Origin: Lepus europaeus
Taxonomy: Eukaryota; Chordata; Mammalia; Lagomorpha; Leporidae
Direction of reading: 5' to 3'
Length of the DNA stretch: 64,000 bases
Assembly: GCF_033115175.1 (NCBI RefSeq)
Contig: NC_084844.1
Span: forward strand, 77,256,531 to 77,320,530
This document shows, in pieces, positions 1 to 64,000 of this stretch. The position numbers and the translations under genes were made by a program. The notes below the pieces were generated by a model, which searched no databases, was not told the origin of the DNA, and saw only the letters and a program-made list of their open reading frames with translations. Numbering within the stretch: the first letter of the stretch is position 1; each line of letters opens with the position of its first letter.

Positions 1-693
1 CACCGCCCACACATGTGTGGGAAATGCTCCCCAGACACTTCACAGCCTTGAAAAGGAGACAGGAAGTTCTGTGGACACCAAAGACAGTTGTGGAAGTGTC
101 CAAGTGTCCAGGGAAAAACAAGGCTCTGGTGTAGGAGGCTGCATAGTCATGCCCCTAGGGAATACACCCTCACCCTTCCTAAGCCCTAACCACCCACCCC
201 CAGCAGGCCCTCCCTGAACCTTACACATCATGTGTATGATATTTCACGCTACTGAAAAACATAAATTGATTCAAAAAGAACTCCAGCTTATCAGCTGGCA
301 GGTTTAAGTAAAAGGTGCATATGCATTACCCTGGGTCTGCAGGCCCCTCTTTCCAGTGTGTGCACATGTGGGCCTATCTACGTAGGGAAGCAGAGTATGA
401 GCAGGGGTTGGCTGTACCAGGATAAACAGTCAGTGTTTCAAATACAAAACTGGTTTTTAATAACCTCAAATTCAGTCATAAAACTTCCAGTCTAAACAAG
501 GGAAACACATATATATGCACACACTGCTGACAAACCTCCAAAGCTAACTGCTTATTTAGGAGTTCACCACTGCATATAATTAGGCCATTTCTCTGTATCT
601 TGCAAAAAATATCTTATTTATATGAAGAAAACTTAATTTTGGCAACCTGCACAAGTGATTTGTATCCTACTACTTTGCTGATTTGAACACTTC

Positions 694-1025
694 TTTAAGA
701 AAAGATTTTATTTATTTGAAAGGCAGAGTTACAGAGAAAGCGAGAAGGAAAAACAGGGAGAGATTTTCCAACCACTGGTTCACTCCCCAAATGTCCACAA
801 TGGCCAGGGCAGGGCCAGAACAAAGGCAGGAGCCAAAGGCTTCCTCCAGGTCTCTTACATGGGTGCAGGGACCCATGCACTTGGACCACACTCTGCTGCT
901 TTCCCAAGGTACGTTAGCACAGAGCTGGCTTGGAAGAGGAGCAGCCAGGACCACAACTGGTGCCCATAAGGGAATATCAGCACTGCAGGTGGTGGCTTAT
1001 ACCACTATGCAGCAGCACTGGCCCC
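694..1025 (-). mobile_element. Lagomorph SINE (CSINE), full length
   Basis: Complement of the C repeat: AAAGATTTTATTTATTTGAAAGGCAGAG at the 3' end, and a decayed tRNA-like head ending CACTGGCCCC. It splits duplication blocks A and B; the right arm has no SINE here, and about 100 bases beyond both sides still align. Confidence 0.9.
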
Positions 1026-2685
1026 TCATCTGAGCACTTTTTAATCTCTCCTGTTGCCTCCTCAAACTCCCTGCCCCTCATTCCCAGCCCACATCACTGA
1101 TCCCTCTGTTGCTGCAGCTCTCTCCCCCTTTGGAAGCACTCTTAAAGATAGTCACCCAATTATGTAAGAATTGTCTCTTAATTCAAATGGTTCCGTGAAG
1201 AGGGAATGAATGGCATCTAATGGAAATACCCAGGCTTTGTAATGTCCCTTAAATATCTTGTTTTCATAAAAAAGACCATAAAGATTCTGATACATGTTGG
1301 CATATAACAAGAGCCAAAAAGCTGCTACTGACTTTGTCTAGTGCCTCCCCTGTCCTTTCCTGCAGAAAAACCATTTATTTTCCAAACATTCAAAATCAAA
1401 AACACCAACACTACCCCTATAACTCTGCGAAGGCTGCTCCGGCACACGAGGAAAGAAAGTGAACAAGGAACACAAACCCAGGTGACAGCATCCTCCTCAC
1501 TTTGCACTTCTGTTTCTGGTTAAAGGTCGGTCACAAGGGAAGCTGGATACCGCAGTTGTTCCAGTTACCTCCAATCATAGGCAGCCTGTGTGGGCAGCAG
1601 AACACAGAGCACTCCATAAGAAAGGGACATTTGGAACAGAAGAGGAAAGAATGCTAATTTACATGCACCCAAATTGAAACTGAAACAAAGAACTTTTCCC
1701 ACTCCTCTGGTCAGAATCTCAATTTCCAGGTCAAAATTCCCCTATACTTTCAGAGGCAGACCCCTTGGATTTTCTTCCACGTAGGTGTATTCCTGTGTGA
1801 GGGATGCATCTTCGTGGGGGATGGCACCACCACACAACGCAAACCAGAGAGGACACAGTTATGCTTTTGGCACTCTGAGGAGACTGGATATCCACATCCA
1901 TCAGTTCTGACTTGGCTAAAAAGCTTTCTGCTATTCTGGGAATCTGATATCAATTTGGGCTAAAAAGACAGAAACACAGAGAGAAGCTGGATCTGCTAGG
2001 TGAGCAGAAAGGAATCTCGATCTCCAGTTGGTGTTGTGTTGAATATTACTCTGAGAGGCTTTCACTTTCCACCTATATTTGCAGAAATAAGTGGACAGTA
2101 TCAGTCACATCCTAACACAGGGCAGCTTCAGCCAGAGGACGGATTACACTAGTCTTGATCACTTACATATCCCTCAAAAAATGGCAACCAAAACAATGAC
2201 AAGAAGCAGAATCAAAAACACACAGAAGTCAACAGAAAGGGAAACAGTGACGGGGAGCCACAGCCAAAGTGACAGAGTATCGAGAACAATTGTGATGTCC
2301 CTCAGCAACCGTTTGCCTTAAGTAGGAAGTCTCCAGCTTAAGATACAGACATAAAAGACACAGACACTCACGACATATTTCAAAACCGAAGATGAGAGGT
2401 TTGCATGGTAGGTTGATCTTATGACGACTTTTATTGAAAAGGTATGTTGTATCAGGCAGATGCCTTTAGATCAGCAGAGTTAATCCAATGCCTAATTCAA
2501 GGAGACAGCCTGAGGAAGCAGGGCTGCCAGGAGAGCTGCAATGTCTCTATAACTCATCCCAGCATCATGAAGAGAAGAGAAAAAGGGGTTCTCAGGTTGG
2601 TGGTTATAAAGAGAATGGGAACACAAAAATTTGAGAAGAGGGGAGAGCAAAGCTCAGATATAGTTTTCTTAGTAAAATAAATTGA

Positions 2686-3021
2686 GGGACTGGCGCTGTG
2701 GCATAGTGAGTAAAGCCGCCGCCTGCAGTGCCAGCATCCCACATGGGTGTCAGTTCGAGACCCAGCTGCTCCACTTCCGATCCAGCTCTCCGCTATGGCC
2801 TGGGAGAGCAGTGGAAGATGGCCCAAATCCTTGGGCCCCTGCACCCGCATGGGAGACCCAGAAGAAGTTCCTGGCTCATGGCTTTGGATCAGCAAAGCTC
2901 CGGCCGTTGCCGCCAACTGGGGAGTGAACGAACGGATGGAAGATTTCTCTCTCTCTTTCTGCCTCCCCTTTTCTTTGTAACTCTTTCAAATAAATAAATA
3001 AATAAATCTTTCCAAAAAATG
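2686..3021 (+). mobile_element. CSINE, full length with target-site duplication
   Basis: Head GGGACTGGCGCTGTGGCATAG, B-box GTTCGAGACC, CT tract, and AATAAATAAATAAATC tail. Flanked by AAAATAAATTGA at 2674-2685 and 3022-3033. Confidence 0.95.
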
Positions 3022-3033
3022 AAAATAAATTGA

Positions 3034-4035
3034 AGTAGATCTCAGAACAAAATGTGGAATGCAAAAACACCCTCATTTCATAAATTCTCATCAGGCTTGA
3101 AGAAAACGGCCCTGTCTACCCACAGTCCAATCATTTCAAAACAGTTATTTCCTGATTAAAATTGAGCAGATTTTGGAGCTCCGCACTGCTAGTCTCCAAA
3201 TGCTAAATACAAGTTTAGTTCCCAATGTGGGTGGGGGTAGCCAGAGCCTAACTGGGCACTTTGACAACATGAGAAAAGCCAATTCATAAATAGGAATAAT
3301 AGTTGTGAACATGAAATATGGAACAGTCACACAGAACAATTATGTCTGGTCCTCAAAGTGAGCCCCAGGATTAGCACACAGCAAAAGTATTAACTCACAA
3401 GAAGTCACTTTTCCAGCCTTGTAGTGACAAGGAAACAAAACAAACCCCAAATGTTTTATGGAGAATGGTGACAATTTTGTCCTCTGAAAAATCAGCCTGA
3501 TGTGACCAAGGGCTCAGAGTTGTGAAAATAGAAAAACCTGCAGTCTACCGGGTATGATTCGATGGAAAAGCTAGAAAATAGTACAAAGGCCAGGCAACAT
3601 GAGGAAAGCAAAGAAATGAGGGATGCTGAATTTCTTTATCCCTTCTGCCCCATGAATTACCTAGGAACCTCACTGCTAATGCAGTGGCACTCACTCCAGT
3701 GCAGGACTGTACCGCTCTTCACTCCACAATCCCGACAATGAGCTAAACACATCTTGGGGAGAATGGCAGCACTGAGGCCAATGTGTCTTTGGCCACCTTT
3801 AAAAAAATATTTCCTACAAGAACTATCAATGCCCATTAATGAAACAAGTGAATGTCAGCACTCCACAGCTATTGGGACAGACAGTGTTGGCCCTTCCAGT
3901 GACCAGTATACACAATGCCACCAACACGTTGAACATGACAGCTAGGCAGAGCTTACTGGAGGGAAAGGAGGGTTCAAAGTGAAGTACTTACATCTGTCAT
4001 CCCATCCTCTGAGGCAGATGAGAATTCTTCATCAG
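3034..4035. other. No recognised gene or repeat
   Basis: About 1 kb inside the left arm with no open frame of note and no repeat that I recognise. It has no visible counterpart in the right arm, so it was either inserted on the left or lost on the right. Confidence 0.5.
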
Positions 4036-4044
4036 AAATGAGGC

Positions 4045-4363
4045 TACCGTGGCTGGCACTTTGGTGTAGTGGGTAAAGCCGCCACCTGCAGTGCCAACAT
4101 CGTATGTGGGTGCCAGTTCGAGTCTTGGCTTCTCCTCTGCTGATCCAGCTCTCTGCTACGGCTTAGGAAAGCAGCAGAAAATGGCTCATGTACTTAGGCT
4201 GCTGTACCTGCATGGGAGACCAGAAGAAGCTTCTGGCTCCTGACTTCAGATCAATCCAACTGTGGCCATTTGGGGAGCGAACCAGTGGATGGAAGATCTT
4301 TCTCTCTGTCTCTCCCTCTATCTGTAACTCCACCTTTCAAATAAATAAATAAAATTCTTAAAA
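4045..4363 (+). mobile_element. CSINE, full length with target-site duplication
   Basis: Head GTGGCTGGCACTTTGGTGTAG, CAGTTCGAGTC B-box, AAATAAATAAATAAAATTC tail. Flanked by AAATGAGGC at 4036-4044 and 4364-4372. Confidence 0.92.
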
Positions 4364-4947
4364 AAATGAGGCCAGAGAGCAAGAATCTTCTCAGTGTCAT
4401 CACATTAAATGAACAGAGGGAGCTAAACAGCAGCCATGACCCCAAGTAATTTCCCTGGCCATTGCCCCTCAGAAGTGCCTGTGGAGGACTCTGTGTCATG
4501 GCTGTTCTTAAGTGGAAAGGCTGGCATAAAAGTTGCCTGATGGCTCTTCTGGTCCTCAGTGGAAGATAAGGGATGGAGAGATCTCTCACTGCCTCTAGGA
4601 TGCAGCATACTGACTGCAGTGCGATATAAATTTCAGTGAGCAAACTGAAGGCAGGGGCGTAGTAAGAAAGGCAGGAAACCACAATTGCCAAAAGTACATG
4701 GCACCCCACCTTGCTGATGGTATACAGAAGGAAAGGCATAGGAGTCACTGGTGAATGGAGTACACATACCCTGTCTACCAAGATAGAGACACCAAAGGCT
4801 CATGGCTGCTGCCAAGGGCTGGAAGCAGCAGAGCTGAGCTTGGCCATGGGTACCAAAGCCATCAGGGCTGGGGATGCTAAGGGTTGGGAAGATAGGACAA
4901 GTTGTCCATCTGGAAAATACCCAGTGTAAGCCCACCACAGTCTTTTT

Positions 4948-5277
4948 TCTTTTTCTTTTTTTTTAAAGATTTTTTTATTTATTTGACAGGCAGAGTTACA
5001 GAGAGAGGTAGAGACAGAGAAAGAGGTCTTCCATCTGCTGGTTCACTCCCTAGAAGGCTGCAATGGCCGGAGCTGCACCGATCTGAAGCCAGGAGCTTCT
5101 CCTGGATCTCCCACGTGGGTGCAGGGGACCAAGGATTTGGGCCATCTTCTACTGTTAACCCAGGCCACAGCAGAGAGCTGGATCAGAAGTAGAGAAGCCG
5201 GGACTAGAACTGGCACCCACATGGGATGCCGGCATTTCAGGCCAGGGCATCAACCCACTGAGCCACAGTGCTGGCCT
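4948..5277 (-). mobile_element. CSINE with 16-base target-site duplication
   Basis: Complement orientation. Flanked by CCACCACAGTCTTTTT at 4932-4947 and 5278-5293. It interrupts duplication block D; the right arm has the empty site near 26468 (AAAGACTGTGGTGGG), a direct view of the pre-insertion state. Confidence 0.95.
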
Positions 5278-5419
5278 CCACCACAGTCTTTTTCGATGAC
5301 CTGTGTCACATAAGAAGCAGTCATCCCAGGGAGACAGGCTGAGTGGCACCTTGGATCAAGGCAGTGAATATTCCTGGGGCATCATCCCCTTTGCAGAGTA
5401 GCAGAAACAGCAAAGGGAA

Positions 5420-6220
5420 AAGTGGAAGGGAGTGGGGGAAGAAAGGGGAACTGAAGTGACTGTGATGCCATCTTTCTGGCTTACAGTTGCTCAGATAAGA
5501 AACAGCACAGGCTTTAGGAGCCAGTGGGCAGCAGCAGCAGACCATCCTCACTCAGGAAAATCAATTTATTGTGATCTACACAGGGCTGACTTGGGATGGT
5601 ACACGTTCCAGGAGGAATGTGCCTGAGCCAAGCAAAGAAAAAGAAATTACATAACCATCAAATTCCCTGGGAAATGGGCTTTGCAAGGCCAAGCCACCTA
5701 GAATAGGTAGGGGGTGAGGGGTCTTTATTTTAAAGAAGTACCACTCATGGCAGGCCTGATATTCAGAGAACAGCTGTGAAATTCTCCCACATATGCATCC
5801 TCTCATCTCCCCCAACAAGGCCCCACATCATGAACATCCAGATAGGGAGCATCTGTGTGTGTGAGTCAACACAAATTGTGCTCATGGATACCACACACAC
5901 ACAGACATAAACATTCATCTGCATATGCCACCTGATTTTCAGAAACAAGTTCTAGGTGACCAACAGCAGCAACATTAGTTTTGATGCACAGACCTCTCTC
6001 AACACACAGGATTCCCGTTTCTCTATTCTGAGGAGGAATAGACTTTTCAACAAAATTCCTGGAATATCTGACACTGAAAGACATAATGGGTGTCTTCAGC
6101 ATGTGTTCTCTGGAAGTGCCTGTCTTCCAGATGATTGGTACTTGCAGTTACTAATTCACTCACTCTGTACAAAGATCTGTAATTTGCCTTCAGTTTGCCA
6201 TTAATATTTTGCAGAGGTGG
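5420..6220. other. No recognised gene or repeat
   Basis: Left-arm sequence continuing from block D; a short CACACACACA run lies at about 5893. Nothing else identified. Confidence 0.5.
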
Positions 6221-6224
6221 GTAC

Positions 6225-6480
6225 CATTATTTTGTCAAGGGCCATTTGAATATTTAAAACATCACTCAAATACCATAAAAAATGGTCAACTTAAAAGTCC
6301 AATTGATCTATTGAATATTGAGTCTTGCCTGTGATTGCTTTGGTGGGGCCAGACCAAATTGATTTCATGTACCTTATATGGCACATAGGCTGTATATTCC
6401 CCATAATTTATTTAGAACAAAATTCAATATAATCTCTGACTTCTTTTGCTCTGCATATTGTCCTAGCATGAATACCCAAT
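6225..6480. mobile_element. Unclassified old interspersed repeat relic
   Basis: GTCAAGGGCCATTTGAATATTTAAAACATCA and later ATGTACCTTATATGGCACATAGGCTG have the look of an old dispersed mammalian repeat, perhaps a DNA transposon. I cannot place the family. Confidence 0.25.
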
Positions 6481-6521
6481 AAAGGTCCCTGGAACCAACT
6501 GGAATTAGAAATAAGCCTCTT

Positions 6522-6843
6522 GGGGCCAGTGCTGTGGCATAGAAGGGAAAGCTGCTGCCAGCAGTGCCAGCATCCCATACGGGTGCTGGTTCAAGTCCCG
6601 ACTGCTCCACTTCTGATCCAGCTCTCTGCTATAGCCTGGGAAAGCAGTAGAAGATGGTCCAAGTCCAAGTCCATATAGGAGACCAAAGGAGCTCCAGGCT
6701 CCTGGCTTCAGATCAGTGCAGCTCTCGCTGTTGCGGCCAATTGGGGAGTGAACCAGCAGATGGAAGACCTCTCTCTCTCTCTCTGCCTCTCCTTCTCCCT
6801 CTGTGTAACTCTGATTTTCAAATAAATAAATAAATCTTTAAAA
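6522..6843 (+). mobile_element. CSINE, full length
   Basis: GGGGCCAGTGCTGTGGCATAG head, GGTTCAAGTCC B-box, AAATAAATAAATAAATC tail. A near-repeat AAATAAGC(C)T occurs on both sides. Confidence 0.92.
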
Positions 6844-6926
6844 CAAATAAGCTTGTTTCCATCTCCCTTGTAAATTCAGATTGTACACTTTCATAGCCAC
6901 TAATTCAATTTCAAAATGTCTATTGA

Positions 6927-7063
6927 GGGGCTGACATTGTAGTACAGCAGATTAAGTTGCTGCCTGCAATGCCAGCAACACATATTAGCACCAGTTTGAG
7001 ACCTGGCTATACTACTTCCAACCCAGCTCATTGATAATTTACCTGGGAAAACAGCGGAAGATG
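6927..7063 (+). mobile_element. CSINE, 3'-truncated and diverged
   Basis: GGGGCTGACATTGTAGTACAG head and body up to GAAAACAGCGGAAGATGA; the 3' half is missing. Confidence 0.8.
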
Positions 7064-7567
7064 ACCCTGTAATGAACACCATGAGACTCCTTCCTCATTT
7101 GGTCCTTTCCTTAAATGTATCATTGCTAAATTACCAGATCATGTGTATCATATTTCTAAAAAAAAAATCTCTCTTCCAATTTTTAAGTAACTTGCCTGCA
7201 AACTTATAGCAGTACAGGGAAAGACAGCCAGTTAGCCTATCAAGTGTGGGAATCCTGTTTTTTGGCTGTTTCCCAGTCAGATAAATGGTCACACTACATG
7301 GTTGCTCAGAAAATGGGCTAATAGCTGTCTTCGGGGTGTGAAGTGGCTCTTAACAGCAGAAATCTGTAACTGCTTGTCTGCCACAAGCACTATGATAGGA
7401 AGCATGCCAGATCAGAGGATGAAAATTAACATACTGGGGTTGAGAGGAGGAACGCTGCCACCTTATCACCCTCTACTACCTAAGATTGACTTCCTATTTT
7501 TACTTCCTAGATGACCTCACTATGGTGAATGAGTAACCTGGTGATAGCACCAAGCACCCTAAAAGAA

Positions 7568-7573
7568 CACGTG
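7568..7573. promoter_or_regulatory. Conserved CACGTG E-box, left arm
   Basis: The palindromic E-box CACGTG sits in AACACGTGAAT; the right arm has the same 11-base context in inverted orientation at 25502-25507. Conservation between arms is the only support. Confidence 0.3.
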
Positions 7574-7940
7574 AATCAATAAAACCTGGTTATTCATGTG
7601 TTAACTTCACCATACTCAAAGCCAGCAATATTTTTTGGCCACATCTTTTACTCACTGAATGAGCATCTGGGGTGGGGGAGATCACCTTTTTTTTCCCCCC
7701 TTTTCTTTCTCACGCTCCCTCTCAGTAAGAAGTTGTGTAGAGGCTTCTACAGATCACAATCATTCTGCAAAGTTAACATGCTCCCAGTGTCAACAATGTT
7801 ATGAGCTTACATACAGAACTAAAATAATAAATAAAGTAACTGGCTCTCTTAATTAAGATAACCAGTTGGGTGGAGCAGTTAGAACCAGCAAAGGCAAAGT
7901 GTTAGTTTTCTGCCTGTATGATTTTGTAGTTCAGCACTTC

Positions 7941-7948
7941 ATGCAAAT
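7941..7948 (-). promoter_or_regulatory. Conserved octamer in intron 1, left arm
   Basis: ATTTGCAT on the minus strand, with its conserved flanks. It is the counterpart of the octamer at 24736-24743. The downstream shared words GTAACAGTTGACA and GAAAAGCAGCCAAATAAATC are also nearly intact in both arms. Confidence 0.35.
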
Positions 7949-8466
7949 CCAGGTGAAAATTATTCCAATTATTGTCCTAAGCAGTAGACTTGCATTCACT
8001 TCACTTCTCACGTCTTTGCAAAGGGATCAGGAGCAAGTAATAACAGTTGACAACTCTGCTAAAAGGAAAAGAAAGAAGGGGTGATGAGAGAAATTGAAAA
8101 GCAGCCAAATAAATCATCAGCTACCTTACCCCAGCCTCAGAACAACTCCAGATTGCAAAAGGTCTCTGTGAACTAAACACAGAGGAGGGAATAATTTGCA
8201 AAGCCACTGCACACCCTGCGTGCTGCTGCCACAAGAGCTATCCAGTGTTCCCCATGTGCCATTGGTGTGTGGGGAGGGCGGGGTAGATCCTCATCTGATC
8301 CTCCTTCCCCCTCCTGCCTGCCATCTCAGGCCTCTCTCTACTGAGGGCCATGGGTGGGGGGTGCTGCTTTCCATGGTCCCAGGACTTGTTGCTCAGTATA
8401 GAAATAGACAAGTTCGAGAGAGCGTACAAGAGTGAAAGCAATTTTATTTGTAATTAGAGTCCATGT

Positions 8467-8806
8467 GGGGCCAGCGCTGTGGTGCAGTGGGTTAACACCC
8501 TGGCCTGAAGTGCCAGCATCCGCTGTGGGCGCTGGTTCAAGACCTGGCTGCTCCACTTCCGATCCAGCTCTCTGCTGTGGCCTGGGAAAGCAGTAGAAGA
8601 TAGCCCAAGTCCTTGGACCCCTGCACCCACGAGGGAGACTGAAGAAGCTCCTGGCTCCTGGCTTCGGATCTGCCCAGCTCTGGCCATTGTGGCCAATTGG
8701 GGAGTGAACCATCAGATGAAAGACCTCTCTCTCTCTCTGCCTCTCCTCTCTCTGTTATTCGAACTCTGAGTTCGAATAAATAAATCTTTAAGAAAAAAAA
8801 AAAAAA
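8467..8806 (+). mobile_element. CSINE, full length
   Basis: GGGGCCAGCGCTGTGGTGCAG head, CTCTCT tract, AATAAATAAATC tail followed by 17 A. It lies inside intron 1 of the left paralogue, antisense to it. Confidence 0.93.
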
Positions 8807-9572
8807 AGAGCCCCCGTAAAGGGGAGGAGCCCCAGCTCTGGGAATCCTTAATCCTTATTCTTTCTCTGCCCTTATCTGTGACATACTGGTCCCTCACCTC
8901 CTACATGCTATAGGCATGTATTTGGATTGGCTGCCTCGCCAGTATCCATCAGTGCAGCGAGGGGTCCATAACTGGTTCCCCGTCACCTCTCTGTGCGGAA
9001 GCATCAGTAGTTGGTTATTATTTCCCATATCCTTAACTCAAGTGCCATATCGCCCCTCTTCCTCCCTTGGGTCTATTCTAAATTGTTCTCCTACATTTTT
9101 CCCCCCCCACGGGGTGGAATTTTTCCAAAGTCCTCTCTTTTCACGCCAACTCTGCCTCAGGCGCCGTCTTTGGCTACACACCCAGCCAGGTCCGGGGACT
9201 CTGCGGGTTACACCACGCAGCTTGGCCAGCGGGGATGCACCTGACCGGCCCAAAGTGGGATCGGGCTTACTAAAACATGAAGGACGGGACGCCATCCACC
9301 TTTCTCCTTCGCTGTCCACTCGCCTGCCTGCTCCTCCAGTTCCCTTGTGACATTTTCCGCCTGGTACTCCCCAAATAAAACACATTAAGGAAAGTTTGAG
9401 GCAGCGCTCAGGGCCGGTGCTCACTGGAAGGCGGCGATGGGAAACGCCGACAGCCTTGGGGGCGGGTGCACCCGGATCATAGAAAGCGCGCCCAGAAAGT
9501 GAGCCGCCAGCCACCCTCGTACCCGCCCCGTCCCCAAACACAGGCACCCACGCCCCTTCGGGGTCTCCCTAC

Positions 9573-9990
9573 CTGCCGTGGACATTTCCTGGGGGCTGGG
9601 CCGCTCCCTTCAGGACACGCCGAGGGCCAGGCGGAGAGTGCGTGGCCCGGGGGACCAGCGGCGGCAGCAGCCAAAGCCTGGGGGGTGAGGGTGGGGCAGG
9701 CCGGGGTGTGCGCTTGCAACCTGCCTGGGATGGCACGTGCCGTGCCCGACGCCGGTGACTGCGGGGAGGGAGCCGCGCTGCCCCCGCCGGGCGCTGAAGA
9801 ATGCGCCGCCAGCACACGGCCCGCCCGCGCCCGCGCCCGCCCGCGCTCGCCCACACACGCCCCCGCCCGCCCACGCTCGCCCGCGCTCGCCCGCGCCCGC
9901 CCACGCCCGCCCACGCTCGCCCGCGCCCGCCCGCGCCTTCCTGCGCTCCCCACTCGGGCACTCGGAGCCCCAGTACGTTAGGAAAGCTAG
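9573..9990 (-). other. Predicted 5' exon 1 of the left paralogue
   Basis: The 3' boundary is the donor on the minus strand: the exon ends at 9573 with CGGCAG, followed by GTAGGG. The same CGGCAG/GTA junction occurs at the equivalent place in the right arm, which is the main support. The 5' limit is a guess, set just downstream of the ZNF143-like site at 9993-10009, because such sites often sit close to transcription starts. The exon would include the cytosine-rich minisatellite at 9822-9942, so it may in fact start downstream of it. No coding sequence is claimed; it is probably 5' untranslated. Confidence 0.45.
9822..9942. repeat. GC-rich minisatellite in the left CpG island
   Basis: About 120 bases consist of degenerate tandem units of the type CCCGCCCACGCTCG and CCGCGCCCG. 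The tract sits between the ZNF143-like site and the GCAAGCGCACA block, where the right arm instead has an alternating TG/CG tract (23680-23725). It makes spurious long open frames rich in Ala, Arg, Pro and Gly on both strands. Confidence 0.85.
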
Positions 9991-9992
9991 GG

Positions 9993-10009
9993 ACTCTGGG
10001 AAATGCAGT
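9993..10009 (-). promoter_or_regulatory. ZNF143-like site, left promoter
   Basis: On the minus strand the site reads ACTGCATTTCCCAGAGT. It resembles the ACTACAnTTCCCAG element bound by ZNF143 in vertebrate CpG promoters, with a deviation at the fourth base. It is conserved with the right arm at 23624-23640 (one difference in 17). Function is inferred from motif and conservation only. Confidence 0.5.
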
Positions 10010-10105
10010 CCTGACCCGGGGCATGCCTAGGGAGCAGACCTGCCGGACCTGCCCGAGGGCCTCAAAGCCTCTGACCGGCGCGGACAGGAGGAAAATTCTG
10101 TGCTT

Positions 10106-10114
10106 TTGTTTACA
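10106..10114 (-). promoter_or_regulatory. Forkhead-type site, left promoter
   Basis: On the minus strand it reads TGTAAACAA, a consensus forkhead site, about 100 bases upstream of the ZNF143-like site. The same nine bases stand at the equivalent place in the right arm (23529-23537). Confidence 0.45.
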
Positions 10115-10335
10115 AGCCGCCTCCCCTTCCCCCCACTGAAAACACTGCTCTCAAGGAGCAGTTGGTGCTCTTCCGTTCTCGAACCAACACGTAAGAGGGA
10201 CTCCCACTCCTGCTAACCCCCAAATCCTGGCTTCTTCCTAAACTCTGCCTTCTTCCAGAAAAAATCTTACCTGCTGCTTTGTTCCTGGAAGCCCTCTTGG
10301 GGTTTTTACCTATAAGAATGAAAAATAAATGAGCG

Positions 10336-10625
10336 TGGGACCGAGGCGGTGGCATCGTGGATTAAGCATCTGTCTCCGGCTCAAGTCCCTGCTGCTCCGC
10401 ATCTGATCCAGCTCTCTGCTATGGCCTGGGAAAACAATATAAGATGGCCCGAGTGCTTGGGATCCTGTGCCTGCCTGAGAGCCCCAGCAAAAGCTCCTGG
10501 CTCCTGGCTTCAGATCAGCCAAGCTGCAGCCATTTGGGGAGTGAACTGGCAGATGGAAGGTCTCTCTCTATCTCCCCCCCCCACTCTGCCTCTCAAGTAC
10601 ATAAATGAAATCTTTAAATAAATAA
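10336..10625 (+). mobile_element. CSINE with a deletion in the head
   Basis: GGACCGAGGCGGTGGCATCGTGG start, about 35 bases missing before CTCAAGTCC, then standard body and AAATAAATAAATAC tail. It lies immediately beyond the promoter block. Confidence 0.88.
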
Positions 10626-10824
10626 ATACATGACTATGAACACAGTATAATTTTTAGAGGGCTTCAGAGGGCATAGCTTGGCGTTAAGCACATGAGAATT
10701 TTTATTGGTGTCTCATTGGTGTTTGCAGTTCTTTTCAAATCATTTTACATCATTCTTCCATTCACCAAGTATAGAAAGATAAACAAAGGAATTGAATAGA
10801 AAGCTAACATTCCTGAGGGGCAAA

Positions 10825-10960
10825 ATACTATACATCATGTCATTTCATCTTTAGATTAATTCGGGAAACGATTTCATCTCTAGTTTACAAAGAGGAAACT
10901 GGTGGAAAGGGTTTTGTTATTTGCTTATGAGGATTTGTTAATAAGTCTAGGAGAAAGGCT
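10825..10960 (-). mobile_element. Possible MIR relic, left arm
   Basis: TCATTTCATCTTTAGATTAATTCGGG and AGTTTACAAAGAGGAAACTGG resemble the antisense MIR core. It lies in a part of the left arm that has no match in the right arm. Confidence 0.35.
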
Positions 10961-11394
10961 AAATGAAAACTAATACTATTTTTTTAAAAAATTATTCTTT
11001 TGTGGCTCATTTTCTAAAATCTGAGATTTCTCATCTGGAAAAAAAAAGTGAGAATGCACACATAGATTACAAGATCTCTAAATAAGGACTGAGACTCAAA
11101 ATGTCATTGTGGTATTGTACCATAGTCATTTTATCTTATGTTTAATATCAATGTAGTTGCTAAATATTATGCATCTCAGATATATATGTGCCATTTTTAT
11201 TTTAGGTTTTTAATTAGAAAATTTACTTGGTGTAATGGAGTTCTATATTTATGACTTCTTCTGCCTCTTATAGTTCATGGCATAAGAGTTGCTTGACTAA
11301 CAATGTTTAAATCTTATACATTCACGTCACACTAATATTTTCTGTTAGGCAATATTCTTAGGTTAGATTTTTTCCTGAAATATTTTAGCTTCAT

Positions 11395-11475
11395 TAGGAA
11401 AAGAATCATGTTTGCTTTATTTGACATTGTAAGCTCAACACCTGAGCATCTGTTTCTTAGTTAAGAATGAACACG
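11395..11475 (+). mobile_element. L2 relic, left arm
   Basis: TTTGACATTGTAAGCTCAACACCTGAGCATC resembles a decayed L2 3' end. The same relic is present at the equivalent place in the right arm (22800-22925), so it predates the duplication. Confidence 0.4.
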
Positions 11476-11532
11476 GATATAAGAACTGAACAAACCCGAT
11501 TCTTGACCCTCAAGAGCTCACTATCTGTGGTT

Positions 11533-12002
11533 GTGAGAATTTTGTGGATCAGATCTGGATTGGCCTCTGAGAGCCGAAGAACAATGAGGCTGGATGCAAT
11601 GGTGAGAAGAGCAGAGGTTTCTTAGTACAAAAAGCTGCCACTAGTGCCAGAGGCTGGTGGGAAAGGACCAGGCTGAGGGGGCTCAAAGGCCGGGGGTATT
11701 TATGATTCTCATATTGGTTGGTTCCCACAGTAAGATGGGACTGAGGCTGTTGGGTCCCCACTGTGATGGCTGTTGGAGACCTATTATCAGAGTTGCAGAA
11801 AGAACTTCCCTATTTTATTCAGTACATGGGTGGTTAGGCCAACTGAATTGGGCTGGGCCCCTCAGGGCTGAGCACAATATCATATTTTTACAGCCTGTGT
11901 CTGTCGTGCAGACAAGAGATGGTGATCTGGTCTCACGATGGGGTTAATCTGGTCCTTTTTTCCTGAAGGTGTTGGGGTCCCTCTCACTAGTAGAGGACAC
12001 AA
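11533..12002 (+). mobile_element. Solo-LTR-like repeat, left-arm copy
   Basis: Starts TGTGAGAATTTTGTGGATCAG and runs about 470 bases to GAGGACACA. It has a second copy at 25938-26338 in the same orientation, sharing the GAATTTTGTGGATCAGATC start, GAGGCTGGTGG, GTGATGGCTGTTG, TGGTTAGGC and GCAGACAAGAG. Both copies interrupt the inverted duplication at different places; the duplicated sequence resumes cleanly on either side (CTCACTAT before, AAGTTATAAAT after). The TG...CA ends suggest an LTR, but I cannot name the family and see no clear target-site duplication. Confidence 0.55.
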
Positions 12003-12299
12003 GGAAAGTTATAAATCTATTTTATGACTGTCAAAATTAAGTGAATATAAAATCTATTTTCTAAAACTAGTTTGATAATTAAAGGGGGCATACTAATAAG
12101 TACAATGTGATAGAATGTGTGAACAGGGACTGTCCAGAGAAAAGCAGGTTGAATGGTCACCCTAGCTATGTAACTCATTTATTAAACAAACATTAACTAA
12201 ACATTCTTTTGTGTGGTATGTTGAAAGAACTACCAGCCACTTGATTTCCCTAGAAATTGAAGTAAGAGATACTGAACAGCAAAATTTAGGAACTCAATA

Positions 12300-12389
12300 G
12301 GAAGTGGAGCAGCTGTGACATGAACCATGGCCCATATGGGATGCTGGCACCTCAGGTATCATCTGCTATGTCACAATGTCAAACCCCTA
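12300..12389 (-). mobile_element. CSINE fragment (5' end only)
   Basis: GAAGTGGAGCAGCTGTGAC... CCCATATGGGATGCTGGCAC... followed by a worn head. Only the 5' 90 bases of the element remain. Confidence 0.75.
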
Positions 12390-12399
12390 TGTGTGTTCA

Positions 12400-13800
12400 G
12401 TTTCTAACCTTCTAAATAAAATTTACTTTATGTCAGCACTAAGAACTCCTCTCTTTGTGAATGACAATGGCCTGGAATAAAAATATACCCCACAGCAGTA
12501 CCACCACTTCAGATTTACAGAGGTCAACTGTTAACCTTGTGTGTTTCCTGGGGAAGGGCAAAGGGATCATACTGTCAACTATCTCCTTGCTGGTTCCTAG
12601 GCTGGCAAACCTCTTTTCCTTTTCTCTGTTTCTAGTAAGAAGTCAACCTCCTTAACCAATTCATATTGTCTGTCTAGCAAACACTTTGCCCTGCTTCCCC
12701 TCTGCCAGAACCTCATTCAGATCATGCACCCTGGATAAGCACACTGGTCAACACCTGAGGCTGCATGAACTGCTGGTGCCAGGAGCCACATCCCGCATGC
12801 ATTAGCCAGAGCCCAGTCTGGAAGCCTCTCACCATCACCCATGCCATGGTGTTGCACCCAACTCAAGTTTATCTAAGTCCACACGAGCAGTAAGGGAAAG
12901 GCACGGGGCCAGGAGACCAGCCCTCCTTCTCAAGCCCTCCTGTCACTAACCCCATCAACTGTAGAAAAGGCTGTCTCCATAGTGACACTCCAACCTCAGA
13001 GCCAACCCATCAGACTTCTTCCACCTACCATAAAGTCTCCCTTAGTCTCCACAGGTGCTCAGAACACCTGGTGATGGTGGACTCAGTTCATTCCGATGCA
13101 GAGGCAGAGCCAGCTCTGTCCATTCCCCACCACTCATTCAAGGCTTACTCAGCTGTGGAAGTTGCAGTTAGCATCATGTGCCCAAACCTATGACTCATGT
13201 TTGCATCCTCTGGGCTTAATCAGCGTGGCCAACTTCTGAACCTGCCACTATCCCCATTGACCAATGTGCTGTAGGGGGCAGGGCTTCTCCCTAAATGTTC
13301 TCTAAGTTGTCTCAAGTTCATGTCTCCCTATGACTGGCCTTATAGGTTTGTAGTTTTTTGGTTGCACCTCCTTACAAGGCAGAGGGAAACTTTTTAGCTG
13401 TGAAAAAGAATTTCTTATGATTTTTTAAGGAAGAGCTCATTAAATCTTTCCCTGACCAAAATCATCTACCTGGTCCATTTTCTCACCTTTCAGTATACCC
13501 ATGAGTATAGGATCATATGATTACATGCTCTATTTAGATGAAACCTCATATTTCTGTTTATTTAACAAGTATTTATCATCTGCTTTCTGATGTGGGCCCA
13601 TGGGAGATCTGATCACAGGAGAGATTTAGGCTAAGGGGAAAATGCTTAGGTTTCTAAAGGATCTTCCCAAGGATTAGGAAACTTCAAGGTTAAAAGATTC
13701 TGGCCTCAATATTGGTGTGTTTCCACAGTGCCTCCCATTATCAGTGGAGAACCTTGTTACTGCCAGAGATGTGTTTCTCCCTCTAGGTCAGGCCTCTCTG
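12400..13800. other. Spacer sequence without recognised features
   Basis: Moderately GC-rich from about 12640 to 13340. No open frame, splice pair or known repeat was recognised. It does not align visibly with the right arm. Confidence 0.45.
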
Positions 13801-13812
13801 CAAAGTCACAGC

Positions 13813-14131
13813 CACGTGGTTATAAGCTGGTTAAATCACCACCTGCAATGCCAGCATCTCATATGAGAACAGGTCCATGTCCTTGCTACCCACTTCTGAT
13901 CCAGCTCTGTGTTCATGCACCTTGGAAGGCAGTGGAGGATGGCTCAAGTTCTCAGGCTCCTGCTGCCCATGAGGGAGACCTGGTTGGAGTTCCAGGCTCC
14001 AGGTTTCAGCCTGGCCCAGCTCTAGCAGTTGTGGCCTTTGGGGAGTGAACGAGAAGATGTAAGATCCCTCTCCCTGTATCTCTGTCCATCTGTAAATCTT
14101 CCTTTGAAATAAATAAAATATTTTTTAAAAA
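13813..14131 (+). mobile_element. CSINE, old copy
   Basis: Worn head GTGGTTATAAGCTGGTTAAATC, body CCAGCTCTGTGTTCATGC, TTGGGGAGTGAACGAG, tail AAATAAATAAAATATTTTTTAAAAAG. Confidence 0.85.
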
Positions 14132-14931
14132 GACAATGATGTCATTTCTGGGCTCTACCAGCTTTGAGATATGACCTTAACTCTGCTTGACATGGGCATG
14201 ATTGGGAATCAGCCTATCAGGGAATGTCAGCCTTAACCCCACCTACAAATGAGGTAGGTGATTCTACTGAGCTGCTCCAGCATTTGTCACATTGTTCTGT
14301 GATTGTCTATGTCCTTGTCATCTCTCTCCCAGGACTGCAGGTGCCTTTAGGGTAGGCAATACAGCCATATCATTCATGCTGCATCGATTATACCAAGCAC
14401 ACTATCAGGTAGAAAGCAGGCATGTGGTCCCTCTCTGCCTCCTTGTCTGCTGAGTTTCTCCTGCAATGTCAGAGGCTCTTGCTCTTTTCCTCATTTACTG
14501 ATCCCTGTGTACATCTACTGCCATAAGCACCTGTGCACAATACTCCCTAGCCCCTGGGAACCCTTGCACCCTCCAGTCCTGAAGAAAAGAAGGCCAGTGG
14601 GCATGGCACCCCCAGGCCTGCATGGGCCCCTTCCCTTACCATTGCTGGCCCTCTGCTTCCTTTCCCAGTTTCTGTCTCTTCTCCCTCCCTCAACTGGCCC
14701 CATGGGGAAGAGTTTGGGGTAGGTTCAGGTCAGGAAGTGAATCCCTTTAACTCCCTCAACTCCCTCCATCACCCCAGATTTCATGACCTACCTTGTGCAT
14801 ATGTGAGGAAGACTGGACAGTCCACTGAAAACAGAGGCCTGGTGCAGTCCAGCTTGACAGTGAGTAGGAGGGAGAGGCCTGATCCACTCTGGGTGGTGCA
14901 TAAGAACTGGGGCCTCATCAGGGCCACTGCA

Positions 14932-15633
14932 ATGGCACAGCAGTGGATGATAAGACTATGGAAGGCCCTGGTGCTCAACAGCAGAAATACTCTGTAGGAG
15001 GCTTCTGCAACACGCTTGTTGTTGAGTCCATCCTCTATGACTTGGAGGTCACCATATTCTGACCCCCTCCACACACACCCTCTAGAAAGGCTGCTACTTC
15101 AAGGCACATATTACGTCTCCTACTGACTACCCATATTCATCACTTACCTTCAGACTCTTGACCAGCATGTGGCACCCCTAAATTTCTGAGAATGGAGACG
15201 CATGCATTTCAAGTCTTCATTCACCTGTAGATGACACACAGAATGAAGAACTGCCCTCTAAAAGGTGGATCCTACTCAGAATGTGAGGACTGCCCTGTTA
15301 AGTGTAATCTCACTGCTTAACCAGACCAATACCTTCTCCCCAGGCAATGTGAATGCTTTGATTATGTTCAGGATATGGAGGAATACCAAAGGAAAAGACA
15401 AAGAAGATGACGAAATCATTGGAAACAGGTTTCAGCTACTGAGGCTGAAGCAGAAAAGGATGCTGTGAAGGTCTCCACAACCTTGGCAGAATACTGCATC
15501 AAATTTAAAGTGCTGTCCAATGACCATAGCTCAGCTTCACTTCGTGATGACTTGTCTGATGATGACACTGATGAGGAGGAAGAGGATAAAGATGTCAAGT
15601 GTTCTTTTGGTTTTGGGAATGAGGAGTCCCAAT
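14932..15633 (+). pseudogene. UBE2R2: Processed pseudogene of ubiquitin-conjugating enzyme E2 R2
   Basis: Intronless and collinear with the coding sequence of UBE2R2, a CDC34-type E2 enzyme that works with cullin-RING ligases. It begins MAQQ, then has a stretch matching KALMLE..SL and another matching VEGF.ITLV.ES.LY..EV.IF. The middle is recognisable at the DNA level, including the WHPN region and the E2 core. The C-terminal part reads PTQNVRT.LLSVISLLN..NTFSP.NV and then TTLAEYCIK.KV.SND, followed by a degraded acidic tail and GNEES. It is broken by a stop at about codon 22, a deletion of about 12 bases plus a one-base frameshift soon after, a further stop in the CIF/GPP region, other frameshifts, and loss of the normal stop. 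The acidic tail and SND word fit UBE2R2 better than CDC34. 3' UTR-like sequence may continue to about 16.0 kb. It lies in the spacer between the arms and is not functional. Confidence 0.88.
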
Positions 15634-15639
15634 GGACTC

Positions 15640-16480
15640 CTTCAGTACCTCCGTGCTGCCCTGCCTTCTCAGAAAGGAGGGAAGCAAGTGGGGACTTAGC
15701 GGTGGCCTCTCAGTAAAAACCTAATCACAGTAGGGGGGAAAAACAAACGGTTCCTGCTGACTCCCCTTGTGAATCTGTTTCTCCTTTTTATGGATTTTAC
15801 TGGAGAGCAAAAAGCTCTTTCATCACTGTATTCATTCATTTTTTTTTAAATGACAACAACCCAAGCTCCTAGTTTACATCTTCGCTACAGAATATACACA
15901 GCAAAACACATATGGTCTGTCTTTATATTCCTAAAGAACTAAATAGTTTTCAAGATGTTTAATATGTTTAAAGCTGAGAACCCATTGAGAGCTCACAAAA
16001 GCTGCATACACTGGGTAGCAGGAGAAACTGGAAAAGAAAACACAAAAAAAGTTTAAAAAGCAAATTTCCCAAGGATTACTTGCATTTTTATTAGTGTATG
16101 CACTTTCATTGTGCAGCATGGTAGTGAATATGGTTCCTTTCTCTTCATAAGGCTGGGATACATGGTGCATAGAGGATTTCTATGCTTAGGGTAAGTCTCA
16201 TGAAAAATGGTCTGTTAGCTTTCATGAAACCATCCTAACCATGCGGCCTCAGCCACTCTGAGGAGAGGATCGGATTTTGTTTTATGAAATCAGTTGGGAT
16301 CTAAAGCCTGAAATAAATATTCGTACTTTACATAGACAAAAAACAGGCACGCAAAAATATTTGTGAGCAAGAGAGGGAATGAAGAGCAACGAGAACAGAT
16401 GTCACTTCAGTGACAGGAGCACAGAGATGCATATACCTATTCCTGGATTCTTGGAGTTGGAACACATTCTACCTTCTCTG
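15640..16480. other. Sequence after the UBE2R2 pseudogene
   Basis: The first part may be the 3' UTR of the retrocopy (TGCCTTCTCAG, AAAAACAAACGGTTCC). I see no clear poly(A) tail; A-rich stretches occur at about 16030-16060. The rest is unremarkable. Confidence 0.35.
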
Positions 16481-16499
16481 TTCTTACCTAGGCATTACC

Positions 16500-16625
16500 A
16501 TCAGTTGGGTAACCAGTCAACATATACTCAGAATGTCTCTGCTAAGGGATTCAGCAGTGAATAAGACAACAGGTTATCTATCTGCAAAGAGTATATATTC
16601 TGGAGAGAGGGTAGAGAAGGTAGAA
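16500..16625 (-). mobile_element. L2 relic in the spacer
   Basis: GGATTCAGCAGTGAATAAGACAACAGG and AGAGTATATATTCTGG have the order of an antisense L2 3' end. Confidence 0.5.
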
Positions 16626-16629
16626 TAGA

Positions 16630-19370
16630 AAAATAACCAAATAAGTTACTATAAGTAAAATAACAAAGGTAAGAGGTCATGAGATGGTCTCTCCTGTTTC
16701 TGGCCTTGTTATATCCTGAGTTGTGGCCCAAGAACAGAGTACAGTCGGTTTTACTGGCTGTGAAGAATGAAGTAATCCTGCCTCTCTGTATTAAAGGCCT
16801 TCTTTAATGCTCCCTCTTAAACCTTTTATGGTCACCTTGATTTCTCCCTGAATGCCATTTTTCTTCTTCAGTGCTACAGAAATCAATTGTATCATTTCCA
16901 AAACCTCATCAAGCTATTAGTGTTTTTGGACAAAGACAAGGCAAAATGCATTCAAATAATGGGAGTTCAAGATTTCAGTGTATACTTGGTGCTGTAAACT
17001 ACAATTTAACCCAACACTTGGCTCTCTTAAACCTTGGCTCTCTTCTGTGCTCTGCTTCACTAGAAAACCTAAAGTGAAACTTATTTGTTCAAACTCACAT
17101 GGGAACTATAGGCCTAGGGCAGCAAGAATAAATGGAAAGGAGACTGAGGAAAATAAAATAAAAGGGAGTGTATTGCCAAGTTTTTCAGAGCTTGAAATAA
17201 ACTCCAACTAGTTGCTCTGTCTTGCAGGATGTACATCTAGGCATTCTAGACTCTGTGAGAAAATCACATCTCAGATGGAAGAATGGATGGGTTATGCTAC
17301 TCCATCACTCAGCAACCATGCAGACACTAGATCATTTTGGTTCATCTGAGACGAGAAAGTGTGAGCAGTCAAAGCCCCTGATTTGGTCGATCTAGACCTG
17401 CTGTGGTACCAACGCTGGTGTCAAAACTTGACTATACAAGTGAAACTGGGATAACAAGATGTGCTAGTAAATGAGGTAACAGTACTGGCAGCTGGGACAT
17501 CCAATAAGCAATTGGCCAAAGCCTGGGATCAGAGGTGAAGATGAGGTAGTGAATTTCAGGAAGAAAAATGAACTAAGTCCAGTAAACAGACCCAGGTCCA
17601 GTCTCCTAGCTTCTGCATTAAGTGACTGAACTTAAACCAAAACTGAGAACAGGAACCAACGACAAGACAAAACTGATTCTTCTATTATATGCACAAAATC
17701 TCAGGAAAAAAGTAAGATAGTCATCAAAGCTGGACTTTATACAGCAATTGAAAGGCAGAGACCTTTCAAAAGGCATGGCTGCTCCCAAACCTGAAATAGT
17801 CAAGAGAATGAAAACAGTGTCAAAAATCACCTTATGTGGAAATTTGAAGTCATTATTACCTTCATAGTTCTTGAAAGCTATATAGGAGCATAATGTAGAT
17901 TCAAAGACTGTGGGCTCAGAAAGCCTGTTCAGAGTTGAGTTTTCTTCAGATCCTCCATCTCTAGTGCTTACTTGAAATAGAAAAAAAAAACATGAACACT
18001 AAGCACAGTACCTGAAAGCCGTGGTGGTTATTACAGCTCTCACCATTCTCTAACTCTCCAACTCCTCTTTCCCTCATGATAACCACCAGCCCTTCTCCTC
18101 ACTGCTGGCCCATACTCGCAGTCTCCTGTCATTCAAGTGGCAGTGGGAGCTGGGTTTCTTCTCCCCTAACTCTCAACAAGGCTATTCCTGCAAGCCTGAG
18201 CCATCCATCTCCCTAGGAACCTGAAGTTGAACTAAGAGAAGGATCTGGTGGGTGTGTGTGTGTGTGTGTATGTGGCCAGGATGGCAATGTGCCCCTTTTT
18301 CTCCATGTCCCTCACTCAGACCTAGTTAATTTTCTCTGTGGTTTTAATAGAGATTTGTTGAAAACGTCAGCAGCATATTGCAGCAGCATATTGGTGTTCT
18401 TCATAGGCCTGCAAGTGCTTAGAAAGCTGCCATGCTCAGTACTGAGTGATCTCTTTGGGAGGTCAATTGTGGCAACAGGAAGTCCCTGGGGACACACATA
18501 TTTTCTTGAATTGGCCTTTTTCTCTCCCCTGTGAATCAGGAATCAAATAAATCCATCTGTTCAGTGAGGCTAAATTGTCCCAGCTGCTCCATGCTGTTTC
18601 CCCTCTGTCTCCTCTTGGGTCCTTACCTCCTCACCTCACATCCTCTGACCCTATTCATCTAACCTTGCCCACTGGACCATGCACATGCCCCCCTAAGATG
18701 TGGATCACAAACTTGTGAAGCCCACAGTCCTGTCCAAAGGTTCAAGGTCTGCTTGAGATACCCACCCACTACCCAGAGGCAAAACATCTCTAGAAAAATT
18801 GGGGCTACACTATGTTTTAGATATGGTACACCAAGGGGAAGGAAAAAGCAAAGTTGGAAAGCAAAAGTGTTATTATTTACAAGGCTTTCAGGATCTATCA
18901 AATTCAAAAGAAGCAAAAGGAGATGACAATCCAAAATGGTGGGTAACTTTCCTCCTAACCCAAGAATTGGCATGTTTCATTCACTACTGCTACTCCCCTA
19001 TGCCCTCTCCTCTCAACCTTATCTTGAGAGCCCTCTACTCTCTGTACTCAATCAGTTTCACTAACGACCAGCCCTAGTTTTCTGCATCCAGTGAACCACT
19101 AGTTTCCAGTTAGAATCACTGTCACGTCTAGGGTTGGGAATCAGCCTTACCCAGGTGGAAGGTAACCTTGAAAACACCATCATCTCTTCTGGGTGTGAGG
19201 TGCTAGGCTACTTGAACATTCCACTTCCCAATCCCCAATGTTCTTTCCTTGCCCATAAAAGCCCTGCTAGCAGCAAGGATCACTGGCCCTCCTCAGAGCT
19301 CTAAATATGAGTAAAGGGCCTGGAAACTATAGCTGAACAGCTAAAGTGCTGAAAGGGGCTGAAGTTTGGA
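16630..19370. other. Spacer sequence, no genes seen
   Basis: SINE-free, AT-rich spacer apart from the TG repeat at 18250. No coding potential or RNA gene recognised. Confidence 0.45.
18250..18271. repeat. (TG)n microsatellite
   Basis: About ten TG units with a GG start and a TATG end. Confidence 0.85.
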
Positions 19371-19379
19371 CCTAGACAG

Positions 19380-19680
19380 TACAAAATTTGAATCCTAGTT
19401 TTCAAGCTTATGGACTCTGTGACTTGAGAAACCTCTGTGGTTTTATTCCACGTTGTCTAAGCACCATCCTGTAATAAAATGATTTGCCTCTGGGTCTATC
19501 TCCTATAATAATCTGAAGATTCTTAGGGGAACCTTAACCATCAATATATTCCTTGTTGATATATTTTAGAAATAAGTGAAATCACTTTCTCTTGACCTGT
19601 TTTCTCAATTATAAAATAAAGATGATACTTGCATGATCAATGTAGCAAAGAATAAACTTAGCACATGCCCTCCAGCATAG
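19380..19680 (+). mobile_element. Possible MIR, split
   Basis: AAATTTGAATCCTAG...CTCTGTGACTTGAGAAACCTCTGTGG, then about 19590 CTGTTTTCTCAATTATAAAATAAAGATGATAC, follow the sense MIR order with extra sequence between. Confidence 0.45.
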
Positions 19681-19856
19681 GGTGCGTTGCTAAAGAGTGA
19701 AGCACCCTTGAATTTCCTCTTCAGCTTGCTCATCAGTTTTTATCTGTCCCTATCTCAGCTTCAAGCTCAGCCTTCTGGGGTTTTCCTAACACTCATCAGG
19801 TTTCCTCATTCACCTTGGCCTCTATGGAATGGTTTTCCTTTCCCTCCCCTCCCCAC

Positions 19857-19919
19857 CCCTTCCCTTCCCTTCCCTTCCCTTCCCTTCCCTTCCCTTCCCT
19901 TCCCTTCTCTTCCCTTCCC
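19857..19919. repeat. (TTCCC)n pentanucleotide repeat
   Basis: About twelve tandem TTCCC units with one CTTCTC variant near the right end. One strand is purely pyrimidine. Confidence 0.95.
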
Positions 19920-19924
19920 ACCAG

Positions 19925-21640
19925 GTCCCTTGTTTCCCAACTCACCTATAAACTGCTGCCTCTGATTCCACTGATTGCCTTTGCTTCCCTGGGCTTCCTT
20001 TTCATCTGTAGCAATGCAGATGCTCCCAGGCCTACAATCTATATCAGCTTTCAGCATAAAGGATTTTATATCAGCTTTAATACATTGTTCTTTCTGATGC
20101 TAGGCTGCAACTTGCTCCTGTAAAATTACCAGTTTCTAACAATGTTACTCCAAAGGCCTTGGTTTTGCTCCATGAGTGCATCATGGATGCTGGCCTTGAA
20201 TGCCTTGATATTCTATTCTTACAGTTCCATGACAGCTGTGAGTATGGTGATCTCCTAGATGTCAAGATTTCTGCCTACATATTACATTCAGTTAGGGGTC
20301 ATAGAGCTCCAAAGCACTGTTGTTAGAGCCATTCCATGTATTCACTGTGCACATCTACTGAGTTTATCTTCTCTTTGTGCCCAACTACTCCCATCAGAGT
20401 AGCCAAGATAGAGGGGGTTTATTTAAGAGTCATGATGCTGAACCAGAAGCAGGCTCCATCATATGTACTCTATGATGTCTATTTCAGATATTCTTGGACA
20501 CTTTTACTTATTTCCTGCTTCATTGAGTTTTAGGTAGCTGAGGTTGGTGGACACATGAACTGTGAATTAGTGAGGAATAACATATTCAACTTTGCATTTT
20601 ATAATTTTGTAGGTTTTTGAATTTAATATTTTATTTATATTGATCCTATAGAGGATGATTATTCTAGTTTCTAAGTAACTGCATTATAATGAGGATCAGT
20701 GCATATGCTAGTAAAGATGACTTGATCATTGACGTAGTGCTTATGTGCTGCATGCATCCATGAACTTGTGTCCTGGACTTTTGGGGATTTTATGTTGATC
20801 AGAGGAAGCCTTTTACCACTGATGAACATTAATGTGCTAACATCTTGTTCCGTAAACAATAAAATTCTACTTAGGATTTACCTAGGAGTTTCCTTCTGCC
20901 TACCGCAGTAAAATGCCAAAATCCTATTGATTCTACTTTTAGATCTCACTGTGATGTATCCCCTTGTCTCCATTCCCACTGTCTCGTAACCTTGCTTCCT
21001 GCTCTTCTATATCTCAACTAAATTTCCTTTAATAGACTTCAGAGTTGACCTCTGTGCTTCTTGTCTTTCTTATCTCTGGGGCCAAAGCCTTTGGCTTATA
21101 TCTTGCTCCTCAATCTCTCTTACTTCAATTTCTAGGGAAAGCAAGTGGCTGGTAGTTCTTTCATCACACCACACAAAATACTGCTCAATAAATTTTGGTT
21201 AAATAAATGAATGAATCATCTTATACAGCTAGGGTTATTGTGAACTATGTGGGGATCTAAAAATACCTATTCTAGGCTCTTGCCTCTTTCCTAGAGAAGC
21301 ATTCTAAGCACAGGTACAGATACAACAAAATGACAGTTTATATAAAAGGTGAGGTAATCACACACACATCTGGGTTATATTCAGGAATAGATTGGTCTGG
21401 GAAGGAAAAAGATGAGATATTTCAGTACCCTGCTCCTCTATGTCAGCAGGGAGAGAGAAAGCATGCCTCTCCCTGTTCTGGGTCTATTACGAGGTTGGAA
21501 AAGGGGAGTGGTTACACAGGACCAATATCAGAGGAGGTGCATCCTAGGGAAGGAGTCATTTAATTGACAGGTGTGTCAATAGGATTATATGAGGGAAGTA
21601 TTGCTTCCAGCTTGTGGTCCTAATCTAGCTACTTGTCTTA
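19925..21640. other. Spacer sequence up to the right arm
   Basis: Single-copy-looking sequence with one L2 end at 21165. No gene found. Confidence 0.45.
21165..21225 (+). mobile_element. L2 3' terminus
   Basis: CTGCTCAATAAATTTTGGTTAAATAAATGAATGAATC matches the terminal part of L2 on the plus strand. Confidence 0.5.
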
Positions 21641-21803
21641 TCCCATATCAGGGTGACAATTCAACCTGAGTGGTCCTGGATGGTTTCTCTTCACACGTTT
21701 CTTCCCTGTGTAAATACTAATATACTCTTTTTATGATTAAACTTTTCTTAGAACAATTCATTGTGTAACTACCTAATTCTGGCAGTTATCAAATATATTT
21801 CTT

Positions 21804-22716
21804 TTTTATTATTAAACTTTTATTTAATGAATATAAATTTTCAAAGTACAGCTTATGGGTTACAATGGCTTCTCCCCTCCCAAAACTTCCCTCCCACCCA
21901 CAACCCTCCCCTTTCCCGCTCCCTCTCCCCTTCCAATCACATCAAGATTCATTTTCAATTCTCTTTATATACAGAAGACCAGTTTAGTATATATTAGGTA
22001 AAGATTTCAACAGTTTGCCCCCATATAGCAACACAAAGTGAAAAAAATACTGTTGGAGTACTAGTTATAGCATTAAATAAGAGTGTACAGCACATTAAAG
22101 ACAGAGATCCTACATAATATTTTTTTAAAAAATTAATTAATTTTCTATGCCATTTCCAATTTAACACCAGGTTTTTTTTTTTTCATTTCCAATTATCTTT
22201 ATATACAGAAGATCGATTCAGTATATATTAAGTAAAGATCTCATCAGTTTGTACCCACGCAGAAACACAAAGTGTAAAAATACTGTTTCAGTACTAGTTA
22301 TAGCATCACTGCACATTAGACAACACATTAAGGACAGATCCCACATGGGATGTAAGTACACAGTGACTCCTGTTGCTGACTTAACAATTTGACACTCCTG
22401 TTCATGGCGTCAGTAATCTCCCTAGGCTCTAGTCATGAGTTGTCAGGGCTATGGAAGCCTTTAGAGTTCGCTGACTTTGATCTTATTCCGATAGGATCAT
22501 AGTCAAAGTGGAAGTTCTCTCCTCCCTTTGGAGAAAGGTACTTCCTTCTTTGATGGCCCCGTTCTTTCCACTGGGATCTCACTCACAGAGATCTTTCATT
22601 TAGGTCTTCTTTTTTTTTTTTTTCTTTTCCATGGTATCTTGGCTTTCCATGCCTACAATACTCTCATGGGCTCTTCAGCCAGATCCGAATGCCTTAAGGG
22701 CTGATTCTGAGGCCAG
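21804..22716 (-). mobile_element. 5'-truncated L1, 3' UTR only
   Basis: A minus-strand L1 3' end that begins at the left with the complement of an A-rich tail. It contains the purine-rich (here cytosine-rich) tract typical of L1 3' UTRs. Direct repeats GTTATCAAATATATTTCT flank it (about 21786-21803 and 22717-22736). It matches the 3' part of the L1 at 59590-60290. An internal segment of about 150-190 bases is present twice in tandem (about 21955-22115 and 22186-22330). It splits block H/I of the right duplication arm and is absent from the left arm. Confidence 0.85.
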
Positions 22717-22799
22717 AGTGTTATCAAATATATTTCTAACTCTTTTTGCCTTTACTAAATAGTGAGCTCTTGGGGGACAGAGATTTTTTTTTTGTTCAC

Positions 22800-22925
22800 T
22801 GTTTATACTCTCATTTATTTGTTCAACTAACTGACTCTGTCAGGTGCTGAGGTTATGTCAAATAAAGCAAACTTGGTTCTTGACCTCATGAAGTTTACAA
22901 TCTTGCAGGAAAGAGCAATCTAGCC
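22800..22925 (-). mobile_element. L2 relic, right arm
   Basis: The plus strand reads TCATTTATTTGTTCAAC, CAGGTGCTGAGGTTATG and TTCTTGACCTCATGAAG, the complement of an L2 3' end. It is the counterpart of 11395-11475. Confidence 0.5.
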
Positions 22926-23201
22926 CAAGAATATTACCTACATATAAATACTAGTGGGAAGTGAGTGGACAAAGATTTACACATTCCTAATCAAGCAACT
23001 CCAATACCATAAACTGTAAAAGACAGAAGCAGTCATAAACACAGAGCTCCACATGATCCCGTTAATCATGTACTTAATGAGTTTCTACATAAAAATTTTA
23101 AAATACAAATAGCACATATATACCTAAGAATTCATACTATTTAGGTAGTACCATGAATTAAGCATATGAAAAAAGTGACCACGTAATAAGAACAGGGCTA
23201 G

Positions 23202-23256
23202 AATTTTTTTTAAAAGATTTATTCATTTGAAAGAGTTACACACAGAGAGAAATCTA
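23202..23256 (-). mobile_element. CSINE 3' fragment
   Basis: AAAAGATTTATTCATTTGAAAGAGTTACACACAGAGAGAAAT only, just upstream of the right promoter and absent from the equivalent left-arm position. Confidence 0.75.
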
Positions 23257-23528
23257 AATGCTAAACTATGCCCTCTGCAATCCCCCTAAAAGTTATAGGG
23301 AATTCACACCCACTCATTATTTGGTTCTTACGGGCAAAAGCACAGAGAAGCCCGCCAGGAACAAAGCAGAGGGTACGATTTTTCAGAAAGAAGTTTAGGA
23401 AGCTTAGGAAGAAGCCAGGATTTGGCAGTCAGCTAGTAATGGAGGTGTCAAAGATTTTGGCACAAGCCAGAAAAAAGAGCACCTACCAATCTCTGAGATT
23501 TTTTTCCATGGGGGAAGTGAGGAGTGGG

Positions 23529-23537
23529 TGTAAACAA
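23529..23537 (+). promoter_or_regulatory. Forkhead-type site, right promoter
   Basis: TGTAAACAA, identical to the element at the equivalent place in the left arm (10106-10114, minus strand). The surrounding sequence has diverged more than the site, which is the reason to list it. Confidence 0.45.
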
Positions 23538-23623
23538 GGACAAATGCCTTCTAGTTTCCACCTGCCTCTACCTGCCGCAGGCTTTGAAGCCCCTGGGAGG
23601 CTCTCTGGCAACCCTGGGTCTGG

Positions 23624-23640
23624 ACTCCATTTCCCAGAGT
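23624..23640 (+). promoter_or_regulatory. ZNF143-like site, right promoter
   Basis: ACTCCATTTCCCAGAGT, followed by TCCTAG. It resembles the ZNF143 promoter element and is shared with the left promoter. It suggests a transcription start shortly downstream. Confidence 0.5.
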
Positions 23641-23649
23641 TCCTAGGAG

Positions 23650-23998
23650 TCCCAGCGCATTCCGCACGCCGAGCGCCTCTGTGTGCGCGCGCGCGTGTGG
23701 ATGTGCGCATGCGTGTGCGCGGGGGCGGCTCCGAGTTCCGGGACGGCGGAGGCTCATTCACCGATCGGAGCCGGCGCTGGGAGGCGGCGCACCCCTTCTC
23801 CCGCGTCCGGGTCCCTGGCCAGCTCCCTGCAATCCCAGGCAGTTGCAAGCGCACAGCCCGGGCCAGCCCGCCCGTGGCTTCCGCTTCCGCTGCCGCCTGT
23901 GCCAGCCCCGCGCGCCTCGCGGTTTTCCTGCCGCGCTCGCCGCCTGGAGCCCGGTGTCCGAAGCCCGCGGCGGAGCGCCCCGGGAGCATCCCCGGCAG
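23650..23998 (+). other. Predicted 5' exon 1 of the right paralogue
   Basis: The 3' end is placed at the donor: exon end CCCCGGCAG, intron start GTACGG at 23999. The matching left-arm junction supports it. The 5' end is approximate, just downstream of the ZNF143-like site. Nothing in it is convincingly coding, so it is taken as 5' untranslated sequence. If the candidate exon at 56735 belongs to the same transcript, intron 1 would be about 32.7 kb. Confidence 0.5.
23680..23725. repeat. Alternating TG/CG tract in the right promoter
   Basis: TGTGTGCGCGCGCGCGTGTGG-like sequence followed by further TG/CG dinucleotides. It alternates purine and pyrimidine and sits where the left arm has its minisatellite. 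Confidence 0.75.
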
Positions 23999-24735
23999 GT
24001 ACGGCGCCCGGGAGGGGGCGAGGGGCGTGCGCGCGGGAGAGGGCTGGGCGCGAGGGCGGCCGGCGCCCGGGGCCCTCGGCTCACTTTCTGGCTGCGCCTC
24101 CGAGGTCCGGGCTGGGGAGGGGGCTGTCGCGTCTCGGACAGCCGCCTCCCGGGCCCAGCGCTCCGCCACCGCTCGCAAACTTCTGCTTGCGGTTTGTTTA
24201 GGGGCGTCAGCGGGTGGGCCTCAGCGCGGGACGGCACAGGTAGGGCAGGCGGGAGCACCGCGAAGGAGGGCAGCGCGACTCCTGTTCTCCACATTGTAGC
24301 CAGCTGCGTTGCCGTTGGGTCGGTGGCGAGAGTGCCCTCGGGGCTGGTGGCCCTGAGCGGGGAGCCCGAGGCGGCTGCAGGGGTGGGGAAGGAGCACCCG
24401 GGGGTGTCTGGCCCGCCGCGCCCACAGTCGCCCCCGCGGACACTGCGGGCAGCTAGGGCCTTGCCTCTCCGGCCTTTTCCCAGCGCGAGCAGCGTGGAGG
24501 GTGTGCAGTGGCTTTGTGGATTGATGCCGCCTCCACGTCGAGTTCACAAAGACTTTGCCGTCTCGAGTTTGAGGCTGTGGAAAAGTAGCTGATTTATTTG
24601 GCTGCTTTTCGGTGTCTGTTTTCAGCCCTTCTCCTTTTAACGGGGATGTCAACTGTTACTCTACGGATCCCTTTACAAAGTGAGAAGTGAACTGCAAGTC
24701 TCCTACTGTGGTTAACTGGAGCTGTTTTTGTCTGG

Positions 24736-24743
24736 ATTTGCAT
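24736..24743 (+). promoter_or_regulatory. Conserved octamer in intron 1, right arm
   Basis: ATTTGCAT (POU/Oct octamer) lies within a well-conserved block of about 25 bases also present in the left arm at 7941-7948 in inverted orientation. The block also shares GCACTTCATGCAAATCCAG-type flanks. Regulatory use is inferred from conservation between the arms. Confidence 0.35.
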
Positions 24744-24902
24744 GAAGTGCTAAGCTATAAAAACATCCAGGCAAAAAAGTCACGCTTTTCTCTCTGCCTA
24801 TTTCTTTATGGATGGTTATCATACAATTCATAATTTTTTATTCAAGAAGGTCACCTTTTTTTTTTTTTTATTTTGGGTTTTGTGTTTAAGACCATGCCAT
24901 TT

Positions 24903-25253
24903 AAAAAAATTTTTTATTTATTTATTTTTTGACAGGCAGAGTGGACAGTGAGAGGGATAGGGAGAAAGGTCTTCCTTTACCGTTGGTTCACCCTCCATTG
25001 GCCTCTATGGCCAGCGTGCTGCGGTTGGCGCACCGCGCTGATCCAAAGCCAGGAGCCAGGTGCTTCTCCTGGTCTCCCATGGGGTGCAGGGCCCAAGCAC
25101 TTGGGCCATCCTCCACTGCACTCCCAGGCCACAGCAGAGAGCTGGCCTGGAAGAGGGGCAACCGGGACAGAATCCGGCGCCCTGACCGGGACTAGAACCC
25201 GGTGTGCGGCGCTGCAAGGCAGAGGATTAGCCTATTGAGCCGCGGCGCTGGCC
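24903..25253 (-). mobile_element. Young-type CSINE with 15-base target-site duplication
   Basis: TTTGACAGGCAGAGTGGACAGTGAGAG at the 3' side and AACCGGGACAGAATCCGGCGCC, GAGCCGCGGCGCTGGCC at the head are marks of the younger subfamily. Flanked by AAGACCATGCCATTT at 24888-24902 and 25254-25268. It lies in intron 1 of the right paralogue. Confidence 0.95.
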
Positions 25254-25501
25254 AAGACCATGCCATTTTTGACATTGGGAGCGTATTAGCTGTAGATTTT
25301 CATGACTATTATTTGTTGAAGCCTCTGAACAAGTTATTAGTGTGTGGGGGAGAATAAGAAAAATAAAAGTAAAAAAGTGCTGCCCTCCCGGCAAAAGATA
25401 GTTCCACACAATAGAGTAAAAGAAATGTGGCCTTGAAAAATATTCCCGTCTTTTTTTCAGTGTGATGAAGTTTTCATGTGAATAACCAGGTTTGAGTAAT
25501 T

Positions 25502-25507
25502 CACGTG
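25502..25507. promoter_or_regulatory. Conserved CACGTG E-box, right arm
   Basis: The palindromic CACGTG in ATTCACGTGTT matches the left-arm E-box at 7568-7573, followed in both arms by an AACCTGGTTATTCA word (read on the left-arm plus strand). Confidence 0.3.
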
Positions 25508-25937
25508 TTCTGGTAGAGTGTTTCCTGCTGGTACTGGATTAATAATTTATGAGACTCATTTAACCCGAGGCCATCCAGGAAGCAGTCACATAAAGTGAAT
25601 CGTGGGTAGGTGGAATTTTAGGATGGCAGCATTCCTGCTTTCATCCCGAATGTGTTTTTCCTTTCCTCATATAGTGCTTGTTGATGGGAAAGCAGTTATG
25701 TATTTCTGATGTGAAGAGCTGCTTCCACCCTCAATATAGTTGTATGCTGACTTTCTGAGCAAATGTGTCGTGTGACCATTCATCTAACTTGGAAGCAGCT
25801 AAGAACAGGATTCCTAGACCTGTCAGACTGATCGACTGTGTTTGGCAGATCTTTCCCTATACTAGTATAAGTTGGCAGGCAAGTTACTTAACATTTGGAA
25901 GAGAAAACTTTTTTAATGTGAGATGCATAATGTGGGT

Positions 25938-26338
25938 GTTGCAGGAATTTTGTGGATCAGATCCAGATGGGTGTCTGTGCAGCAGAGAAGATTGATGAGA
26001 CCAGATGCAATGCTGAAGAGGTGTGAAGCCTTAGGAAGCAGACAGTAGGAAAGTCTCCTGCAGTGGGAGGGGCTGGTGGAGAGACCAGCTGAGGGGGACT
26101 TGCTTAAATGCCTTGTGTTCTACAGGCAGACAGTGCTGAAGCTGGTTTGTTCTGCCGTGATGGCTGTTGTTGCTGGGCAGGGTAGCTAAGGTCAGGATTG
26201 CAAAGAAGGGACTTTTGGGCAGAATTTTTGTGGTTAGGCTAGTTGGAAATGAGCACATCTGGCCCCTCAGTGTTGGGAACCACATCCTATTTGAACAGTC
26301 TGACCTTGCAGACAAGAGCTGGTGAGATGGTGGGGGCT
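25938..26338 (+). mobile_element. Solo-LTR-like repeat, right-arm copy
   Basis: Second copy of the repeat at 11533-12002. It begins TGTTGCAGGAATTTTGTGG and ends near GCAGACAAGAGCTGG. The duplicated sequence is intact up to 25930 and resumes near 26345, so this is an insertion specific to the right arm. Confidence 0.55.
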
Positions 26339-26797
26339 CTGGACTGTCTGCTACTCTGCAAAGGGGATGACTCCCCAGGAATATTCACTGCCTTGATCCA
26401 AGGTGCCACTAAGCCTGTCTCCCTGGGATGACTGCTGCTTATGTGACACTGGCCATTGAAAAAGACTGTGGTGGGCTTACACTGGGTATTTTCCAGATGG
26501 ACAACTTGTCCTATCTTCCCAACCCTTAGCATCCCCAGCCCTGATGGCTTTGGTACCATGGCCAAGCTCAGCTCTGGTGCTTCTAGCCCTTGGCAGCAGC
26601 CATGAGCCTTTGGTGTCCTCTATCTTGGTAGACAGGGTATGTGTACTCCATTCACCAGCGGCTCCTACACTTTTCCCTCTGTATACCATTAGTAAGGTGG
26701 GGTGCCAGGCTCCTTTGAAGTTGTGACTTCTGCTGTCCTTTCTACACCTTTGTCCTCAGTTACTCCCTCAAATCTAGATCGTACTGCAGTCAGTATG

Positions 26798-26967
26798 CCA
26801 AGAGCTTCTTCTGGGTCTCCCATGTGGGTGCAGGGGTCCAGGCACTTGGGCCATCTTCTAACAGGAAGCTGGATCAAAAGAGTAGCAGCTGAATCTTGAA
26901 CCAGCATCCATATGGAATGCTGGTACTGCAGGTAGAGGCTTAACCTGCTGTGCCACAGCCCTGGCCT
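26798..26967 (-). mobile_element. CSINE, 3'-truncated
   Basis: Begins inside the body at CCAAGAGCTTCTTCTGGG and continues to the head GTGCCACAGCCCTGGCC. It follows duplication block D directly. Confidence 0.85.
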
Positions 26968-26969
26968 CA

Positions 26970-27287
26970 GTATTTCTTATTTTATTTGAGATGCAGAGTT
27001 AGAGGGAGACACAGAGAGATGGGGATCTTTCATTTACTGAGTCACTCCCCAAATTGCTGTAATGAATGGGGCTGGGACAGGGCAAACCCAGGAGCCTGTA
27101 CCTCCATCTGGGTCTCCCATGTGGGTTCAGGGGCCCAAGTACTTGGGCCATCTTCTGCTGCTTCCCCAGGTGCGTTAGCAGGAAGTTGGATAAGAAGTGT
27201 AGTAGCTGTGATTCAAACTGGCACTCATATGGGATGCTGGCATCTTAGGTGGTGGAAGCTTAACTCACTGTGCCACAGTGCCAGCTC
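26970..27287 (-). mobile_element. CSINE, old full-length copy
   Basis: TTATTTTATTTGAGATGCAGAG ... GTGCCACAGTGCCAGCTC. It sits head-to-tail behind the truncated copy at 26798. Confidence 0.87.
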
Positions 27288-30200
27288 TTCCTCTTCCTGT
27301 GTGTTGACTTGTGTGTCAACATAGCTTCTTGAAGATACCTGCTGATCAGATCTTGGCCTTGTGTTGGGCTGCTCTATTTTGTTTTGATTGTCATTTGTTG
27401 AGTGATATATAAGTATTCAAAGCTAGCTATAATCTGACTGGTGGCTGAAGCTTCTCTGGGTTAGGGTGCAACTGATTCTATCTTTTCCTGTCTCCAAATA
27501 CAGGTGGAAAATGAAATCTTCTTAAGCCTAATATGCTGCAAAGTAACAACTGGAGATTGAGATTCCTTTCTTGTTACCTAACAGATCCAGCTGGTCTCTG
27601 TATATGTCTTTTTAGCCCACACATATAGCAGACTCCTAGAGTTGGACAAAGCTTGTTAGCCCAGTCGGAACTGACAGATGTGAATATCCATTCCCCTTGG
27701 AGTGTCAGAGCCATACCTCTGCTGTTCTGGTTTGCATTGTATGATGGTACATCCCTCATGGAGACAGATCCCTTACACAGGAATACAACTTCATGGAGAA
27801 AAATTCAATGAGTCTCTCTCCAAAAGTGACATGAAATTCTAACTGGAAAATCATGCGATTGTCATCAGCAGGTTGGGGAGCCTCCTTTGTTTCAAGTTGA
27901 GTGCTATATGAATGGGCACCCTTTCCTCTTCTGATTGATATATTCCAACCCTTATGGATTACTTACGGAGTACTCAGCGCTCTCCTTTTGCACACACAAG
28001 GAGCCTTTGTGGGTATCTGTGAATGGGGATGTTTGTGAATTAGCAGTGTCTGGTGTTGCCTTTGTGACCATCTCTAACTAACCGTAAACCAAGGGGCAAA
28101 GTGAGGAGGAGACTGTCACCCTGTAGCCAGCCTGGATTTGTGCCTCTTGCTCCTTATCTTTCCCTCGTGCTGGAGCAGCCTTCACAGAGCTGTATTGCAT
28201 AGCACTGGTACTTTTGATTTTGAGTGGAAAATGAGATAAATCATTTTTCTTTAGGAAAGGATTGAGCGTGGCACTAGACAAAGTTGGCAGCAATTTTTTT
28301 TTGATCCCTGTCATATGCTGATAATTGTCAGAATATTTAGAGTCTGTTTTATGTAAATACATATTTAAAGGACATTGGAAAGCCTGATTATTCCCATTAA
28401 TTGCCATTCAGGCACTCTGTGCAGAGCTATTTTCAGCTGAGTAACATTTCTTATGTAATCAAGTGACCATCTACAAGACTGCTTCCAGAGAGAGATTCAG
28501 GGGTAGAGGGGGCAGTGATGTGGGGTGGAGGTGGGGGGAGAGGGAGAATGGGGAGGCCAGAAGAGAGGTTAGAATGTGTTCAAATGAGCAAGGTGATCTG
28601 ACACAGATCATTTGTGCAGATTGCCAAAATTAACCATGTATATTTTAGGTTTTTTTAATTTTTAAAATTTAGAGTCAACTTCTAATACAGTTTCTGATAT
28701 AGCTGATCCACTTTTCAGTTTCCTTCATATAAATAAGAAGTTTTTGTGAGATATAGATAAGTGGTATAATTAAATTCAATGGGGAACTGCTAAATAAGCA
28801 GTTAGCTTTCGAGTTTTGTTGGCAGTTGAGAGAGAAGTGAGTATGGGGATGTGTGTATAACCCTTGCTTAGATCAGTTTTATAACTGAATTTGAGATCAT
28901 TAAAATCAGTTTTATAATTGAAACATTGACTTTTTTATTGCTGCAGCCACCCCCGCTCACGCTGTACATCCTTACATATAAAGACCCACACATATGCACG
29001 TTGAAAACAGCGCTTGCAGACCTGGAGTAATGCACATGCACTTTGATTCATCCTGGGGACTGATAGGGTGGAGTTCTTTGTGACTTTATTTGTGTGTTTC
29101 AATAGAATGAAATATAGCAACTTGTATAAAATATCCTGTATCCCAGGAGATGACTCCAGTTGGCTTGCCTGTCTGTCCACCTGGTGTTACAGGTGATTGC
29201 CATGGCAGGTGTTGGGCTGTATGGAAACACAGAAGTCTCTACAGACATGGGCCATCCCTCTGTTCTGACTGCCCAGACCTAGCACTGTTCTTGTTTCGCT
29301 ACTCCTAGGTTCTCCCTGAGCCACTTTTCTCCTCTCCCTCTCCAGGGAACACAGAATTCTATAGTGTGTGTGTGGTGTTGTCATTTCTGGTTGTTCACTC
29401 TCAGCACAGTCACGGAGACCCCTTTTCGTGCTGCTGGGTTTGTTTTGTGGTGGAGAAATGTGTGCATGACTAACGGGGCAGACTCATCCCTGCAGAGCCA
29501 TCTGACTTAGCCTGGCTTGGCCGTGCTTGTGCAGGCTGTTGGCTGGACTCTGACAGGTGCTGTGCTCTGCCATCCTGGCTACTTCTGCCCTCTTGGCAAT
29601 TGTCATGCAGAAGTGATCTTGGCTACCACTTGGTAACAGATGCCTGCTAATGTAGTTGTGCCAGGCAGAAGGTTGGCTGGAAATTGAGCGTTTGCAGGGA
29701 GAGGGATAAGAGGAGCCTGGACCAACTGGCAGAGGTGAGGCCTCAGAGGGGCACCAAAGCTTGCCTGCCAACCCTCTTCCCCCCAGCATCTGCCCCTAAT
29801 GAGGCTTGCAAGGGCTTTCATGGTGTTGGTGACCTCACTGCTTCTCTGCAGGACACAGAGCAGAGAGTTCCATACCTGGAAACAGGGGTAGCAGGGGCCG
29901 TGCCCCTCACGTCGTGCTTCCCTGCTCCATGAGGTCATCCTAAAGACTCAGTCCTGGGCTGATTTCCTATCTGTCTTTTAAGCAGAAGGTGGTAGATAGT
30001 GATGGGAAGTAGAGTGTGACAACTAGTGAGCTGGAGGACAGACCACAGGGCCTTAAAGTGAGAAAAAACTGTGGTATATTTTTATGAAAGACGTAGCTTA
30101 GCTTTGGTGCAGCCATGGATATCAGGTCGCAGTAGTTGACCACAGTGTAGGTTGACCAGAGCAGATCAACTGCTGAGCTAGCTTTACAATCTTTGTCGCT

Positions 30201-33044
30201 TTCAGCAATTCTGTAATTGCTGATGACTGTTACAGTGCCTGTTACACAGTGCTCTCACATCCTAGTTCCTGAAATTGTGTTGGCTTTGCTGATACCATGA
30301 TATAACCTCTCTGCTCCCCCCATCTAGATCTTCCCAGCAACACCCATCCCCGTTACCCTCACTTTACCTTAGGCACCATGTCACATTTAGGTTGTATCTC
30401 CCAAATTTCTCAACCAGTGAGGAACTGGGTGAAGGGACCTCCAAACAGCAGTGATAAAAGGAGCTGAATTTTTGAAGGCAGTGTCTGCTTCCACTGTGTG
30501 ATCATTGCTCTTGATTCTAGGTTTCAATGAATGCCTCACTTTCTGTTTCCCTCATGTTCCTGGGTCCGTCCTTTTAGTGGGTAGGTGGTATCAGGTGGGC
30601 TTATTTCCCACACTGGGATGATGGGGGTGGGCAGGAGGTAACAGGTGGTGCATGGTGGGAAAGAAGCACATGCACAGGGGTGGCATGTGGGAGCACTTTA
30701 GAAGGGGGGAGAGTGTGTGTGAGACCTCTGGCATGGCTGTGCAGACTAGTGCACCCTGATCCAGTTTTCCTGTGGACACCGTGTCACTCCTATGATTCTT
30801 CCTGCACTTGCACAGTTGTCCTTTGAATCCGCAGCATTTCCTGTCTCTTTTTCATGGCTATGAATCACTAAAGGAGTGTTTCTCAAACCCAGGCTCTGTA
30901 ATGGTTTCTGCGCATGGTGAGTTGAAATTGCCTCCGTGGTCTGATACCCACAGCAGGAACTTCAGCATTCACTGTGGCACGGGTAGTTTCTGGAACTCTT
31001 CCCATGGGAAGATTTCTAGGGATGCCTTCTGGTCAAACACAGTTTGAGTTTTGGAGGCCTTTCTTTGAAATAAAACATAAACATTGTGTCCAAATAACAA
31101 GTTGCTCCACAACCTGTTTATAGTATTGCAGAAAGGGAGAGCAAGGATCAAAATCCATCTCTGTGCTGGTCCAGCTGCTTCTCTCTTTGTTATTATCCAT
31201 CCCCTGGAATAGCCCTGCATTTTCTCTGACTGCTTTGTCCCTTCATTTTATTTAGATGTGAGGTCATATTAGATTTAGAGAATCTGGGTGTCTGAGTCAG
31301 GAAGGGACTTGACTAGCGTTAGATATCTATGTGGTATCTGTGTGGTAGCCTAGATTAGAGAACCTCTATTTTCAAGATACTTTCTTATTCTAGATTTTAT
31401 ACTATTCGATATTGTTAGAAATAAAAGGGCTGCTGGAACTAGTGTGTCAGGGAGATTGGGGCAATAGAAAATCAGATTTGCTGTAATGATATTTGAGTAG
31501 CAGTCGCATTTTAGACTCTGGTGTGTGCTTAGACTGTAGGTTACACAGACATTTTACTTTCTTGCCTAGGTGAGACCCATCTGCAAGCCTCCTCCAGGTG
31601 TGTCACAGGACTGCAACACAATGGGTTGCCTTTTCTTAGGAGAGCTTAGGATGGGATTTGAAGGGGCCTTGTAGGTGGGGAGAGAAATACAGGGCAGGGC
31701 TTAGCTGGGGGTTCTGAGGAGGGATTGACAGGGGAAGGGGAGAGGAGTTGGTTGGGGACAGCCTCTCACCTAGCATCTGTGTGCATTCTCTTAGGAGTGG
31801 AGGAAAGCTGCCCACTACCCTGAGTGCATGAAAAAGCCCAGTGTTTTTTCTTCGTGGAAATGGAGTGCCATGGGGCTTGCAAGTACCAGAGAAGGGCTCT
31901 GTCAGCGGGACAGTGGGGAGTAGGAGGATGAGAGTGGGAAACACTGGTCCTGTCTGCTGACCTTGGCTTTGAACCTGTTTTTAAAATAGACTCATTTATA
32001 TATGGTTCACCTTTGAGAAATCTCATGTTCACGTATGTATATAGCAGAAACAGTCAGATACCTGATACTTCCACTCCTGTCAACTCTGTCATGGCCACCT
32101 TTAAAGTTTAAGGGAAGGATTTCAGCTCACCGTTGTGCAGAGCATCCCTGCCAGTCATGGAGCACTCAGTTCTATCCATGTCCACAATCCTTCCTATATA
32201 TGATCACAAATGAGTATGGGAGGCAGGAAGAACAACCCTGAACATGCCATTTTGGCCCAAATGCCACAGTCATAATGAAAAGGGAATTCTAGATAAAGCA
32301 AGGGTGGTATGAAAAGTAGCTAAAGAGTGGGGGCAGCAGCCTAGGCTTGGAGGAGGAATCAGCAAGACTACAGTTAGGATCTAAGCTTAACTTCCTTCCT
32401 GAGCAGTAAAATTAAAAACCAGCTTTAGAACAGGAAAAGTCTGGATGCATGGGCTTCCTTCTTGACATACTAACCTGATGGAGATTCATTCAAACTGTGC
32501 TGAAGTCAAAGCTGATTTATGCATAAAAGAATATAGACAGGTGGACTTAACTCTTCCCAAACAGCACAGATGATTCCATGCAAATGCTGCCTCCTCCTCC
32601 TGACTTCTCAACATGATGTGGGCAGCTTTTATTGTCATTTTTTTTTCTTTATTTAAAGAGAGCACCTGTTGCAGAAGGGCCAAGTGCCCTCTTCACTATA
32701 AAGCTATTTAGGAGATGCTGAATGGTTTTATAAGAGTCCTTCCCATCGAGTCTGGGAGAGAGCTGGCATTGTGGCCCATGGCCAGTATAGACCTCTTGAT
32801 GATGTATTGACTTTGAAACATTTCATCCGTCTTTGATAATGGGAAATGCTGCTGCAGGCTGTATTGAGGCAATCCTGTGAGCCCCATTTCAGTCTCCCAG
32901 ATGTTGGTACTAAAAAGGCTTTGTACTGCCTCATCTTAAGTGTTGATTGATGGCAGTGTATGAAACAATGGCAGAAGTCATATGGCATTACACAGTTGTC
33001 CTGAGAGGTGGAGGGTGTGATGTACTCACTCATTAATTTAAGTA

Positions 33045-33180
33045 TCCAGCCATATACAATGAGTAGTACCATGTTCCAGGCACCAGGCTACGTGCTGAGG
33101 ATACAGTGTTGAGCAAAATACATTGTGCTTCTGGCTAACTGGACCTTAAGTTTAGTTATCAATTGCAGGGTGTTGTGAAA
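33045..33180 (-). mobile_element. L2 relic
   Basis: TTCCAGGCACCAGGCTACGTGCTGAGGATACAGTGTTGAGCAAAAT is the usual antisense L2 3' pattern. Confidence 0.6.
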
Positions 33181-33629
33181 AGTGCTCAAATATGTGAGTA
33201 TAAAATTCCATGAGATTCAAAGGTATGAGCATGTAGTATTGTTCAAGAATCAAGAATAACCTTCTTGAACAAGTGACCTTTGTGCTGAAATCTGAAGATT
33301 ATGAAAGAGTTACTTATTCAAAGAAGCTATGGAAGGCAGTTTGCTTTTTTGGACAACATTTATCATCTGTGTGGAAGAAAGAACTCCAGAATCAGCAAGG
33401 ATTGATCATGAGAAAATGAGAATAAAATTTCTCCCTGCCAGGGCTGAGAGCTGACCTTGGCTGTATAGTATATTCCATCCTACAGCCAGGGATTCTTGAG
33501 GATGTCCATTTCTTGCTCTTGTTCTGAGGCCTGACGTCAATAAGAGTCTTGCTTTTCAAGTACCTGTAAAGATGAGTCATTATCTAATACTTCCTTGTGA
33601 CTTATGATCTCTTAATCACCAGAAGCCCC

Positions 33630-33700
33630 CAGATTACAGAGAACAATGCCTGGCACAGAGGAGACGTTCAGGAAGTATTTATTGCATGAAGGAGGTCATG
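33630..33700 (+). mobile_element. L2 or MIR 3' end
   Basis: AATGCCTGGCACAGAGGAGACGTTCAGGAAGTATTTATTGCATGAA follows the sense L2/MIR terminal pattern. Confidence 0.5.
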
Positions 33701-35079
33701 ACGCTGCTGATGTATATTGAGGTGAGTTAAGGGTCCTCTGTTTTTACTGAAATTCAAGTACTCAGACCTCTCCAGAGACATGTTCATTTGTGTTGACCAT
33801 TAGCTGAAGCCTCCTAATACCTGGGATTCTGAGCAGAGTTCTTTGCACAGTTTCCCATGGGATGTGCATTGTTCATGAGGGAGTTTAGGTTTGTGGTGCC
33901 AAGCATATTGAAGAAGGACACAGGAAAGGGACTGAGAAATACTGTTCTGGCCTAGCACATACAGGCATACTAAAACAGTTCATTCCACCCAAAGTCACTG
34001 TACTCTGCCATCTTTTTTGTGACTTTCCTTTCTTGGCCTCTTATCTTCATCATCTCTGTGTATCCTGGACATTTCTTGGGGTCCTGTGTGTACAGCAGTG
34101 TTCCCAGGGCTGTTTGCAGAGTAGTCAAAGGATGATGTTGTACATTGTCTTCCTCAGAGTCTCATGGTCAGACAGGAAGGACTTGAGCATTCCAAGAGCA
34201 GGAGTCATCCTCTGATCTCAGGGCTACCAGCTTCCGATCATATGTGATAGGGGGTTGAAGAAGAGGGTCTGGAAGTGTAGAGATCGTTATATATAATGCA
34301 GATTCCCTGTGCCTGCACTCATCCTGTTGAACAGAATCACAGAGAAAGCTGTCCAGGATTCTGTGTCTTTAGCAAGAATCTCCCTGAGGAGATTGATGTT
34401 TATGGTTTCTAGATCCCTCATCTGGGGTGACAACATCACAAGGAAGGTTTTTAATAGGAGTTGGACCCTGAGGGAATGGGAGTTAGGACAAGGAGAGTGG
34501 AGAGTAATGAATAAGAATGCTGAGCTCTTGTTTCAAAGGGAGGAATCTTGTCCTTTGAAGAATATAGAAAAAGAAATTCCATGTTAATAAAAGACACAAG
34601 GCAGAATTCTTATAGATGATATTTCCCCAGAGCTACATCAGTGGAAATTTATTCCTTATGATAGAGCAACCCAATTTAAGTGTTTCCAGATTTCCTGATT
34701 AACATTTTCTGTTGGTTCAAGAGGCTGGCAGGTTGGGGGAACAGGGGAAGAGTATCTGTTTTCTATTCAGTGGTGCCTTCCTACAGGTAAAATATAAGGG
34801 AAATTTGTGAGAAGGGAAAATGATGTTGGAGCTGTGAGAGAAGGAAATCTGGAGTATAAATATAGGTAAATACGTGCAAGGCAGTCTTCCCATAGAAATT
34901 TTGTAAGAAAACCAAATGTGAACAGGGAGCTAAAAAAGAAAGAAGGAAAACTTGAAGATAGATGTAGGAAGCAGATGAGAAACTTGAAATATCTTAAGGA
35001 ATTATGAATAATTTGATAGCATACATTTGTGACGAAGATATGGTAAACAGGATCTTATAGTTGGTCAGGGTATAAGGTA

Positions 35080-35430
35080 GTAGAATCTGTGGAGGGCCGT
35101 TTGGCCAGTCAGCAAAGATTTTTAAATGGCAGATATCCTTTGGTGGGATTCAACTACAGGAAATTATCCTGCATATATTGGGCCAAGTATAAAGGATTTG
35201 TAGATTTATTGTGATATTGTTTGTAATGGTAATAAAACAAATAACCTGGAGGTATATTAATAGGGAATTGATAAAATACATTATGATATATCCTTATAAT
35301 AGAATACTAAATATGTAGTGGCTCAAAAATGATTTAGGGACAAAATTCTTGTAAACAAGTTATGAAAATACCATTTTGAGTAGAAAAATGCATACATCTT
35401 TATGAAGATACTTCAAAAAGTTCATAGGAA
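35080..35430 (+). mobile_element. Old L1M 3' fragment
   Basis: Words such as ATTGTTTGTAATGGTAATAA, TTAATAGGGAATTGATAAA and TATCCTTATAATAGAATACTA match the general form of old mammalian L1 3' ends on the plus strand. Highly diverged. Confidence 0.5.
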
Positions 35431-35448
35431 ATTGAGTTAAAAGATGAG

Positions 35449-35759
35449 GCATGGCTGGTGCCGTGACTCACTTGGTTAATCCTCCTCCTGCGGCGCCAGC
35501 ATCTCATGGGTACCGGGTTCTAATCCCAGTTGCTCCTCTTCCAGTCCAGCTCTCTGCTGTGGCCCGGGAATGCAGTGGAGGATGGCCCAAATGCTTGGGT
35601 CCCTGTACCCGCATAGGAGACCAGGAAGAAGCACCTGGCTCCTGGCTTTGGATTGGTGCAGCTCTGGCCATTGCGGGCATTAGGGGAGTGAACCAATGGA
35701 AGGAAGACCTTTCTCTCTCTCTCTCTCACTGTCTATAACTCTGTCAAAAAAAAAAAAAA
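35449..35759 (+). mobile_element. Young-type CSINE
   Basis: GCTGGTGCCGTGACTCACTTGG head, GTTCTAATCCC B-box, CTCTCTCTCTCTCACTGTC and an A13 tail without the AAATAAAT repeat. Confidence 0.92.
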
Positions 35760-35881
35760 GGGTCTATTTTAGTGCCTGAAAGTTGAAATCCATGCATATT
35801 TTTGCTAGTATACACTCTATACAAACTTTTTGAAGAGCCCCTATGAGCTTGTATTTCAAAATTTGTTAGGGCTAAAAAACA

Positions 35882-36225
35882 ATTTTTTTTTTTTTTTTTT
35901 GACAGGCAGAGTGGATAGTGAGAGAGAGAGACAGAGAGAAAGGTCTTCCTTTGCTGTTAGTTCACCCTCCAATGGCCGGTGTGGCCAGTGTGCTGCGGCT
36001 GGTACATGGCGCTGATCCCAAGGAAGGAGCCAGGTGCTTCTCCTGGTCTCCCACGGGGTGCAGGGCCCAAGCACTTGGGCCATCCTCCACTGCCTTCCCG
36101 GGCCACAGCAGAGAGCTGGCCTGCAAGAGGGGCAACCGGGACAGAATCCGGCGCCCGACTGGGATTAGAACCTGGGGTGCCGGCGCCGCAGGCAGAGGAT
36201 TAGCCTATTGAGCCATGGCGCCGGC
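35882..36225 (-). mobile_element. Young-type CSINE
   Basis: T20 then GACAGGCAGAGTGGATAGTGAG, and at the head GAGCCATGGCGCCGGCCC. Opposite in strand to the copy at 35449, 120 bases away. Confidence 0.94.
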
Positions 36226-36959
36226 CCAAAATCTGATACTTTTTGAGAACAGACTTGATGCCACAAGTGGAAGATTCTGTTCCTGATCTCTTGATGGTTT
36301 TCAGTCAAAACACCAGTGCGTTAACAATATTGTAAAAAATTACCTTCATGCTCCATATGTAAAGTCTCTTAGACTTAGGTCTCATCCTGAAGATACGTCA
36401 TTATGCCTGTAAATTTTCCAAAGTGTGAAAAAAAATCTGAAATCTACAACAATTATCTATGCTTAAGAGGAACTTGATCTGGGCACTTTTAAAAATTGAG
36501 AATCCTAATATTTAAAAACAAACTAGATGCTGTCTTTGATTATGGATGAAAAGAGGGATGGGAGGAGATGAGAACAGTGAAATAAGACTCTTAACTGCAC
36601 TGGCTGTCAAGGGCATGTGGGCACCAGTGTTCTTTGAAGAATTTGTTAAAAGTGCCGGTGTGTTATACCTGGAACTTAACTATTTTTACAGTCAGGATAG
36701 CTGGAGATTCTGGACAAGGGGACCTGGGAAAGTCCTGGCAGTTTTACTCCCTTAGCGTTGGGTGAAAATGAAAAGGCCAGGGCTGTCTTAAAAACCTCAT
36801 CCCATGTCTTTAAAATGCCTTTATTCATTTGTACATAAGGGTTCCTGTTCAGATTTTCTGCAACTTTCCCTGAAATCAGAGTAATGTGCATGATATCACC
36901 TGTATTATCAACCTCAGTTGCCAGAATACTCCTTATGTAAATATTTACTGGAAGTAGGT

Positions 36960-37215
36960 CAGGGCTGGGTACAGAGAACACACAGAGATAGATCTTCCAT
37001 CCCTTGTTTCCCTTCACAATTACCCACAATAATTGGGTTGGGCCTGTCTGAAGCCTGGACCCAGGAACCCCATCCAGGTCTTACATGTGGGTTGCAGGAA
37101 CCCAAGTACTCAGACCATCATCTGCTACCCACCAGATACATTAACAAGATCTCAATTCCATCCGCTTCAATAGGAGTTGCAGGCATTCTGAGTGGTGCTT
37201 TAACTTACTGAACCA
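36960..37215 (-). mobile_element. CSINE, very old copy
   Basis: GATAGATCTTCCATCCC, AAGCCTGGACCCAGGAACC, CAAGTACTCAGACCATCATCTGC and GCTTTAACTTACTGAACCA follow the C repeat order with many changes. Confidence 0.65.
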
Positions 37216-37336
37216 TGTGTAAAAGCATATAATTATATACACTGTTATTTTTAAGAGTATGGTATAAAATATGACATGTTGATTAAATGTTCAGGGTGAG
37301 ACACATTCACAGTTTTTGGAACACAGCCCTTTTCCT

Positions 37337-37667
37337 TTTTAAAAAGCATATATTTATTTAATTTGAGAGTCAGAGTTATAGAGAAAGAGAGACATAGGGA
37401 GAAATATGTTCCTCCTACTGGCTCACTCCTCAGATGGCCACAATGGCCAGCACTGGGCCAGGCCAAAGCCAGGAGCCAGGAACTTCATCAGAGTCTCTCA
37501 TGTGGGTGACAGGGGCTGGAACATATGGACCATCTTCTGCTGCTTTTCCCATGCCATTAGCAGGGAGCTGGATCAGAAGTGGAGCAACTGGGACAAGAAC
37601 TGTTGCCCATAAGAGGTACTGGTATTATAGGCAGTAGCTTTATCTACTGTACCATAATGCCAGTTCT
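37337..37667 (-). mobile_element. CSINE, full length
   Basis: TATATTTATTTAATTTGAGAGTCAGAG ... CTGTACCATAATGCCAGTTC; complement orientation. Confidence 0.87.
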
Positions 37668-38191
37668 CCACAATCCTTTTCACCCACAGAATATTATGTG
37701 CAACAGATTTCAATCTTATGTTATATTGGGATGAGCGTATAATAGTTTGCTTTGTGTGTGCAATCTAAGTATAAACAGGGTGTAACTTCAGTTTCTTCCA
37801 TTAGTGAGCTATTTCTACATATTAAGCTCTCTGGCTTTCATTTTTCCCTAAACTGTTTTTCTGTGCTGTATTTATTTTTAATTTAAATGCAATATAACTA
37901 AAACCTCCAAGGTGTAAAAAACATGAATGAATAAAACAGCAAAAACAGGACTCATTTTCTGGTGAAGGATTCGCTCATATTCCTTATTCACTGACTAGTA
38001 CTCCTCCGTTTCAGTTTGTCCTTCCTTGGTGATTATATAAAGAATCATTTGATTATATAAGAGTATTTCAAAATGTTTGTGGAAAATGGAACTAAAATAT
38101 AAGTTTAGTATAGTACCAAAATTATTGAAATATATACATAATTTTCTCATAATATGACTTGCCATAAAAATTTTCGAGACCGTTCATATAT

Positions 38192-38427
38192 GTTTTTAAA
38201 TTTACTTTTATTTATTTGAAAAATAGTGATGAAGACAGAGTGGGAGAGACCAAGAGACATCTCCTGCCTGCTGGTTCTATCCCAGATGGCTGGGGCAGAG
38301 CCAGGCTGAAGCCAGGAGCCTAAAATTTCCACCTAGGTCTCTTACATAGGTAGCAGAGTCCCAGTACTTGGACCATCATCAGCTGCTTTCCGAGATGGAT
38401 TAACAGGGAGCTGGATCAAAAGTGGCA
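38192..38427 (-). mobile_element. CSINE lacking its 5' head
   Basis: TTTTATTTATTTGAAAAATAGTG ... GGGAGCTGGATCAAAAGTGGCAG; the tRNA-like head is missing. Confidence 0.8.
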
Positions 38428-38690
38428 GTAAATATACAGAAAAGAAAATGAAGTAATGTAGTGCTTAATATCATAAAGCCATCTAAAAGAGTGAGTTAGA
38501 TTATTTAATAACATGGAAATGCACAGGTGATATTAAGTGAACATTTCTGTAATTCTGTATGTTATAATCCTATTTTATAAAACATATCTATTCAGATGAA
38601 AAAAATTATAAGAACATATATGGAAATGCATTTAGTAAGTTTCTCTAAGTGGTGATTTTGTGGCTAATTCTCATTTCTCAATTTATTGTT
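38428..38690 (+). mobile_element. Old L1M 3' fragment
   Basis: AGAGTGAGTTAGATTATTTAATAACATGGAAATG and AAGTGAACATTTCTG-type sequence resembles the 3' region of old mammalian L1, plus strand. It lies between two SINEs and ends at the TA repeat. Confidence 0.45.
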
Positions 38691-38714
38691 TATATATATA
38701 TATATATATATATA
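38690..38714. repeat. (TA)n microsatellite
   Basis: About twelve TA units next to the tail of the SINE at 38714. Confidence 0.9.
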
Positions 38715-39042
38715 GTATATTTATTTATTTATTTGAAAGTCAGAGTTACACAGAGAGAAGGAGAGGCAGAGAGAGAGAGAGGTCTTCCATCTGATGGTTT
38801 ACTTCCCAGATAGCCGCAATGGCCAGAGCTGCGCCAATCAGAAGCCAGGAGCCAGGAGCTTATTCCGGGTCTCCCAAGCAGGTGCAGGGGACCAAGGACT
38901 TGGGCCATCTTTTACTGCTTTCCCAGGCCATAGTAGAGAGCTGGATTGGAAGTGGAGCAGCTGGTTCTCAAACCGGCGCCCATATGGGATGCCAGCACTT
39001 CAGGCCAGGGCGTTAACCTGCAGCGCCACAGTTTCGGCCCCA
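38714..39042 (-). mobile_element. CSINE, full length
   Basis: TATTTATTTATTTATTTGAAAGTCAGAG ... CGCCACAGTTTCGGCCCC. Its 3' end abuts a (TA)n tract. Confidence 0.92.
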
Positions 39043-39387
39043 TCTTTTATACATTTTTAAAATATTTTGTGATTATGAAAATAAGTCTCATTCTCATAAA
39101 GTTAAGCAGTTATGCTTTGAAAATAGTAGCAACTTTTTTCTTTTAAAACACAAAGTAAATTCCAGAATTTGCAGATATCCATCACTGCATTGAGTAACTT
39201 TTGTTATTTTTCATTCCAAAAGAAACATTTGCAGAATGCTTCGTTTGAAATCCCAGCAACATTGAGCCTGAACACATTGAGCAATACTCTTCAGAAACAT
39301 TTTTTTCTCCCATTCCAAGATGATTTTGAATTGTTTTTCTTTGGTAATTACACTTAGAACTTAGGCATCCAACAGTAACTGCCTCTA

Positions 39388-39425
39388 CACACTTGATCTT
39401 AGCCAAAAGGCTGAGAAGCTATGGT
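39388..39425 (-). pseudogene. RNU2: 3'-truncated U2 snRNA retropseudogene
   Basis: On the minus strand the sequence matches the highly conserved 5' end of U2 snRNA, from ATCGCTTCTC to GATCAAGTGT, with two or three substitutions. Only about 34 nucleotides of U2 are present. Identical 14-base direct repeats AGTAACTGCCTCTA flank it at 39374-39387 and 39426-39439. There is no poly(A) tail. This fits the known class of short snRNA retropseudogenes made by the L1 machinery; it is not a working U2 gene. Confidence 0.88.
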
Positions 39426-39529
39426 AGTAACTGCCTCTAATTTTGTAGGTGATAATGATGATCATGTGTGATAAGCATGTGCCATAAGAATCTGTTTTAA
39501 AAATAGCAAAATTTTACAAATAGGAGACA

Positions 39530-39860
39530 GGGGCAGGTGTTCAGTGCAGTGGTTATGACTCTACTTGAGAGGAAGACATCCCATATCAGAGTGCCTATGT
39601 TCAAGTTCCAGCTCTACTCCCATTTCCAGCTTCTTTTTGGTATGTGCCCTGGGAAGCAATGGAAAGGGCTCAGATACTTTGGTCACTGCTAGCCACGTGG
39701 GTGATATGGATGGAGTTCCTAGCCTGGGCTTTGGTCCAGCCCATTGTTGATCACTACAAACATTTGACATATGAACCAATGGGTGAGATCTCTTGTCTCT
39801 CTGATTCTCTCTCTCCCGTCAGTACCTTTGAAATAAATAATTTACAAAATAAAAATAGAA
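39530..39860 (+). mobile_element. CSINE-related element, older variant
   Basis: GGGGCAGGTGTTCAGTGCAGTGG head, CAGAGTGCCTATGTTCAAGTTCC, GCCCTGGGAAGCAATGG. The body differs consistently from the common type and matches the variant at 40817. Confidence 0.75.
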
Positions 39861-40094
39861 GGTAAAATAAGAAAAAATGAAATTTTACTACTTATTGGAT
39901 TAATATCTTTAAAATTGCTTAAAAATAGCATCATAAAAACTGACAAATAGGAAGAGATGGAGTTTAACCTAGTACCATAGATGAACTTTCATTGTGTAAT
40001 GGGCAGTGGATGTAACACTGGAACTATTGTGCTTGTAACAGATTCATACTAATTTAAAAAATTATTAATTTATTATTATCTATATTATTATTAT

Positions 40095-40302
40095 TTATTG
40101 GTTGGAGCTGCCCCAATTTGAAGCCAGGAGCCAGGAGCTTCTTCCGGGTCTCCCAAGTGGGTGCAGGGGCCCAAGGTTTTGAGCCATCTTCTATTGCTTT
40201 CCCAGGCCATAGCAGAGAGCTGGAATGGAAGTGGAGCAGCTGGGTCTTGAACCGCCATCTCATCCGGCCAGGGAATTAACCCACTGCGCCACAGTGCCGG
40301 TC
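40095..40302 (-). mobile_element. CSINE, 3'-truncated
   Basis: Starts at TTGGTTGGAGCTGCCCC and ends GCGCCACAGTGCCGGTCC; the 3' region is replaced by an ATT-rich tract. Confidence 0.85.
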
Positions 40303-40816
40303 CAGACTAATTTAAAAGAAATTTATCTCCTTGGTTATTTTAATCAAAATATCTACCTAAGTAGTAATCTATATAACATTACATAGCACTTGGCCAAAAT
40401 TTGAAAAATATAGGCCAGAGCTTTAGAGCCAATTTGGTAAACAATTTTAAAGTGGATAACGTATCAATTGTATTGCATAGCCATCCAGTAATAGTTAATA
40501 ATTAAGTCAACCACAATAATAGATCAGACCAGATATTCATTATATGACAGATAATTCAAATAAGACTACTGAAATACAAGTACTCAAAATCTGCTATTCA
40601 TTTTTCCATGTGTCTTAATCTTGTCTATCTGCCTAGTCTGTAGTAGAAAGCTTTCAATTGTGTGTCATCTCAACAGTCATTCAAATGATCACATACCCTA
40701 TTTTTCATTGTTACATAACTACAAAATGCACAGCCTAAATTGAAGAAACAATACTCCACAGATAGTGTATGTATTTTAAAATGATGTATAAAAGGAAAAA
40801 AAAAAAGATGTATAAA

Positions 40817-41028
40817 AGGGTACAGATATTTGCCTTAGTGGTTAAAATCCTTGAATCCTACATCAGAGTGCCTGGGTTCAACACTGGCCTCCAACTCCAG
40901 CTTCCTGCAAACGCACACTCTGGGATGCAGCAGTGATGGCACATGTAATTGGGGTTTTGCCATCCATGCAGACCTCCTGGATTAATTTCCTGGCTTCCAG
41001 CTTCAGTATAGGCTTAGATCTGGCCATC
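40817..41028 (+). mobile_element. CSINE-related element, older variant, partial
   Basis: GTACAGATATTTGCCTTAGTGG, CAGAGTGCCTGGGTTCAACAC, CTTCCTGCAAACGCACAC; it breaks off at GGCCATC where an opposite SINE begins. Confidence 0.7.
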
Positions 41029-41029
41029 T

Positions 41030-41175
41030 TAGACTTGGGCCATCTTCTACTGCTTTCCCAGGCCATAGCAGTTAGCTGGATTGGAAGTAGAGCAGCTGAG
41101 ACTAGAACTGGGCCCATATGGGATGCTGGCGCTTCAGGCAAGGGTGTTAACCCGCTGCGTCACAGCTCTGGCCCC
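41030..41175 (-). mobile_element. CSINE 5' half
   Basis: ACTTGGGCCATCTTCTACTG ... GCGTCACAGCTCTGGCCCC; joined tail-to-tail with the element at 40817. Confidence 0.85.
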
Positions 41176-41859
41176 TTATAGCATCTCTTAATAAAGAGTT
41201 CACTGAAGAAGCACATCCAGTCTCCCTGCTAAACTATGAGCTTCTGCTCTCATTTCTGTCTCCTGTGTCCACCACAATCCTAATCCCATGGTTAGTGAGA
41301 TTATTTTCTCACCAGTGCCACAGGGTAGAGGAGAAAAATCTCAGTCTTCCGTGTTCCTATTCCATATAAACATCACTAATGGAGAAAGAAATGTTAGTGT
41401 AAATGTGGGGACAGCTATAATTTCTCGATTATTCTCTACTCTGTTATATACATCTACCAGAGTCCTAGTGAAATAAAACTGGAACTAATATGTTCCGGAT
41501 ATCCTTAAAAGTTCTAGACCAAGATAGGAAAACTACCCCTTACTGACAGTGGCACAGTCTATCTGTCTCACACAATTGCAAGTGCACTGTCATAAAGTCA
41601 GCAGACACATGCTTGTCCTTCTATACCTTCACCCAAGGAGAGTCTGATAACTAAGCAGATAGAAGTAGGAAGAGAGAATGGAGACACGGGATTGCAGCCT
41701 TTCTCAACACATGAAACCTGGAAGTGAAGCTGCCATCAGCAAAGCCTTCAAGGCACTTGCATAGTGACCTTAGAGCAATAAGAGCAGCCCTGTCTACCTC
41801 CAGCACCAGGTAGAAGTGGGCTTGGACATTACATCTCACAAAGAAAACATCAATACCTT

Positions 41860-42500
41860 CATTTCATATTGTGGTAAAAGTCACATATTAAAATTACTGT
41901 CGTTCACAGTATAGAGTTCAATGGGAATACATAGACAAATGATCTGTATAATAGATTTCTAGAACTTTTTTCATCTACCAAACTCTGTGCCTAATGAAAA
42001 ATAAAGACCTCCTGCCATCCATAACCCCCTTTCTATTTTCAGTTTCTAGGACTTTTTTAAAATACTTCACAATATTGGAATCTTACAGTATTTTTGTTGG
42101 GTTATTTGCCTAGCATAATATTTTCAAAGTAAATTGATGTCAAAGGATTTTTTTTTTCTATTTCTTCATAATACTCCATAGACCAATTTAAAAATTTTCA
42201 TCTGTTGTGTAACAGTTGTCTTTTTTCCAGACATTGACTATGGCCCAAGCACTTTGATCATCTTCTGCTGATTTCCCAGATGCATTAGCAGGGAACTGGA
42301 TTGGAAGTGGAACAGCTAGGACTTGAACCAGTGCCCATATGGAATGCTGGCATCACAGGTGGAAGCTTTAACCACTACTGTCCACTATTATTGGCCCCCA
42401 GTTATTTTAGACATATAGTCAGAGGTGGAATTATTTTATCTTATAAACTCCACCAGAACACTTCGTACATGCCTTAATTTTTTTATTTGCACTGCTCAGC
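41860..42500 (-). mobile_element. Old L1M fragment, interrupted by a SINE
   Basis: Minus-strand old L1 pattern: AAAATTACTGTCGTTCACAGTATAGAGTTCAATGG, GTTATTTGCCTAGCATAAT, TTCTTCATAATACTCCATAG, and after the SINE at 42238-42398 AGACATATAGTCAGAGGTGGAATT. This word order is typical for complements of L1M 3' regions. Confidence 0.5.
42238..42398 (-). mobile_element. CSINE 5' half inside an old L1M
   Basis: GGCCCAAGCACTTTGATCATC ... GTCCACTATTATTGGCCCC; L1M-like sequence resumes after it. Confidence 0.82.
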
Positions 42501-43184
42501 ATGTAAGAGATAGGGCATCAGGAAGACATGTTCATGGTCGGGAATAGTGCATTTTAATAGGTCATTTAGTTATGAGTAACTAAATGGCATGGAGGCAGTT
42601 GGAAGTGCTACAAAGATACGAGTCTGGATTAAGAAAGATGTGGGATATAGAGATGCTGCTTTGGATGCTGTTTGAACAAATCCAATCTGAGAGGCTCACC
42701 CACGGATACCACATGACTCAATGTCTGCAAATCTTTGTTTTGGATGTGTCTAATAGGGCTCTCTCAAATGAAGTCACAGACGCATCCACAAAGGTCACTG
42801 ATTTCTAAAACATCAGACATTCTAGGTCAGAGACCTCCCTGTCAGTGTGGGCAGGATTTTAGTAGATATGGTAGCACTGCGGAAGGTAGAGTCTGTACAG
42901 AAGTCTCACATGTGTCTGAGATTCCTAGCAGCCTTTTCTCTTGACTGGGACACTGCCTTTCGTACAGATTCACAGTAAAGGACACACTGTGATTACGAAA
43001 GCATTCCCATGGGCAGAAAAATCACATGAAGGGAGGTTTGAGTTCACCTGGTTATCTAATACAGCACTATTTCTGATTTCCTAAGAGAAAAATTTAAAAT
43101 TTACTCTTGGGCTTTATTTCATAGCTAAAGTCTCATACTACCAATTTCCAATAGCTTTATAGACTCATTACCAAGCAATATCCA

Positions 43185-43290
43185 TGATCTGCCACTTAGC
43201 AAGTATGAAAAGTAGGAAAATACTTCTGCCTGAACCTTAGATTCTTCATCTGTAAAATGATTTTATTTTAACCTTGTAGAGTTTCTAGGC
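43185..43290 (+). mobile_element. MIR relic
   Basis: TGATCTGCCACTTAGCAAG then TGAACCTTAGATTCTTCATCTGTAAAATGA follow the sense MIR order. Confidence 0.55.
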
Positions 43291-43299
43291 TCAACAAAC

Positions 43300-44940
43300 C
43301 CAAGTGGTAGATCCATTCTTCGTAACATATCAAATCACCTTTAAGCAGTATCTAGCATCATCCATGCCAGAACAAATCTAATATGGAATTGTGATAGCAG
43401 ATGAGGTCTCTCCTCTCCTTATGGCTCAGTTATTTATTACAAGAAATCAAGACGAATGGGTTCATAGAACAAGCCAGTAGCTCCAGAACAGCTATAGTGA
43501 AGGAGAGTCCTAGCCTTATTATTCTTGTATTAGTGAACTGTCTTTCCCTCTTGGTTCTGTGGGACCTCAAAAGATCAGTCTTCATCTTCTCTCCGGGCTG
43601 TTCATCCTGACTCTCTGCTCACACAGTAACAGAAGTCTCTTGATAGCTTCAGATCTTTCCAGTCTTTTAAAAATGATCTCTGTACTCTACAGTTCACTCT
43701 ACCTACTGTTGGATTTCTCTTTATAGCGCATTCAATTTGTTCTGATTTCTAACTTGATTAGGTACTTAATGCAAAGAAAACTTGGTTTATTTATGACATT
43801 AATGTAAGAAGAATTTTCTTTTTGGTGTTTTAAGACATTTCAAGTATATTTTATCAAAATTTTAATATACTTAAAAGAGGAAAAAAATAAGAAAATTATC
43901 ACTGCTCTGCCAAACCTAAAGAAGTACAAGTGCCTTCCTGGTACTCACCTCATTTGCTGAAATAGCTTCCTCCTCCTTTCAGCCTTGAGCTTCCTCTCCC
44001 TTACTCAGTTCTATCTTCTGTGGCTTGCCATTTTCTTAAGCCTATTACAGTTATAAGCTTGATTCCTTCAACAGATTTCTTCCCTATCAAAACTGATCTA
44101 AGTGAGAAAAGGGCAAATGTTATACTCTTTCTGTACAAGACAGCTTTGCTAGAGCGCAGATTAAGTCAGTGTGAAGGTGGGAATTTGACTATTTCTGAAT
44201 CCATCTGAGGCCCACTAAGCATCAGACAGACCTTAGGAAACTTGCCAAACTCAGATCCTTGAGTATGTCAAGTACAAAGATGCCAGCCAAGGGAAGAAAC
44301 ATGCCCATCTGCTGATCACAGATGACACTGTAGGAAAATTAACAAGTCTCTGTGCCCTAGTTATTCACTGCCAAGAACTGAGCTACCATCTGTGTTCCTC
44401 TACACTCTCATTCAGAGACATCCTGAGCAAGGAGGCAGAAAGCCTGAGGTATGTGTTGTCTGCATGAATCGTTAAACCCTCACCTCATAGATACCTTCAC
44501 CCACATGCAGCGTGCTCTGTGACAGCAGGGGGACCTTTTCCTCTCCCATGTTCAAATGGCAGAAGACGTTGACTATTGCTACTTGTAAAGAACACGTTCA
44601 TATTCCTATTTTACATATAAGAGAAAACTATTATTGTTTTATAGGTTAATTATCTTCAGTGTTCAGAGGTATTATTCACTACCTCCCTCTAAACCCAAAT
44701 CTAAGACAATCTGACACATGTCACATAGGAACACTTGTCTCTAGATCCAGGAAATTACTTACTTTTTTTTTTCAGATTTAATTTTACTGGTTTGGAGTAC
44801 TAATTTTATACACCCCATTGTCCTTTCTAGAATCCTTCATTCTCAGATCCTCTGCAGTCTGAGTTGTTCTCTTGTCCTCTGAGGACAACTGACCTCAGTG
44901 ATTTTGAGTTTTCCATGCTGGTGATTCAAATAATATTGAT
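43300..44940. other. No recognised gene or repeat
   Basis: AT-rich presumed intron; short open frames only. Nothing assigned. Confidence 0.45.
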
Positions 44941-45012
44941 CTACCACAAAGGTGGCCAGGGCCCAAGTACTCAGGCAATCTTCCACCATTTTGTTTCAGG
45001 CAAATAAGCAAG

Positions 45013-45124
45013 AATCCAAATACATGATTTTCCATGCTGGCATCCGATATTGGAGTGTTGTTTTGAAGTTTGCTCTGCATCCAATCCAGCTTTCTGCTGG
45101 TTTGAAAAACCATGTATTTGGATT
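45013..45124. repeat. Short imperfect inverted repeat
   Basis: AATCCAAATACATGATTTTC (45013-45032) is matched in reverse complement by 45104-45124 with one mismatch and one indel; the loop is about 71 bases. Surrounding words resemble two opposed, worn SINE halves. Confidence 0.6.
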
Positions 45125-45574
45125 TATGTCTTGGCAACTTTGGGACTAACTTCATGATTAGGCAAGTCCTATTGGAAGATTCAAAGATTTCCATTACGTG
45201 AAACTAACTCCAAATTTCCTTGTACACAAGGGTGGATATGCATCTTATGACCCCTGCAAGGCAGCAAAGATCATAAAATACACACAAAGGAGTATGAAAA
45301 TTTGGTTGTTTCCATCTTTTATTCTCTTTAATCCCTGTCTTACAATAATAATCTTTTAAGAGCAGCAGTATCGTGCATTTCATATTAGTGGATGTGAGGC
45401 GTTTGTAAACTGTAGTTCTGCCTAATACACTGGCACTAAGTAAAGATACCTCATGCATAAATGATAGTAATAACAACTAAGATTAACTTCCCCCTTTGGT
45501 ACTGAAGTGCCCAAAAGAAAAAACTAAACCTGTAGTCTGTATTAATTGTGACAGTGGTCATGAGATTTTACAAA

Positions 45575-45690
45575 TATTTTCTTATTTAATTCTCACAGCA
45601 AGCCTGCTATTTAAATACTATTTACCTAATTCCAAATGTGACTAAATTATCTGGCTAAAATATTAAGTGGCAAGAATTGGTTCATGTTCC
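45575..45690 (-). mobile_element. MIR relic
   Basis: TTATTTAATTCTCACAGCAAGCCTGCTATTTAAATACTATT followed by TGGCTAAAATATTAAGTGGCAAG is the antisense MIR pattern. Confidence 0.5.
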
Positions 45691-46055
45691 TAAACATCTT
45701 CATTTTCAGGGGTGCACAGCAGATGTGAACTTCAACTAGAATGTTACTTCCTAGCTTATTCACACAATTATTCCACAGGACTCATTTGTCTTGTCACAAG
45801 GAACTCCCTCTGCATTGGATCCACTTTCCATTCAGTAGCCTAGCATTTTCTCATTTTCACTGCACCAATCAAACCACTTATTCATTTGTACACATGTTCC
45901 CTAAGATTGCATATAGTCATTCACCACATCTATTGATTAAGAACCTGAACCTCAAGCTTCACATGTCTTCTTACCCCATGGCTGCATCTGACAGAATTTA
46001 TCATTAAACTTTCAATTCTGGACTAATTAGATTCATCATTCTATAAATAATCTTA

Positions 46056-46384
46056 TTTTAAAGATTTATGTATTTGAAAGTTAGAGTTACATAGAAGAAG
46101 AGACAGAATCAGAGGGAGGGAGGGAGAGAGAGATCTTTCATCAAATGGCCACAACATCCAGATCGAGCCCAGGCTGAAGCCAGGAGCCGGGAGCCAGGAG
46201 CTTCATCTGGGTCTCCCACCTGGGTGCAAGGGCTCAACAACTTGGGACATCTTTTGGGGCTTTCCCAGGTATATTAGCAGGGAGCCACATCAAAAGTGGA
46301 ATAGCTGGGACTTGAACTGGCTACGAAATTAGATGTTGGTACTACAGGCAGCGGCTTTATCCACTATGCTACATCACTGGCCCC
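46056..46384 (-). mobile_element. CSINE, first unit of a tandem pair
   Basis: TTTAAAGATTTATGTATTTGAAAGTTAGAG ... GCTACATCACTGGCCCC. Its 3' side is preceded by CTATAAATAATCTTA (46041-46055). Confidence 0.88.
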
Positions 46385-46740
46385 ACGATTTATTATTTAT
46401 TTAAAAGGCAGAGTTATAGAGAGAGGAGGTGGAACAGGAGGAGAGAGAGATAGAGATACAGAGAGAGAGAGAGAGAGAGAGCGCGTACTTCCATCCACTG
46501 GTTTTCTCTCCAAATGACCACAATGACCAGGGCTGGGCTAGGCCAAAGTTAGGAGCTCAGAGCTTCTTCTGGTCTCCCACATGTGTACGGGGCCAAGAAC
46601 TTGGGGCATCTTCCACTGTTTTCCCAGACACATTAGCAGGGAGCTGGATTGGAATAGGAACAGCCAATCTCAAGCCTGCACTCACATGGATGCCAGCATC
46701 ACAGGTGGAGGCTTAAACTGCTATGTCACAATGCTTGCCC
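46385..46740 (-). mobile_element. CSINE, second unit of a tandem pair
   Basis: ATTTATTATTTATTTAAAAGGCAGAG ... GTCACAATGCTTGCCCC. Its head is followed by CTATAAATAATCTTA (46741-46755), the same 15 bases that precede the first unit; no repeat lies between the units. Confidence 0.88.
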
Positions 46741-46874
46741 CTATAAATAATCTTAATGCATATATGTGAATATTGTTATATTTAGAAAATTACTACATTG
46801 TTCCATGCTCCGTGAATATTTCAAGTCTTCTTGTATGCACTTCAGTTTGCTCATGCTGCTCCCAGAGTTGCATA

Positions 46875-47765
46875 TTTTCTCTAGATATGAGAAGAATATC
46901 ATTGGAATTTTGATAGGGATCTCATTGAATGTGTAAATTGCTTTGGGTAGTATCGACATTATGGTTATATTAATTCTTCCAATCAGCAAACATGGAAGAT
47001 TTTTCCATTTTTTCTGTGTTTTTTTAATTTACTATTTTGTAATTTCATCATTGAGATCTTACATTTCCTTGGTTAAATGTCTTTTAAGATATTTAAGTTT
47101 TTTTGGTAACTATTTTGAATGGGACTGAACTTACACATTTTTTCTCAGCCATGGCATTGTCTGTATATACAAAGGCTATTGATTTTTGTATGTTGATTTT
47201 ATATTCTACAACTTTACCAAACAACTCTTCTTTAAAGATTTATTTATTCATTTGAAAATCAGAGTTACTCACAGAGAGGAGGAGAGGCAGAGAGAGAGAG
47301 AGAAGGAGACGCAGAGAGAGAGAGAGAGAGACTGAGAGAGTCAGTCTTCCATCTGCTGGTTCACTCCTCCATTGGCTGCAATGGCTGGAGCTGTGCCAAT
47401 CCTGAGCCAGGAGCTAGGAGCTTCTTCCGGGTCTCCCATGCAGGTACAGGGGCTCAAGGACTTGGACCATCTTCTACAGCTTTCCCAGGCCACAGCAGAG
47501 AGCTGGATTGGAAGTGGAGCAGCCAGTACTTGAACCAGCGTCCATATGGGATGCCAGCACAGCAGGTGGTGGCTTTACCTGCTATGCCAAAACACCGGCC
47601 CCTCAGATCTTTATTATTTATTCCCTGGTACTGTCCTTGCATTTGGCTCCTTTTGGTTTTTCTAGGTCCTTGAGATGAGTCCTTAGGTTGCTTATTTGGT
47701 ATTTTTCTTCATTTAGATGTTTGGCCACTTAAAGCCATAGCTTTTAATTTCTACATTTCTACGAT
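46875..47765 (-). mobile_element. Old L1 ORF2 fragments, interrupted by a SINE
   Basis: The plus strand reads as complement of L1 ORF2 (GAAGAATATCATTGGAATTTTGATAGGG, ATTAATTCTTCCAATC and TTTTGTATGTTGATTTTATA-type words) at 46875-47230. After a SINE at 47231-47602, an upstream L1 piece with CTAGGTCCTTGAGATGAGTC continues to about 47765. Divergence is higher than for the L1 at 59.6 kb. Confidence 0.75.
47231..47602 (-). mobile_element. CSINE inside an old L1
   Basis: CTTTAAAGATTTATTTATTCATTTG ... AAAACACCGGCCCC, with an enlarged (GA)n tract. L1 ORF2 fragments lie on both sides. Confidence 0.92.
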
Positions 47766-47769
47766 AATG

Positions 47770-48890
47770 ATAGGGGCCTTCTGGTTGGCTGCAGGAAATA
47801 CAAGCAGGAATGAGTATCCTGCATTGCTAGGATTATCATAGCAAAATACTGGTAGAATATGAGATTTCAGTCACAGCAATTTGTTTTTCGTAGTTCTAGA
47901 GATAGAAAATTTAAGAGCAAGGTGTTAACAGTTTTAGTTTGTCCTGAGGCCTCTCCCTCTGGGTACCATACACATCTTGCTGCATCCTCACATTGTGTTT
48001 CTTCTGTCCATGTGTATCCCTTCTTATAAAGGCATAGGTCAGTTTGCATCAGGGCTTCACACTAATTATATCATTTGATGTTAATTACCTGCTTAAAGGT
48101 CCTGTCTGCAAATGAAGTCCCATTGGTTTTCAGCAGTTCATCATGTAAGTTTTAGGGAGATAGCAGTTACCAGGGGCCTTAGTCTTGCTTGATAACCATT
48201 CTGAGGAAGTCTTGGTTTCTGAAGTGAGTTTTAAGATTCTTCACACTATCATTTTCAGTACTGTCAAAATTGGTGCATGCATGGGCACACACAAATACAA
48301 GGAAACACCTGTATACGCACTTAACTATCATGGAAATGATGATTGTAAACAGGTACAATCAATACAGTAATTCATAAGATAACAAACATTAAAACATGAG
48401 AAGTAGAAAAATGACAATGATTATGTATTATACAATATTTATAGCTTCTAAAATATAAACATTGAAATATGAGAAATAAAACAATGCAAAAACCATACCT
48501 ATAATCCTACAGAACAGCTTGCTTGGGGCATGTTTTCCTAAAGCCTTGCAAACCGTAAATTACTCAAACTTGCACTTGGGAGTATATAGGCAAGTGACAA
48601 AAATGCATTTCCAAAAACATAAATCCAGCACCACTCTAGCAAAATTTTTAGTTACAGTTTTTGATTTTCTCAGCATTATCTCCTGAATTAACCACATGAT
48701 GAATCATTGTGGATTTTCTGCTCTTTGACAAGCAATTATTGTACGTAAATTTTCAAATTTATCATCAGATGTGTTTTCTCAACACATACACTGATATTAC
48801 CAGTGTAATGAATAAGAGGGTGACAGTTACAGGATTAACAATAAAATTTCTACTACAATAGCATAGGTATTTTTAAAAATATTTATTTAC
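47770..48890. other. No recognised gene or repeat
   Basis: AT-rich presumed intron beyond the old L1. Nothing assigned. Confidence 0.45.
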
Positions 48891-48897
48891 TTGATTT

Positions 48898-49217
48898 TTT
48901 AAAAAAGATTTTTATTTATTTGTTTGGGAGGTAGAATTATAGACAGAGGAAGAGTCAGGGAGAAAGATCTTCTATCCTCTGATTCACACTCCTCAAACGG
49001 CTGCAATGGCTGGAGCTGGGCCCATCTGAAGCCGGGAGCCAGGAGCTTCTTTTGGGTCTCCTACATGGCTCAAACCCTTGGACCATCTTCCACTGCTTTC
49101 CCAGGCCATAACAGAGAGCTGAATCAGGAGAGGAGCAGCTGGACTTGAACCAGTGCCCATATGGGATGCTGGCGTTGCAGGTGAAGGCTTAGCCCACTTC
49201 GTCACAGCACCAGCCCC
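48898..49217 (-). mobile_element. CSINE, full length
   Basis: AAAAAAGATTTTTATTTATTTG ... CGTCACAGCACCAGCCCC; the middle lacks a few bases near the CATGGCTCAAACC region. Confidence 0.88.
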
Positions 49218-49377
49218 CACAGATCTTGTTAATATCTTCTGACTTCCACCAAAGAACATAAATAAAAATGTGGGTCATTTATGGGAGATGTTTGGTTTAG
49301 CTTCAATTTTTAGCTAATGTGCCCTTACTGTGTGGTAATTAGAAACAATTGATTCTCAGAGCATATAAGCACTAATG

Positions 49378-49655
49378 AGACAGTGGGAAAGACAAAAGAC
49401 CCCCGAGCCCCACCCAGTCATCAGTTCACTCCCCCAATAGCCTAGGTTTGGCCAAGCCAAAGACAGGAACACAGAACTCCATTTGAGTGTCCCATACGGG
49501 TGTTAGGGACCCAAACATTTGGACCATGCCATTCCAGGTGCATTATCAGGAAGCTGGATCAGAAAGCGGAGTGGCTGATATTGGAGCTTGTGCGCTGATA
49601 TAGGATGCCAGCCCTGCAAGTCTTGTCTCAGCCTGCTTTGTATGAATCCCAGCCT
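49378..49655 (-). mobile_element. CSINE, very old copy
   Basis: CAGTTCACTCCCCCAATAGCC, GCCAAAGACAGGAACACAGAAC, GGAAGCTGGATCAGAAAGCGGAG keep the C repeat order with a worn head. Confidence 0.65.
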
Positions 49656-50169
49656 TGATAACAATTATTTTAAAATAACACCAATAGAAAATTCTTATAA
49701 AGTCTTTATAAACAGTCCCAAAGACACAGCAAATAAATATTTACTGAAGAAATTTTAAAATATAAAAATATGGAGATTCAGTGCTATTTGAATCCAGACC
49801 TGATTCTTCTCTCCCCTCTCATGACTCAGTCAAATGGAAACCCCACATCATACAACTGCAACTGAGAACACAGGGCTCCCTCTCCTGCTGAGTGACAGCT
49901 GAAGATGACATCATCACTTTTTCTGCCTCAATTATCTGCTGCCAGAACTGTGTTCTGGGTGAGTGAAGCTGAGATATGGGGTCCAGACTCCACCTGAGTG
50001 ATGGAAGTTCTATATTGGGCATGAGGACACTTGGATTCCATCTTCCACTACCAGCAGTGCCTATAGTTGGTAAATCTGTAGGAACAGCACATATGTGGTG
50101 GCTTTGGATTGGAACAGTTAGCGTTATTGAGGAGATATCCAGACAGTACTGAATTTCCTTTCATATATT

Positions 50170-50508
50170 CTTCTTTTTTTTTTTTTTTTTTTTTTGCCAG
50201 GCAGAGTTAGACAGTGAGAGAGACAGTGAGAGAGAGAGTTATAAACAGAGAGAGAGAGAAAGGTCTTCCTTCCATTGGTTCACTCCCCTAATGGCTGCTA
50301 CAGCTGGCGCTGTGCCATTCCAAAGCCAGGAGCCGGGTACTTCCTCCCGGTCTCCCATGCGGGTACAGGGACCCAAGCACTTGGGCCATCCTCCGCTGCC
50401 CTCCCAGGCCATAGCAGAGAGCGGGACTGGAAGAGGAGCAACCGGGACTAGAACTCAGGGTGCTGGCGCTGCGGGCGGATGATTAACCAAGTGAGCCACG
50501 GCGCCAGC
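50170..50508 (-). mobile_element. CSINE, young to intermediate type
   Basis: A T tract of about 22, GCCAGGCAGAGTTAGACAGTGAG and GAGCCACGGCGCCAGC. Confidence 0.92.
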
Positions 50509-50520
50509 TTTAATTCCTAA

Positions 50521-50660
50521 TTATTTAAGAGGCAGGGACAGCAGACAGGGCACTCTCATCTGCTGGCTCACTCTCCAAATGCTTGTAACATCAGGCTGAA
50601 CTACATTAAAGCTGGGAGCTAGTGAGGGGCACTTGGCAACACAAGTGAAACCACTGATTT
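50521..50660 (-). mobile_element. CSINE 3' half, worn
   Basis: TTATTTAAGAGGCAGGGACAG ... CTGCTGGCTCACTCTCCAAATGC ... AAGCTGGGAGCTAG. Confidence 0.6.
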
Positions 50661-50679
50661 GAATGCTCATATTCCTTTT

Positions 50680-50925
50680 CAGAGCATCAGTTAGGTCTTG
50701 ACTACTCTGCTTTCAATCCAGCTTCCTGCTAATGTGTCTAGACAGCTGATGATGGCCCACCTACGAGGGTTTGTGTCCTCTACTTGAGAGACCTGGATAG
50801 ATTTCCTCAATCCTAGTTTTAGCCTGGCCCAGCTTTGGCTGTTGTAGGCATTTGGGGATAAGAACCACCAGTTGGAAGATATCTCTCTCTCTCTCTTCAT
50901 TTCAAATAAATAAAATAATTTTTTA
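50680..50925 (+). mobile_element. CSINE-related, older variant
   Basis: GGTCTTGACTACTCTGCTTTC, CCAGCTTCCTGCTAATGTG, TTGTAGGCATTTGGGGATAAG and AAATAAATAAAATAATTTT tail; opposite in strand to 50521. Confidence 0.7.
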
Positions 50926-50949
50926 AGGTTAAATATTGGAAGCTGTGTA

Positions 50950-51127
50950 TGCAATCTAGGTCTCCAACATAGCTCAGAGTGACTACTTGAGCCTCTGCCT
51001 TATGCTGATATGATCCCATGGTAGGCATATACAGGATGCTGGAATTGAAAGAGGAGAGGAGCTTGGACTCAAACTCACTCTGTGATGTGTTTGTTCCAAG
51101 CAGCAACTTAACCACCATTTCCAACTG
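50950..51127 (-). mobile_element. CSINE fragment, very old
   Basis: GGTCTCCAACATAGC, GGATGCTGGAATTG, CAACTTAACCACCATTTCC keep the order of the element's 5' half with many changes. Confidence 0.5.
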
Positions 51128-51199
51128 CAGCATTTTTTAGGAGATAAGGATATTTGAAAAAATGATGATGGTGATGGTTTACAAGTAAGTGAAAACACT

Positions 51200-51250
51200 T
51201 TTTTTTTTTTTTAAGATGTATTTTAGTTGTTTGGAAGAGTAGGAGGGACA

Positions 51251-51288
<38 letters not shown>

Positions 51289-51571
51289 AGAGAAAGAAAG
51301 AAAGAGAGATCTTCCATCCAGTGGTTCATTCCTCCAAATGACCACAACGACCAGAACTGAACCTATCCAAAGTCAGGAGCCAGGAGCTTCTTCTGGATCT
51401 CCCACATGGTTGCAGGGGCCCAAGGACTTTGGCCATCCTTTGCTGCTTTCCTAGGCAAATTAGCAGGGAGCTGGATCGGAAGTAGAGCAGCTGTGACTTG
51501 AACTGGTGCCCATATGGGATGCTGGTGCTTTAGGCTGGGGCTTTAACCCATTGCACCACAGTGCCGGACCC
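51200..51571 (-). mobile_element. CSINE with internal (AC)n(AG)n tract
   Basis: T12 AAGATGTATTTTAGTTGTTTGG ... GCACCACAGTGCCGGACCCC. An ACAC...AGAG microsatellite at 51249-51290 replaces the usual GA tract. Confidence 0.92.
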
Positions 51572-51649
51572 CAGTGAGAACACCCTTAATGGACAAATTG
51601 CTTGGTGAATTCTATTTGTATCTTAGTATTGTTATTTGAGAAAGTAATT

Positions 51650-52076
51650 GGGGCTGGCATTGTGGCATAGCAGGTAAAGCTTCTGCCTCCAGCCCAGGCA
51701 TCCCATCTGGGTGCCAATTCTTGTCCCAGGTGTTCCACTTCTGATCCAGCTATCTGCTAATGTGCCTAGGAAATCAGTGGAGAATGACCCAAGTCCCTGG
51801 ACCCCTGCACCTGTATGGGAGACCCAGGAGAAGCTCCTGGCTCCTGGCTTCAGTTTGGCACAGCCCATTTGCCATTGTGGCCATTTGAGGAGTGAAGCGG
51901 TAAATGGAAGATCTCTCCCTCTTTCTCTCAATCTTTCTTTCTGTCTCTCTCTCTCTCTCAATCTTTCTTTCTCTTCCCCTCTCCCTCCCCCTGTCTCCCT
52001 CTCCCCCTCTCTCCCTCTCTCCCTCTCCCCCTCTCTCTCAAACCCTGGCTTTCAAATAAATAAATAATTTTAAAAA
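51650..52076 (+). mobile_element. CSINE with expanded CT-rich tract
   Basis: GGGGCTGGCATTGTGGCATAG head and AAATAAATAAATAATTTT tail. The pyrimidine tract is expanded to about 125 bases (51915-52040), so the element is about 100 bases longer than its neighbours. Confidence 0.92.
51915..52040. repeat. Pyrimidine repeat (CTCTCC/CTTTCTT)n
   Basis: Two copies of CTCTCAATCTTTCTTTCT-type units are followed by CCCTCTCCCTC-type units, all C and T on the plus strand apart from a few A. It grew inside the CT tract of the SINE at 51650. Confidence 0.85.
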
Positions 52077-52446
52077 GTTATATGAAAACTGATATGATAA
52101 AAGGGACTTACTTAATTATTTCATTTTTTTCACATAATAGTTTATATTTTAGTATCCTAAACCCCAGTCCACATAAAATGTGATTTTCCTCTGTAGGCCT
52201 ACATTGTGTATTTATAGTAGAAATGGATACAAATGCTGGAGCAAGAGATGGCAGCATATAACTAGATGATAAACAGCATATAAACAGTGATTGTTACAGG
52301 GACAGGAACTGTGGGGAAAAGTTACTTTAATCTTATCTGTCATTTTTAGAATAGAATAGAATTATAAAATAATACAAACCAAAGCATGGTCAGACACAAG
52401 AGGTGTATGACTAAATGTTTTTATTAGTCAGAAAACACTAACCTTT

Positions 52447-52770
52447 GGGGTTACCATTGTGTACTGGGTTAGGCCACTGCTTGCAATGCTGTCATCCTAT
52501 ATTGATTTCTGGCTACTTTGCTGCCAATTCAGATTCTTGATAGTGTGTCTGGGAAGGGAGTGGAAAATGGCCCAAGTACTTGAGTCTCTTCCACACATGT
52601 AAGAGATTCAGATCGAATCACTAGTGGTTCTATCCTGGCCCAGAAATGGCTTTTGTAGCCAACTGGGAAGTGAACCATGAGAAGGAACATTTCTCCCTCT
52701 CTCTCTCTGACTCTTTGTTTTCTGTCGTGTTTATTTGTTACTATTTCAAAAACTATATCTTTAAAAAAAA
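52447..52770 (+). mobile_element. CSINE, old copy
   Basis: GGGGTTACCATTGTGTACTGG head, GGAGTGGAAAATGGCCC, AACTGGGAAGTGAACC, CTCTCTCTCTGACTC. Confidence 0.75.
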
Positions 52771-53088
52771 TGAAAACTAACCTCAGGTCATAATCCTTGA
52801 GGGAGTCTTAATTAGTCCCACACTCTGTTCATCACTCCCTTTGTCTTTTACCATTCTGCATTCAGTACAAATTAATTACCAAAGTCCTATCACTGACTCA
52901 GTGCTCAAAATTAAGAATACAATCATTAATGGAAGGCATACCAAAGAGAGAAAATGAGTTGCTTAAGATTAGCCAATTATCAGTCAGTGTGTTTTTGCCA
53001 CTTTTTCTCTTCTCAGGAATCCTCATGGAGTCCACATCCAGGAACAGCTCCTGCTGGTAGAGATGTGTGATAACCAGGACTCACCAAT

Positions 53089-53346
53089 TTGAACAGAGCA
53101 AATCACATCTTAGGCATAGAGAAAACCAGAAATAGTTTCTGGGCCAAGAATCTTTACCCTCCTAATACCCCTACTCAAGCCCACATCAATCTTGACCATC
53201 CCCACTTGGACAGAAGCAGCAACAGCAACGAGAGTTCTGTGATGTCCAGTGTTGACTTGCTTGTGAAGTTTGTATCAGAAACCAGCAAATGGATTAAAAC
53301 TTCAGATCCAGCTATCAGAACTACAAGTGAAGATTTGTTAGGTTAG
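53089..53346 (+). other. Unrecognised 85-codon open frame, possibly a relic
   Basis: An open frame outside any SINE or L1 that I can see, with a protein-like composition (serine-rich centre SSNSNESSVMSSVDLL, then VKFVSETSKWIK). It is preceded at about 53012 by a pyrimidine-rich acceptor-like TTTTTCTCTTCTCAG. I do not recognise a family. It may be a fragment of an old processed pseudogene or a chance frame. Confidence 0.15.
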
Positions 53347-53349
53347 ATA

Positions 53350-54480
53350 GGTGGACAGATGGATGTGTGGAGAGACGGGATTCAGGAATTATTAGTCAAG
53401 TAATTAATGGATTGGAACTTTCGTATTTTCACAAAGAATTTGAAATGCATCCACCTTAAGACCTACTATTTTATTCCAATATATTCACTAGAAGAATGAA
53501 GATACCAGTGAAATATCTCCAGATTCCCAGCAAAATCGTTGTGAGGTGTGTGTAAGATCTTTTACTATGGGATAATTGCATTTGTGGGGTTTTGTGATAT
53601 CCCCTCAGGAAGTGAAGCTTCTGGTTCCTTCCTGTGTGTTGCCACCTGCCAAGTACCCTTGTTTGAGCTTATAGATATTTATACAAAGCTAGTTCCCAAG
53701 GGCAGTGGGGTTTATGATGGAAGTTAGGGTACTAACTTTTTTTTTTTATGTTGATAAACATGATTCATGTATGCAATGAAATATGCCCCTCTGGCCCAAA
53801 CTCTCTAGTGCATCACGGTAGAGAAAGGAGTCCTAAAGTGCTGAGGACTTGAAGCAGTTATTGATTCTCCTGCCAGAGGATCAAGATTTCAGTGATGCTA
53901 CCTCACCTCATCTATAAGCTTCCACTGATTGGTGGTATTGGAAGTTTTATATGAACTTTGAGAGGGAAGATGTGAATGAGTTGAGAGTAGACAAGGGCCT
54001 AGGAAACATTATATATTGAAAAATTCTTGATGGTGTGGCCTGTAGTGGAGGGATAACCTGTCACATTGAAAATCTGTCTACACTACTCCCTAACACAGGC
54101 CTATTACTATATTCTGTCCTCATTAGTTCCAGATTTGGAGCTCTCTGAAACCTAGTCTGCCATCACATTTTGTATCTGGAGTTAGTGCTGATGCTCCCTG
54201 TATCCTGATAGTTCTTTCTGGTAACTCAGGAATTGTCAGGATTTTTATACCAGATAAAAAAGATGCAAAAAAGTGTGAAGTATGTTTTGGGAGATAATCC
54301 TGTTCACAAGTGTCAAGTGATTAGTTTCAGTAGTATTCCTCACTTTACCACAGGTAACTGCAAACTGTTCACTTTTGAGATCCATTTAAGAAAGTGAAGC
54401 CAATATAGAGGAAACACTGTTTTAGAAGACTTTTCCTTGAACATGACTGTCATTTTTCCACCAGTAGTTTCTATGGATTG
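53350..54480. other. No recognised gene or repeat
   Basis: Follows the unrecognised open frame at 53089. A short GATAGGTGGACAGATGGATG run lies at 53346. Nothing else assigned. Confidence 0.4.
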
Positions 54481-54496
54481 TGTGAATCCAACAGGT

Positions 54497-54818
54497 ATTT
54501 CTTTTTAAAGATTTATTTTATTTATTTGAAGGACAGAGTTACAGAGAGAGGTGGAGACAGAAAGGTCTTCCATCCGCTGGTTCATTCCCCAAATGGCTGC
54601 AACACCCGGAGCAGCACCGATCTGAGGCCAGGAGCTTCTTCCGGGTCTCCCACGTGGGTGTAGGGGCCCAAGGAGTTGGGTTGTCTTCTACTGCTATCCC
54701 AGGCCATAGCAGAGAGCTGGATTGGAAGTGGAGCAGCTGGGACTCGAACCAGTGCCCATATGGGATACTGGCACTTCAGGCCAGGGCATTAACCCGCTGC
54801 GCCACAGCGCCGGCCCCT
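54497..54818 (-). mobile_element. CSINE with target-site duplication
   Basis: AAAGATTTATTTTATTTATTTGAAGGACAGAG ... GCGCCACAGCGCCGGCCCC. Flanked by ATCCAACAGGT at 54486-54496 and 54819-54829. Confidence 0.95.
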
Positions 54819-54873
54819 ATCCAACAGGTTTATAGTGCAAGTTTTTCTCCATTCATGATAGTTATCCACTCTT

Positions 54874-55202
54874 TTTTTTTTTGACAGGCATAGTGGATAG
54901 CGAGAGAGAGAGAGAGACAGAGAGAAAGGTCTTCCTTTTGCCGTTGGTTCACCCTCCAATGGCCGCTGCGGCCGGCGCATCTCGCTGATCTGAAGCCAGG
55001 AGCCAGGCGCTTCTCCTGGTCTCCCATGCGGGTGCAGGGCCCAAGCACTTGGGCCATCCTCCACTGCCTTCCTGGGCCATAGCAGAGAGTTGGCCTGAAA
55101 GAGGGGCAACCGGGATAGAATCCGGCGCCCCAACCAGGCCTAGAACCCGGTGTGCCGGCGCCGCAAGGAGGAGGATTAGCCTGTTAAGCCACAGCGCCGG
55201 CC
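54874..55202 (-). mobile_element. Young-type CSINE with target-site duplication
   Basis: TTGACAGGCATAGTGGATAGCG ... AAGCCACAGCGCCGGCC. Flanked by AGTTATCCACTCTT at 54860-54873 and 55203-55216. Confidence 0.95.
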
Positions 55203-55586
55203 AGTTATCCACTCTTGATAATCCTAAATGCTGCGAAAATTTAGTATGAGGTCATTTTCAATTATTTAAAATGGAGATAAATCACATTTTACTGTCAATT
55301 ACTTTGTTAAATATAAATAAAACACAATAGAGCACCACATATTTGTAAAAACATTAAAATACTCTTTTGGTCTTCAGGCAGTTTGTGTGGCAGCAGCCTT
55401 GCTGACATCCTTGCTGACATGGTTAGCATGAATCATGCTCATAGAAATGTCTGTATGTGATTGTGAAGTTCTCTTGGTTGGATTTGGCTTATAATTATTT
55501 CCTGCTCTCCAAGGTATATCAACGTTTAATATATAACAAATCAACAAAAACATGTAGCTTAAAAGTACAACTATTTTATTTGTAAT

Positions 55587-55880
55587 TCTTTTTAAAAATT
55601 ATTTACTTGAAAGATAGAATAAGAGAAGGAGAGAGAGAGAGAGAGAGAATGAATGAATGAATGAATGAATATTCTAACTGCTGGTTTACTCCCCCAGTGT
55701 CTTTAGCAGTCAGGACCATGTAAGACTAAAGCCAGTAGGTGAGAACTCCATTTGAGTATTGATCCATGATGCAGTGTCTCCCAGGTACTTTAGCAGGAAG
55801 TTGTATTTGAACTGGAATAGCCAGGAGACAAACTTGTGTCACAAGTAGCAGTTTAACCTGCTTACCACATGTCCATTCCT
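55587..55880 (-). mobile_element. CSINE, old copy with GAAT repeat
   Basis: TTTAAAAATTATTTACTTGAAAG, (GA)n then GAATGAATGAATGAATGAAT (55649-55672), and a worn head near TTTAACCTGCTTACCAC. Confidence 0.75.
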
Positions 55881-55884
55881 CCTG

Positions 55885-57500
55885 TGTTTAGTGGTTTGCT
55901 CCGGTTCTTTCCTAGTCTGTCTGTCTCCAACAGGCAAGTTACAGACTTCTTCACAAGATAGCTGTCTAATAAGGCAAACCCCAGTAGGCAAATACTTTTT
56001 AAAGTATATTGGTATCATATTCTTTGAAGATGGTATCATAGTCTTTCACTAAAGAATGTGAAATGGCAAAGTCAAGGATTACTGCGTTGAGTGATATTGT
56101 GAAGACTTGGATACAGGGAAGTGTCATTTGGAGTATTTACTGGAAAGGTGTACTACGATGAAGATAGGTTATACCCCCTTCTCCTATTGCAGAAGAATTC
56201 ATATTGCAAGAAATATATGTTCTATAGATTTGTAGGTGTACAGCAAGAGGTGTTCCAGGGGAAACACTAAAATGGAGTACTGTGTGGTACATCTGTATCA
56301 TTGAGAAAAGGTTAATACCACCCACGTAATTATCTTTAGTGTAGATTTTAGTGACATCATGGTGTTTCCACGGCATACTATAAGTCTTCAGTCATCCTTG
56401 AAATTAACAATTATTTCTTTACAGTAACTTTATTACAAAAAATTATCAAATAAATGAAATAAGTATTTCTATTAACCTAATTATAATTGCTTGTAATCAC
56501 TGCTAATTAGTGTACTTGTTGGTGCTCTTTCAAGGAGATCTTTTGTGCTTCTTATGAGTAAAGCACTGTTCCTGCACAGGGCACCTGATTGTTTTTGTTT
56601 TCCCAGCTAAAGTGTCTCTTATTCCTTTCTATCATGATCTTGCTTTGCTATGTAGAATCTAGGAGCAAGTGAGACCAGTTCTCTCACAACTCCCTCCATT
56701 TTCATTTCTCCCTCCCTCCCACTTTCTTTTCTAGGTAATAATTTTAGAGTACTCTACGTGTTTTCAAGAGCAAAGAAATGAATACATCTCCAGTAAGTCT
56801 ATTTATATTTTAGTGTATCTTATATTATATTTTCAGAGCCTTATGAAGATTTGATAATTAAAATGGAAAAGTAAATATAACTCAATATCAGAGAATATTT
56901 ATTAACAAGATAGAGTTATGTTTATAAGACACTAGAGCCATCTAAGCTGTTTGCAGATTTGTTTCTGTTTTTTCTGATGACAAAACAAAAAGACATTAGT
57001 TATATAATTCAAATTGAAACTCGGTAGAAAATTTGTTAAATTTGTGGGATGTAGAGTCTGAAGCAGTTTTATTGATGCTATAGATGATATAATTGATAGT
57101 TATGTACTGAAAACCTAGAAATAAATACTCAAAATTTTGAACTGGAAAAAGCTACCCAGTGATAAAAACAAATAATTTAATAGGTGTTTTTTTTTTTTTT
57201 TAATTGCTAAAATAGTGTGGTCCTCAATAGCTTTTGGAAAGCTATACTGGATTCCTGGATTGGATCAAGAATGTGTGGAGGACAGAATCTTTCTCAGGTT
57301 CTTAAATAACTCATGATACATTCCTCTCTGCCAAACTATAGATCCAGGTCAACTGCAAACTCTTCAAAGTTATATATTCAGGTAAATAACTCCAATCTTT
57401 ATTTGGAGTTTCATATACTCAAAATAGTCTCAATTCAATTCTTCTAATATTTATCAATAACATACTCAAAGCCAATGTTATTATCTGGTCTTTGTCTTAC
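55885..57500. other. Presumed intron around the candidate exon
   Basis: SINE-free, unique-looking sequence that contains the candidate exon at 56735-56792. No other splice pair was recognised here. Confidence 0.4.
56778..56792 (+). CDS. Candidate start-codon exon (exon 56735-56792)
   Basis: A pyrimidine-rich tract (CTCCCTCCCTCCCACTTTCTTTTCTAG) ends in an acceptor AG at 56733-56734. It is followed by 58 bases and a strong donor, CA/GTAAGTCT, with the intron starting at 56793. Inside, the ATG at 56778 has a purine at -3 and opens MNTSP up to the donor, ending on a whole codon. In the same frame an upstream TAG occurs within the exon, so this ATG would be a true translation start. The layout fits a coding exon 2 after a non-coding CpG exon 1 at 23.65-24.0 kb. 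I do not recognise the protein from five residues, and isolated splice-like signals do occur by chance. Confidence 0.35.
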
Positions 57501-57519
57501 TTAAAATCTTTTGCTATAT

Positions 57520-57810
57520 AGATAATGAGAGAGAGAGACTAAGACAAAAGAGGCAGAGCTGTTAACCACTGACTCAGTCCAAAGTGCCCAGAGCAACCAG
57601 GGCTTGGTAAGGCTGAAGCCAAGAGCCAGCAAGGAAATCCTGACCCTCCATATGGGTGGCAGAAGCCCAATTCCTTTACGCAGCACTATTGCCTCCCAGA
57701 ATCTGCACTGGTGAGCAGTTGGAATCAGGAGCCAGTGTTGAGAATCAAATCAAGGAACTCTGATTTTGGATTGGGATATCATAACTGGCATCATAAACAT
57801 TAGTCTAAAC
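57520..57810 (-). mobile_element. CSINE, very old copy
   Basis: GATAATGAGAGAGAGAGACTAAG, CTGACTCAGTCC, GGCTGAAGCCAAGAGCCAGC, GGTGGCAGAAGCCCAATTCC keep the element's order. Confidence 0.6.
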
Positions 57811-58023
57811 ATCTACTCTGCTTCTTAATTGTTTTTGTCTGCCATATTTGAAAGCATTGTACATGATCCGCTTCTGAAGATTCTGTTTTTTTGTCTCCAT
57901 GATGACATCACTGGTGGTTTCTTGCTTTTCTCCTTGAATTCTTCTGTTTTTTTCTCCATAACATCATTTATCCAAGGATTCTGTGTGCTCTCCCATTCAT
58001 CCCACTCTCCAATGCTCTTTTTT

Positions 58024-58278
58024 TTTTTTTTTTTTTTTTTGACAGAGTGGACAGTGCCTCTGCGGCTGGCGCACCGCGCTGATCTGAAGGCAGGAGCCAG
58101 GTGCTTCTCCTGGTCTCCCAAGCACTTGGGCCATCCTCCACTGCACTCCTGGGCCACAGCAGAGAGCTGGCCTGGAAGAAGAGCAACCGGGACAGAATCC
58201 GGCGCCCCAACCGGGACTAGAACCCGGTGTGCCGGTGCTGCATGTGGAGGATTAGCCTATTGAGCCGCAGCGCCGGCC
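58024..58278 (-). mobile_element. Young-type CSINE with internal deletions
   Basis: T20 GACAGAGTGGACAGTG then directly CTCTGCGGCTGGCGCACC; about 80 bases of the usual sequence are missing in two places. Near-identical flanks CCAATGCTCTTTTT (58010-58023) and CCGATGCTCTTTTT (58281-58294). Confidence 0.9.
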
Positions 58279-58294
58279 TTCCGATGCTCTTTTT

Positions 58295-59000
58295 AAAAAG
58301 ATTTATGTATGCATATATGTATATATGCATTTCTGCATGTATTTGAAAGGCAGAGCAAAACAGAGAATGAGACAGAGAAGTATTCCATCTTCTACTTCAC
58401 TCATCAAGTTGTGACAAAAACCATGTCTGGGTCAGACTAAAACCAGGAACCAGAAACTCCATCCTAGTATCTCATATGGGTGGCAGGAACCCAAGTACTT
58501 GGACCATCTTCTGCTGTTTTCCCAAGAACATTAGCAGGAAGCTGGATCAGAAGTAGAGCAACCGGGCCTGGTGCTGTGGAGTAGTAAGTTAAGCCACTGC
58601 CTGCAGTGCCGGCATCCCATATAGGTGCTGGTTCAAGTCCTGGCTTCTCCACTTCTGATCAAGCTCTTGGGTATTGCCTGGGAAAGCAGTAGAAGATGAC
58701 CTAAGTCCTTGTAACCCTGCACCTACATGGGACACCTCGAAGAAGCTTCTGGCTCCTGGCTTCGGATTAGCCCCACTCTGGCTATTGCAGTCATTTGGGG
58801 AGTGAACCAGAAGATGAAAGACCTCTCTCTTTCTCTCTCTGCCTCTGTCTCTCTCTCTTTGTAACTCTGCCTTTCAAATAAATAAATAAACAGACAAACA
58901 AACAAACTAAAAAAAAAATAGCAGAGCAGCCAAAATGCAAAATGGCATCATGTTATGTAATGCTGTTCTCATAAGCAGTGACTTAACTTCCTGGCCGTCT
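58295..59000 (-). mobile_element. CSINE split by a second SINE
   Basis: AAAAGATTTATGTATGCATATATG ... GGATCAGAAGTAGAGCAACC, then interrupted at 58563; the head appears to resume at about 58921 (AATGGCATCATG ... GCAGTGACTTAACTTCCTGGCC). Confidence 0.75.
58563..58918 (+). mobile_element. CSINE nested in another SINE
   Basis: GGGCCTGGTGCTGTGGAGTAG head, CTCTCTCTTTC tract, AAATAAATAAATAAAC tail with CAAA repeats. Near-repeat flanks AGTAGAGCAACC and AGCAGAGCAGCC. Confidence 0.9.
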
Positions 59001-59034
59001 TCTTTCGGCCAAAGTGTATCCTAGATGTGCTAAA

Positions 59035-59200
59035 TGATGGCTGAAGTAGCTGAGTGCCTGCCAACCACATTGGAAACCCAGAATGAATTCTAGGCACCTG
59101 GATATTGTGGTCATTTGGGAAGCAAACTAGAAGATGGGAGAGCTCTCTCTGTTTGTTTCTCTATCTTGCAAATAAATGAAAATCAATAAAAGTTTTTAAA
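59035..59200 (+). mobile_element. CSINE 3' half, old
   Basis: GGCACCTGGATATTGTGGTCATTTGGGAAGC, GCTCTCTCTG, AAATAAATGAAAATC tail. Confidence 0.65.
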
Positions 59201-59224
59201 AATATACTTCTTGACTCGCCTGAA

Positions 59225-59478
59225 ACACATATGGGGTGTGTGCTTTTGAGTCTCGACTCTGCTTCCAATTCCAGCTTTCTGCTAATGCAGACCTTAGTAG
59301 GCAGGAGGTGATGCTCAGGTACTTAGGTCCCTGCCATCCACATCGGAGATTAAATTCCAGGCATCTGGTTTCAGCCTGGCCCAGCCCTGGCTGTTGTGGA
59401 CATTTGGGGAGTGAATAAGCTGATAGAAGTTTTATCTATTTCAGTCTTTCTTTCAAATAAAAGTAAGTAAATAACTAA
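59225..59478 (+). mobile_element. CSINE-related, older variant
   Basis: ACATATGGGGTGTGTGC, TTCCAGCTTTCTGCTAATGC, GGACATTTGGGGAGTGAATAAGC, AAATAAAAGTAAGTAAATAAC tail. Confidence 0.7.
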
Positions 59479-59589
59479 TTGATATTAAAATATTTTATAG
59501 TTTTTGCTTACTTACAGTATATAATGCTGTCTGTAATTTTACTAACACAAAATTTTATGTTTCTAACCCAAAGGTAATTTATAATATTT

Positions 59590-60158
59590 TAAACTCTTTT
59601 TTTAACTTTTATTTAATAAATATAAATTTCCAAAGTACAACTTTTGAATTATAACGGCTTTTTCCCCCATAACCTCCCTCCCACCCGCAACCGTCCCATC
59701 TCCCACTCCCTTTCCCATCCCATTTTTCATTATGATTCATTTTCAATTATCCTTATATATAGAAGATCAAATTAGTATATACTACATAAAGATTTCAACA
59801 GACTGCACCCACAAAGACACACAAAGTATAGAGCACTGTTTGAGTAGGAGTTTTACCGTTAATTCGCATGGTACAACATATTAAGGGCAGAGGTCCTATA
59901 TGGGAGCAGGTGCACAGTGACTCCCATTGTTGATTTAACAATTGACACTCTTATTTATGGTGTCAGTAATCACCCGAGGCTCTTGTCATGAGCTGCCAAG
60001 GATATGGGAGCCTCTTGAGTTCACCAACTCTGATCTTATTTAGACAAGGCCATATTCAAAGTGGAAGTTCTCTCCTCCCTTTGAGAAAGGTTCTGCCTTC
60101 TTTGATGGCCCGTTCTTTCTGCTGGGATCTCATTACAGAGATCTTTCATTTAGGGTTT

Positions 60159-60191
<33 letters not shown>

Positions 60192-62828
60192 CACAGTGTC
60201 TTGGCTTTCCATGCCTGCGAAACTCTCATGGGCTTTTTAGCCAAATCCAAATGCCTTAGGGGCTGATTATGAGGCCAGAGTGCTGTTTATCGCATTTGCC
60301 ATTCTATGAGTCTGCTGTGTATCCTGCTTCCCATGTAGGATCATTCTCTCCTTTTTAATTCTATCAATTACTATTTGCAGACATTTGTCTTACTTATGTA
60401 ATCCCTTTGACACTTAATCCTATCTTTTTGATCAATTATGAACTTAAATTGATCACTTTAACAAGTAAGATGTCCTTGGTATATGCCACCTTGATAGGAT
60501 TGAATTGGAATCCCCTGGCACATTTCTAGCTCTACCAATAGGGGTAAGTCCAAGTGAGCATGTGCCAAACTGTACATCTCTTCCGTCTCTTATTCCCACT
60601 CTTAAATTTAACAGAGATCACTTTTCAGTTAAATTTAAACACCTAAGAATAATTGTGTGTTAATTAGAGTTCAACCAATGGTATTAAGTAGAACAAAAAA
60701 ATACTAAAAGGGATAAAGTATTAAATTGTACATCAACAGTCGGGACAAGGGCTGATCAAGTCACTGTTTCTCATGGTGTCCATTTCACTTCAACAGGTTT
60801 CCTTTTTGGTGCTGGGTTAGTTGTCACCGATCAGGGAGAACATATGATATTTGTCCCTTTGGGACTGGCTCATTTCACTCAGCCTGATGTGTTCCAGATT
60901 TCTCCATTTTGTTGCAAGTGACCGGATTTCTTCTTTTTTTTTTTTTTTTTTTACTGCTATATAGTTTTCTATAGAGTACATATCCTATAATTTCTTTATT
61001 CAGTCTTCTGTTGATGGGCATTTAGGTTGATTTCATGTCTTAGCTATTGCGAATTGAGCTGCAATAAACATTAATGTGCAGACAGCTCTTTTATTGCCAA
61101 TTTAATTTCCTTTGGGTAAATTCCAAGGAATGGGATGGCTGGGTAGCATGGCAGGGCTATATTCAGGTTTCTGAGGAATCTCCAAACTAACTTCCATAGT
61201 GGCTTTACCAGTTTGCATTCCCACCAACAGTGAATTAGTGTCCCTTTTCCCCCACATTGTTGCCAGCATCTGTTGTCAGTTGATTTCTGAATGTGAGCCA
61301 TTCTAACTGGGGTGAGGTGAAACCTCATTGTGGTTTTGATTTGCATTTCCCTGATGGCTAATGATCTTGAACATTTTTTCATGTGTCTGTTGGCCGTTTG
61401 GATTTCCTCTTTTGAAAAATGTCTATTGAGGTCCTTGGCCCATCTCTTAAGTGTGTTGTTTGTTTTGTTGTTGTGGAGTTCTTGATCTCTTTGTAGATCC
61501 TGGTTATTAATCCTTTATTGGTCGCATAATTTGCAAGTACTTTTTCCCATTCTGTTGGTTGCCTTCTCTTTCCTGACTGTTTCTTTTGCTGTGAAGAAAC
61601 TTCTCAATTTGATGTAATCCCAATTGTTAGTTTTGTCTTTGACTGCCTGTGCCTCTGGGATCTTTTCCAAGAAGTCTTTGCCTGTGCCTATATCTTGCAG
61701 GGTTTCTCCGATTTTCTCTAAAAATTTGAATGTGTCATCATAGATTTAGATCTTTAATCCATGTTGAGTGGCTTTTTGTGTTAAGTGTAAGGTAGGGGTC
61801 TTGTATCATGATTCTGCACGTGGAAATCCAGTTCTCCCAGCACTATTTATTGAATAGGCTGTCCTTACTCCAGGGATTGGTTTTGGATCCTTGATCAAAT
61901 ATAAGTTGGCTGTAGATGTTTGGATTGATTTCTAGTGTTTCTATTCTATTCCATTGGTCTATCCATCTGTTTCTGTACCAGTACCATGCTGTTTTGATAA
62001 CAACTGCCCTGTAGTATGTCCTGAATTCTGGTATTGTGATGCCTCTGGGTTTGTTTTTGTTGTACCAGATTGCTTTAGCTATTCGAGGTCTCCTGTGTCT
62101 CCATATGAATTTCAGCATCATTTTTTCTAGATCTGAGAAGAATGTCTTTGGTATTTTTTTATTTATTTATTTATTTTATTTATTTTTTTTTATTTTTGAC
62201 AGGCAGAGTGGACAGTGAGAGAGAGACAGAGAGAAAAGTCTTCCTTTTGCCGTTGGTTCACCCTCCAATGGCCGCCGCGGTAGCACACTGTGGCCGGCGC
62301 ACCGCGCTGTTCCGATGGCAGGAGCCAGGTGCTTCTCCTGGTCTCCCATGGGGTGCAGAGCCCAAACACTTGGGCCATCCTCCACTGCACTCCCTGGCCA
62401 CAGCAGAGAGCTGGCCTGGAAGAGGGGCAACCGGGACAGGATCGGTGCCCCGACTGGGACTAGAACCCGGTGTGCCGGCGCCGCAAGGCGGAGGATTAGC
62501 CTGTTGAGCCACGGCGCCGGCCGTCTTTGGTATTTTGATTGGTATTCAATTGAATGTATAAATTGCTTTTGGGAGAGTGGAGATTTTCATGACATAGAAT
62601 CTTCCAATCCATGAGCATGGAAGATTTTTCCATTTTTTGGTATCCTCTTCTATTTCTTTTTTTAAGATTTTGTAATTCTCATCATAGAGATCTTTGATGT
62701 ACTTAAGTTTATTCCAAGGTATTTGATTGTTTTTGTAGCTATTATGAATGGGATTGATCTTAGCAGTTCTTTCTCTGCCATGGCATTGCCTGTGTATACA
62801 AAGGCTGTTGATTTCTGTGCATTGGTTT
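59590..62828 (-). mobile_element. 5'-truncated L1 with ORF2 C-terminal part and 3' UTR
   Basis: This minus-strand L1 is about 2.9 kb long, not counting a SINE inserted at 62158-62522. ORF2 remnants on the minus strand include [14 protein letters not shown] and [15 protein letters not shown] (61843-62121), and [20 protein letters not shown] (61071-61382), the usual C-terminal ORF2 region. Frameshifts and stops break the frame. The 3' UTR lies at 59590-60290 and has a 30-base T tract. Flanking repeats TAATATTTTAAA occur near 59579-59590 and 62829-62842. It is not capable of movement, because ORF1, the endonuclease and most of the reverse transcriptase are absent. Confidence 0.9.
62158..62522 (-). 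mobile_element. Young-type CSINE inside the L1
   Basis: TTTTTGACAGGCAGAGTGGACAGTGAG ... GAGCCACGGCGCCGGCC. Flanked by GTCTTTGGTATTTT at 62144-62157 and 62523-62536, which rejoins L1 ORF2 without loss, so the SINE is younger than the L1. Confidence 0.96.
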
Positions 62829-62984
62829 TAATAATATTTTAAAGTTTTAATTGTTGCATTCATTTCATATAGTCGTTTCAAAGTGAGTAATGGAAAATAG
62901 ATGTATGCATCAATAGTATCAATGATTTTGGAAGAGGACTTGGGTTATTGGTTAAAAATGTGACAAAATGCGTAACATAACATT

Positions 62985-63200
62985 GGAGATTTTAAAGTGT
63001 GTATTTCAATGGCTTTAAGCATATGCACATTACTGTGCAACCATCACTGCCATCCATCTTAAATTCTTTAATCTTCCCCAGGTGGAAGTTTCTGTACATT
63101 AAACACTAAATCCCTATCCCCCACCATGTCACACTCTGGAAGCCACTGCTATACTCTATTTCTTTATGAATCTGAACTCACATAATAATTCTCTACTTTT
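62985..63200 (-). mobile_element. Old L1M fragment
   Basis: TTTTAAAGTGTGTATTTCAATGG, GTGCAACCATCACTGCCATCC and a GGAAGCCACTGCTATACTC word follow the order seen in complements of old L1M 3' regions. It lies just outside the younger L1. Confidence 0.5.
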
Positions 63201-64000
63201 TAATGCTGAAAGATGTTTTGCTTTTGCCTTATTCTTATGCACGTGTGCTGCTTTCTCAGGCAAATTTGTTCATTGCTTTGAGTACTTAGGGGACTTGGTT
63301 TGTTTAAAGTTTACTTTTTAATATTGGTGAAATGTCTTTTTTGATTTTTATTATTCAAGTGATAATGCATAGTGAATTTGTTACATAAGGGTGACATACT
63401 TTTAGGTATGGATTTGGGAAAATTCAAATTTAGTAGGAATTACTGATAGAGTAGAGGGTAATCCATCTATTTTTTCATGCATGCATTTCACTTTTCATGC
63501 ATGCGTATTTGTTTTGTGATTTTCTAACATTTAGTGTGACCTTTTTAAATTTTTCCATCCAGTGTTAATTGACATCTCTGTGATTACTTACTGTGAAGTA
63601 ATAGTTGCCCCTGTTTGGATATTTATGCTGTTATATTTATTTGCACTGATTACAACAGATGTATCTATATTTTTTTTTTTTCCTGGAAATTTTGCCTTAC
63701 ATGGTTTGATGCTCAGTTTGGAAACATTGTAATGTCTTCTTGGAAAACTTCCTGTTGTGCACTGTATAACTGTATAACCCTTATAAATTTGCTGATCTAA
63801 ATCTTGATAAGTAAAAAGTGAATATTGCTTTTCCAGGTTGAATTAGATAGTTTTGTAATGGACTATATTTTTTCATATTTTTATATTTAATTGTTCTAAG
63901 TCTTCATGTTTACCTTGCTATTAAAATGCATGCTTATGCTCCTTATGTTGAGGAAAATGGAATGTTTACCACATAAAAATGATCTTTGAAAATATTTAAA
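63200..64000. other. No recognised gene or repeat
   Basis: AT-rich sequence with a small direct repeat TTTTCATGCATGC near 63470-63510. Nothing assigned. Confidence 0.4.

Follow-up and report, generated by a model that had tools for sequence, protein, structure and literature searches.

The window, by which we mean the whole 64,000-nucleotide stretch of Lepus europaeus DNA that was analysed, contains two arms of related sequence lying in inverted order. The left arm occupies positions 1–12290 on the minus strand and the right arm positions 21095–53497 on the plus strand, each holding the promoter region of a copy belonging to the KRAB zinc-finger (KZFP) family together with its presumed first intron, the left copy pointing leftwards and the right copy rightwards. 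Between them lies a spacer (12291–21094), which measures about 8.8 kb because the masked inner ends of the arms fall at 12290 and 21095, so that the initial annotation's figure of about 9.5 kb has to be corrected. Inverted homology between the two halves of the spacer is absent from the rows of the SINE-masked self-BLAST of the window.

Extent and divergence of the inverted arms

Self-BLAST of the window after SINE masking (E≤0.001, minus-strand rows counted) returned 17 minus-strand rows, 13 of which join 15–12290 with 21095–30888; twelve of these 13 are in strict inverted order, the other being an alternative GC-rich alignment within the CpG-island block. A comparison restricted to the two arms gave 13 rows on the minus strand and one on the plus strand (11514–11931 with 25920–26331). 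No matches were found with the reversed left arm or with 50 Markov resamples, and seven overlapping 10.5-kb pieces from elsewhere gave no match in four cases and one match in three. The inverted, duplication-like pattern originally noticed is therefore real, being made up of 12 ordered blocks set against controls with 0 or 1 match; the blocks persist with SINEs masked and keep their inverted order within the window, and the alignment confirms that non-coding segments take part in the homology.

Once 100 kb of the same genome is added on each side, inverted homology can be followed leftwards as far as about -16.6 kb and rightwards as far as 53.5 kb, the latter point still lying within the window. 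The span thus reaches about 29 kb in the left arm and 32 kb in the right, with one row (49474–49765 with -11648 to -11359) breaking the order. The left arm is indeed cut by the window, as had been proposed, and inverted homology does lie within the interval 1–29400 first described, but that interval ends too early on both sides. Direct and inverted copies are spread over 264 kb, with direct ones adjoining the inverted pair.

BLAST identity between the arms is mostly 61–74%, the best block (88–95%) being exceptional, so the earlier estimate of about four in five holds for a few blocks only. The K2P distance is 0.277 (4258 non-CpG sites, nine of 11 aligned blocks), and the median 60-column identity is 0.67 (261 windows, including a near-identical tract considered below). 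The suggestion of an old date is upheld: a SINE at 691–1028, which with its second target-site copy occupies 691–1039 and is 20.5% from the consensus of its copies, is found in the left arm only, the right arm having an empty site. The right-arm SINE at 24915–25253 was dropped as an old insertion because its end branch in the tree is 0.008, and target-site duplications proved too weak to serve as a clock.

Each arm carries a promoter block with a CpG island: on the left at 9224–10337 (minus strand), with the motif TTTCCCAG at 10011–9987 and a splice donor GT at 9572–9571, and on the right at 23305–24344 (plus strand), with the same motif at 23622–23646 and the donor GT at 23999–24000. Donor and CpG region occupy equal relative positions in both arms and are oriented outwards, which bears out the earlier recognition of two related promoter regions. 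From these sequence features we infer a putative non-coding first exon and transcription at both CpG islands, and the outer blocks are likewise inferred to be introns.

Related copies and zinc-finger exons in the surrounding genome

The initial annotation described one inverted duplication; an isolated two-copy event is not supported, as the sequences of the arms recur at many genomic places and KRAB exons and a finger array lie in the flanks. Genome searches, with the best 40 candidates scored and the query's own copy included, gave at least 43 rows for the left promoter, 46 for the 1.2-kb intron block and 45 for the right promoter. Such a number of copies might suggest that each arm derives from a mobile element and not from part of a gene, an explanation we consider very improbable given the CpG region and conserved splice donor in both arms, the homology reaching as far as KRAB exons, and the absence of transposon or retroviral Pfam domains from the scanned frames.

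On the right, at a window coordinate of about 119.36 kb (C22:77375847), Pfam identifies a KRAB exon on the plus strand (77.8 bits against a cut-off of 20.4). Downstream on the same strand is a finger array (127.3–129.0 kb) with 29 C2H2 finger/linker pattern matches in an open frame at 127336–128956; Pfam did not list zf-C2H2 for this array, giving there only a sub-threshold DUF7484. The left counterpart, at -27.1 to -26.2 kb and in inverted order, is a decayed KRAB exon relic with 74% DNA identity and deletions, and no cluster of three or more finger pattern matches on the minus strand accompanies it. An additional KRAB relic lies at about -66.3 kb. Elsewhere, two C24 copies of the tract considered below are followed on their own strand by a KRAB match, at distances of 46 and 53 kb; near the copies C6, C38, C9 and C12 there was none among the 150 KRAB candidates scored out of 681.

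The nearest exon lies about 95 kb from the promoter on the right (promoter at 24 kb) and about 36 kb on the left. We infer that the right promoter would drive the KRAB and finger exons at 119–129 kb; because of the 95-kb distance and another CpG-rich stretch at 82.0–83.0 kb (window coordinates), promoter and KRAB exon may nevertheless belong to separate units. Within the window, Pfam found no KRAB or finger exons in the scanned frames (plus frame 1 of 1–10000, all plus frames of the remainder and the minus strand as far as 25.0 kb). Searches against PDB with the three plus frames of 24001–54002 gave nothing at E≤0.1, and Rfam gave no matches over the whole window. The sole Pfam match in the window, in frames scanned with X at stops, is UQ_con, belonging to a UBE2R2 retrocopy.

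The relationships of the arms were assessed with unrooted trees covering three arm blocks, namely the intron block, the promoter and the tract. The best-resolved, the 1.2-kb intron block, lies at 1029–2239 on the minus strand in the left arm and, by self-alignment and tree, at 27338–28584 on the plus strand in the right arm. Its left copy is sister to contig C38 (support 100/100) and not to the right arm; a clade of left and right is rejected (p-AU 5.85e-5), and the path from left to right is 0.39 against 0.25 from left to C38. The arms are therefore not each other's closest kin along their whole length. In the promoter tree, the branching among left, right and C6 has a support of just 66/68. 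A search with the right promoter scored C6 at 221 bits against 73 and 58 for the left arm among the matches listed, and in one with the left promoter the right arm was absent from the matches listed (best 40 candidates scored).

These results bear on whether a single local inverted duplication founded both arms and the left lineage later seeded the copies on C38 and C6, in which case the event first noticed would be the founding step. Since the trees are unrooted, such an origin has some probability, and we regard it as a less likely alternative. It is consistent with the inverted order kept over about 29 kb on the left and 32 kb on the right with one row off, with RIGHT, C6, LEFT and C38 lying jointly on one side of a starred branch of the intron tree (100/99), and with the 8.7 kb upstream of the C38 copy, where the tract was not found and the right CpG region had no more than a weak match, reversed and 56% identical, as would be expected of a partial copy. 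Against it stand the rejected clade, the low promoter support, the promoter bit scores and the adjoining direct copies, and also C6 itself, where promoter (35.977 Mb), tract (35.984 Mb) and intron block (35.987 Mb) follow in identical order, so that the unit is older than a local pair.

We therefore favour, with a probability of roughly 0.8, the reading that two old members of a KZFP cluster lie head to head here and that the arms are their promoters and first introns, brought about by repeated segmental duplication and inversion and not by one isolated event, with a later conversion of about 320 bp. The arms would face each other because each is apparently the front end of an old gene copy of the cluster, and the inverted arrangement would be ordinary evolution of a zinc-finger cluster.

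The near-identical intronic tract

One intronic tract of about 320 bp departs from the general divergence. Its right copy (26348–26666, plus strand) differs from the left by 11 substitutions in 319 positions and two indels, and the left copy (4740–5404, minus strand) is in two pieces, 4740–4947 and 5294–5404, with a SINE between. Left and right are about 97% identical, whereas five other members are 72–75% identical to both; directly beside the tract core there are 29 substitutions in 126 positions. The tract tree unites left and right (100/99), with a path of 0.098 against 0.29–0.36 to the five others. In the genome search, tract matches beyond the window make up 28 of 44 listed rows (six of at least 260 bp and 22 of about 160–190 bp), the remaining rows coming from the window or from SINE and other segments. 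In view of these matches, the reading as an isolated pair of copies whose intronic tract is under strong constraint was rejected.

The likeness is best read as putative gene conversion between the arms. Strong purifying selection on both copies, as in an enhancer or exon, could also keep them alike, and this we judge unlikely. It would accord with the tract being the sole piece common to left 2239–7122 and right 25948–27338 once SINEs are masked, with the apparent age of the left SINE, and with part of the tract (26347–26519, 171 bp) being somewhat better kept in the family, as it is 78–83% identical at 22 more places outside the tree's sample. The whole tract, however, is kept in the five other members much like the intron block, and the indels between the copies are frame-shifting. 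RNA folding of the tract is ordinary (z 0.72 and -0.60), Rfam gave nothing above chance (HOTTIP_2 at 9.8 bits against an 80-bit cut-off), and tract patterns had no matches in viral and genome contig collections.

Under the preferred reading, repeated duplication and inversion within the KZFP family would have produced two head-to-head members, a patch of about 320 bp would have been homogenised by conversion long after the arms separated, and a SINE would then have inserted into the left copy. This C-type SINE, which with its second target-site copy spans 4948–5293, has a perfect 16-bp target-site duplication and faces an empty site in the right arm. Even by the lowest estimate (7/203 near-private changes, P 0.009) it seems older than the tract divergence, which is not expected from one conversion preceding the insertion. 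A variant in which the long-diverging arms exchanged this intron patch while a SINE sat inside it on one side only is quite doubtful; if the SINE was there before the exchange, conversion would have affected the patch on either side of the insertion, with the SINE neither copied nor lost.

Comparison with known systems

A typical KZFP cluster combines CpG-island first exons, KRAB exons and C2H2 arrays with copies in both orientations and decayed members. The locus shares KRAB exons, a C2H2 array, decayed members and diverged copies in two orientations with mammalian KZFP gene clusters, and its CpG islands with splice donor may mark first exons of that kind; it differs in that the exons lie so far from the promoters, and that on the left the KRAB exon is broken and no array was found. 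One such cluster is that at human 8q24.3 (PMC2865497). No literature on the present locus was among the matches listed.

Palindrome P6 of the human Y has arms 99.97% alike over 110 kb, and the same paper puts typical mammalian conversion tracts between a few tens of bp and 1 kb (PMC3723533). Like P6, the present locus has inverted arms able to exchange sequence by conversion; unlike it, most blocks are only 61–74% alike and near-identity is confined to one short tract, so that the arm-long near-identity of an actively converting, MSY-type palindrome is not seen here.

What looks in a single window like a striking inverted repeat of two copies can be part of a far larger gene family, so naming a duplication event calls first for a search of the whole genome and for trees built block by block. 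With its near-identity inside arms of low identity, the patch offers a modest case in which ectopic conversion between long-separated paralogs can be tested, and it resembles the conversion events of gene clusters (PMC3161012) in being a local exchange between neighbouring paralogs.

Inverted arms and candidate promoters

Self-BLAST of the window, with repeats having at least three matches inside it masked, gave 13 minus-strand rows linking the left arm (15-12290, pointing leftwards) to 21095-30888 in the right arm, which points rightwards; 12 of these follow strict inverted order, and the other aligns GC-rich sequence of the CpG block in an alternative way. The inverted blocks reported in the initial annotation are therefore real, since neither the reversed left arm nor its 50 resamplings gave any hit, and seven overlapping other pieces of the window gave none (four pieces) or one (three pieces). 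Identity between the arms is mostly 61-74%, and the K2P distance is 0.277 (980 differences at 4258 non-CpG sites) over nine of the 11 aligned blocks, leaving out two that belong to a near-identical tract. A direct-orientation match (62%) between 11514-11931 and 25920-26331, running against the inverted order, is probably an old repeat common to both arms. About 1 kb found in the right arm only (21693-22724) is a younger dispersed repeat that recurs, 85-96% identical, at 74.1, 106.1 and 161.0 kb and again in the left flank.

Each arm carries one CpG island (left, ~8.9-10.5 kb; right, ~23.2-24.9 kb). Aligned so that each reads outwards, the arms share the motif GGACT.CATTTCCCAGAGT.CCTAG, which we take to resemble a ZNF143 site, and a donor, CGGCAG|GTA, lying past the motif by about 415 bp in the left arm (9572-9571, minus strand) and 350 bp in the right (23999-24000, plus strand). 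This shared arrangement suggests that two candidate promoters stand head to head and that the blocks farther out are putative first introns. The left island also contains a GC-rich tandem repeat with 10-, 30- and 40-bp periods (9819-9937), no comparable array being among those listed for the right island. The spacer holds a UBE2R2 retrocopy (15059-15630, plus strand) matched in more than one frame, and the ARAGORN tRNA-Phe calls at 8473-8556 and 54728-54811, which sit in repeat segments matching a C-type SINE, are probably not genes.

A SINE at 691-1028, of a type presumed to be lagomorph-specific, is confined to the left arm, so the arms had parted before its insertion; at 20.5% from its consensus (40/195), it bears out the old date first proposed. 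The K2P distance corresponds to 0.14 per arm, below that of this SINE from its consensus; since the blocks that align are the best-preserved stretches, and the SINE may have had a source other than the consensus, neither figure is turned into years.

KRAB zinc-finger surroundings and copies elsewhere

In 264 kb of joined sequence (window numbering, negative to its left), inverted homology extends to 53497 on the right and -16584 on the left, with one row out of order; for example, 30641-34507 pairs with 233 to -3494. Direct copies stand beside the inverted pair, 47.6-58.0 kb matching 81.2-90.5 kb and 47.6-57.2 kb matching -81.2 to -75.7 kb. A KRAB exon (~119.36 kb, plus strand, 77.8 bits) is accompanied by a finger array at 127.3-129.0 kb (plus strand), where zf-C2H2 is not among the Pfam matches listed. 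In the left flank, the inverted match to the KRAB region (-27.1 to -26.2 kb) holds a relic of the exon, 74% identical with deletions, and a further KRAB relic lies at about -66.3 kb (plus strand). Direct copies 93-97% identical and 5-9 kb apart at -61.5 to -47.7 kb (e.g., -55310 to -53619 with -49388 to -47694) are a recent tandem duplication or a young repeat.

Across the 2.93-Gb genome (window at C22:77256531-77320530), with the best 40 candidates scored for each query and the window's own copy counted, the promoter queries gave at least 43 and at least 45 rows and the intron query at least 46. Query 26000-27000 listed 44 rows. Of these, 28 are tract matches outside the window: six span 260 bp or more with 72-78% identity, and 22 cover ~160-190 bp with 78-83%. 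The remainder are the window itself or matches to SINEs and other parts. Contig C6 carries promoter, tract and intron block ordered as in the right arm. Among the best 150 of 681 KRAB candidates, matches lie close to some copies (e.g., C24:12.82 and 12.88 Mb; C21:82.76-82.99 Mb), and none lies near those on C6, C38, C9 and C12. Equal-score matches in the same set (83.2 bits, spaced 0.3-1.2 Mb; nine on C13 at 94.6-102.1 Mb, four of five on C223 at 7.4-8.7 Mb) suggest long recent tandem arrays.

We read the whole as a cluster of KRAB zinc-finger genes (KZFPs) with relatives in other clusters. With a probability of roughly 80%, the arms are promoters and first introns of two old head-to-head KZFP members, shaped by repeated duplication and inversion and by a later conversion of ~320 bp, a reading somewhat weakened by the copies without a KRAB match among the best 150.

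Kinship of the arms and the near-identical tract

Maximum-likelihood trees, whose root was not inferred, were built for the intron block (8 rows), promoter (9 rows) and tract (7 rows: both arms and five other copies, without the 22 shorter matches at 78-83%). The 1.2-kb intron block (left 1029-2239, right 27338-28584) groups the left arm with C38 (100/100), and a constraint that joins left with right lowers the log-likelihood by 67 units (p-AU 5.85e-5); on this tree, the block rejects the idea that the two arms are closest relatives of one another from end to end. The promoter tree gives left, right and C6 no firm branching order (66/68). Because the root was not inferred, some probability stays with a local inverted duplication that founded both arms, the C38 and C6 copies deriving later, an origin we consider rather doubtful.

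The tract itself, an intronic patch (left 4740-4947 and 5294-5404, right 26348-26666), joins left with right (100/99; path 0.098 versus 0.29-0.36 to other members). Only 11 of 319 positions differ, with two indels and an identical run of 99 bp, against 29 differences and three indels in the adjoining 126 bp. Family-wide conservation fits poorly, since over the whole tract the five other members are just 72-75% like either arm, about the same as in the intron block; gene conversion explains the identity well.

The left tract is split by a SINE whose 16-bp target-site duplication is perfect, and the right arm shows the empty site. This SINE lies 10.8% (22/203) from its copies' consensus, with just 7/203 near-private differences, and even if only the latter are counted, the 11 differences in the tract fall short of the number expected had conversion preceded insertion (P 0.009); the tension with that order is only mild because the SINE distance may include source-copy differences.

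The inverted homology is real and was correctly seen, but the locus looks like a slice of an ordinary KRAB zinc-finger cluster, its one modestly interesting point being the near-identical tract.
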